Shown: piece after piece, positions 1-39,818 of the stretch
How positions within the stretch are numbered: the stretch's first letter is position 1
How the letters are laid out: each line of letters opens with the position of its first letter
Assembly: GCA_903850425.1 (NCBI GenBank)
Contig: CAINLR010000139.1
Location: 1 to 39,818 of the forward strand
Direction: 5' to 3'
Source of the DNA: an uncultured Verrucomicrobia subdivision 3 bacterium
GTDB lineage: Bacteria; Verrucomicrobiota; Verrucomicrobiia; Limisphaerales; UBA11358
Length of the DNA: 39,818 nt
Notes under the pieces: model-generated
What the model was told of the DNA's origin: nothing
Databases searched by the model: none
Seen by the model: only the letters and a program-made list of their open reading frames with translations
Position numbers and translations under genes: made by a program

Positions 1-80
1 GTCGTTGGTGCCCGCACCGACGCTTCCAACGCCGTGCGTTGATCCGAATCCAGTTCCAAACCGCGTATGGGTCTTGCCAT
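1..80 (-). CDS. Probable IS630-type transposase, N-terminal end (runs off window)
   Basis: An open frame starts with ATG at 80 and runs off the left edge (26 codons visible). It reads MARPIRGLELDSDQRTALEA and continues SVRAPT. This resembles the N-terminus of IS630-superfamily transposases, which typically begin MARPI.., then a helix with LEL..(E/D)R..LE and a basic R.P segment leading into a helix-turn-helix. That likeness is recalled family knowledge; no catalytic DDE residue is in view. If correct, an insertion sequence lies just beyond the window, and the 250 bp between it and the kinase tail may contain its terminal inverted repeat, which I could not identify. It could instead be a chance frame, since only 80 bases are visible. 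Confidence 0.45.
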   Translation of the reverse strand, partial: MARPIRGLELDSDQRTALEASVRAPT

Positions 81-332
81 GCACCCAGTTTAAACAAATA
101 TCATGTTATGTCCACTGTATTCGAGAACACAACACTAGTGACTGCATCAATTTTTGCCATACTAATTTATTGGGTCATTCCCTTGCTTCCCCCTGAACCA
201 GACCGGGACAGCCCAATGGTTGAACGCCAACCGCAATGGTCAGGATGCGGCGTGGGAGCTCACACTTCAGCGTGTCTGCCCGGCCAAATGGTATCAAGCG
301 CATAATCCGGATAATTGTTTCACGATTGCCCA
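81..332. other. Intergenic stretch, nothing recognised
   Basis: About 250 bases between the edge transposase-like frame and the true end of the kinase reading frame. Short open frames exist on both strands but none resembles a protein I recognise. No convincing terminator or inverted repeat was seen. Confidence 0.4.
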
Positions 333-505
333 TCACGTTTGCACCAGGGTATTCCCCTTGGGCGAATGCACGTTGCACTGGACGATCGTGCCACCCGCAG
401 CCGCAGCCTGAACGCTCAGCGACCCGCCGATGAGCTCGGCACGATAGCGCATGATGCGCAAACCCATGCCCGGTTTCTTCGGCCGGCGGGTGGTCAGGCC
501 CACCC
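333..505 (-). pseudogene. Out-of-frame C-terminal end of the histidine kinase ATPase domain
   Basis: Read in the frame one base away from the kinase, this stretch continues the ATPase domain without gap: GLTTRRPKKPGMGLRIMRYR, then AELIGGSLSV, an AGGTIVQC beta-strand, and a TGA at 335-333. The GMGLRIMRYRAELIGG segment is the conserved G2 box of NarL-type kinases. Adding one C to the CCC run at 503-505 (plus strand) turns KDDGWA-stop into KDDGVGLTTRRP and joins both parts into a normal full-length kinase of about 1056 residues ending at 333. Confidence 0.85.
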
Positions 506-3502
506 GTCGTCCTTGATCGTGAGCCGGATCCCGGCCCGCGTCTGGGTCAAACTGATTTGCACGCGCTTCGACTTGCCATGCTTGAGGGCGTTGGTGACGG
601 CCTCTTGGGCGATCTGAAACAGGTGCGTGGCGACCTTGCTGTTTTCAATCATGACTGGTCGGCGGCAAGTAAAATGACAGCGGATGCGAAAAAGCGTTCT
701 GCTCTGTTCGGCAAAATTTCCGAGCGCCACCATCAAACCATTCGGCTCCGGCTCGACGGGATGCAGGCCGCGGGCCAGATTTCGCGTTTGGGCCAGCGCC
801 TCGTTGATCACCGTTTGAATCCGGTCCAAGCGCCGGGCGGCCGGCTCTGAGGATTTGGCCAGATCCTTGCGCAAGGTGTTCGTCAGGAAACCCGCGCCGA
901 ACAAAAGCTGCCCGAGTCCATCATGCAAATCCTGGGCGATGCGCCGGCGTTCCCGGTCGCTGATGTCCAGAATTTCCTGTTCGAGCCGGACGCGCTCGGT
1001 GATGTCCCGCACGGTGGCCTGAAGAAACGCGCGCCCCTCCAATTCCACCCGCGTCAGCAGCACCGAAGCGGGAAACTCCGCTCCATCGAGCCGCCGGTGG
1101 CACCATTCGAAGAAATGGCTGCCCTGTCGAAGGGCCGTTTCAATCATGGCCTGCGCGGCTTTGCGGGAAGACTGCCCATCCGGCTGAAACTCCGGCGAAA
1201 GTCCCCATGGCGCGGTCTTCAGCAACCCGTTGAAATCTTTCGCGCCGAACATGTTCACCGCCGCCGGATTGCCGGCAGTGAAACTCCACGAAGGCGGTTC
1301 CAATGTCAGCAATGCGTCGCGCGAACTGCTGAACAGAACCCGGTGCCGCTCCTCGCTCCGGCGCAACGCCTCCGCCGCCTGCTGGCGTTCGGTGATGTCA
1401 CGCACAATGCCAATGGCGCCGATGATTTCGCCCTTGGCGTTGCGCAGCGGACCGCTCGAATTTGAAGCCCAGCCGGAACGGCCGGTTTGCGGCACATGGA
1501 AATGCAAATCCACCGGGGCGACGGTTTTTCCTTCGAGGGCCAGGTTGAGTTGCCTGACGATGCCGGCCTCCTGTAAAAACGGGAAAATCTCCGCCGGATG
1601 TTTGCCGAGCACGGCGGCCGCGGGCAACCCCGTCAACTCCTCCATGAACGGGTTCCAGACCAGATGTTTCAAATCGCGGTCATTGACGATGATGCCCACC
1701 TTGGCGCTGGCGATGATCTGCTGGTTGAACCGGCAGGCCTCGATCAAGGCGTCTGCCGCCTGCTGGCGCTCGGTAATATCCTGACCAAAGGCCACCAGTC
1801 CCGTGATCCGGCCCTGCGCATCTTTCAGGGGGGAATCGTTCCACTCAATCAGGCGCAGCGTCCCATCCTTGGTCCGAATGGCGTTGATGTTGCCCCGCGT
1901 GGGCGCGCCGGCGAGGGCTTTTCGAAATAATTTGCGCACCTGCTTCCCCTCCGCCGCCGGCAGAAAAACCTGGAACCAGTTCTGCCCTTGCACTTCAGAC
2001 AGCCGGTAGCCGGAGAGTTGCTCCAGATACGGATTGAAGCGGACGATGCGGGCGTCGGCATCCAGAATCAGAATGATCGTCTGCGCCGTGGTGATGATGC
2101 GTTCCGAAAACAGCATTTCGTTCCGCAACGCGAGATTGCTCTGGTGCAGCTCCACCGTGCGTTCGCGCACGCGCTGTTCCAATTCCGCGTGTGCCCGCCG
2201 CAACGCCTCCTCGGCCTGCTTGCGTTCGGTAATGTCAATCGTGTAACCCGCCAATAGCGATTTGCCGCCCTTGATTATCGGGAACTTGACCGAGGTATAG
2301 TTGCGGCCGTTGAAATCTTCATCCACTTTTAACACTTCACCCTTGGCCAGGACGGCTTGGTCGTCGCGGGTGATCTGGGCGGCGAGTTGGGCGGGGAACA
2401 GGTCCGTCATGGTCTTGCCACGCATCGCTGAACCCGGAATGCCGAGCATTTCTTGATAGTTATCACTGGCGAGCAAGACCCGGCTGACGGCGGGCGTCAA
2501 CTCCTTGATAAAAGCGAAAATGGGCGAGTGCTTCATGAACAAGGAAAGCATCTCATTGCTTTCCTGCAGCGCCGCCTCCGCCCGCTTGCGCTCGGTGATG
2601 TCGCGGGAAATCGAAATGATGCCGTGGATATGGGGGTTGGTGAGCTCATTGCGACCGAACGCCTCCATCCACTTATAGGAACCGTCCGCATTGCGGTAGC
2701 GATACTGGATGTTCACCACCGCATCCGGCGCCTTGAGCAACTGGCCAAACGCGTCGGCGACGCCCGCACGATCATCGGGATGAATGAACTCAAAGGTTGA
2801 TCGTCCCTCCAACTCGCTGGCTTGGTAGCCGTGGATTTTGCCGGCGGCCGCGGAGTTGAAAAGGAGCCGCCCTTCCACGTCAAAGATGCTGATGATGTCG
2901 GGAGAAAAATCCGTGATGGCCTTGAAACGTTCCTCACTTTGGCGCAGCGCCGCCTCGGCCTGCTTGCGCTCCGTGATGTTCCAAGCCACCAGGCGATATT
3001 GCCGACCATCGGCAGCCAGCGTGGCTTCAAGGTGGAGGTTCAGCACCGTCCGGTCTTTATTCACCACAGCGATTTCGCAGGTCTGTCTGGTTTTGGTCGC
3101 GAAGGTCCGCTGGAGGAAGTTGTCGAAAGTCGGACGGTCGGTCTCGATGAGTTGCAAGTGGAACCGCCGTCCCAGCAACCTCCCACGCGCAATGCCCAAC
3201 AGATCGGCGCCCGGAAGATTCACCCGGCGGATGGTGCCGTCGCCGCTGAGATCAAAATAGCCGACCGGCGCAAAATCGTAGAAGTCGGTGAAGCGCTCCA
3301 GAGCGGCTTCGTTTTCGGCCTGGCTCCGGCGCAGTTCCTCGTTCTGTATCTCCAACTCGAGTTGGTGGACTTCCAGTTCATGGCGGAGGCGGCGCCATTC
3401 GACTTCGCTTTGCGGTGAACGGGTGATGGCTCGGGCTTGCCGCCGCGCTTTCGCCGCGCGCCGTAATTGATTCCGCTCGGATGTTGTGTGGTTTCCCGCC
3501 AT
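494..3502 (-). CDS. Six-PAS sensor histidine kinase (NarL-type HisKA_3), frameshifted in the ATPase domain
   Basis: This is a soluble sensor kinase of 1002 residues as read. The N-terminus has the coiled-coil typical of PAS kinases (HELEVHQLELEIQNEELRRS, about 45-65). About six PAS/PAC units follow, roughly at 70-185, 190-307, 315-430, 460-580, 585-705 and 715-835, most ending in the PAC signature DITER. A HisKA_3 dimerisation/phosphotransfer domain then carries the H-box RRRIAQDLHDGLGQLL with the phospho-acceptor at His860. The HATPase_c domain starts near 940 with its N-box (QEAVTNALKHG) and stops at KDDGWA, in the middle of the G1 box. No membrane segment or signal peptide is visible, so the input is probably cytoplasmic. 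No response regulator lies beside it. The missing ATPase end is present in another frame (see 333..505), so as read the protein could not bind ATP properly. This is either a true pseudogene or a one-base sequence error. Confidence 0.9.
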   Translation of the reverse strand: MAGNHTTSERNQLRRAAKARRQARAITRSPQSEVEWRRLRHELEVHQLELEIQNEELRRSQAENEAALERFTDFYDFAPVGYFDLSGDGTIRRVNLPGADLLGIARGRLLGRRFHLQLIETDRPTFDNFLQRTFATKTRQTCEIAVVNKDRTVLNLHLEATLAADGRQYRLVAWNITERKQAEAALRQSEERFKAITDFSPDIISIFDVEGRLLFNSAAAGKIHGYQASELEGRSTFEFIHPDDRAGVADAFGQLLKAPDAVVNIQYRYRNADGSYKWMEAFGRNELTNPHIHGIISISRDITERKRAEAALQESNEMLSLFMKHSPIFAFIKELTPAVSRVLLASDNYQEMLGIPGSAMRGKTMTDLFPAQLAAQITRDDQAVLAKGEVLKVDEDFNGRNYTSVKFPIIKGGKSLLAGYTIDITERKQAEEALRRAHAELEQRVRERTVELHQSNLALRNEMLFSERIITTAQTIILILDADARIVRFNPYLEQLSGYRLSEVQGQNWFQVFLPAAEGKQVRKLFRKALAGAPTRGNINAIRTKDGTLRLIEWNDSPLKDAQGRITGLVAFGQDITERQQAADALIEACRFNQQIIASAKVGIIVNDRDLKHLVWNPFMEELTGLPAAAVLGKHPAEIFPFLQEAGIVRQLNLALEGKTVAPVDLHFHVPQTGRSGWASNSSGPLRNAKGEIIGAIGIVRDITERQQAAEALRRSEERHRVLFSSSRDALLTLEPPSWSFTAGNPAAVNMFGAKDFNGLLKTAPWGLSPEFQPDGQSSRKAAQAMIETALRQGSHFFEWCHRRLDGAEFPASVLLTRVELEGRAFLQATVRDITERVRLEQEILDISDRERRRIAQDLHDGLGQLLFGAGFLTNTLRKDLAKSSEPAARRLDRIQTVINEALAQTRNLARGLHPVEPEPNGLMVALGNFAEQSRTLFRIRCHFTCRRPVMIENSKVATHLFQIAQEAVTNALKHGKSKRVQISLTQTRAGIRLTIKDDGWA

Positions 3503-3752
3503 AGACGCAATGAAAGCCCAGAACTTAGTTGGTGCATCGGTTCAGCGCAACCCTGGGATTACTTGGGATTCCCATCGCGACCCGTCAATTTTCCCAGACC
3601 CGAAACTCCCTGCGTCCAGACCCCACCGCCGGACCAACCGGTCGCCGCATCGTTGTGCGCCGAAGAAAGCTGAAACAACACTCCGGCTTTTGGTGGCGAG
3701 CACGGTCGCGTTGCCCCGCAGTAATTCATCGCCGCCACTATCGCCCGGCCGG
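3503..3752. other. Intergenic stretch, nothing recognised
   Basis: About 250 bases upstream of the kinase and downstream of the small hypothetical gene. Open frames overlap here on both strands but have no recognisable motif. The kinase promoter must lie here or further upstream, but no clear promoter was identified. Confidence 0.35.
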
Positions 3753-4070
3753 TCACCCGCAAATCCTGCCCGATTCCTTCCGCGGAAAACAACCCAACAC
3801 TTGCGCCTCTGTCCGGCATTCCAATTCCTGAGCGAACAAGCTGATACAAGTTTCATACGGCAGATGATTGACCAGAGTGGTCAGCGAGGCGTGGGAAAGT
3901 CCGGACAGGATGTGAAACGGACTATGCGGATAGGTCAAGCCTTCGGGGCAGGCTTCGGAATACTCGATAATCAAGTTTCTAAGCTCCTCTAGGCTCTCCG
4001 TGCCCGCGAGCAACGACAAAAGTTCTCCCCCCGGACCTTTGGCAACCAACCTGTCCTGCAATGTTATCAT
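3753..4070 (-). CDS. Small conserved-looking hypothetical protein
   Basis: A 105-residue product starts at the ATG at 4070 (MITLQDRLVAKGPGGELLSL). An upstream TTG at 4151 would add 27 low-complexity residues (RDRGGGVGL) and looks less like protein. The sequence is acidic and helical, with no signal peptide or membrane segment. It has a leucine-rich first helix, a Cys-Pro segment and the motif PFHILSGLSHASLTTLVNHL. Its composition is that of a real small globular protein rather than a shadow frame. I believe similar short proteins occur in related Verrucomicrobiota, but I cannot name a family or function. It may be transcribed with the downstream kinase, 250 bases away. Confidence 0.5.
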   Translation of the reverse strand: MITLQDRLVAKGPGGELLSLLAGTESLEELRNLIIEYSEACPEGLTYPHSPFHILSGLSHASLTTLVNHLPYETCISLFAQELECRTEAQVLGCFPRKESGRICG

Positions 4071-4151
4071 AACTGGCCCATCGGCTTTGAATTGAAAAAA
4101 CAGAGGTGTCAGCCCCACTCCACCCCCACGATCCCGATCGCTTTTTCCCAA

Positions 4152-4605
4152 AACTCCAGTGCCTCGGTTCTCCCCAAAACCCTCGATACCCGCCCCCTTG
4201 GACGTGGAACTGACAATGAGATTTTCGGCGGAAGCGGGTCTTGAAGAAACGACAAAATGTCCTAGACGAGTCTAAATGATTTAACTAGGAAGTGGCCAGC
4301 CACGCCGGCTGGTTCCCCGCTGGGTGTGGTGGCACCAAGTCAGGGAGAGCATTGGCGACCGCAAAGTTCGCGCGTTGCACCCCAGCACCCCTTCTTCCAG
4401 TGCCGGTCACCACGGCGTTCGACCACGTGGCGATTTTATATGACCGCCAAAATCCAATTGAAAGTAACGCAAGATCCAACGAACCTTTGACCGCAGTGGG
4501 CGCGAGCTAAGGCTCGCCGCTGGCCCCCGGCTGCCTTAATTGCCTGCGGAAAGCAGAAAACTACTGGAAATCACCCACACGCTAGCCCGATGCCCCTAAA
4601 ATAGT
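4152..4605. other. Intergenic stretch without a recognisable gene
   Basis: About 450 bases between the small hypothetical gene and the stem-loop that follows the 1836-aa gene. Short frames occur on both strands, but none shows a motif, plausible start or signal peptide. The promoter of the small gene at 3753..4070 should be in the left part. Confidence 0.4.
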
Positions 4606-4641
4606 GTCGCGGGGCGTCCAACCCAATAGACGCCCCGCGAC
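4606..4641. terminator. Perfect 13-bp inverted repeat after the 1836-aa gene
   Basis: GTCGCGGGGCGTC at 4606-4618 is followed by a 10-base loop and its exact reverse complement at 4629-4641. It lies 42 bases past the stop of the minus-strand 1836-aa gene, as an intrinsic terminator would. On the minus strand the stem is followed by ACTATTTTAG, only a weak T-tract. A related sequence, including the loop, occurs at 18781-18808, so this may also be a copy of a dispersed repeat. Confidence 0.6.
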
Positions 4642-4683
4642 GGGGTTAACCCCAACCATAACCCCAAACCTATTCCATTCCGC

Positions 4684-7600
4684 TTAAGGATAGACCATGC
4701 GCAGGAACACGCTCGCGTTCGCCGGGTTGAGTGGAATGCTCACGCTGGTGAGGTTCGTGGAATTGGGCCAGTCATACCAGTTGCTGCCAAGGCCCGCGTT
4801 GAGCGAATTGGTTTGCACCTGCAAGCGCCAGCCTTTGCGATCCGACGGCCAGCTCAATTCAAGACTGTTACTGCTCACAACGTTCGTGATGGTGAAGGTG
4901 TTGGTGTTAATCAAGACCGCAGGCAACTCGGTCAAGTTGATCGTGTAAAGGTTGGTGGTAATACCATCCTGCGCGGTCACCAATACTTTCAGCACGTTCG
5001 TCGAGCCGACGCCCAAGTTGGTGAGAGCCAGACTCGCCACGCCCGAGGCCAGCGTCTGCAATGCTACCCCGTTCAAAAACAACTTGTTCGTGGCCGTTAG
5101 ATTCGCGTTCGTCACCGTCACGGCCGGATTCACGCCATAAACATTCGTCGCAAAGTAAACAAACGAATTCGGCGCAAAGTTGGGCGTCAAGCCATCAGTC
5201 GGATTCAAGGCCAGTGAAGTCAGATAGGCATTGGTGCTCAGAGGCATCACCAACAGAGTGCCCGTGCCCGTTAGATAAGTCGGATCGGTGCTGTTGTTAT
5301 AGACGCCCGGAGCTTTGCTGACGCCATTGACTATCAGCACTGCCACCTGATTGGTTACCGTGTCCGGGAAATCCAGTTTCAACGCCGCTCCATTGCTCAC
5401 TGTGACCGTGGAATAAGAGCTCAACGTGGGCAATGCCATTTCCAAGGTGCCAGCGCCCACGGTGGTCGCGCCAGAGTAAGTGTTGGTCCCATTCAGAATG
5501 AGATTTCCAAGACCCACTTTGGTCAACTTGCCCGCACCAATTACCGGCGACGCCGCATCCAGCGTGATGTTCTGACCGGCATCCACATTGAAGAGCGGTG
5601 TGCCGGTAGGATTTCCCAGATCGATAGTGATTCCAGAGACAGTCAAATCCGATGTCGGATAGTTCTGCAACGTGCCGTTGGTCATGTTGATAATGCTGGT
5701 GACGGTGCCGTTGGGAACAAGATCATTGTTGGCACCCAGCGTTATGGTCTGGGCATACAGAGTGCCACCCCACAGATTATAGGTCGCATTGATTGGTGTG
5801 ACTGTGTATTGCGATTGATTATTCACGCCCATGGTGAGAGTGCCAATGGTCACATTGCCACCACTTTGGGTCATCGTGCCGTTGCACGAACCAGATGAGT
5901 TCGTCGTTCCAGCAGTCACGCCAAAGTTATCCCCCTTGGCAATGGTGACATTCGCAATGTTCACCTCATTGTTGCCGGCACCGAGGATAAAGGATCCGAC
6001 ATAATTTCCACCATTGGAGGCGCGCTCCGTGATCAGGAGGTTATTCGCTTGTATATCCACAATCCCGCCGCTCAAATCAATGGACGCGGTGTAACTCGCA
6101 CCGGAGTTCGCATAGAGGATATTGATGTTGTTAACCGGGGAGGTTCCATCCACTCCGCGCAAGAACAGTGTTGAGTTGGGCCGGCCAAGGAAATTGAGGT
6201 TTCCGTTGCCGCGATATTGCGACAGGTTAATTGTGGCCACACTGAGGAGATTCGATTGGCCCAAATGCAAGCTGCCAAAATTCACTCCGCCCGCCGAGCC
6301 GGTTCCAACTCCGAGCTGGAGCACGCTCGCGGTGATAGTATTCGTCAGCGCAAGGTTGAGATCGGTAAGCCACGCAACGGTGGTTGACGAGTCGTTGATC
6401 GAACTAACGATTAAGCTACGAGACGGCTGACTGTAAGTAAAATTCGCCAGCCCTGACATATCCACCAAGGTGTTTGTTGATGAATTACCATATATATTGA
6501 AATTGGCATTGGCACCAATGGTCAGGTTGCCATTGCCAATCGTGTTGGTAAATCCGCCCGCCGTGGTCAGGTTATCAATCGTTTGACTGTTTCGGCCGAG
6601 ATCCAGCGTGGCTGGACCGGTGCAGGCGATGGCGCTGGAGGTCGGCAAGACATCATCGGCATTAGAAATCACCAGAACGCCGGCACCCAAATTCACCGTG
6701 CCGCTAAAACTACTCGTTCCCGCCGTTGCATCAACGGTCAGTTTGCCAGTGCCGGATTTCGTGAATCCACCACTGCCAGCGAGCGTGCTGACAGTAAGAT
6801 TGCCGGCCACTGTTTTGAACTGGGAACCGGAGGTCAGGTTAATCGGCACAATAAGCCGCTGGGAAATTGCCGAGTCATTTTCGATCGTGCCATTGGCGCC
6901 CAGCGTCAAGCTGCCGCCAGTAGAAGCAATCTCGAATGCACCAGCATTGTTGCTAAATGTCAGCGCGGATACATTGAACGAGCTATCCATGACCGGTGAT
7001 AGACGGGTTGTGCCGGCAAACACCAGCGCATCACCATCGCCGGCGCCCGACGCATCCGGCACTGCGCCATTCAGCCAATTGAGGCTGCTCCAGTTATTAT
7101 CACCAGCCACACCGCTCCAAGTCAGGGAACCGTTCACTATTGTGACGCCAATCGTTCCATTGTAAGTATTGGCTAGTGCATCGCTGACCGTAAAGGGCAC
7201 CGAGTAAGTTCCTGGCGCAACCGATCCAGGGACCGCATTGGTGCAGGAAAAGAGGTTGCCAACTCCAGCGAATGCTTGCACCGAACCACCGATGACGCCA
7301 AAGTCCGCCGTTACGCCAATGCCCGTGCTGCCCGTGCCCGGCGTGACCAAGACAGTAAACACATACTTTTGGTGCAGACCGCTAATCGGATTCACCGCGC
7401 CGACGCCCGACAGCAAGACGGATGCTGAGTAATGAAGCTTCACCGTATTCCCTGACGTCACCACAGTGAAATTGGCATAGTTAGACGGCTTTGTTCCAAC
7501 CCATATCGGGACAACATTGAAACTGCCAGAGATGGGATTCGGCGAACTGATCAGCGTGTAATCAGTGCCGGTAGCCAGGGGAGCAGATCCGCTCACGGCA

Positions 7601-10194
7601 GAGATGTTAATGGTGTTCCCACTGGGATCATTGGCATAAACGGTGCCGTTGACCGATAGCTTGTCGTTGTTAGCGCTGCCGACAGTGGTATCCACATGCA
7701 GCGTTACCGCAGCTCCGATATTAAGCGTCAGATCATTGTTGATAGTCAGCGTGCCATGGTTCGTGTTTGCAACATAGAAGCCCGGCTGGATAATGGATCC
7801 GTAAATCGCTGTGACGGAGCCGTTCACGGTTCCCACGCCACCTAAGCTGCCGCCTGTGATCGTGCTATAGGAGATGGCAGACACATCGAAGGTTGACCCA
7901 TTGCCCACATTCACATTTGTTGAGAGAAAACTGGAATTGCCCGAACCAAGAACCAGCGTGCCGCCATTGGTGATAGTCGTATTGCCGGTATAAGTGTTGG
8001 GACCAGTGTTACCAGACAAAGTTAAGGAACCTCCAGCGACCGTAAGCGCAAGACTCTTCGCTCCACTTGCCGTGCCATCTAAAATGATGCCATCAAAGGT
8101 GCTCGTGCCACCATTATAGAGCAAGGTCGCACCGCTGCTCGTGCTGCTGTTGGTGATGATTGCTCCCGAAGCACTGGGATCCATGGCCAAACTGGAAACC
8201 AGTTGGCTTTGTCCGGCCAAATCCAACAGCGCGGTGGTGCCGCTGCCGCCCAGAGTCAAGGCCGAAGTCGTCGGAATGGCATTAGCCACTCCGAGCTTTA
8301 TTGTGCCGGCAGCATTGGTCGTGGGTCCAGTATAAGAACTGACTGCATTAAGAACCAGAGTGCCAGTGCCTAACTTAGTAAGACTGCCGCCAGTGCTGGT
8401 TAAGGGTTTCGCAAGCGTGATTGTCTGGCCACCAGTATTCAACGAGTAAGCCTGATTGACCGCTGGGCTGAAACGGCTGGAATAGTCAACTTTGTTGTTC
8501 GCGCTGAATTGCAGTGTGCCACCGTTAAAATTAATCAAGCCGCCATAGCCCAAGGCCGTGGCATTGTTCAAAACCATGACGCCACCATTGAGAACGGTAT
8601 TGCCAAAATATGTATTGGCCAAACTATTGGTCAAATAGCCAGAGCCATTCTTGGTCAAGCCGGTGTTGTTGGCTATACCTCCACTACCCAACAGCGTGTA
8701 ATTGTGCGTCGAGTTATTAATCACCACGCTATTCGGTGTCAGCACGGAGTTATTCGTGACCATGATATTTGGGCCGGCGGGCGTCAGCGTATCGTCAAAC
8801 ACAACGGCGGACCCCATGATATTGGCCTCGGTGTAGGTTTTGCCGGCGACAGCGTTCAAACTCCAATTCCCGGCAGCCGTCCAATTCGCCGTAGCAATCG
8901 CCGGATTCCAGACCAGGGGAACGATGGAAGAAAGATTCAGATTTATTTGATTGGAGGCCGTGCCGTCAACCAAAGTCGCCGTGAACCCTTGGGGCAAAGT
9001 TCCCAAGACGAATGATCCAAAAACTCCGGCGGTATTGGTGTTGGCGAGCGTGCCGTATTGCAGCAGCGGAATGTAGCTGCCGGTCTGCCAGTTGCCGCCG
9101 GAAAGAACAATCGGCGCTGGAACATTGGTAACAAAGGTGAGCAAGTTGGTGACAGTTAGCATCGGCACCGTCGGCAGCGTGCTGGACCAACCAGGATTGA
9201 ATGACAAAGGTGAATTGTTCGTGCCGATCAAGGTCAAGTTCGAGACGACCATTGAGGTGCCCAGAGATGTTGCGATCACTCCGTTGGTGGCATTCGCGGA
9301 AACGGTGATGGTGCCGTTGTTGGTGCTGGCGGTGCTGACGAAAAGCGTGCCGCCGCTAATCGAAGAATTGCCCACGAAGTTGTTCGTGCCTGCCAAAATG
9401 CTTGTTCCAGGTCCGGTGAATTTGAAAGCTGATCCCGAAGCGGTTTGCACATTGCCCAGAACCGCCAACGTCTGCCCAACATACGACACGTTTAGCACAG
9501 GAGTTCCGCCACCTTCAAGCTGGATGGTCTGCGTGGCTGGCATGATGGTGTAAAGATTGCCAAAGCCGGTGGTGGCAGCGTTGGCACTGTTCTGCAATGA
9601 AAGCGTCGTGCCGTTGGAGAGAGTTAGGCTGGTAGTATTACCCAGTGAACCGGCCAGTTGAAGACCGAGTGTGCCTTGGCCAATGATGATCGGCCCGCTG
9701 ATAGTATTGGCCGTATTGTTATAGCGACTGGTCAAACTTCCGCTGCCTAGCTTGGTGAAGCCTTGCGTGCCTGTCGTGGTAAAATACCAATACAACCCCG
9801 CACCACCGCTGCAATTGATGACGGGAGTGCCCGACGATGTTTGGAAATTTAGCACCAGGTTGGCACCCGCCAGCCCGATCGTGCCTGAGGTGGCAGTCAA
9901 ATTAAACGTGCCCAGCGTATAGGTAGCACTGGAACCGGGGTTGAGAATCGTGTTGGTGATGTTGTTAAAAGTAACCATGGTGTCCACGCCACTGGGAACA
10001 TTGGCGGGCGACCAGGCGCTGGAAGTGCCCCAGACTACGTTGGAACCAACGTAAAGGTTAGTGGTCTGGGCCCGAATCGGTTCGACCGCGAATAGCAGCA
10101 GGCAGATGGCTGCGGCCCAAGGCAGACAATGCCTGGCGGCATGAATCCGCCGTTGCGATATGTGGACGGAGGTGTTAGAGGTTGTTGTTTTCAT
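4684..10194 (-). CDS. Giant secreted autotransporter-type beta-strand-repeat protein (1836 aa)
   Basis: This is a probable exported or cell-surface beta-helical protein. The N-terminus (about 1-43) is a signal peptide, with basic residues, then AAAICLLLFA and a likely cut after IRAQ. The rest is rich in Gly, Ser, Thr and Asn. It has at least six autotransporter-associated beta-strand repeats with the pattern (L/F)TK.G.G.L.L....Y.G.T....GTL, such as LTKLGTGTLVLNAVSSYTG and LTKVGLGNLILNGTNTYSG. An Ig-like stretch lies near the middle. A cadherin-like beta-sandwich lies near 1640-1740 (LTSLALNPTDGLTPNF..), followed by a C-terminal beta domain ending FLRMVYP. There is no outer-membrane barrel domain, so it is not a classical autotransporter. 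It is paralogous, in both its first and last thirds, to the 2164-aa PL8 protein (12273..18767) but has no catalytic domain. It is the last gene of a cluster with two pseudopilins (78-base gap). Polysaccharide binding or adhesion is a guess. Confidence 0.85.
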   Translation of the reverse strand: MKTTTSNTSVHISQRRIHAARHCLPWAAAICLLLFAVEPIRAQTTNLYVGSNVVWGTSSAWSPANVPSGVDTMVTFNNITNTILNPGSSATYTLGTFNLTATSGTIGLAGANLVLNFQTSSGTPVINCSGGAGLYWYFTTTGTQGFTKLGSGSLTSRYNNTANTISGPIIIGQGTLGLQLAGSLGNTTSLTLSNGTTLSLQNSANAATTGFGNLYTIMPATQTIQLEGGGTPVLNVSYVGQTLAVLGNVQTASGSAFKFTGPGTSILAGTNNFVGNSSISGGTLFVSTASTNNGTITVSANATNGVIATSLGTSMVVSNLTLIGTNNSPLSFNPGWSSTLPTVPMLTVTNLLTFVTNVPAPIVLSGGNWQTGSYIPLLQYGTLANTNTAGVFGSFVLGTLPQGFTATLVDGTASNQINLNLSSIVPLVWNPAIATANWTAAGNWSLNAVAGKTYTEANIMGSAVVFDDTLTPAGPNIMVTNNSVLTPNSVVINNSTHNYTLLGSGGIANNTGLTKNGSGYLTNSLANTYFGNTVLNGGVMVLNNATALGYGGLINFNGGTLQFSANNKVDYSSRFSPAVNQAYSLNTGGQTITLAKPLTSTGGSLTKLGTGTLVLNAVSSYTGPTTNAAGTIKLGVANAIPTTSALTLGGSGTTALLDLAGQSQLVSSLAMDPSASGAIITNSSTSSGATLLYNGGTSTFDGIILDGTASGAKSLALTVAGGSLTLSGNTGPNTYTGNTTITNGGTLVLGSGNSSFLSTNVNVGNGSTFDVSAISYSTITGGSLGGVGTVNGSVTAIYGSIIQPGFYVANTNHGTLTINNDLTLNIGAAVTLHVDTTVGSANNDKLSVNGTVYANDPSGNTINISAVSGSAPLATGTDYTLISSPNPISGSFNVVPIWVGTKPSNYANFTVVTSGNTVKLHYSASVLLSGVGAVNPISGLHQKYVFTVLVTPGTGSTGIGVTADFGVIGGSVQAFAGVGNLFSCTNAVPGSVAPGTYSVPFTVSDALANTYNGTIGVTIVNGSLTWSGVAGDNNWSSLNWLNGAVPDASGAGDGDALVFAGTTRLSPVMDSSFNVSALTFSNNAGAFEIASTGGSLTLGANGTIENDSAISQRLIVPINLTSGSQFKTVAGNLTVSTLAGSGGFTKSGTGKLTVDATAGTSSFSGTVNLGAGVLVISNADDVLPTSSAIACTGPATLDLGRNSQTIDNLTTAGGFTNTIGNGNLTIGANANFNIYGNSSTNTLVDMSGLANFTYSQPSRSLIVSSINDSSTTVAWLTDLNLALTNTITASVLQLGVGTGSAGGVNFGSLHLGQSNLLSVATINLSQYRGNGNLNFLGRPNSTLFLRGVDGTSPVNNINILYANSGASYTASIDLSGGIVDIQANNLLITERASNGGNYVGSFILGAGNNEVNIANVTIAKGDNFGVTAGTTNSSGSCNGTMTQSGGNVTIGTLTMGVNNQSQYTVTPINATYNLWGGTLYAQTITLGANNDLVPNGTVTSIINMTNGTLQNYPTSDLTVSGITIDLGNPTGTPLFNVDAGQNITLDAASPVIGAGKLTKVGLGNLILNGTNTYSGATTVGAGTLEMALPTLSSYSTVTVSNGAALKLDFPDTVTNQVAVLIVNGVSKAPGVYNNSTDPTYLTGTGTLLVMPLSTNAYLTSLALNPTDGLTPNFAPNSFVYFATNVYGVNPAVTVTNANLTATNKLFLNGVALQTLASGVASLALTNLGVGSTNVLKVLVTAQDGITTNLYTINLTELPAVLINTNTFTITNVVSSNSLELSWPSDRKGWRLQVQTNSLNAGLGSNWYDWPNSTNLTSVSIPLNPANASVFLRMVYP

Positions 10195-10272
10195 ATTGGT
10201 TGCTTGGTTTGTTAATAGAGGGCTGTGGAATTGGTTATGAATTTGGCAAACAGTGGCGGTTGTCTTTATTAT

Positions 10273-11130
10273 TCAAGGTTTCAGGGACATGATGAGCCAG
10301 CGGAAATTATCCCCTTCTGATTCAATACCGCCGGTCGTCTGGCCATTTTCGGTCCCAGTCCAGACATTGGCTGTGCTAAAGTAGGCGGCTTCGTGTTCGT
10401 AATTAACATGCAGATCGCCAAACAGAGCATTAAGCCCGTATCCACCCTTGCTGTTGGAGCGGTGGCTTAACATATCCTGACGGTAAATTAAATCCGTGAG
10501 TATCGAATACTGGGCGGAGAATTCCGTGGCCTTGAGGGCAAACGCCGGCGGAGTGAAACTCGGATGACCTGCAATCGTGCGGGAAGCCAAAGTGCGGCTT
10601 CCGGACTGCGGCGCGTAAGTATAGCCAACACGAATGCGGTTGCCGTCATCGTTCGGGGCCCAGCCCGGCCAGACGCCTCCCGCGTTGCGATAAGAGTCCC
10701 AGATGCGGTAGTCCACAAAAATCTGGCCCGTGGCATTGCCCGTGCCTTTGACAATGGCGCCGCTCAAACAATAATAGACTTTGGCATTCACGATAGCCTT
10801 GGCCTCGAAGAGTTGCCCTAATCCATAAGCATGAGCAGAGTCTATTTGTGTGATATAAGCGTCGTAAGTCCGGTCGTCGTTGGCCGAATCGGTGTCGAGC
10901 CACTCTGACCGGGGCACTTTATCACTGTAATCACCGCCATACAGAGACATGCCAATACCGATCTGGTGCAGATTGCTCACGCACTGCGCACGCTTGGCTC
11001 GCTCCTTGGCCGAGGCCAGCGCAGGCAACAGCATCGCCGCAAGAATGGCGATGATGGCAATCACCACCAGCAGTTCAATCAAGGTGAAACCGATTTGTTT
11101 ATTGTATAAATTTTTGGGGCGAGCATTCAT
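10273..11130 (-). CDS. Pseudopilin-like secreted protein (prepilin N-terminal methylation domain)
   Basis: A 285-residue protein. A short basic leader is followed by the prepilin peptidase site, G before [19 protein letters not shown], which forms the hydrophobic helix at about 14-38. A long globular part follows. The family is the large group of verrucomicrobial and planctomycetal proteins with a type IV pilin/type II pseudopilin start. Its C-terminal motif FGDLHVNYE corresponds to the FxDGHVxxx motif of that group. Prepilin peptidase would process it and leave it anchored in or assembled at the inner membrane. It lies 15 bases downstream of the second pseudopilin gene and 78 bases upstream of the giant repeat protein, so the three are probably co-transcribed. 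A role in export or display of the giant protein is inference only. Confidence 0.87.
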
Positions 11131-11145
11131 GGGTGGAATGAAATT

Positions 11146-11985
11146 TCAATTGGAGCTGATGCCAAAGACATCGTTGAGGTCATTGCGCAGATCTTTCCAT
11201 TTCCATTTCTCAACGTGACCATCACACGTGGAAAAGATCCCCCGCGTGTTGCTGTCATGGCGGATCGCCGGCTGTTTCTGCGGATTGTAACCGCTCCAAC
11301 CGGAGTTCGGGTCGGGCGCGATCACCGTCACATCCGTCCAGTATCCGCAGCCTGGCTGGGCATCCGGCCAAGTCTGCTTGGGCGTTCCGTCATCGCCAAA
11401 CAACCATAACTGCGACGACCGGCGAAGCTGCGACAATTTTTTGCTGGCCGGACCGCCGGGCACGGAAGGGTAATTAATATACTGATTTCCCACGCTGCCA
11501 TTTTGCGACGGTCCATAACCCTGCCATGGCACGCCGAAATACGTCGTGTTACCGGGATTGATATCGGCACTCTGCACCGTCGGGCAGCGCCAGACCGTGC
11601 CGCTGTTGGTATTATTCAAGCCGATCAGGTAGGGTTGGATCATGATAAACCACCAATTTGTATGGGTTGACATCGTGCCCGGCACATAGGGATCGCGATT
11701 GATCGGCGGCAAATAATCTTGATAGTCGCCTGCATAAAGCATGGCCCCGAGTCCCATTTGCTTGCAGTTGTTCACACAGGCAATGGATTTCGCATGATCC
11801 TTGGCCTTGGCCAATGCCGGCAATAACATCGCCGCCAAAATCGCGATGATGGCAATCACCACCAACAGCTCAATCAGGGTGAACGCCCGCACCCGGCCAA
11901 GCGAAACACGCTCACAAAAATTCGCCTCCGGTCTCGTGGTCGCATTCATGACTGACGGCTTGGCGGCGCGATTGAGCATGGGCAT
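11146..11985 (-). CDS. Pseudopilin-like secreted protein, first gene of the repeat-protein cluster
   Basis: A 279-residue protein with a prepilin-type N-terminus. A 33-residue basic leader ends at [20 protein letters not shown], then a globular domain contains the [15 protein letters not shown] region and the C-terminal motif [14 protein letters not shown] chose the ATG at 11985 ([12 protein letters not shown]). A longer frame reaches 12225, but its first 80 codons are only the antisense of a decayed regulator gene, and the start at 11985 aligns with the start of the remnant at 18984 (MTTTNCAVKPSA). The predicted promoter and operator lie 32-96 bases upstream. The fold is the same as the next gene (10273..11130), and the two are probably expressed together. 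Confidence 0.87.
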
Positions 11986-12016
11986 CGGTTTGTTTTGGCT
12001 GTGGTTTTCAGGGCTT

Positions 12017-12044
12017 AACCTAACAGTCCAGCGCTGCGCGGCAA
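12017..12044 (-). promoter_or_regulatory. Predicted promoter of the pseudopilin/giant-protein cluster
   Basis: On the minus strand, TTGCCG (12044-12039) and TAGGTT (12022-12017) are separated by 16 bases, and the second ends 31 bases before the ATG at 11985. Both hexamers are only moderate sigma-70 matches. They are conserved exactly in the paralogous region at 19017-19044. The -35 hexamer overlaps operator box 1, as expected for a promoter helped by an activator. This is inference from sequence only. Confidence 0.4.
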
Positions 12045-12081
12045 TTGATGGTTTGCGCAAACATGGTATCTTTTGCGCAAA
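12035..12081. promoter_or_regulatory. Operator copy A: TTTGCGCAAA pair plus third box
   Basis: The perfect palindrome TTTGCGCAAA occurs at 12052-12061 and again at 12072-12081, exactly 20 bp apart (two helical turns). A weaker box, TGCGCGGCAA, lies at 12035-12044. The array matches the one before the intact regulator (19035-19081). In the 57 bases 12033-12089 only two positions differ between copies, although the flanking regulator remnant differs at roughly a fifth to a quarter of positions. It is the probable binding site of the XylR-like regulator at 19094..20257. Confidence 0.75.
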
Positions 12082-12093
12082 TCTGTTTTCCGC

Positions 12094-12230
12094 TTGAAAG
12101 GTCAGTCTAAGAATGCCGTCGCACTGCCTGATACCAAACTCTGAGGCATCATCTGATTCTTTAATGGCATCACTGAATACGCACGCGAATACCACTGGCG
12201 ACTGAACTCCTGACTGGTGAAACACGGAAT
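12094..12230 (+). pseudogene. Remnant of the 5' end of a XylR-like regulator gene
   Basis: This stretch aligns without gaps to the start of the intact regulator, at an offset of exactly 7000 bases. By hand count it is about 75-80% identical over the first 110-120 bases. The start codon has become TTG. The translation reads [16 protein letters not shown], stop, GII, stop, [18 protein letters not shown], stop. The intact gene reads MKRQPKIAVALPDSKPWG..FFNGVNEYAHEQHWLLTSC. Three codons are now TGA, two of them from TGG and TGC in the intact copy. Similarity fades after about 12230, and the rest of the gene is absent, replaced by the end of the 2164-aa gene. It is non-functional. Confidence 0.85.
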
Positions 12231-12272
12231 GCGCGAGTTGATCAAAGGGAATGATCTATTCGAGCGCAACCA

Positions 12273-15200
12273 TCACGGAGATCGAACGCGGTAAAACTTC
12301 TGTTGGTTGGTCGCAACGCTGTCCATGAAACTTATCGTGCCTGTGCCAAAAAAACCGTTTGTCAGCGGCAACCAGTTTGTCAGCGGCATGGACAAATTCG
12401 TGCTCGACAGCAGTTGGTAGCTTTGGCCGCTGCTGCCGCTAAAACTCAAACTGAGTCCACCGGCGACAAAAGAAATAACATTGGCGAGCGTCGGCGCGAC
12501 CAGCGGCGCGACGACCAGTTGCACGACAGAATCAGTGTTTCGCAAATAAGCCGTTGCGCCCGTCGGCAGCGATGGCACGGTGCCGAGTTTGATCCCGGTG
12601 AAACCGCTGCCGCCGATTGTGCCGGTGTAAGTGATGAGCGTGTTTGTGCCCAGCGGCAGACTGGCGTCGAGCAGGTTGATCGTGTGCGTGCCGCTGACGT
12701 TCAACGCGGCGGTGAAAATTTTTCCGCCGGCGGAGATGCTGAAACGACTGGCCGTGACAGCACCGGCGTTGTCTCCCAAGTTCAACGCGCGATTCGTCAA
12801 CGTGCCGATGCCGGATGCATTGCCGGGCTGAAGCATGCCGCCGGATTGCAGCGTCGTGACTCCGCCAATGCTGCCGGCACCGCCGAGCGTCGCACCCGAC
12901 GCGACGGTCACGGTGTTCGTGCCGAGCGCGCCGTTCACCAGCAACGTGCCGGCGCTGACGAGCGTGGTGCCGGTGTAAGGATGCGTGCCGATTAGCGTCA
13001 AAGTGCCCGAGCCGATTTTGTTCAAATTGCCGGAACCACTGATGGGCGCGGTGTTTTGCACGGTGATGGCGCGACCGCTGCCGGTGTTGAAAGTGCTGAG
13101 CGTGCCGTCGCCCAAAACAATGTTGATCACGCCGCCGCTGGAGCTGTCCGCGCCGCTGATGGTGAGGTCGGTGGTCGCATTGTAATTGCTCACCGTGCCC
13201 CCACTCAGATTCAAATTGCGGACGGTAAGAGCATTGTAAGGAACGCCAGCGGCAGCGGTGATGGTCTGGACTGCGAGCGTGGCGCCGCTAGCCAGCGTAT
13301 AACTCGGCTTGAAGATAGGAGTGCCGGCGGTGTTGCCAGTGGCTCCGAAGTTGAGCGTCTGCACGCGCGCCAAACCGCCGTTCTGGTTGAAGTTACCCGT
13401 GGAGTTGGCCGTGCCGTTGTTGGCTGAATTCACATAGGCCAAATCAAGGGTGGTAATGTCAAAAGTGCCGTTGCCGAAATTGAGCGTCGCCGTTTCCGTG
13501 ACTCCCGGTTGCGCCGTGTTCAGCACGTAAAGCGTGCCGATGAGCGCGTCCACATTCGCCGCGCCGAGATCGATCGTGTCAGTCTGGCTAGCGCCGGACG
13601 ATTGCGACAAAATGGTCATCGTGCCGAGCCGCGAGCTGCCGCCGGTGATGCCGCGGAACGTGACGTTGGATGTGTTCAAGCCGCTTTCAAAATAGACATT
13701 GCCGGAGCCGCGATACGCGCCGAGCTGAAAATTGCCGGTGTTGAAAATATTGGTCTGACCGAGAAAAAGATTGCCGGTCGGCAGCGAGGTGCCGCCGCCG
13801 TTGCCGATGTAAATGTTGGCGGCGGTGATGCTATTGGAGCCGGCCAGATTCAGATTAAAAATGCCGCTGACGGCGGCGGTGCCTTGCAGGGTGAAATTCT
13901 GGCTGCCGTTGGAATAGGTGAACGACGACAAGCCGGACATGTCCAGCGTGGACGGACTCGTGAGCGTGCCGAACGGGCTGAAACCACCCGCCGCCGTCAC
14001 GGTGAGATTGCCATTTTGCACGCTGCCGACATAACTATTCGGCGGCAAAATATTGGCGAGCGCCTGGCGGTTGCCACCCAAATCAAAAATGCCATTGCCA
14101 GCGAACGTCATCGTGGTTGTCGTCGGCAATTGATTGTTACCAGCATTCAATTGCACCGCGCCGCCGCCAGTCAGCGACAGTATCGCGCCGGAACCGAGCG
14201 TTACCGCGCTGCCGAGCGAAACCACTTGGTTGCTCGCCACCGTCCAGATTTGGCTGACGGGTAGAGTTACCGGCACGTTCACGTTCGCCGAGGTGTTGGC
14301 CATGATGCCGTTCGTAATGGTCAGGGAACCGGTGCCTGACAAAGTGTAAGTGCCGCTCGCGGACGGATTGAACAGCAGCCAGGTGTTTGTGTGCGCGCCG
14401 GTGACCGTTACAGTTCCCGCCGTGCCGGTCGCGCCGAAAGCGGCGGTGAGCGGATTCGTATCATTCCACGCGACATCCGCGCTGCCGTTCCACCAATTCG
14501 TGTTGCTGCTGTTCCACGTGCCGCTACCGTCGAGCGGATGCGTGCCGGTGCCGCTGGGATTCGCGTCCCAAACGAGCGCGTTGGTCGGCGAACTAAAAAC
14601 CGCTTGAAACGATTTGCCCGCAGCACCGCTGACGTTCACCGAAAGAATAATCTGCGGACTAAGCTGCACCACCGTCACGCCCGGGTCCATGGACAAAACA
14701 CCCGTAGCCGCGCGGTTCAATGTCACGCTGATGGAGCCGCGATTGGTCTGCGTAGGATCGGAAACGCCCACGGCGATTTGAAATATATTTGCGGAGGTGA
14801 TGACGGAAGATTTTTTGTTCACCGTGATCAAACCGGCGGAGTTCGTGCCGTCCACCCAAAAGTTTGCCGCGACCACTCCGAGCGATGGCTTGCTCGCGGC
14901 TTGCACGTTGGACGTGTTGGTCAACACCACCATGTCCGGGCTGGCCGTATAAGTCGCCATGCCGCTCGCGGTGTAGTTCGGCAGAATCACATAGGCGTAA
15001 GTCGAGTTAGTCGGATTGGTGCCGTGGTTAAACCACAAGGTCATATAATTGTCGGTGTTGGTGTTCGGTGAAACGGTGTCATTCACATCAATCGTGCTCC
15101 AGGCGCCGGTGTTGGACACGAAGCCGGCATGCAAATTGGTCGCGCCACCGGGAAAATAATATCCGCCCGTGCCGTCCAGCGCGCACCAGGTCGTCGCGGT

Positions 15201-18200
15201 CAGGTTGGAACTCCAGCCCATCACCGGCGGATTCACGAAGCCGTTCACGGTGAAATTTTGCGTCGGCGAGGAACCGAGCCGGCGGTCTTCGACAGTCGTG
15301 TCCACTTCACCTTTGCCGTCAACGCAAGTAATGCCCGCGCCAAGGCAGACAATTTCGTTGTCGAACATGAACCAGGATTTTTTCGCGGTCAGCGACGTGC
15401 CATAAGCTGCGACCGACATGCCCGCCGCCCCGTAGGTTTTCGCAACCTGCGCGCCGCCCACCCACGACTGGCTGGTCGTGGTGCCTGCGCCGTAGGCCGA
15501 ATTGTTGACCGGCGCGGGCCGGGCAAATTGCTCCTCGGTCGTGCCGGGCAGATGATACGCGTCCACCGTCGGCCAAAAATCACCGGTGAACTGCGTGTCC
15601 GGATTGCCGAGGTAAAGATACGCCATGCCGTCACCGGTGAACCAGCCGTGCAGATTTTCGCCGCTGAAAGATTCAAAATTGTAGATGCGGCTCGACGACA
15701 TCCGGAGGGCGAGACAGAAATTCGTGCGCCACGACACGATGCAATCCATCGCCGGAAAATGATACTGGCCCGCCGGCATTTGCGGCAGGCTCGCCCACGC
15801 GGCCATCGCGTCGGCGGCGGCGGGCGGCGCGTAAGGCTTGATGCCGTTGACAAATCCCTGCCCCGAGGTGCCGGCCGGCCCGCGCGCGATGGTGCGGCCG
15901 CAAATCATCGCCATCCACTCGCCGTAGTAGTTCACCGGCTCGTAGGTTTGGGGCACCCAGTTGAAAACATTGGTCAGGTTCGGATCGATTATTTGCCAGG
16001 TGGATCCCAGGAGAAGGTTCACAATTTGCGAAACATCGCCGACCAGCGTCAGGCCATAACCGCCGGTGTAAGGATGGGCCGTGTGAAAAACAAACGAGCC
16101 GTCGCGGTAATAACCATCTCTATTTGTGACATAGAGAAACACGGGGCTTAAGTTGGTCTGCGCATTCCACATCTTGCCGCTATTCTGACCGATGATGCCG
16201 CGGATCAACATGCCCTTGCACTGATCGGTTAGGTTGGCCCCGGTCATCCAGCCTTTGTTCGGCGGCTGAAAATGATCCACGGCAGCGGTGTAGCTGGCGA
16301 TTTGCGCCGCCGTCAGCACCGGATAAACCAGCACCTGCGTGTCGTTGAAATTTTGCATCCCGCCGATTTCCCAGTCCCACCAATTGTCGTATTCGGTGAC
16401 GGTGGCCGTATAAATGTTCGCGCACATCCAATCCAGCGAGTTGGTGATGGCCGAGGCCAGCGCGGCGTTGCCCTGCAAGGGACTGCCCGGTGCCGCCCAC
16501 GCCAGCGCCATGCTGCGCAGCCGGCCAAACGTGGCGTCCATGTGCGAAGAGCCGGTGTTGATGCCGGACTGGCCGCTGCCGAGCGTCAAGTCGCTCCACA
16601 AATAAGTCCGGCCGGCGTTGGTGTTGAGCGTGCTCCAATAATTGTTGGCGGTCGTCGCCAAATTGTTCAGCGTGGCGGCGCTGGGGTTGCCGATGATCCA
16701 GTTCGACTGCCAGTAAAGCCGCAGTATGTCGAACTCATCCGGTGCGCCCACCGCCAAAATTTTTGCCGTGGTGGTGGCGGTCGCGTTTGCCAGCGAGTAA
16801 TTGCCCGCATCGGAACCGCTGATGGAAATTCCCGTCACGGTGACTTGCTTGTTGGTGCCGACATTTGGATCGGCAAAAAAAGCGTTGGTATAACTATCGC
16901 TCAAGTCATCTCCAGAAATCCGGCTGTCCGACAAAATCACGGTCGCGTTCGTCGTGCCGTCGTAAGTTCTGTTCACGCCGGTGGCGCTGACCGTCAAACT
17001 GCGCGGGGTCACCGTTAGAATGGCCGCATTGGTTGTCCCGCTTGGCGAATACCCGGTGGTTCCAGAATACGCGGCGGTGATGTTATGCGCACCGACAGAA
17101 ACTTGCGCAGTTTTGGAAATAATTGCGCTGCCACTCGAAAGCGTCACCGCATTTCCCAAGGCGGAACCGTCCACAAAAAATTGCACCGTGCCGGTGGCTG
17201 TGTTCGGACTGACCGTTGCCGTGATGCTGGAATTAGTGCCGAAAATTTTTGCATCAATACCGCTCAACGTCGTGGACGTCGCCACGCTCGACGATCCGGT
17301 GATGGTCATCTGAACATTGGCGCCGCTGAAAGTGATCGTGCCGGTTCCCGCCGTGCCCGCCAGCGTGTAACTGCCGGAATGAGTGATGGTGCCGGTCGCT
17401 TGTTTGATAATGGTATAAGTGCCGTTCGCCAGTGGCTGAAAGGTGTTCACCGTGATCGTTTGCCCGGTTAAAGACAAAGTCCCCTGTGAAATAAACAGCG
17501 TCGGATTCGAGCCGTCGCAGTTTAAAGTAATCGGTCGTGAACCTAAATTGACCGTGCCAGTCGTCGCGCCTTTGATGATGGCGGAAGCACCCACGCCGCT
17601 GGCCGCCAGTGATGTGCTGCCGCTCAAAGTGTAGGAACTGATCGCCGAAACATCATAAGTCGCGCCCGCCCCAATGCCGATGGCAGGCGAGTTGTTGATG
17701 TTGGCGGAACTGCCCAACGCCAGCGTGCCGGCGCTGATGGTAGTTGCGCCGCTGTAAGTATTCGCGGCAGTAAGTGTCAGCACGCCGGAGCCGTTTAGAT
17801 TCAACGCACCGCTGCCGGAAATAGTTCCAGAAAAAGTCTGGGCTGCGGAACTGTTGAAATTGAAAATGCCGTTGTTGACCATCGCTGCCGCATAGTTGCC
17901 GTTGCCCAACTTCCCCGCGCCGGCAATGGTTAATGTGCCGCCGCTGATGGTCGTCGCGCCGGTGTAAGTGTTCACGCCATTCAAGATCAGCGTGCCCACA
18001 TCCGTTTTTTGGAGACCGGAACCAGCGACGCTTTCGCCGATGGCACCTGGAATAGTCAGCGAGTAACTGGTGTTCGCCACGTCGAGGTTCGCCGCCGTGC
18101 AGGCCAGCGTGAGGCTGCGAGATGAGGCCAGTGTGACAGAGGCCGCCGTGGTGGGATTAAAATACAGCTCCGCGTTGTTGCTGATGACGATGTCATTATT

Positions 18201-18767
18201 GGTGTTGCCCAAATTGGCGTCCACGTTCAAGCCCAACGCGCCGCCAGAAATGATGACATTGCCGGTGTAAGGCTGGGATTCGGAATTGTAGCGGAAAGTC
18301 AACGTGCCGCCGCCGGTCTTGTTGAACCCTTGCGTCCCGCTCAACACAAAATAGAACCACAGCGTTGCCCCACTGTTGATTGAAAAAACCGGAATGCCGG
18401 AAGAAGTTTGCGCCGTGAGTTGCTCGGTGGACAAACTCGGGTTGCCCACCACCACATTGCCGGAGACGCCGGTCGTGGCCAGCGTGCCAAAGGTGTAAGG
18501 AAACGCGCCGCCCGTGCGGGTGGCCTGCACATCCACGGTCACATTGGAATTGATGTTGACCACGGCACCAGCGGCATTGGGCACAGTCGCCGGACTCCAG
18601 TTGGTCGCCACGCCCCAAGAACCATTCGTGGCATTGATCCAGGTATTTTGGGCATGAAGCATGCCGGCCGAGAACAGCATGCCCATCAACCCGGAAAGCA
18701 ACCCGCCGCCGACAAAGCGGAGAATTCCTACGTTACTGGCGAAATCGGTTTGAAAACGTCGGTTCAT
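12273..18767 (-). CDS. Giant secreted polysaccharide lyase family 8 enzyme inside a beta-strand-repeat protein (2164 aa)
   Basis: The order of parts is: signal peptide (about 1-40, ending MLHAQ); autotransporter-type beta-strand repeats (to about 490, e.g. LQKTDVGTLILNGVNTYTG); a bacterial Ig-like domain (about 500-590); a YDG-type domain (NRTYDGTTNATV, about 595-670); a polysaccharide lyase family 8 catalytic region (about 673-1390); further beta-repeat sequence; and a C-terminal beta domain ending KFYRVRSP. The PL8 part shows NWWDWEIG in the alpha/alpha toroid, GENLHGWFTGDG and PGTTEE. The catalytic Asn, His and Tyr of hyaluronate and chondroitin AC lyases correspond to N845 (GANLTDQ), H895 and Y904 (HTAHPYTGGYG). 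PL8 enzymes cut hyaluronan, chondroitin or xanthan by beta-elimination; the substrate here cannot be told. Typical PL8 proteins are 700-1000 residues, so this is a large fusion. Its ends are paralogous to the 1836-aa protein. It is divergent from the regulator gene. Confidence 0.88.
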   Translation of the reverse strand: MNRRFQTDFASNVGILRFVGGGLLSGLMGMLFSAGMLHAQNTWINATNGSWGVATNWSPATVPNAAGAVVNINSNVTVDVQATRTGGAFPYTFGTLATTGVSGNVVVGNPSLSTEQLTAQTSSGIPVFSINSGATLWFYFVLSGTQGFNKTGGGTLTFRYNSESQPYTGNVIISGGALGLNVDANLGNTNNDIVISNNAELYFNPTTAASVTLASSRSLTLACTAANLDVANTSYSLTIPGAIGESVAGSGLQKTDVGTLILNGVNTYTGATTISGGTLTIAGAGKLGNGNYAAAMVNNGIFNFNSSAAQTFSGTISGSGALNLNGSGVLTLTAANTYSGATTISAGTLALGSSANINNSPAIGIGAGATYDVSAISSYTLSGSTSLAASGVGASAIIKGATTGTVNLGSRPITLNCDGSNPTLFISQGTLSLTGQTITVNTFQPLANGTYTIIKQATGTITHSGSYTLAGTAGTGTITFSGANVQMTITGSSSVATSTTLSGIDAKIFGTNSSITATVSPNTATGTVQFFVDGSALGNAVTLSSGSAIISKTAQVSVGAHNITAAYSGTTGYSPSGTTNAAILTVTPRSLTVSATGVNRTYDGTTNATVILSDSRISGDDLSDSYTNAFFADPNVGTNKQVTVTGISISGSDAGNYSLANATATTTAKILAVGAPDEFDILRLYWQSNWIIGNPSAATLNNLATTANNYWSTLNTNAGRTYLWSDLTLGSGQSGINTGSSHMDATFGRLRSMALAWAAPGSPLQGNAALASAITNSLDWMCANIYTATVTEYDNWWDWEIGGMQNFNDTQVLVYPVLTAAQIASYTAAVDHFQPPNKGWMTGANLTDQCKGMLIRGIIGQNSGKMWNAQTNLSPVFLYVTNRDGYYRDGSFVFHTAHPYTGGYGLTLVGDVSQIVNLLLGSTWQIIDPNLTNVFNWVPQTYEPVNYYGEWMAMICGRTIARGPAGTSGQGFVNGIKPYAPPAAADAMAAWASLPQMPAGQYHFPAMDCIVSWRTNFCLALRMSSSRIYNFESFSGENLHGWFTGDGMAYLYLGNPDTQFTGDFWPTVDAYHLPGTTEEQFARPAPVNNSAYGAGTTTSQSWVGGAQVAKTYGAAGMSVAAYGTSLTAKKSWFMFDNEIVCLGAGITCVDGKGEVDTTVEDRRLGSSPTQNFTVNGFVNPPVMGWSSNLTATTWCALDGTGGYYFPGGATNLHAGFVSNTGAWSTIDVNDTVSPNTNTDNYMTLWFNHGTNPTNSTYAYVILPNYTASGMATYTASPDMVVLTNTSNVQAASKPSLGVVAANFWVDGTNSAGLITVNKKSSVITSANIFQIAVGVSDPTQTNRGSISVTLNRAATGVLSMDPGVTVVQLSPQIILSVNVSGAAGKSFQAVFSSPTNALVWDANPSGTGTHPLDGSGTWNSSNTNWWNGSADVAWNDTNPLTAAFGATGTAGTVTVTGAHTNTWLLFNPSASGTYTLSGTGSLTITNGIMANTSANVNVPVTLPVSQIWTVASNQVVSLGSAVTLGSGAILSLTGGGAVQLNAGNNQLPTTTTMTFAGNGIFDLGGNRQALANILPPNSYVGSVQNGNLTVTAAGGFSPFGTLTSPSTLDMSGLSSFTYSNGSQNFTLQGTAAVSGIFNLNLAGSNSITAANIYIGNGGGTSLPTGNLFLGQTNIFNTGNFQLGAYRGSGNVYFESGLNTSNVTFRGITGGSSRLGTMTILSQSSGASQTDTIDLGAANVDALIGTLYVLNTAQPGVTETATLNFGNGTFDITTLDLAYVNSANNGTANSTGNFNQNGGLARVQTLNFGATGNTAGTPIFKPSYTLASGATLAVQTITAAAGVPYNALTVRNLNLSGGTVSNYNATTDLTISGADSSSGGVINIVLGDGTLSTFNTGSGRAITVQNTAPISGSGNLNKIGSGTLTLIGTHPYTGTTLVSAGTLLVNGALGTNTVTVASGATLGGAGSIGGVTTLQSGGMLQPGNASGIGTLTNRALNLGDNAGAVTASRFSISAGGKIFTAALNVSGTHTINLLDASLPLGTNTLITYTGTIGGSGFTGIKLGTVPSLPTGATAYLRNTDSVVQLVVAPLVAPTLANVISFVAGGLSLSFSGSSGQSYQLLSSTNLSMPLTNWLPLTNGFFGTGTISFMDSVATNQQKFYRVRSP

Positions 18768-18780
18768 AATTAAAAAAATC

Positions 18781-18808
18781 GCGGCGCGTCCAACTAATAG
18801 AGGCCCGT
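18781..18808. repeat. Degenerate copy of the 4606-4641 stem-loop sequence
   Basis: The bases CGCGG.GCGTCCAAC..AATAGA.GCCC here match the stem-loop at 4608-4636, including its loop, with one small gap. The stem itself is imperfect in this copy. It lies just upstream of the ATG of the PL8 gene. Two copies suggest a dispersed palindromic repeat, though chance similarity is possible. Confidence 0.4.
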
Positions 18809-18914
18809 GCTGTGTTCCAACTCAATCCAAGCCAAAAAACTGCCGCATGGTTAAAGCGCGACCAGTTTGATTCACGGATACCGCAACGGGAGCAACACTT
18901 TCGGATTTGCTGAC

Positions 18915-18984
18915 GAGGATTTGCTTCCGGGCTGGTGGACGCCGACATAGCTGATGGCTTGACGGCGCAATTGGTCGTGGTCAT
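18915..18984 (-). pseudogene. Remnant of the start of a pseudopilin gene
   Basis: Starting at an ATG at 18984 the frame reads MTTTNCAVKPSAMSASTSPEA. This aligns with the start of the pseudopilin at 11985, [21 protein letters not shown]. The two share ten or more of the first 21 positions, at the same distance from the operator. After EAN the similarity stops before the FTLIELL cleavage helix, so nothing functional remains. The piece now sits in the long leader of the PL8 gene. It shows that this region once had the same arrangement as the 11-12 kb block. Confidence 0.7.
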
Positions 18985-19034
18985 CCGTTTAATCTAGGCT
19001 GTGGTTTTCAGGCCTAAACCTAACAGGTCGGGGC

Positions 19035-19081
19035 TGCGCGGCAATTGACGGTTTGCGCAAACATGGTAACTTTTGCGCAAA
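19035..19081. promoter_or_regulatory. Operator copy B between the PL8 gene and the regulator
   Basis: TTTGCGCAAA occurs at 19052-19061 and 19072-19081, with centres 20 bp apart, and a weaker box TGCGCGGCAA at 19035-19044. The last box ends 12 bases before the regulator ATG at 19094, so bound protein would cover the start region and autoregulation is likely. On the minus strand the hexamers TTGCCG (19044-19039) and TAGGTT (19022-19017) are kept as in copy A and may drive the PL8 gene through a leader of about 250 bases. Confidence 0.75.
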
Positions 19082-19093
19082 TCTGTTTTTCCC

Positions 19094-20257
19094 ATGAAAC
19101 GTCAGCCTAAAATCGCCGTGGCGCTGCCCGACTCCAAACCCTGGGGCATCACGCGCTTCTTCAATGGCGTCAACGAATACGCCCACGAGCAGCACTGGCT
19201 GCTGACTTCCTGCCCGGTGAACCCGGAAAGCACCGAGGATTTCCCGCTCGAATGGTCGCGGCTGAAATCCTGGAAGGTGGATGGAATTATTTTGCAGGCG
19301 AATGATTCCAAACAATCCGAACAGCTCCGCAAGTGGAGCATCCCGATGGTCAACATCGGCGAAGATCTCGGAGCTGACTGCAAAATCCCCCGCGTCGCGC
19401 AAAACAATCCGCAGGTCGGCCGGCTCGCCGCGGAACACCTAATAGGTTTGGGGTTGAAGAATCTGGCGTATCACGGCGTCCAAGGCCGGTGGTATTCTGA
19501 CGAGCGGATGCAGGGTTTCAAACAGGCCGCCAAGGAAGCCCGCTTGAAGGTCAATATTTTTTGCCTGCCACACATGACGCGCGATGCGCTGTGGAATGAG
19601 CGTTACGAGCCAATCAAACGCTGGCTGAAAACCCTGCCGCTGCCCGCCGGCGTTTTTGCCGTGCATGATTACCGCGCGCTCATTGTGCTGTCCGCCTGCC
19701 GCGAACTCGGCCTGCGCGTGCCGGAAGACGTGGCGGTGATCGGCTCGGACAACGATTTGATGGTCTGCGAATTTTCCACGCCCACACTCACCAGCGTTTG
19801 CGTCAACGCGTATCGGATGGGCTATGAATCGGCGCGGCTGCTGCACCAGTTGATGCAGGGGAAGACGCCGCTGCACGATCCGGTGTTGATTGATCCCTCT
19901 GAAGTTGCCGCCAGAACTTCCACCGATGTATTGCACATTGACGACCCGGCGGTCAAAAAAGCCGTCACCTACATGCGCAACCATTTTGCTGAGTCTTTCA
20001 AAATGGATCAGGTGGCCGAAGTTGCGGGCGTATCGCGCCGCTTGCTCGAAATGCGTTTTCGCGCGGAACGGAAAACTTCGCCGGCGGAATTTCTCGTCCA
20101 ACTCAGAATTCAAAAAGCCAAGGCTCTGCTCGCCAGCCACAATCAGCACCCCGGCGAGGAGATTGCCCGCGTCTGCGGCTTCGGCACGGGGAAAAATTTG
20201 CGTGCGGCCTTTCAACGTATCCTCAAGGCGTCGCCAAACGATTTTCGTCCGGAATAA
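19094..20257 (+). CDS. XylR-like transcriptional regulator (LacI-type sensor domain + AraC-type DNA-binding domain)
   Basis: A 387-residue protein. I chose the ATG at 19094 over the upstream TTG at 19073, because the latter lies inside the operator. Residues 1 to about 275 form a LacI/periplasmic-binding-protein-like sensor, with IAVALPDSKPWGITRFFNG, WKVDGIILQ, RMQGFKQAAKEARL, ELGLRVPEDVAVIGSDND and TSVCVNAYRMGYESARLL. Residues about 285-387 form an AraC-type two-helix-turn-helix domain (MDQVAEVAGVSRRLLEMRF, then EEIARVCGFGTGKNLRAAFQ). In XylR-type regulators a sugar binds the first domain and the second activates catabolic promoters. The ligand here is unknown, probably a sugar released from the glycan targeted by the adjoining operon. 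It diverges from the PL8 gene and converges on the glycan operon. It is the natural candidate to bind the TTTGCGCAAA arrays at 12.05, 19.05 and 31.85 kb. Confidence 0.9.
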   Translation: MKRQPKIAVALPDSKPWGITRFFNGVNEYAHEQHWLLTSCPVNPESTEDFPLEWSRLKSWKVDGIILQANDSKQSEQLRKWSIPMVNIGEDLGADCKIPRVAQNNPQVGRLAAEHLIGLGLKNLAYHGVQGRWYSDERMQGFKQAAKEARLKVNIFCLPHMTRDALWNERYEPIKRWLKTLPLPAGVFAVHDYRALIVLSACRELGLRVPEDVAVIGSDNDLMVCEFSTPTLTSVCVNAYRMGYESARLLHQLMQGKTPLHDPVLIDPSEVAARTSTDVLHIDDPAVKKAVTYMRNHFAESFKMDQVAEVAGVSRRLLEMRFRAERKTSPAEFLVQLRIQKAKALLASHNQHPGEEIARVCGFGTGKNLRAAFQRILKASPNDFRPE

Positions 20258-20265
20258 ATCCGTTT

Positions 20266-20335
20266 GGGGCGCCGAGCATTACTCGGCCAGTGAGAAAAAA
20301 GGCGCATCAATGAGCCGAGCAATGCTCAGCGTTCC
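20266..20335. terminator. Inverted repeat between two convergent genes (bidirectional terminator)
   Basis: A 22-base arm at 20266-20287 pairs with 20314-20335 at 18 of 22 positions, around a 26-base loop. Both arms contain GCCGAGCA..GCTCGGC-like sequence. It begins 8 bases after the regulator stop codon and ends 20 bases before the stop of the esterase gene on the other strand, so it could end both transcripts. Each arm is itself partly palindromic (GCCGAG..CTCGGC), as in REP-like elements. Confidence 0.6.
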
Positions 20336-20355
20336 GCTTTTGCGAGGTCGCCGAA

Positions 20356-21708
20356 TTATCTCAGCAGCACCGGCTGGTCAGCCTTCAACGCTTTCAGCCA
20401 TGCCGCCGCGCGTTGGTTGAAAGGCGTTTCACCGTGCTTGTCGGTTTTGGGCGCTTGATGCCCGGCTTCCGGAAGAACCACAACTTCGACCGGCCCGCCC
20501 AGCAGATTGCACATTGCAAAAACATTCGAGGCCGGACAAGTCGTTTCCATCAAGCCGGGACCGACGAGCGCGGGACATTTCACCCGATGCGCAAAATTGA
20601 TCGCATCGAAGTAACGGCTCGTGTTCATGATTTTTTCGGCATCCGGGCCATTGGCGTGTGCCTGCCAGTAAGGCCAACCCCAGCCACGACCGATTTGTTG
20701 CGCCGTGTTGCCGCAGCCCGCCGGCTCCAACGCCATGAACGCGGTAACTTTGGGGCACAACGCCGCCGTCACGATCGATTGCAAGCCGCCCTGGCTGGTT
20801 CCTTTGACAACCAGAATTTTTCCATTCCAATCGGGACGCGTGGTCAGGTATTCGGCTGCCCGCTGACAACCGAGAAACATCCGCAGAAAATAACTCGTCT
20901 CGCGATTCGTCTGGCCGATGGCTGTGTATTCTTTCAAGGTCGTGTCCGCGAGTTTCTGAAATTCACTTTCCGGCAAATCAAACGGGACATCATGCGCACT
21001 GGTGTTCAGCACGAGCCAGCCATCGCGGGCGAGGCCGGTGACATTCTCGCGCTTGAGCTGATAGACCCCCGCATATTGCACCAGCAGAATCGCGGGATAT
21101 TTGCCGGAAGCTTTCGGCCGGGCCAGTTGACCAAAAACATGCGAGCCGTTGATGTTGTCGAGCTCCAGTTTGTAATAATCAATGGCTGGTTCGTTGGCGA
21201 GCGCAACTGGTTCAAGTTTCGGATTAAGCGGAAGTTTTTTCGACGCGGCAATTTTTCCGTCCCAAAACGCATCAAAATCATCCGGCACCGGCAGCGGCCA
21301 GCGAATGTTTTTGTAATCCGCCGTCGCGCCAGCAAACGTAGTAAATTTCTGCCCCGAAGTCGTTGTCCCGCTCACGGTGAACAACAGTGAACCCGGCTCA
21401 TCCAGCGAAGTTTGAAATTCGGCGATGTGATTGGTCAGTTCCAATTTTCCGGAAACGACCACTTTGGCGTCGTGCAACTTTGCGGTGTATTCCACTTGCT
21501 TCACGGCATCGGTCGCACCATCGCGCGCTTCAAGTCGCACAATGATTTTTTCTCCGATATGGTAAATGCCCGTCGGATTGGCCGTGCGCGCAACGACGCC
21601 GACCGGGCGCGGCACAGGCGCTGCCGGTTCGGTTTGCGCATTGACTTGAGCGGCGAAACAAAAAGTGGCAACAAATAACAATGGGCGGATTATAGATGAT
21701 GGCGTCAT
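20356..21708 (-). CDS. Secreted acetyl-xylan-esterase-like hydrolase (AXE1/CE7 fold)
   Basis: A 450-residue product from the ATG at 21708, which begins a clear signal peptide (SIIRPLLFVATFCFAAQVNA). A longer frame reaches 21792 but would put 28 residues before it and overlap the GH92 gene. An N-terminal beta-sandwich (about 30-150) precedes an alpha/beta-hydrolase of the AXE1 family, which removes acetyl groups from sugars. The catalytic serine is S305 (GTSQGG) and the histidine H417 (EAGHQ). The usual acid, Asp in GL(I/M)D..CPP, is replaced by E388 (GLMETTCP). It is the last gene of the glycan operon, 62 bases after GH92, and is followed by a terminator. The likely task is deacetylation of the glycan so that the glycosidases can act. 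Activity with the Glu variant is unproven. Confidence 0.85.
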   Translation of the reverse strand: MTPSSIIRPLLFVATFCFAAQVNAQTEPAAPVPRPVGVVARTANPTGIYHIGEKIIVRLEARDGATDAVKQVEYTAKLHDAKVVVSGKLELTNHIAEFQTSLDEPGSLLFTVSGTTTSGQKFTTFAGATADYKNIRWPLPVPDDFDAFWDGKIAASKKLPLNPKLEPVALANEPAIDYYKLELDNINGSHVFGQLARPKASGKYPAILLVQYAGVYQLKRENVTGLARDGWLVLNTSAHDVPFDLPESEFQKLADTTLKEYTAIGQTNRETSYFLRMFLGCQRAAEYLTTRPDWNGKILVVKGTSQGGLQSIVTAALCPKVTAFMALEPAGCGNTAQQIGRGWGWPYWQAHANGPDAEKIMNTSRYFDAINFAHRVKCPALVGPGLMETTCPASNVFAMCNLLGGPVEVVVLPEAGHQAPKTDKHGETPFNQRAAAWLKALKADQPVLLR

Positions 21709-21770
21709 ATTTGATTGTGCGGACAGCTTACTATTAGCAATAAAGGTGCGTCTATCTTTGGAAAGGACTT

Positions 21771-24131
21771 TCATTTTGCGGTTTCTGCCCATGCTGGATT
21801 AGGTTTGGCGGATAGCACAAAGTCCAGTCGCGCGCCTTGCCGAATCTGCTCTTGGGTGATGACCAATTTGGCGAGCGGTTTGCCGTTGAGCGTGACCGAT
21901 TGGACGTAGCAATTCTTTTCCGGATCAGGCCCGGCGGTGATGATGAAATCCTTGGCCGTGTAACAATCGGGTTGCAGGTGAATCACCACACGGTCGAGCA
22001 TCGGGGCGGTGAGCTCGTAGCTGGGATTCAGTTCGCAGCCGCCGCGCAACTGAAACAAGCCCATCGCCATGAGTGCGCTGAGCGAACCCATCTGGCCTTG
22101 ATCCTCGTCGTCGTGGGCGTAAGCTTCAGATGAGGTCGTGGTCAGCTTGTAATTGGCTTCATAGACTTTGCGCACCCAGCGTTGCGACTTCACCGGATCG
22201 CCGAGCGAATTGAAGAGGTGCGCGTGATGGAAGCCGGTGTTGTTTTCATATTGCAGCCAGCCGAACCGAAAATTCTGCGGCTTCGCGCGTTCGAATTGTT
22301 CTTCCAACCGCTGGATGGTTTTCTCCCGGCCACCCATGACTTGCATCATGCCATCCAGGTCATTGACGGGAAACCACGTCAGCACCGCCGAGAAGCTTTC
22401 CAGAAAACCCTGTTTGTTGTAGGGCAGCGGATCGAAGGGTTCAACCCAGGTGCCGTCCGCATTGCGCGGCTGCAACCAGCCGTGCGCTGGATTGTAAAGA
22501 TTCGTCCAACCGAGCGAACGGCGCAGATAACGGTCGGCGTCTTCGGTGTGACCGAGCTTCAACGCGACCTCGCCGAGAATCCAGTCGCAGAAAGAATTTT
22601 CCACCGTGCGCGTGACCGACCATTTGTGTTCGCCCAAATCCGCCGGCATCCAACCGCCAAACTTGTCGTAGATGTCCACGTCGCCCATCGGACGGTTCGT
22701 GCCTTTGTGCAGGGCTTTCATCGCGGTCAAGGCGTGTTCGCCGTCCACGCCGGGCAGATTCATTTGCACCGCGCGACCGAGCAGCGGCGCGGCCTGGTCG
22801 CCCGACATGATGTAATCCACTCGCCCGGGAGTCGCGCCCATGGGCAGTTCGCCAGTGTCGTCATAAAACCGCAGCCACGAATTGCAAAAATCGCGCAAGA
22901 CGTCGGGATAAGCCAGTCCCCAGAGGGTATCGAGATTTTGCTGCGTCCACCAAAACGAATCCGAAGCGTGCATCGCAAACGCCGGCTCACCCTTTTCGTT
23001 GAGCGGAACGGATTTGATTTCGATGGATTGGTTTTTGCTGCCGATGGGATACTGACCGTTCACGTCATGGTTGATTTCGCTGAACTGGCCATCGTGGTAA
23101 AGCGGATACTTGCCATTCACGTCGCTGAAGTCACCACGCCCCAGCAAAGCGTGCCAAAGGCCGTTGTAAAATTTTATTTTCCGATCCGGCGATCCCGTGA
23201 CTTCGATGCGGCTCAAAGCGGCATTCCATTCATCGCGAGCGGAATTATGCACCGCATCAAAATCCCAGCCGGGCAATTCGGTGTTCAGATTCAACCGCGC
23301 CTGCTCAATCGAACAATACGAAATGGCTACCTTCATTTGCACCGTGGTGCCGGCGGACACTTTGCCGAAATTCAGCACGAGGCCGTTGTTCTCGCCTTTA
23401 ATACCATTGAGGTTCCGAACCATTTCCTGTGTGCGCCAGCCGTCCAGCGACTTGAACGGACGATCCGTCGTGAGCACAAAGAAAACCTGCGTGGGCACGA
23501 CCAGCCGGGAATCCGTCGAGAGCCGCGCGTCGGCGAAAATCAAACTACCTTCGAGCGTATCGGGGGCGGTGCGTTTGATATCGCAGCTAAACATCCGCGC
23601 CTCGTTCCACACGCCGGTGAGCGGCAGGAGCACGGCGGCTTCATCCGCCCGCTCGAACGTGTAGCGATGAAAGCCGACGCGCCGCGTGGCGGTGATTTCG
23701 ACGTCAATGTCGTAGCGATCAAGATGAAGTTTTTGGTAGCCCGGAGTGATGGTTTGCGTTGGCGGATTAAATCCTGATTTCCAGCGTTCCGCTCCAGGAA
23801 TCGGGTTCACCGTGCCGGACACTGGCATCGCTGCGAGTCCACCCATTTGGAATTCGTGAATATGGCTAAAGCCAAAAATATTCGTCTGTGAATTCTGGTA
23901 GCCGGTGTGATAGTAGCCGCAAATTTCCGTGTCCGGTGCGAGCTTCACCATGCCGAACGGCCGCGCCGCCGCCGTCATGAAAAAATTGCGGCAGCGGTCA
24001 GAGCTGATGAGCGGATGCACCAAATCCACCGGCGACTCCGCACCCGGCTCGGCGAATACATTCACGGCGGCAAGCGAAGCGAACAGCAATATGGCAAACG
24101 CGGAACAACATTTTCTATGGTCTAATTTCAT
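21771..24131 (-). CDS. Secreted GH92 family alpha-mannosidase
   Basis: A 786-residue protein from ATG 24131 (MKLDHRKCC); six more codons upstream are possible. The signal peptide is SAFAILLFASLAAVNVFA. The whole protein fits glycoside hydrolase family 92 (usually about 750 residues), calcium-dependent exo-alpha-mannosidases. Family motifs include CGYYHTGYQN, FGFSHIHEFQMGG, the toroid segment FWWTQQNLDTLWGLAYPDVL and YDDTGELPMGATPGR. The catalytic-base region DDEDQGQMG has D675 and D677 at the positions of the conserved Asp pair. The segment that usually reads GNEP and carries the general acid reads YENNTGFHHAHLFN here (E629), so this is a divergent subgroup whose linkage preference cannot be assumed. 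It is sixth in the glycan operon, 67 bases after the carbohydrate-binding gene. It should release mannose from alpha-mannosides such as N-glycans or mannan. Confidence 0.9.
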   Translation of the reverse strand: MKLDHRKCCSAFAILLFASLAAVNVFAEPGAESPVDLVHPLISSDRCRNFFMTAAARPFGMVKLAPDTEICGYYHTGYQNSQTNIFGFSHIHEFQMGGLAAMPVSGTVNPIPGAERWKSGFNPPTQTITPGYQKLHLDRYDIDVEITATRRVGFHRYTFERADEAAVLLPLTGVWNEARMFSCDIKRTAPDTLEGSLIFADARLSTDSRLVVPTQVFFVLTTDRPFKSLDGWRTQEMVRNLNGIKGENNGLVLNFGKVSAGTTVQMKVAISYCSIEQARLNLNTELPGWDFDAVHNSARDEWNAALSRIEVTGSPDRKIKFYNGLWHALLGRGDFSDVNGKYPLYHDGQFSEINHDVNGQYPIGSKNQSIEIKSVPLNEKGEPAFAMHASDSFWWTQQNLDTLWGLAYPDVLRDFCNSWLRFYDDTGELPMGATPGRVDYIMSGDQAAPLLGRAVQMNLPGVDGEHALTAMKALHKGTNRPMGDVDIYDKFGGWMPADLGEHKWSVTRTVENSFCDWILGEVALKLGHTEDADRYLRRSLGWTNLYNPAHGWLQPRNADGTWVEPFDPLPYNKQGFLESFSAVLTWFPVNDLDGMMQVMGGREKTIQRLEEQFERAKPQNFRFGWLQYENNTGFHHAHLFNSLGDPVKSQRWVRKVYEANYKLTTTSSEAYAHDDEDQGQMGSLSALMAMGLFQLRGGCELNPSYELTAPMLDRVVIHLQPDCYTAKDFIITAGPDPEKNCYVQSVTLNGKPLAKLVITQEQIRQGARLDFVLSAKPNPAWAETAK

Positions 24132-24198
24132 AATTCCTTGGCGAAACAAATGTCGCTTGGAAATTTGCCAACGGGTTGCAAATGTAAATTTGCCTCAA

Positions 24199-26058
24199 TT
24201 AATTCCTCACACTGATGTTTATGCGACTGTTGAACACCGTGGCCCGGGTCATCTTGTGATTGGCGTAAAGCCCCATGTGCGCCCCAGCCAAACCGGGCTT
24301 GCCGAGATACGGGCCAGCGGAGGCGAGCGCATTGTCCTGATAAACTTGAACCTGTTTGGTTTTGACGTTCGCCTCAACGCGCACGGTCACCCATTGCCCA
24401 GTGGGGAAAACCGGTCCGTCTTCAATTTGGGGATAAAATGTTCCAGCGCCTGCCTGATCCATCGAGTAGGCCTGCAACCGATAATGTCCCGGTGTCCCGA
24501 CCAGATTGACCATCACCGAGGGATGAAAGAACGTCCCGCCCGCGACGGTGGTTTCGTCAAAAATGGTCACCACATTCAACCATGGGTTTTGTCCATACGG
24601 CCCCAGTTCTGAAGGCGTCAAGTCATCTACCTTCACATCGAAACTCACGCTGATGCTGCCGGGAATGAAGTGGTCTAAATAAATTTCCGGGTGCATGTGG
24701 AACTTTTCGGGATCGGCGGTCTTGAAATCAGGAGTGAGGTGGCCGACGAAAACAATTCCCCGTCCGAGATCCGCCGGGTCGGGCAGATATTCATAATGCC
24801 CCGGAATTGTCTGGTGGTGTGAATACACAAAAGCGGCTTCGCTCGAACAATCCCCTTTCCAAACGAAAGGCGTGCCTGGCACTGCCGACCCGGTGGATGC
24901 CGATGCGGTCGCGGCGGACGTTGTTGTTTCGGAGACCGGCACCAGCGAGCACTTGGCCAGCCAGTATGTCTGCCCGACCGTGGCTCCCAGATCGGTGAAA
25001 GAGATGCGAACATTGTTGTCACTCCAAGGCGTGGCAAACTTAAAGTGCAGTTCCTTCCACTCGGTGGAAAGCGGTAACAGCTCCTGCGTGTGATGCTCCC
25101 AAGGTTCGTGGTTCATCATGCAATTCACCTTGATGCCGCTGGCGCGATCAGACTTGGCCCAGAAAGTCAGCTCGTAGGCCCGGCCTTTTTCGATGTGCGG
25201 TCCGGTCTGGTATAACTGCAAATGATAGGCTTTGGGGGCGATCGTGAGCACTTGAATACTCAGGGCCGCTTTACCGTCCGGCCCCTCCGGCACATATTCC
25301 ATCCGTCCGGTGGCTCCCTCAGTTTGTTCCAGAACCCAGTTGGTCAGTCCGGCGGCGAAGTTGCCGTTGACCAGCATTTCATCTCCGCGTTTCAACCCAG
25401 CAGATGCATCGGGCGCAACGGGGAGCGCGGCTTCGGTCGCGACAGCTTTTGAAGAAAGTCCACCGCCCTGCAAAACCAGATTGTCAATCCAGGCAACCCG
25501 CGTGCCGTTTGTCAGCCCGCTGTCAGAAAACTGAAAACTAAACCCGCGAGCGGAGGTGACGTCGCCAGTCAGCGGCACGGAGATGTGAAACCAGCCGTTG
25601 TTGGTGTTCAAGTTTTCACCATATTGGCGGAGAAATGTATATTGGTTGTCATTGGCGCGGATGACGAGTTGGAACCATCCGGTATTACCGTCCTCACGCG
25701 CGGGGGAAGCGGGGTCCACTTTGACATCGAGACTGAGGTTGGTGTAACCGGCAGCAGTCAGGTTGGTCGCCACGGGAAATTTATCCAGCGTGAATTCAAA
25801 GCCCCCTGGGACAGTGAACGGAAGGACGAGTTTCATGGCCCCACGTGACAAACTGCCGCCGGCGTCCTCGGTGGGATCGAAGGTGAAGGTGCCGCCGGGC
25901 AGACCTCCGTCATAACGCCAGGCGGCGACTTCTGCGGCGGAGTCAAAACGATTGATAACCATGTCGGCCCGAGCGGCAACGAAGCTGAATGTGAATAAGG
26001 CGAGGACAACAATCGCGGGCTGCGCGATTCTGCGTGTTGAGGTAGTGATCGTGGTCAT
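24199..26058 (-). CDS. Secreted multi-module carbohydrate-binding protein
   Basis: A 619-residue protein with a signal peptide (about 1-31, IVVLALFTFSFVAARA). Three beta-sandwich modules are visible. The first, about 35-200, is CBM-like (NRFDSAAEVAAWRYDGG, ending WIDNLVLQGG). The second, about 225-375, is of the CBM4/9 type (MLVNGNFAAGLTNWVLEQ, AYELTFWAKSD). The third, about 395-615, is probably a concanavalin/laminin-G-like jelly roll (SISVSFDVKVDDL, WVTVRVEANVKTKQVQVYQD, GLYANHK). A Ser/Thr/Ala linker separates the last two. I see no catalytic motif I can name. The third module could be a lyase-like jelly roll, so weak catalysis is not excluded. It is fifth in the glycan operon, 9 bases after the fucosidase gene, and probably holds the substrate near the enzymes. 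Confidence 0.75.
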   Translation of the reverse strand: MTTITTSTRRIAQPAIVVLALFTFSFVAARADMVINRFDSAAEVAAWRYDGGLPGGTFTFDPTEDAGGSLSRGAMKLVLPFTVPGGFEFTLDKFPVATNLTAAGYTNLSLDVKVDPASPAREDGNTGWFQLVIRANDNQYTFLRQYGENLNTNNGWFHISVPLTGDVTSARGFSFQFSDSGLTNGTRVAWIDNLVLQGGGLSSKAVATEAALPVAPDASAGLKRGDEMLVNGNFAAGLTNWVLEQTEGATGRMEYVPEGPDGKAALSIQVLTIAPKAYHLQLYQTGPHIEKGRAYELTFWAKSDRASGIKVNCMMNHEPWEHHTQELLPLSTEWKELHFKFATPWSDNNVRISFTDLGATVGQTYWLAKCSLVPVSETTTSAATASASTGSAVPGTPFVWKGDCSSEAAFVYSHHQTIPGHYEYLPDPADLGRGIVFVGHLTPDFKTADPEKFHMHPEIYLDHFIPGSISVSFDVKVDDLTPSELGPYGQNPWLNVVTIFDETTVAGGTFFHPSVMVNLVGTPGHYRLQAYSMDQAGAGTFYPQIEDGPVFPTGQWVTVRVEANVKTKQVQVYQDNALASAGPYLGKPGLAGAHMGLYANHKMTRATVFNSRINISVRN

Positions 26059-26067
26059 GGCGAATGT

Positions 26068-27687
26068 TTAGTGAGGAAGCGAAACCGGCGCGGGCTTGAG
26101 GTTGCTGCCGGTGATGCGCAGCGAACAAGTCAGGTCGCTGATTTTATTGCCCGGCAACTGCACCGTCAAACCTTCAGCAGTCTGGGTGAACTTCAAGCTG
26201 CATTTGCCCCCAAACAATTTTTTTATGAAGTTGACCTTGTAGCCCAACAATTCGACCCGCTTGATTTTATTCATTCCCGCGTCCGAGGTCTTTGCGAGGG
26301 ACTTGATTACAATCTTGCGGTTGTCCGGCCAGCCCAGCGCAATGGCGTAAAGCGTCGCGCCCTTCGTCGTGAAACGGATGTCCTTGGCTGAGAAATCAAA
26401 TTTTTCGCTGAACGCGCCGCCCTTCGGTTTCACCGCGCCTTCGCCGTAAACCAGCCACGGACGCGAACCGTAAATCGCCTCGCCATTCACCGCCGTCCAA
26501 TCAGCGAGGCGATGAAGTATCGCCTCGGCATCGGCGTCGAGCGAGCCGTCAGCACGCAGGACAACATTCAGCAGCAGATTGCCATTTTTGCTGACGATGT
26601 CCACGAGCGTGCGCGCGACCCATTCCGGCGAGCAATACATTTTGCCGGTCTGCTTGTCCTTGTAATTCTTGTTGCAAAACCAGTCGCCGATGGAGGTGTC
26701 GGTCTGCCACGGATTCGGATCAATGCCACCGCCGACGCCGCGTTCGTAATCCTGCACCCAGCGACCGCCGGAAACCTGCTTGCAATTATACACCGCTTGC
26801 GATTTGCCGCCATGCGCAGCCGCGCTGACATTGTAGAGGTTGGCCACCTGACTTAAGCCGACCACGCTGTTCGTGCCGAAGGCCACGCCACCATCGCTGT
26901 AAAGCAGGTCGGGCTGGTAATTATCCACGAGTTCCTTAATTTCGTCGTACCACTGCTGATGCCAGCGCGGATTTTTGGAATACCATCCGGTGTCGCCCGG
27001 TTCCGCTGGGAAATGGTATAAATCCCAGTTATTCGAGTTGGCCCCATCATACGGCACGCCGGCCAGCGGACCGGTCTTATCGGATTTGTGCGCGTCTTGA
27101 AACCAGGTGAAGCTCGCGCCCAAATGTTCCGAGACGCCGAACGGCAGGCCGTTTTTTTTCGCGGCCGCCTGCCATTCGCTAACAACGTCGCGGTGCGGCC
27201 CCATCTGCACGGAATTCCAGCGGTGTAGTTTCGAGTTCCACAAAAAGAAATTGTCGTGATGCGAACCCATGCTAACAAAATATTTTGCGCCGGCCTTTTT
27301 GTAGAGTTCCATCAGTTTCTCCGGCTCCCATTTCTCCGCCTTCCACAGCGGGATGACGTCCTTCCAGCCGTTCGTGGACGGATGGCCGTAATTTTCCAAG
27401 TGATGTTTGTAGTCAGCGCTGGGGCCTTTATGCTCGCCGGTCTTGCGATCGACCTCATCCGAGACATACATCTTGCGCGCATACCAGTCGCCCTCCTCCG
27501 GCACGGCCTGCGGCCCCCAATGTGCCCAGATGCCAAACTTGGCGTCCCGAAACCATTCCGGGCAGGAATAATTGGTCAGCGATTCCATCGTGCCTGTGTA
27601 AGGACCAGACGTGATGGGAAGGTCCAGAGCTTGGCCGCCAAGCGGCACGAACAGAGCCAACGACAGGAGTAAGTTTGTTAGTTTCAT
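26068..27687 (-). CDS. Secreted GH29 alpha-L-fucosidase
   Basis: A 539-residue protein from the ATG at 27687, which opens a signal peptide (MKLTNLLLSLALFVPLGGQA). The longer frame to 27837 overlaps the previous gene. It has the GH29 fold: a (beta/alpha)8 barrel with WFRDAKFGIWAHWGPQAVPE near the start, the substrate-binding pair in SMGSHHDNF, and the predicted nucleophile D265 in DLLYSDGG. A NGNLLLNV segment then leads into the C-terminal beta domain. GH29 enzymes remove terminal alpha-L-fucose with retention. It is fourth in the operon, only 7 bases after the GH-A glycosidase gene. It would take fucose from the same glycan that GH92 and GH130 process for mannose. Because family 29 also contains unusual specificities, fucose is likely rather than certain. 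Confidence 0.9.
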   Translation of the reverse strand: MKLTNLLLSLALFVPLGGQALDLPITSGPYTGTMESLTNYSCPEWFRDAKFGIWAHWGPQAVPEEGDWYARKMYVSDEVDRKTGEHKGPSADYKHHLENYGHPSTNGWKDVIPLWKAEKWEPEKLMELYKKAGAKYFVSMGSHHDNFFLWNSKLHRWNSVQMGPHRDVVSEWQAAAKKNGLPFGVSEHLGASFTWFQDAHKSDKTGPLAGVPYDGANSNNWDLYHFPAEPGDTGWYSKNPRWHQQWYDEIKELVDNYQPDLLYSDGGVAFGTNSVVGLSQVANLYNVSAAAHGGKSQAVYNCKQVSGGRWVQDYERGVGGGIDPNPWQTDTSIGDWFCNKNYKDKQTGKMYCSPEWVARTLVDIVSKNGNLLLNVVLRADGSLDADAEAILHRLADWTAVNGEAIYGSRPWLVYGEGAVKPKGGAFSEKFDFSAKDIRFTTKGATLYAIALGWPDNRKIVIKSLAKTSDAGMNKIKRVELLGYKVNFIKKLFGGKCSLKFTQTAEGLTVQLPGNKISDLTCSLRITGSNLKPAPVSLPH

Positions 27688-27694
27688 TTTTCGA

Positions 27695-29191
27695 CTATTT
27701 GATTGATGTGAAAATGACCACGCTGCGGGCAGGCAAGCTGACGTGTAAGCCAGCGGCCAAATCAGCCACTGGCATAACTTCCTTGGGCAGAGGAAAACCA
27801 TTTTTGTCCGTGAGCGTGTCACCGGGGAAATAATCATAGCGCGCGAGTCGTGGAATTTTTTTTAGGCCCGGTGCGGCGACACGAATTTTGTGTGGCGTGT
27901 CTGAGTCATTCACCAGCGCTAGTGAGAAGTCATTGCCTACCGTCGCCGCAAGTGTGCGCAGGCCAGGCACGAGCGTCTCGGAAGTTTTCAACGTCGTGCA
28001 GCCCGGCGGAAAGCTGCGCGACAGCAGCGACCAAGTGTAATACCACGGACGCAAATTCATGTCTTCAGGATGCCCGATTTCATTGGCGAGGCTGTTCCAG
28101 AATCCCCATTTCTTGAAAAGTGTTTTGGTGACATCCGGCCAGGCGTTGTCCTTGTTTTTGTTGATGTGCATCGCATCGTCCAAGTCCCACGCGATGGTGC
28201 CGGCCATTCCAGCGCGGGCGCATTGCACGTTGTAGTCGGCCATCCACACGCCGTAGTTGTGTTCGTAGATATGCGGCTGGCTGTCGTTGCCGCCCTGCGG
28301 AGCGACCGGGCCACCGGTCATGCCGGCTTCGCCCATGAAGAAAGGTTTGGCGGTAGCATTCGTGTCAAAGCGATCAACATAGTCTTTCTTCATCCAGCAA
28401 TACTTTTCGAGATAACCGGACTCCAAATCGGCTGCGGGAGCGTAATAGTGAAAGTCATAAGCGCCCACTTCTTTGGGGGACTGTTGCACGGTGAGTTCAA
28501 TCCAGAAGCCATCGCGCGGGAGAAAAGTCACATCGGGACCAACCATCTGGACATCCTTGGACAGCCCGCGCCTGGCAAATTCGCCATTGAGAGCGGTGAT
28601 AGCCGACTTCCATTTGTCGAACGGAATGCGACCGGATGAATTGCTGTCCGGTTCGTTCAGGAGGTTGAAATAAACGATGCAGGTGTAGTGCTTCACGTTC
28701 CGCAGATATTCCACCTCGTCGGCGATGATGCGATGCCAGCGCGGATCATTTTCCTCCATGTGGTATTGCTGGAGCTTGTCGGTCTCGATGTCCGGGCGAT
28801 CCTGCTGCGACGACGGATGATCCCATTCGCCGAGAATCACTTTGACGTGGTGCGCCTGGCAGTAGTCGAGCAGGCGATACATCTTCTTCATGCGATTATT
28901 GTCCCAGTTGTAAATGGGTTTGCCTGCCGCATCGAAACCGTCGCAGTAAGTATAGGAGCGCGTCATCAGCCGGACGATGGGCACGCGCATGAAATCCAGC
29001 CGCTCAAACATTTTCTGCCACGCCGCGTCTGTGATGTCGAACCACGGATACGGACTCCACTGCACGCCAAAGCCGAGAAAATTCGTGCAGAGCGGCGCGC
29101 CCGTGTCCACAGTGATTTGAACAGGTTCAGCGGGCGCGTTGAGCGCAAATATCACCGTTCCCGCAGCCAGCGAGAGAAGGATTTTTTTCAT
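27695..29191 (-). CDS. Secreted clan GH-A glycoside hydrolase (GH5-like)
   Basis: A 498-residue protein with a short signal peptide (MKKILLSLAAGTVIFALNAPA). It is a TIM-barrel glycosidase of clan GH-A. The acid/base is probably E180 in FNLLNEPDS, after strand 4, and the nucleophile E288 in FFMGEAGM, after strand 7. RVPIVRLMTRSY and VILGEWDHP are early barrel strands. A beta-sandwich of about 90 residues closes the protein, ending RSVVIFTSIK. The sequence is closest in style to GH5 and related families acting on beta-linked mannose or glucose chains, but I cannot assign the family or subfamily. It is third in the glycan operon, 9 bases after GH130. A beta-mannoside or beta-GlcNAc linkage would fit the phosphorylase upstream, as inference. 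Confidence 0.8.
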   Translation of the reverse strand: MKKILLSLAAGTVIFALNAPAEPVQITVDTGAPLCTNFLGFGVQWSPYPWFDITDAAWQKMFERLDFMRVPIVRLMTRSYTYCDGFDAAGKPIYNWDNNRMKKMYRLLDYCQAHHVKVILGEWDHPSSQQDRPDIETDKLQQYHMEENDPRWHRIIADEVEYLRNVKHYTCIVYFNLLNEPDSNSSGRIPFDKWKSAITALNGEFARRGLSKDVQMVGPDVTFLPRDGFWIELTVQQSPKEVGAYDFHYYAPAADLESGYLEKYCWMKKDYVDRFDTNATAKPFFMGEAGMTGGPVAPQGGNDSQPHIYEHNYGVWMADYNVQCARAGMAGTIAWDLDDAMHINKNKDNAWPDVTKTLFKKWGFWNSLANEIGHPEDMNLRPWYYTWSLLSRSFPPGCTTLKTSETLVPGLRTLAATVGNDFSLALVNDSDTPHKIRVAAPGLKKIPRLARYDYFPGDTLTDKNGFPLPKEVMPVADLAAGLHVSLPARSVVIFTSIK

Positions 29192-29200
29192 GGGAGTTGC

Positions 29201-30208
29201 TTATGCCGGGAATTGAAGGACGTATTTGACGAGTTTGTCAAAGTTCGCCGTGGCGACGCCGATGTATTTGTCCGCGCAGCCGTAATAGACATACAACCTG
29301 CCGCCAACCACAACGTTCGCGGTCGGAAACACGACGCCGTGCGGATACAAACCTTCCCACTCATACTTCGCTTCGGGCGACATGATCGGTTCCGGCGTGC
29401 GGGCGAGCACTTTGCGCGGATCGTTCAAATCCAGCATCATCGCGCCGACGTGATACACGCCAAGCGCATCTACCGCGTGATAAATGACAAACCAACCTCG
29501 CTTGTGTTTTAGTGGCGGAGCCGAGCCGCCGATTTTGCGCTCCCAATGAAATTTGGCCTTTGCGAGCAACGTCTCCTTTCCCCATTTGAGCGGATCATCG
29601 CCAAAACAAATCCAGATGGCCGGATACTTCGTGCCGTATTTTTTGCCGACCCACTGCATCGGCCGGCGCAGAAGAGCGAATTTTCCATTGATGCGTTCAG
29701 GAAATAAAATCACATCACGGTCATCGAGCGTCGGGTCCGTGATGCGGCCGAGGCGGCGAAATGTCTTCAAATCTTCGGACATGAGCAAGCCCGATGACGT
29801 GAGATTTTCTCCGAAGGCACGCGGTTGATGCTTGTCGCGAGGATTGAAGGCGGCATTGTTGGGCGCGAGCCAATACTTTTGCGGAAAATACGGGCGATAC
29901 GCGTAGGTGATCAGAAAATGCCCGTTGGTTTTAACGATGCGCGGGTCTTCGATGCAACCGGCGTCCTCACCGTCCACGCTCGGAGACAGTATGGGATCTT
30001 TTTGGGCGCGCTGGAAATGAAAGCCGTCCAGACTCGTCGCGAGGCCGAAGCGGATGATGTGATTCGCGTCATCGCCCGCCGCCCGGTAGAGCATCTTGAA
30101 TGCGCCGTTGTCATAAATCACACCCGGATTGCATACCACGAGACTTTCCCACGGCTGTTTGGGATTTGGTGAGAGAATGGGATTACCGGAATACTTTTCT
30201 AGTTTCAT
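29201..30208 (-). CDS. GH130 family beta-mannoside phosphorylase/hydrolase
   Basis: A 335-residue protein from ATG 30208 (MKLEKYSGNPILSP). It is a five-bladed beta-propeller of family GH130, with the opening NPILSP, RAAGDD, and the predicted general acid D88 in CIEDPRIVK. ERINGKFALLRRP and the late motif YPHGVVFPTANVVVGG are also typical, and its length fits the family. There is no signal peptide, so it works in the cytoplasm. GH130 phosphorylases split beta-1,4-mannosides such as Man-GlcNAc or Man-Glc using phosphate, giving mannose 1-phosphate; some members hydrolyse beta-1,2-mannosides. Placed 10 bases after the symporter gene, it probably acts on the imported oligosaccharide. Whether it is a phosphorylase or a hydrolase cannot be decided without aligning the phosphate-binding residues. 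Confidence 0.9.
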   Translation of the reverse strand: MKLEKYSGNPILSPNPKQPWESLVVCNPGVIYDNGAFKMLYRAAGDDANHIIRFGLATSLDGFHFQRAQKDPILSPSVDGEDAGCIEDPRIVKTNGHFLITYAYRPYFPQKYWLAPNNAAFNPRDKHQPRAFGENLTSSGLLMSEDLKTFRRLGRITDPTLDDRDVILFPERINGKFALLRRPMQWVGKKYGTKYPAIWICFGDDPLKWGKETLLAKAKFHWERKIGGSAPPLKHKRGWFVIYHAVDALGVYHVGAMMLDLNDPRKVLARTPEPIMSPEAKYEWEGLYPHGVVFPTANVVVGGRLYVYYGCADKYIGVATANFDKLVKYVLQFPA

Positions 30209-30218
30209 GAGAATAGTT

Positions 30219-31802
30219 TCAGCGCCAGATGAAAACAAAAATGGCCGCCGCCAGCAGCAGCAACGCGGACAGCACGCGAAAGTTTTTGAACCACGGCAGC
30301 CCGGCCAACTCTTTCGATTCCGCGCGGAAGAAAGACATGTTCCACACGAACCGCTCCACCACCCGCGCGCTCGGCGGTGCGGTCATCAAGCTGACCACGG
30401 CGATGATGACAAGCGACAAAATCAAGACGACCGGTGCGACGTAGAGGAAATTCCAGCTCGCCAGCAGCGTGTGCTTGATGCCGAGCATCAGGCACACGCC
30501 CATCACCAAACCAGAAAGCAGACCGACAAAGGCCCCCGTGGAGCTGGCGCGTTTCCAGAACAAGCCGGTGAGGAACACCGCCACCACCGGGGGCGCCATG
30601 TAGGCGAGGATTTGTTGGAAGTATTTCACAATGGAATCGAATTGCTGGATGTGTGGCGCCCAAATCGCCGCGACCGTGATGATGATGATGCCCGCCGTGC
30701 TGCCGGCGACCACCTGCTGCCGCCCCGTCATGCCGGGACGCAATTTGCTCACGAGATCCATCGTCACCAATGTCTGCGCCGAGTTGAGCGTGGACGTCAG
30801 CACGGAAGTCATCGCGGCGACAAAACCGATTAAGACTAATCCTAAAATGCCCGGCGGCAGCATTTCAAAAACCAGTTTCGGATAAACTTGGTCGCCTTTT
30901 TCCAAATTCGGATACAGCACGCGTCCGGCGATGCCCGGCAAAATCATCAGGGCGAAGATCACGAAGTTCAACGCGCCGGCCAACAGGTTGCCCCAGCGAC
31001 CGTGGTTGGTATCGCGGGCGCTCAACGTGCGTTGCACCATCGTCTGGCTCAAGCCCCAAAAATAAAATCCGGCCAGCGGCAGACTTATGAACAACGCCGG
31101 CCACGGCACCGACGCATCGTTGAGCGGGCGAATCAAGCTTAAATGTCCCGGCGGCGCTGCGTGCATGACCGCCGACCATCCACCGGCCTTTGAAAACGCG
31201 GTGAATGTCAAGATCGCCGAGCCGCCCATCAGCACGAAGGCTTGAATCAATTCCACGCGCATCACCGCCGACAATCCGCCAACGAGCGTGTAGGAAGCGC
31301 CAAGGATGGCGAGGCCCCAGATCAAAACCGGGATGCTGAACTGCGGAAAGACCATGTGCAGCATCAACGATCCCGCATAGAGCGTCACCGCCAGGTCGGC
31401 GAACATGTAACCAATCACCGTCAGCACCGAGAGATAAGTGCGACTGCGCACATCAAAGCGGCCTTCGAGAAATTCCGGCAGTGTGTAGATTTTATTCCGC
31501 AAATAAAACGGCAGGAAGAACACGAGAAAAAACACAATCGGCAGAATGGCCGCCGAGATACCGTAGTTGAAAACCGAAATGCCTGTGCTGTAAGCATCCC
31601 CCGACCAACCCACCAGCGACGAACTGGAAACCACCGTGGCAAACATCGAAAGTCCGACGACAAACCACGGCATCCCGCGGCCGCCAAGAAAATAATCTTC
31701 CGCGTTCTTGCGCTTGGAATGAAATAAACCCCAGCCAACAATGGCGACCAGATAAACCACCATGACGACAAGATCTATGGCGGAAATTTTAGCATTTAGC
31801 AT
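30219..31802 (-). CDS. Sodium:solute symporter (SSS family), first gene of the glycan operon
   Basis: A 527-residue inner-membrane protein with about 13-14 hydrophobic helices. It has the SSS-family features EDYFLGGRGMPWFVVGLSMF near the start, an early helix with VVSSSSLVGWSGDAY, GGLSAVMRVELIQAFVLMGG and QRTLSARD in the cytoplasmic loop, and AAMTSVLTSTLNSAQTLVTMD, where the Ser/Thr residues of the second sodium site usually lie. SSS transporters import sugars, amino acids or vitamins with sodium. In this operon a sugar or small oligosaccharide, perhaps a mannoside, is the likely cargo. It begins the operon (next gene 10 bases away). Its promoter overlaps the TTTGCGCAAA array at 31836-31883, so it should respond to the XylR-like regulator. 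No SusC/SusD pair is present. Confidence 0.92.
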   Translation of the reverse strand: MLNAKISAIDLVVMVVYLVAIVGWGLFHSKRKNAEDYFLGGRGMPWFVVGLSMFATVVSSSSLVGWSGDAYSTGISVFNYGISAAILPIVFFLVFFLPFYLRNKIYTLPEFLEGRFDVRSRTYLSVLTVIGYMFADLAVTLYAGSLMLHMVFPQFSIPVLIWGLAILGASYTLVGGLSAVMRVELIQAFVLMGGSAILTFTAFSKAGGWSAVMHAAPPGHLSLIRPLNDASVPWPALFISLPLAGFYFWGLSQTMVQRTLSARDTNHGRWGNLLAGALNFVIFALMILPGIAGRVLYPNLEKGDQVYPKLVFEMLPPGILGLVLIGFVAAMTSVLTSTLNSAQTLVTMDLVSKLRPGMTGRQQVVAGSTAGIIIITVAAIWAPHIQQFDSIVKYFQQILAYMAPPVVAVFLTGLFWKRASSTGAFVGLLSGLVMGVCLMLGIKHTLLASWNFLYVAPVVLILSLVIIAVVSLMTAPPSARVVERFVWNMSFFRAESKELAGLPWFKNFRVLSALLLLAAAIFVFIWR

Positions 31803-31817
31803 AGCGTGTTCACCCAG

Positions 31818-31846
31818 AGGCTATCCCCGCCTGCATTGCGCGCCAA
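31818..31846 (-). promoter_or_regulatory. Predicted promoter of the glycan operon
   Basis: On the minus strand, TTGGCG (31846-31841) and TAGCCT (31823-31818) are separated by 17 bases, and the second ends 15 bases before the symporter ATG. They occupy the same place relative to operator box 1 as TTGCCG and TAGGTT in copies A and B. Both are weak sigma-70 hexamers, consistent with a promoter that needs an activator. The leader would be very short. Confidence 0.35.
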
Positions 31847-31883
31847 CCGCCATTTTGCGCAAATCAGGAACAAATTGCGCAAA
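31836..31883. promoter_or_regulatory. Operator copy C upstream of the glycan operon
   Basis: TTTGCGCAAA at 31854-31863 and ATTGCGCAAA at 31874-31883 have centres 20 bp apart. A weaker box TTGCGCGCCAA lies at 31836-31846, 19 bp further towards the gene. Spacing and orientation match copies A and B, while the surrounding DNA is unrelated to them, so this is convergent or conserved site sequence rather than a recent duplication. It should place the seven-gene operon under the XylR-like regulator. Confidence 0.75.
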
Positions 31884-32259
31884 CTTTCAAATCTGCTGGT
31901 TTGATCTTTCCGCTCGCTCTGTAAATTCGGCTTGGCCAAGAACTCGCATTCAAGCCGTAAAGTGGTTGCACCGCGAGGGTGTCGTTTTTCCGCCAAGTCC
32001 TTTACGCAAGCTCGTTGAAAAAATGGGGAGGAGGTGCCTTCTGCCCACGGTTGGAAAATCACCCCTTTGATCACTCGCCCATTCAAAACCGCAGCATAAA
32101 TCACAAAGAACTCAATCCACGAGTGCGAACCGAGGACTAAAGTGCATCATACAAACTGGGCGCCAAGGAATGAAATTGATAGTTGCCGCCAAATCCCTTT
32201 CACGCCCCCTTTCTCGACCTCGCTAGCCGGCGCCAGCGGAGACCGCAGGGAGCCCGAGG
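31884..32259. other. Intergenic stretch without a recognisable gene
   Basis: About 375 bases between operator copy C and the end of the NHL-repeat gene. A minus-strand frame at 31796..32104 crosses the operator and the predicted promoter and has no recognisable motif, so I do not call it. No transposon ends or strong stem-loop were identified. Confidence 0.4.
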
Positions 32260-35200
32260 TTATGGCAATAGTTTCACCCGATAAAAACGTTGTCGGTTCG
32301 TCGCAGGGCCATCGGCAAATATCATGACCGAATTTGTGCCGAGAATGGATGAACCTAGATCCAGCCAAACGGATTGCACCAGATTCGTTTTGAACTGCAC
32401 CAGGTAGAGCGAACCCACTTGGGCCTGCCAGGTGAACGAGAAGTTCTGTCCCCCGAGCACACTCAACACATTGGGCTTTATGGGCAACACGGCCGACGGT
32501 GAACCGGCGCGGATGGTCTGATTGTAAGTGTCCGCCACATAAACCACGCCCATGCCGTCAACGCCCACGCCACAAGGCGTGGCGAATTGCGCCACTGCTC
32601 CGGGGCCGTCGGTGGCCCCATTGACGTAGGCCAGTCCCCCAACGGTGTTCACGATCCAGTTAGTGCCGACCGGGGTGATTTTGCGGATCACGGAACTGTA
32701 GCTGTCCGCCACCAGCAGATTGCCGAACGCATCCAGCGCAATGCCGCCAGGCCCGTCAAACCAGGCTGCGGTGTTCGTGCCATCCGCCGAACCGTTCACG
32801 CCCGCAAAGCCGCAAAGGGTGGTGGTCACGTAGCTGGCTCCGACCGGCGACACTTGGCGAATGGTGGAGTTGAAGGTATCGGCCACAAAAACATTGCCAC
32901 TGGCATCCACAGTTAATGCACTGGGCCAATAAAACCGCGAAGTGTTATTGGGGCCGTCGGTGTTACCATTCACACCGCTAGTTCCCGCAATGGTGGTCAC
33001 CGCCCAATTATTCGAGCCCAGCGGCGTCAGCTTGCGGATGGTGGAGTTGACCTGGTCGGCCACATAGACGTTACCTGCTGGATCCACGGCCAAGCCGGCC
33101 GGATAGTAAAATCTCGCGACACTGTTCGTGCCATTGGCGCTGCCAAAATTTCCCGCCAGGCCCGCGATGGTGGAAACCGTCCAATTCGTGCCGTCAGTTG
33201 TCATTTTGCGCACCGTGGAATTGACCTGGTCCGCCACATAGAGATTCCCGTTCGTATCCACCGTCACGCCCGACGGATAATCAAACCGCGCCTGACTGTT
33301 CGTGCCGTCGGCATTTCCTGGATAGCCCGCCAAGCCCGCAATGGTGCTGGAAACCCAGCCATTCGTGGTGAACGTCAACTTGCGAATGACTGAATTGCCC
33401 GTATCCGCAATGTAAAGATTACGGTTCACGTCCACGCAAATGCCCACGGGTGTCGAGAACCATGCGGCGAGATTAAGGCCGTCGGCAAAGGCGTTGGTGC
33501 CAACCGTCCCGGCAATGGTTGTGAAGTTGTAGCTTAAGCCGGTGTATAGTCCGTTGGTCACGGTGGTCTGATTGGCGAGGACGCTGACCAGTTGACTAGC
33601 CGGAGCTATCCAACCACTGGCCAGCTTGTAGGCAACTATATGGGGGCCACGGCTCAAACTGGCGACTACCATACCGTTACTCATCCACGCGCCGCCATCC
33701 ACCTGCCATTGCGCGCCGGACCAGACTGCTCCCGTGGGTGACAGGAACACCTGCACGGAACCCTGCCCCTGATAAATCGCGGTCAGGCGCGTCGTCTGAT
33801 TGGAGTTGATGGTCACAGTCTGGTTTGACGGTGCGGTCCAGCCAGCCAGATTGGCGTAGGCGACCGCGTGACTGCCCACGGTGACGTTCGTGAGCGTTGC
33901 CCCACTCAGTTGCCAGGCGCCTGCGTCCACCTGCCATAGTGCGCCTTGACTGACTGCTCCGGCAGGCGACAACATGACTTGCAAGCTGCCGAATTGCGAA
34001 ACATAGACTCCAGTAGCAATGGTCGTCTGATTCAAGTTCACCGTCACCGTCTGGTTGGAGGGCGTTGTCCAGCCTACAACATTCGTGAACGTGATCGTGT
34101 GATTTCCGACGACCAGGCCCGTCACTGAAAGACTGCTTGCCTGCCATGCACTACTATCCACCCGCCACACGGCACCAGCGCTAACCGCACCAATGGGCGT
34201 GATGAAAACTTGCACGGCCCCAGTCGCAACGTAAGTCGCGGAGACATTCGTAGTCTGGCCGGATAATACGTTGACCAACTGATTGGAGGGCGTGATCCAA
34301 CCGCTCACTGGCAAAAATGAAATGGTGTGCGCACCCAAAGTCAGATTGGGGAGGACCGTTCCACTAGCCTGCCAGACGCCTGCATCCAAATTCCATTGCG
34401 CACCGCCCGTGACGACGTTGGCTGGATTGATGGTCACTTGCACATTTCCCAGCGCGACATAGGTTGCAATCACGTTCGTCGTCTGGCCGGAGACTATCGC
34501 CACCGCTAAGTTGTTGGGGGTGATAAAACCCGTCACTGGCACGAATGAAATCAAGTGACTGCCCAATGCGACATTGCTGACGAGAACCCCACTGTTCTGA
34601 AAAGATCCGCCGTCGAGCTGCCATTGCGCGCCTGGTGGAACCACGCCCGAGGGATTGATGCTCACCGACACTGCTCCCAGCGCGACGTAGTCTCCAGCAA
34701 TCACCGTGGGTTGATTGGGAATAACGGTCACGTTAGTCAAGGTTGCCGGGGCGATGAAACCAACGATGTTTTTGAAAGCAACGGTGTGAGTGCCCAAACT
34801 CAAATTGGAAATAATGGTGCCGCTGGTTTGCCACGGCCCGCCGTCCAACTGCCACTGGGCCCCGCCGTTCGCCGCACCAGCAGGAGTCAAATTGACTTGC
34901 ACTGAACCAAATTGCTGAAGGTAGGTGCCGGCGACCTTCGTTGTGAGGTTATTCGAAATGGTCACCCATTGGTTGGAGGGCGACCCCCATCCATACAAAG
35001 TGAGGAATGAAAGCACATGATTACTGCCCGCCATCAAGTTGCTAACCGTGGTGCCATTGGTCTGCCACAAGCCAGCGTCCACCCGCCAAGCCGCGCCCGC
35101 GTTCACGGCATTTGAGGTTTGCAGGGTGATTTGCAAATTCCCTCGGATCGGCGCAATCGGCACCGCCTGCCGAATGACAGCGGCCCCAGCGTCGGCAACA

Positions 35201-36216
35201 TATACGATCCCGTCGGGACCAACCGCCACGCCGGTGAGCGCGGTGGAATTTTTCAGACCGGCAAAGGTTACCGCATTAGGAGTTCCCGGCTGCCAGAAGA
35301 AAATATGCGAGCTGAAGTTGGTGCCATTCTGAAGGTCCGTGTAGCTCCAAGGACTGCCATAAATGTTGCCCGCAAAATCCAAGGACTTAAAAGAAAAGCT
35401 TGGCACATAGTTGGTCGGCGGCAAAAGATTGAGCGTCGTCGTCACGTAGTTGCTGCCCGACAAGCCCACGGTTCTGATCGGAAAGTAACCCGTGGCATAA
35501 TTTTGATCAGCCAGATAAATCGTTCCAGAGCTATCCACGGCGAAGACACTGGGCGAAGAAAACCGCGCCACACCATTGGTTCCGTCGGCACTCCCGGACA
35601 GACCGGTGATGCCAGCGAGCGTAGTGGTTGTAAAGTTAGTTTGAGAGGGAAGCCCATTCACGAGCACGGCAGAAAGTTGAATGATGGTGAAATTGGTGGA
35701 GGAGTAATAATTGCCGTTGAGATCCACCGCCCAACCATTGCTACTGGAGGCGAGCCGATAAATCGTGGACACGACCCAATTGGTTCCGACGAGGGAAATC
35801 TTGCGGACAAAATAAGCCCCATTAGAGTCCTGAACATAGAGGTTGCCCAAGCCATCCTGCTTGAGCGTGCTGGCGGTGAGATTATTGAATCGCGCGCCGC
35901 TACCCGTGCCGTCCACGAAGCCAGGATTGCCGGCCAACCCGGCAATGGTGGTCGTCACCCAATTGGTTCCCGCCAGCGTAAGCTTGCGGATGCAATAATT
36001 GTTCGCATCGGCCACAAAAATATTCCCCGCACCGTCCACCGCCAGCCCTTGCGGATTGTTAAACAGCGCGCCGCTGTTGGTGCCGTCCGCATAGGCGGGG
36101 GTATTGAGAAGCCCGGCAATGGTCGTCCATGTATAGGATTGCGCCCCTGCCCTCCAGCCGAGTAAGGCGCAGAACGCGACGAGAATAATTTTTAGGTTCA
36201 TGATTTTAGTTTTCAT
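32260..36216 (-). CDS. Secreted NHL-propeller protein with seven tandem 76-aa beta repeats (1318 aa)
   Basis: Starts at ATG 36216 (MKTKIMNLKIILVAFCALLG), a signal peptide cut near WRAGAQ. Residues about 25-355 are NHL-type propeller blades with the repeated pattern YADGTNSGALFNNPQGLAVD, GNIFVADANNYCIRKLT. Residues about 358-895 hold seven tandem repeats of 75-77 residues, each beginning G.(V/L)QV.(L/I).P.GAV..GAQW..D.G.WQ.SG and ending in an NQTT....Y strand. These resemble PEGA-type or surface Ig-like repeats. Residues about 900-1240 return to NHL blades (NLYIADTGNSVIRKLT), followed by the C-terminal beta domain ending RFYRVKLLP. NHL propellers bind proteins or ligands and here would act outside the cell; no enzyme motif is visible. 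It stands alone, with no operon partner. A surface binding or scaffold role is a guess. Confidence 0.88.
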   Translation of the reverse strand: MKTKIMNLKIILVAFCALLGWRAGAQSYTWTTIAGLLNTPAYADGTNSGALFNNPQGLAVDGAGNIFVADANNYCIRKLTLAGTNWVTTTIAGLAGNPGFVDGTGSGARFNNLTASTLKQDGLGNLYVQDSNGAYFVRKISLVGTNWVVSTIYRLASSSNGWAVDLNGNYYSSTNFTIIQLSAVLVNGLPSQTNFTTTTLAGITGLSGSADGTNGVARFSSPSVFAVDSSGTIYLADQNYATGYFPIRTVGLSGSNYVTTTLNLLPPTNYVPSFSFKSLDFAGNIYGSPWSYTDLQNGTNFSSHIFFWQPGTPNAVTFAGLKNSTALTGVAVGPDGIVYVADAGAAVIRQAVPIAPIRGNLQITLQTSNAVNAGAAWRVDAGLWQTNGTTVSNLMAGSNHVLSFLTLYGWGSPSNQWVTISNNLTTKVAGTYLQQFGSVQVNLTPAGAANGGAQWQLDGGPWQTSGTIISNLSLGTHTVAFKNIVGFIAPATLTNVTVIPNQPTVIAGDYVALGAVSVSINPSGVVPPGAQWQLDGGSFQNSGVLVSNVALGSHLISFVPVTGFITPNNLAVAIVSGQTTNVIATYVALGNVQVTINPANVVTGGAQWNLDAGVWQASGTVLPNLTLGAHTISFLPVSGWITPSNQLVNVLSGQTTNVSATYVATGAVQVFITPIGAVSAGAVWRVDSSAWQASSLSVTGLVVGNHTITFTNVVGWTTPSNQTVTVNLNQTTIATGVYVSQFGSLQVMLSPAGAVSQGALWQVDAGAWQLSGATLTNVTVGSHAVAYANLAGWTAPSNQTVTINSNQTTRLTAIYQGQGSVQVFLSPTGAVWSGAQWQVDGGAWMSNGMVVASLSRGPHIVAYKLASGWIAPASQLVSVLANQTTVTNGLYTGLSYNFTTIAGTVGTNAFADGLNLAAWFSTPVGICVDVNRNLYIADTGNSVIRKLTFTTNGWVSSTIAGLAGYPGNADGTNSQARFDYPSGVTVDTNGNLYVADQVNSTVRKMTTDGTNWTVSTIAGLAGNFGSANGTNSVARFYYPAGLAVDPAGNVYVADQVNSTIRKLTPLGSNNWAVTTIAGTSGVNGNTDGPNNTSRFYWPSALTVDASGNVFVADTFNSTIRQVSPVGASYVTTTLCGFAGVNGSADGTNTAAWFDGPGGIALDAFGNLLVADSYSSVIRKITPVGTNWIVNTVGGLAYVNGATDGPGAVAQFATPCGVGVDGMGVVYVADTYNQTIRAGSPSAVLPIKPNVLSVLGGQNFSFTWQAQVGSLYLVQFKTNLVQSVWLDLGSSILGTNSVMIFADGPATNRQRFYRVKLLP
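33535..35143 (-). repeat. Seven tandem protein repeats of about 76 residues
   Basis: The repeated unit is about 228 bases long and is repeated seven times in frame inside the NHL protein. Units share GAQW.(L/V)D.G.WQ and V..NQTT..A..Y patterns but differ in most other positions, so the duplication is old and the DNA copies are not near-identical. Units 2-4, with QLDGGPWQTSG, QLDGGSFQNSG and NLDAGVWQASG, are among the most alike. Confidence 0.8.
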
Positions 36217-36358
36217 TCGGCTCCGCCTTTCAAGTTCGAAGCCAGTCCGACCGAGCCAGCTCAAAATCCTTTTGGTTTTGGCATGGTGGATCTAGGCTCA
36301 AGGCTGCGCTCCAAGCATAACCTCAGGCACCGGTCCCTGAGAATATCCCAGAACCCGC

Positions 36359-36700
36359 TCAAATCCAAATGCGCATATCTGGACATCGTTCTGAATTTAG
36401 CTGCCAGACTTCATCCCAGTTGTGATTGCGACGCGCGACTTCCAAAGGCCATCAGTCGTCGTCGCCCCGGTTCGGTCCAGAACTGGCCGCCGCGTTTGAA
36501 GCGGCCTTGCAGTTGCCCGCACAAGGATTCCATCGCCCCGCTGCCGACTGGACAGCCTTCGGCTGTCCGTGGACGGCGTAGCCGAATAATTCCGTTTCGG
36601 CTTCGAGCTGTTCGCGGCGGGTGGGTTCCTTCAAGGAAACCTTCGGGAAGCGGTCCAAGGACGGCGGCGGCAACAGGCGCGTCGCCAACGGTATCCCGCT
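36359..36700 (-). pseudogene. Degraded transposase, C-terminal part in three frames
   Basis: Reading the minus strand, one frame gives SLDRFPKVSLKEPTRREQLE and AETELFGYAVHG. The next gives AEGCPVGSGAMESLCGQLQG, then RFKRGGQFWTEPG and RRLMA. A third frame then gives LEVARRNHNWDEVWQLNSE and stops at 36359. Joined, this is the conserved end of a transposase type in which a GxPIGSGAMES..Q.QGRFKR.GQFW block is followed by LALE.ARRN..WDE.W. I recall this pattern from transposases of Verrucomicrobiota and related phyla, but I cannot fix the IS family; ISKra4-like is possible. At least two frameshifts and the missing N-terminus show it is dead. Confidence 0.75.
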
Positions 36701-36930
36701 TCACAACACCGTCAGGCCGAAAAATTTGCTGGGCGTATTCGTGGCCTGCGCGTCGGTGAACTGGAATTGACCCGGCGCGACTTCCGTGACGCCGCCCAGT
36801 GACGTCCAGTTGGTTGGCAGCAGTGAAAGGTTCGTGGTGGCCAGCACACCAAAGAGCGCGCCCACGCTGTCGGTGAATGCTAACGTGAATGCGCCATTGG
36901 TCTGCTTGGGCGCGCCGGTCATAAAGTATC
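36701..36930 (-). pseudogene. Orphan C-terminal fragment of a secreted repeat protein
   Basis: The stretch MTGAPKQTNGAFTLAFTDS, VLATTNLSLLPTNWTSLGG, VTEVAPGQFQFTDAQATN and a terminal KFFGLTVL matches the C-terminal beta domain that closes the three large secreted proteins of this window. No signal peptide or upstream domain precedes it; the frame continues to 37147 with unrelated basic sequence. It lies directly beside the degraded transposase, so the parent gene was probably truncated by an insertion or deletion. It could be a very small intact gene, but nothing supports a start. Confidence 0.65.
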
Positions 36931-37143
36931 GAAATCGAATGATTGATCGCTTAACTCCAATAAAGGGTGTATTGGTGTTTATGACTCTCATTCCGCTCCA
37001 CGTTCTTAATTCCTCCCTGCAAGTCCTACCGGTCGCGATGATTCTATCAGCCCTACTCCTGCTCACCCAGAAATGTTTGGCCCGGGGTCTTTTCTTTTTC
37101 CCCCTAGCCGCATCCCCGCGCCGACCCGTGGGGCCCGCACCGA

Positions 37144-38394
37144 TCATTTCGCCACCTTGATCTGGTCCGGCGATTCCAAAATGATTTCCGGCTTGTTCCG
37201 GTATTGAATGATCGTGCCGCTGATTTCCACATTCTGCTGGGCTAACTTTTTCAGGTCGCCAAATTTGCCCGCGTTCTCCGGAAACACCACTGCCGTGAAA
37301 AACGCATTCGGATACGCTTTGTCCAATTCCAGAATCGTGATCGTCGGCCGCTCCGTCACTGCCACCACCTTGCCCGTCACCACCAGCGTTTCATCATAAA
37401 ATTTCCCCGCCAGCTCCGGACTGATCTTCTCCGGCAAGGTCGCTGGCACCGCGTCAAATTTATTTTCCGGCAGCAACGGCACCGGACCCGCGCATTTCAA
37501 GTAGGCGCGGATTTCATCGGCCAGCCGATAGCCCGCCAGGGCACCCTGCTTCTCCGCCACCGCTTTGGCATTTTTCAAGTAATCCGCCGGCAGCGGCGGC
37601 GCGTCCTCCGCCTGCGTGGCACCCTTCAGTTGCCCGCGCAGATAGCCGAACTCGATGGCCAGTTGCCGGCTTTCCAAACTCCACGCCTTGGGCATGGTGT
37701 GCGCCTTCAGTTCCGGCAGGGCCGAGGCCGGAGACTTCGTCAGCAGCACGGTGGCATAATTCCATTGCAGCCGCGGGCTCATGGCCGAGCCCAGCAAACC
37801 ATCCCAGACGCCGTGCAGACCAATGCCCTTTTGGGCGGGCATCACATATAAATCATTCCCGCCCCGATCGCCGTTGGTGTAAGTGGCATTGAACAACGAT
37901 GAGCAATGCAGCGGCTGATGTTCATCGCCCACCAGGTGAATCAGGTAGGAGAGCATCGCCGCCCGCAGCACCGGTTCGGCATTGGTATTGCCCAACGCCT
38001 TTTCGCATTCAGAGATGCCAAACAAAACATTGTTCGTCGGCCGTGCATCCGGTTCAAATGCGAAGCCCGGCGGGCGCAGCGGATAATCAATGAAATGCCA
38101 TTCCGGATGATCAAATTTATTGTCCGTCTTCCGGATTTCATCGGGCCAGGTGGCGCTGCGCATGAACACATAGGCGGCGACATCGTAGCTGGAATTGGGA
38201 TGATAGGCGTTGGTCCACTTGGCAAAATCCGGGTGCGCGGCGAGCACCACAAACGTCGCGGCCTTCAATTCCGGTGACAACTGGCGATACGCTTCCGCCG
38301 CGATGAGCTGATGGCCGGCCCCGCCCCAGGCCAAGGCGGAAACAGGCAGCAGCAATCCACCGCCGACGACCAACAGGGCAAAAAGTTTCATCAT
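37144..38394 (-). CDS. Secreted S1/P1-type nuclease with C-terminal OB-like domain
   Basis: A 416-residue protein starting at the double ATG 38394/38391 and opening with the signal peptide LFALLVVGGGLLLPVSALA. Cleavage would leave tryptophan W23 as the new N-terminus. In the S1/P1 family that N-terminal Trp binds zinc, followed by His as in WGGAGH (H28). Further zinc-ligand motifs are ATWPDEIR, EWHFIDYP and the block HLVGDEHQPLH, with a DRGGNDL loop. The enzyme should hydrolyse single-stranded DNA or RNA outside the cytoplasm, giving 5'-nucleotides. After about residue 310 there is an extra beta domain (LVVTGKVVAVTERPTITILE, ending VEISGTIIQYRNKPEIILES) like the OB-fold modules of nucleic-acid-binding proteins. 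It is divergent from the serine hydrolase gene and not linked to the glycan operon. A phosphate- or nucleotide-scavenging role is likely. Confidence 0.9.
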   Translation of the reverse strand: MMKLFALLVVGGGLLLPVSALAWGGAGHQLIAAEAYRQLSPELKAATFVVLAAHPDFAKWTNAYHPNSSYDVAAYVFMRSATWPDEIRKTDNKFDHPEWHFIDYPLRPPGFAFEPDARPTNNVLFGISECEKALGNTNAEPVLRAAMLSYLIHLVGDEHQPLHCSSLFNATYTNGDRGGNDLYVMPAQKGIGLHGVWDGLLGSAMSPRLQWNYATVLLTKSPASALPELKAHTMPKAWSLESRQLAIEFGYLRGQLKGATQAEDAPPLPADYLKNAKAVAEKQGALAGYRLADEIRAYLKCAGPVPLLPENKFDAVPATLPEKISPELAGKFYDETLVVTGKVVAVTERPTITILELDKAYPNAFFTAVVFPENAGKFGDLKKLAQQNVEISGTIIQYRNKPEIILESPDQIKVAK

Positions 38395-38547
38395 AACTGA
38401 GGAGAATTGGATCACCTCAATTCGCCCAACGCCAGCAAAACCCGATTCACCAGGGTTGTAGGCCAACAGTGCGCCGAGCCGCCCAAAACGCCACGACCGA
38501 CCTTTTTCGATTTGCTCCCGTGCAGCAACTCTGTGAACTTCGGCACT
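38395..38547. promoter_or_regulatory. Divergent intergenic region with promoters of nuclease and serine hydrolase genes
   Basis: These 153 bases separate two genes reading outward and must hold both promoters. I see no clear sigma-70 pair and no copy of the TTTGCGCAAA palindrome, so neither gene appears to belong to the glycan regulon. Confidence 0.45.
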
Positions 38548-39723
38548 ATGCGAACCATCTCGCGCCGAAATTATTTGAAGCACGTCACGTTGACGGCTGC
38601 GGCTGGGATGCTGGCGACCACCTTCCGGTCGCCTTCACTCCTCGCCGGTGAGCCAGAAACCCCAGCCAGGCAGCCCACGCCGACACCGAGTCAGGCGGCG
38701 GCTATTGCCGCCATTGCGCAGGAGGCGATGCTGAAATTCAGCGCGCCGGGTCTGTCTCTAGCCATCGCTCGCCACGGCGTCATGGTCTATCAACAGGGTT
38801 TTGGTTACGCCAACAAAGCAACGCAAGCGCCCGTGACCCCGGCCAGTTTGTTCCGCATCGCCAGCATCAGCAAACCCATCACGTCCGCCGCCATCTTCAC
38901 CCTGATCGAACAAGGCCGCTTGCGCTTGCAGGATTTGGTCTTTGGCGCGGATGGCATCCTTCAATCAGACTATGCTGACGCTGGCGGCAAATACCCGGAG
39001 CGCGTTACCAAACTAACCATTCACCACCTGCTCACTCATACCGGCGGCGGTTGGGAAAACAATGGCGATGACCCCATGTTCCGCCAACCGAAAATGGATC
39101 ATCGATCCCTCATCACCTGGGCGCTGCGCGAGCATCCGTTGCAAAATGATCCTGGCACCCATTACGCCTATTCGAACTTCGGCTACTGCATTTTGGGACG
39201 GGTGATTGAGAAGATTAGCGGCCAACCGTATGCACGGTTTATGCAGGCCAACGTGCTGGCGAAATGGGGCCTCAAGGATATGCTCGTGGCCGGCAACACG
39301 CTCGCGGATCGGGCACCGGACGAAGTGGTTTACTACGGTCAGCCGGGTGCCGGCAGCAATCCCTACGATATGAATGTGGCCCGCATGGACTCGCACGGCG
39401 GTTGGATCGGCACCCCCAGTGACCTGGTTCAGTTCGCGATGCATGTGGACGGGTTCAAAACCACGTCGAGCATTCTATCGGCAGAGAGCATCAAGAGCAT
39501 GACCACCGCCACCGCAGCCAATGCTCATTATGCGTGTGGCTGGTGTGTCAACAGTGCTCCCAACTGGTGGCACAGCGGCAGTTTGCCGGGCACGCTCTCC
39601 ATCTTGGTCCGCACGGGGAGTGGCTTGTGCTGGGCGGCGTTCACCAATACGCGGGCCACTGGCTTGGACTTGGATGCCATGATGTGGAAAGTCGTTAAGG
39701 CTGTCCCTGAATGGCGCGCGTGA
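38548..39723 (+). CDS. Tat-exported serine hydrolase of the class C beta-lactamase family
   Basis: A 391-residue protein. The start at ATG 38548 was chosen because MRTISRRNYLKHVTLTAAAG is a textbook Tat signal (S-R-R-x-Y-L-K, then a hydrophobic stretch). A longer frame to 38407 would bury it. The body is the beta-lactamase/penicillin-binding fold of family PF00144. It has the active serine S106 with K109 in ASISKP, the Tyr motif Y208-S209-N210 (HYAYSNFGY) and the third motif HSG in WWHSGSLPG, replacing KTG. LTIHHLLTHTGGG is also typical. Members include esterases, D-aminopeptidases and beta-lactamases. The HSG motif and lack of other signs make an esterase- or peptidase-like role more likely than antibiotic resistance. 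Export by Tat suggests folding before export. It has no operon partner in view. Confidence 0.9.
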   Translation: MRTISRRNYLKHVTLTAAAGMLATTFRSPSLLAGEPETPARQPTPTPSQAAAIAAIAQEAMLKFSAPGLSLAIARHGVMVYQQGFGYANKATQAPVTPASLFRIASISKPITSAAIFTLIEQGRLRLQDLVFGADGILQSDYADAGGKYPERVTKLTIHHLLTHTGGGWENNGDDPMFRQPKMDHRSLITWALREHPLQNDPGTHYAYSNFGYCILGRVIEKISGQPYARFMQANVLAKWGLKDMLVAGNTLADRAPDEVVYYGQPGAGSNPYDMNVARMDSHGGWIGTPSDLVQFAMHVDGFKTTSSILSAESIKSMTTATAANAHYACGWCVNSAPNWWHSGSLPGTLSILVRTGSGLCWAAFTNTRATGLDLDAMMWKVVKAVPEWRA

Positions 39724-39818
39724 GGCGGACGACGCTCGATGCATCGGCCACTTGAAAATCCGAAAATGAACCTAGCGCGTCAGAACCTTTCGATCAGAGC
39801 GCGGCTATTCGGCCAAGA
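39724..39818. other. Right edge, nothing recognised
   Basis: The last 95 bases follow the serine hydrolase stop codon. No stem-loop, gene start or repeat could be identified with confidence. Confidence 0.4.

Follow-up and report, generated by a model that had tools for sequence, protein, structure and literature searches.

Three-box arrays as the probable operator of a XylR-like regulator in a Verrucomicrobiota genus, with signs that its regulon has grown by copying of the regulator's own promoter

We describe a short array of three boxes that occurs three times on one contig of an uncultured Verrucomicrobia subdivision 3 bacterium and that, judged by its sequence, is real, specific and conserved. 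Taken as a whole, the material is best explained if the arrays are the operator of a XylR-like regulator that activates the genes to the left of each array and represses its own promoter, and we consider this explanation probable. The array, its register and conservation, its link to the regulator, the promoter-like hexamers and a duplication are what the DNA itself supports; binding, the sign of control, the inducer and the substrate are what we infer.

The window analyzed here is a stretch of 39,818 nucleotides that makes up the whole of contig C139 in a draft genome of 6,888,713 bases on 197 contigs. The preliminary description had placed doublets of palindromic boxes with 20 bp between centers at three sites, and all three are present (12052/12072, 19052/19072 and 31854/31874), the second box of the third doublet, at 31874, being ATTGCGCAAA. 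The weak third box reported 19 bp leftward of each doublet is also real, with its own GCG placed 19 bp ahead of that of the following box. Across the 25 arrays aligned below, the box-1 unit matches the next unit best when shifted by 19 bp in the same orientation (38% identity, against 16-31% at other shifts), and the second unit matches the third best at 20 bp (65% identity). The plan has a single orientation, with box 1 (GCG...CAA) and GAC followed by TTTGCGCA in box 2, a G(G), and TTTGCGCA in box 3; the array is two units plus a third box. Hexamers of the form TTGCCG/TTGGCG-N16-17-TAGNNT were found on the minus strand where they had been described, at 12017-12044, 19017-19044 and 31818-31846. 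The features of the window are as follows.

4684..11985, minus strand: cluster of a pseudopilin gene, a second pseudopilin gene (DUF1559) and the gene for an 1836-aa PATR protein
12017..12081, minus strand: array A, with a predicted leftward promoter, upstream of the pseudopilin/1836-aa cluster
12017-12022 and 12039-12044, minus strand: array A, -10 TAGGTT and -35 TTGCCG of the predicted promoter
12036-12038, 12052-12061, 12065-12066 and 12072-12081: array A, GCG of box 1, box 2, GG and box 3
12094..12232, plus strand: regulator fossil, the first ~46 codons with in-frame stops, from the 78% alignment and the fossil comparison
12273..18767, minus strand: gene for a 2164-aa PL8 lyase with PATR repeats, the PL8 part nearest xanthan lyases
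18909..18985, minus strand: broken pseudopilin 5' end, homologous to 11910-11985 and lost in copy B, from the 78% alignment
19017..19081, minus strand: array B, with a predicted promoter pointing left to the PL8 gene
19017-19022 and 19039-19044, minus strand: array B, -10 and -35 of the predicted promoter
19036-19038, 19052-19061, 19065-19066 and 19072-19081: array B, GCG of box 1, box 2, GG and box 3
19045..19072, plus strand: proposed regulator promoter, TTGACG at 19045-19050, 16 bp, TAACTT at 19067-19072, from the TA columns
19094..20257, plus strand: XylR-like regulator, 387 aa, Peripla_BP_3 at 113-277 and HTH_18 at 308-385
20356..31802, minus strand: seven-gene operon for an SSF symporter, GH130, GH5, GH29, CBM4_9, GH92 and an AXE1 esterase
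31818..31883, minus strand: array C, with -10 TAGCCT at 31818-31823 and -35 TTGGCG at 31841-31846
31838-31840, 31854-31863, 31867-31868 and 31874-31883: array C, GCG of box 1, box 2, GG and box 3

The three sites had been presented as independent, which has to be revised: the sites at 12 kb and 19 kb are copies of a single segment, 11910-12232 matching 18909-19231 at 78% identity over 324 alignment columns, and array A is therefore no independent third observation. Both copies hold a pseudopilin start pointing left, the array, and a regulator start pointing right. In copy A the pseudopilin gene is intact and the regulator start is broken, and in copy B it is the regulator that is intact and the pseudopilin start that is broken. 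Array A thus appears to derive from a duplication of the regulator/pseudopilin junction in which the regulator copy died and the array was retained. Arrays A and B share 52 of 54 bases (12034-12087), compared to 201 of 270 in the flanks (Fisher P = 1.1e-4), and an array kept amid decaying flanks fits selection on the array. Array C has the boxes common to A and B in different flanks.

Single 10-mers with up to one mismatch are not significantly enriched in the 39.8-kb window (7 against 4.2 expected; 11 of 100 shuffles reach 7). The genome-wide motif search that had been proposed found the exact form TTGCGCAA-N10-14-TTGCGCAA at four places in the genome, three of them in this contig, and the reversed control at none. 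The fourth, at C161:23212, has a 19-bp spacing and is attributed to chance because it lies within an 839-aa open frame. With up to three mismatches at N10, three more places were found genome-wide (control, 1). A wider regulon in this genome was rejected, as a profile search (E <= 0.05) and the mismatch scans led back to the three arrays of the window and the three weak mismatch places. A separate observation on contig C161 (L005 1-18001) is a phage-tail-like gene cluster with an ATPase-like gene, perhaps a contractile injection system, as read by eye from the translations.

Orthologues of the regulator, defined by our own cutoff of at least 60% identity, are found in 8 of 146 genomes (own genome counted), all of one genus, and the remaining 138 have matches of at most 40% identity, among the matches listed, or none. 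From the eight orthologue-bearing genomes and genome G014, which is 75% complete, 25 arrays were aligned, eight at regulators, two beside regulator fossils and fifteen at other genes; the alignment covers neither the site in G037, the in-frame sites of G009, G019, G029 and C161, the 18-bp pairs of G010 nor G012 C10:85480. These arrays from nine genomes are found either beside orthologues of the XylR-like regulator or at target genes that recur, which supports the earlier proposal of one regulon; their conservation in part reflects shared descent, since all 25 come from one genus. The doublet TTGCGCA-N13-TTGCGCA is present in 12 of the 49 genus genomes, 7 of the 8 with an orthologue versus 5 of the 41 without, and its reversed control in 5 of 49, none of which bears an orthologue. 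Of the five orthologue-less genomes with the doublet, G014 has one that precedes the symporter operon, G037 has one where a contig begins, and the other three have it in frame; the last (G009, G019 and G029) lie in open frames without the GG at its place and are attributed to chance.

A profile of the 25 arrays recovered its training arrays across the genus at E <= 3.4e-11, as must happen, together with four further matches at E < 1e-4 (G034 C35:79062, G034 C35:85583, G014 C69:3701 and G037 C40:282) and 17 more rows at E of 0.001-0.05, one of which is the reverse strand of a known array. The signal is strong in the eight regulator-bearing genomes and the incomplete G014 and weak in G037. One of the G034 matches adjoins a symporter gene and the other a stretch with an esterase gene, and in these two arrays one or both palindromes are broken and the GG is retained. 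Among 245 genomes drawn from the order, matches at E <= 0.001 were confined to six genus genomes and G110; the G110 match, the sole one outside the genus, is weak, lies inside an open frame and was discarded. Two places may be noted in their own right. G037 C40:282 (L079, 289) is an array-like doublet with GG and without a clear box 1 in a genome where no regulator orthologue was detected, and G012 C10:85480 (L068 9481-9509), near an amidohydrolase-like frame start and missed by the profile, may be an array with a 21-bp spacing.

The boxes had been described as a pure palindrome used as a repeat, and this does not hold: the arms are unequal, an asymmetric G(G) stands between the boxes, and some distant XylR-like genes have asymmetric TTTTGCG repeats. 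Perfect TTGCGCAA palindromes at both boxes are found in 13 of the 25 arrays, and the outer bases are kept in 92 of 100 cells of the TTT arm versus 71 of 100 of the AAA arm (P = 2e-4). With 19067, the T that follows GG in array B, as position 0, G is found at -1 in all 25 arrays and at -2 in 21, C at -18 and A at +1 in 22 each, and TTTGCGCA at -15 in 21 and at +5 in 18. The arm asymmetry and the G(G) led us to reject a pure palindrome as the recognition unit. The literature matches listed for TTTGCGCAAA have titles and opening abstract lines on unrelated subjects.

The preliminary description had also proposed an activator-type promoter abutting box 1, and the wider alignment supports this. A TAnnnT on the minus strand, near -45 to -50, is in register in 23 of 25 arrays compared to 1.5% of random places, with a spacer of 16 bp in 13 arrays and 17 bp in 10 (it is missing in G017_REG and G032_920), and the TTG of the -35 lies at -23 to -25 in 22 of 25. 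The -35 and -10 hexamers thus fall within the 15-18 bp of a sigma70-type promoter, and we treat them as a predicted promoter. A second, TTGAC/TGGAC-N16-TAnnTT-like promoter is proposed to point toward the regulator, interleaved with boxes 2 and 3: TA follows the GG in 9 of the 10 arrays that adjoin a regulator 5' end, whether intact or fossil, versus 2 of the 15 others (P = 2.4e-4). The regulator start codon is 12-14 bp past box 3 in six of the eight regulator arrays, ~8 bp past it in G034 and 28 bp in G010.

The regulator has the domain order of the XylR subfamily, an N-terminal LacI-like ligand domain and a C-terminal AraC helix-turn-helix; only the ligand domain is LacI-like, the C-terminal HTH being HTH_18, so the protein does not belong to the LacI family. 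Its closest solved structures are the xylose operon regulators 4FE4 and 4FE7 (4FE4, E = 1.7e-52), that is, E. coli XylR, an AraC family protein with a LacI-type ligand domain, which it also resembles in having putative direct-repeat sites near sugar-utilization genes. Asymmetric direct repeats are the usual arrangement for AraC-type regulators. In sequence, the arrays show a 19/20-bp displacement in one orientation and unequal arms, and TTTTGCG repeats lie before some relatives.

These repeats were sought upstream of the top 82 nonorthologous XylR-like matches (~30-40% identity; 22 plus 60 loci), a set not independent by descent. In the first 22 regions, 21 bp gave the top mean repeat score among displacements of 8-40 bp (8.77 versus 7.3-8.3). 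TTTGCG ranked first among six-letter words repeated at 19-23 bp, in 8 of 82 regions, with the next unrelated word in 2, and no CGCAAA, GCGTTT or AAACGC repeats were found at these distances in the 82. Pairs of TTTTGCG with one mismatch at 20-23 bp are present in 12 of 82 regions (TTTGCGT in 15), against a median of 0 and a best nonoverlapping value of 4 for 60 words of the same composition; 70 of 82 regions have no such pair, and single TTTTGCG-type pairs occur at other distances too, in up to 3 regions each. L022 has ATTGAGGTTTTGCG twice at 22 bp, and L021 has A[AT]TCAGGTTTTGCG twice at 21 bp. ATTGAG-type words repeated at 21-22 bp stand beside TTTTGCG upstream of L021, L022, L028, L033 and L037, a possible wider half-site. 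Counts of TTTTGCG-N13-16-TTTTGCG and of its reversed control were 60 and 15 in those 17 genomes of the order draw that belong to the genus, and 170 and 107 in the other 228; in the genome of the window, TTTTGCG pairs were found at 6 places and the control at 2. Within this regulator family, the asymmetric TTTTGCG repeat seems to be an older element, with its strongest signal in the genus, and the palindrome seems to be a local elaboration.

Half-sites in direct repeat near the -35 are on record for the XylR proteins of E. coli and Vibrio and for MtlR (PMC12125979 and PMC4514859). PMC12125979 gives the Vibrio XylR-type sites as AT-rich direct repeats resembling those of XylR. The arrays described here are instead built on a TTTGCG core, which is extended into a palindrome and joined by a third box, and the targets differ from those of the XylR regulon in being polysaccharide enzymes and giant proteins. 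At PmtlE, as summarized in PMC4514859, MtlR has two direct repeats upstream of the -35, the upstream half-site strong and the downstream one weak. The present arrays likewise have repeats in one orientation upstream of a predicted -35, but here there are three boxes instead of two, and the regulator's own proposed promoter is interleaved with them.

In the mechanism that we favor, the inducer-bound regulator would occupy the units beside the -35 of a weak sigma70-type promoter (TTGnnn-N16/17-TAnnnT) and activate leftward transcription of the symporter/GH operon, the PL8 gene and the pseudopilin/1836-aa cluster. Beside the regulator gene, these boxes straddle its proposed rightward promoter, where binding would repress the regulator in the manner of AraC-like divergent control. 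The protein might read the array as GCG+GG units or as GG+TTTGCG units, with 19 bp between units 1 and 2 versus 20 bp between boxes 2 and 3. A tentative and rather speculative extension is that boxes 1-3 form two overlapping dimer sites in a copyable module with a register switch, the regulon growing by copying of the junction. Without sugar the regulator would sit on boxes 2 and 3 with its own promoter shut; with sugar it would move to boxes 1 and 2, contact the polymerase at the divergent promoter and turn the targets on.

Other readings of the arrays fit less of the evidence. The palindromes invite the thought that each is bound by a dimer of a palindrome-binding repressor, for example of the LacI type, which is encoded elsewhere and has the XylR-like gene as a target; five of the six window boxes are indeed perfect palindromes of the form TTTGCGCAAA, which seems to resemble LacI-family operators. 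We regard this as very unlikely given that perfect palindromes are found in barely half of the arrays, with unequal arms and an invariant G at -1, that the TTTGCG pairs upstream of distant XylR-like genes are confined to one strand, CGCAAA pairs at 10-60 bp being absent, and that no other family of DNA-binding regulator was found among the 13 window proteins scanned, a subset of the window frames. It is also unlikely that the XylR-like regulator itself represses all three promoters and is released by sugar. The overlap of the boxes with its own proposed promoter would agree with such control, but at the leftward promoters the -35 is overlapped by box 1 and has boxes 2 and 3 upstream of it, with a 16-17-bp spacer, which is the place of an activator (23 of 25 arrays), and activation is what PMC12125979 and PMC4514859 describe for E. 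coli XylR and a Vibrio XylR. Finally, the arrays could be functionless and retained through duplication alone, a reading that draws on the duplication behind A and B and on the near identity of one G010 copy with the regulator junction. This we find extremely improbable, because the array differs between A and B at 2 of 54 bases compared to 69 of 270 in the flanks, and the symporter-type arrays have the boxes of the regulator arrays and not their flanks.

The probable activator sites lie before a recurring set of genes. In array C, TTGCGCAA of box 2 starts 53 bp from the symporter ATG (31802), and box 2 starts 52-53 bp before this codon in G000, G017, G008, G032, G012, G041 and G014; G010 and G034 depart from this layout, the former with a GH28 gene at the head of the cluster and the latter with a longer distance between array and symporter. 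Some of the remaining arrays stand before pseudopilin genes, with PL8-like or other giant proteins coming next, or before a PATR protein of the 1836-aa type. In G017 (L042 13736-19999) an array precedes the gene for a giant protein of at least 2088 aa with GH5, GH9, CBM2, CBM3 and Calx-beta domains, divergent from the regulator, and in G010 C404 one precedes a LamG/Ig giant protein. Like the GH9+GH5 protein, GH94 and esterases are found near arrays in relatives. As a side observation, the giant PATR-repeat proteins of the window (4684-10194 and 12273-18767) are apparently controlled together with pseudopilins.

Among solved structures, the PL8 part is nearer to xanthan lyases (6f2p, E = 6.7e-136; 1j0m, 4.1e-131) than to hyaluronate/chondroitin lyases (chondroitin AC lyase, 3.1e-81). 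The closest solved structures of the GH130 protein are 1,2-beta-mannan phosphorylases, the GH5 protein had no solved-structure match, and no GH88 was seen among the window proteins scanned. GH29 is not part of xanthan breakdown. The substrate taken up and broken down is probably a xanthan-like, acetylated polysaccharide bearing mannose and uronate, and GH29 together with the mannan-phosphorylase-like GH130 suggests a polymer related to, but not identical with, xanthan. The classes named for xanthan breakdown in part of PMC10881899 (PL8 xanthan lyase, GH5/GH9, GH92, GH94 and esterases) are shared between the bacterial xanthan utilization loci and the present genes. In contrast to those loci, the genes here include GH130 and GH29, an SSF symporter gene heads the operon, the lyase is fused to PATR repeats, and pseudopilin genes are predicted to be under common control.

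How such a regulon gains members is suggested by the fossils. On G010 C404, two decayed copies of the regulator start plus array (L066 8272-8391 and 9694-10100) flank a transposase gene; one is nearly identical over the array and ~130 bp behind it, with 77% identity over 417 columns overall, the other has 75% over 120 columns, and the two may not be independent events. When 17 nonregulator arrays were compared with 3000 random segments, two were clear (the 12-kb array of the window and G010 C404:9827) and five of 17 fell in the top 5%, where about one is expected by chance, the other three being G012 15308 (0.7%), G012 9484 (2.5%) and G008 3586 (3.1%). An earlier comparison had true regulator regions in its null, so that its fractions are upper bounds. 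The other 12, G032 14562 (15.8%) included, did not reach the 5% level, which rules out a regulator fossil beside every array. A third clear fossil, the G010 copy with an 18-bp box spacing, is at C404:8359. Three copies of the regulator-promoter junction are thus seen, in two genomes. A copied junction would bring a ready promoter to a new gene, with the first codons of the regulator remaining as a fossil. With fossil starts beside three of the arrays, the regulon seems to have grown by copying of the regulator's own promoter, and such copying may be the usual founder of new targets.

In conclusion, the mechanism is ordinary in kind for XylR/AraC-type regulators, and what is new, as far as our searches show, is the organism, the motif, the three-box layout and the mode of spread. 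The literature matches listed contain no description of a binding site for a XylR-like regulator of Verrucomicrobiota, and the present work supplies a candidate site, a list of the genes that it would control and a prediction of the substrate class. The TTTTGCG repeats before some distant relatives suggest a shared code that might allow other sugar regulators of the order to be matched by sequence to the operons they control. The fossil regulator starts offer a concrete route by which a regulon may gain members, namely through copying of the regulator's own promoter.
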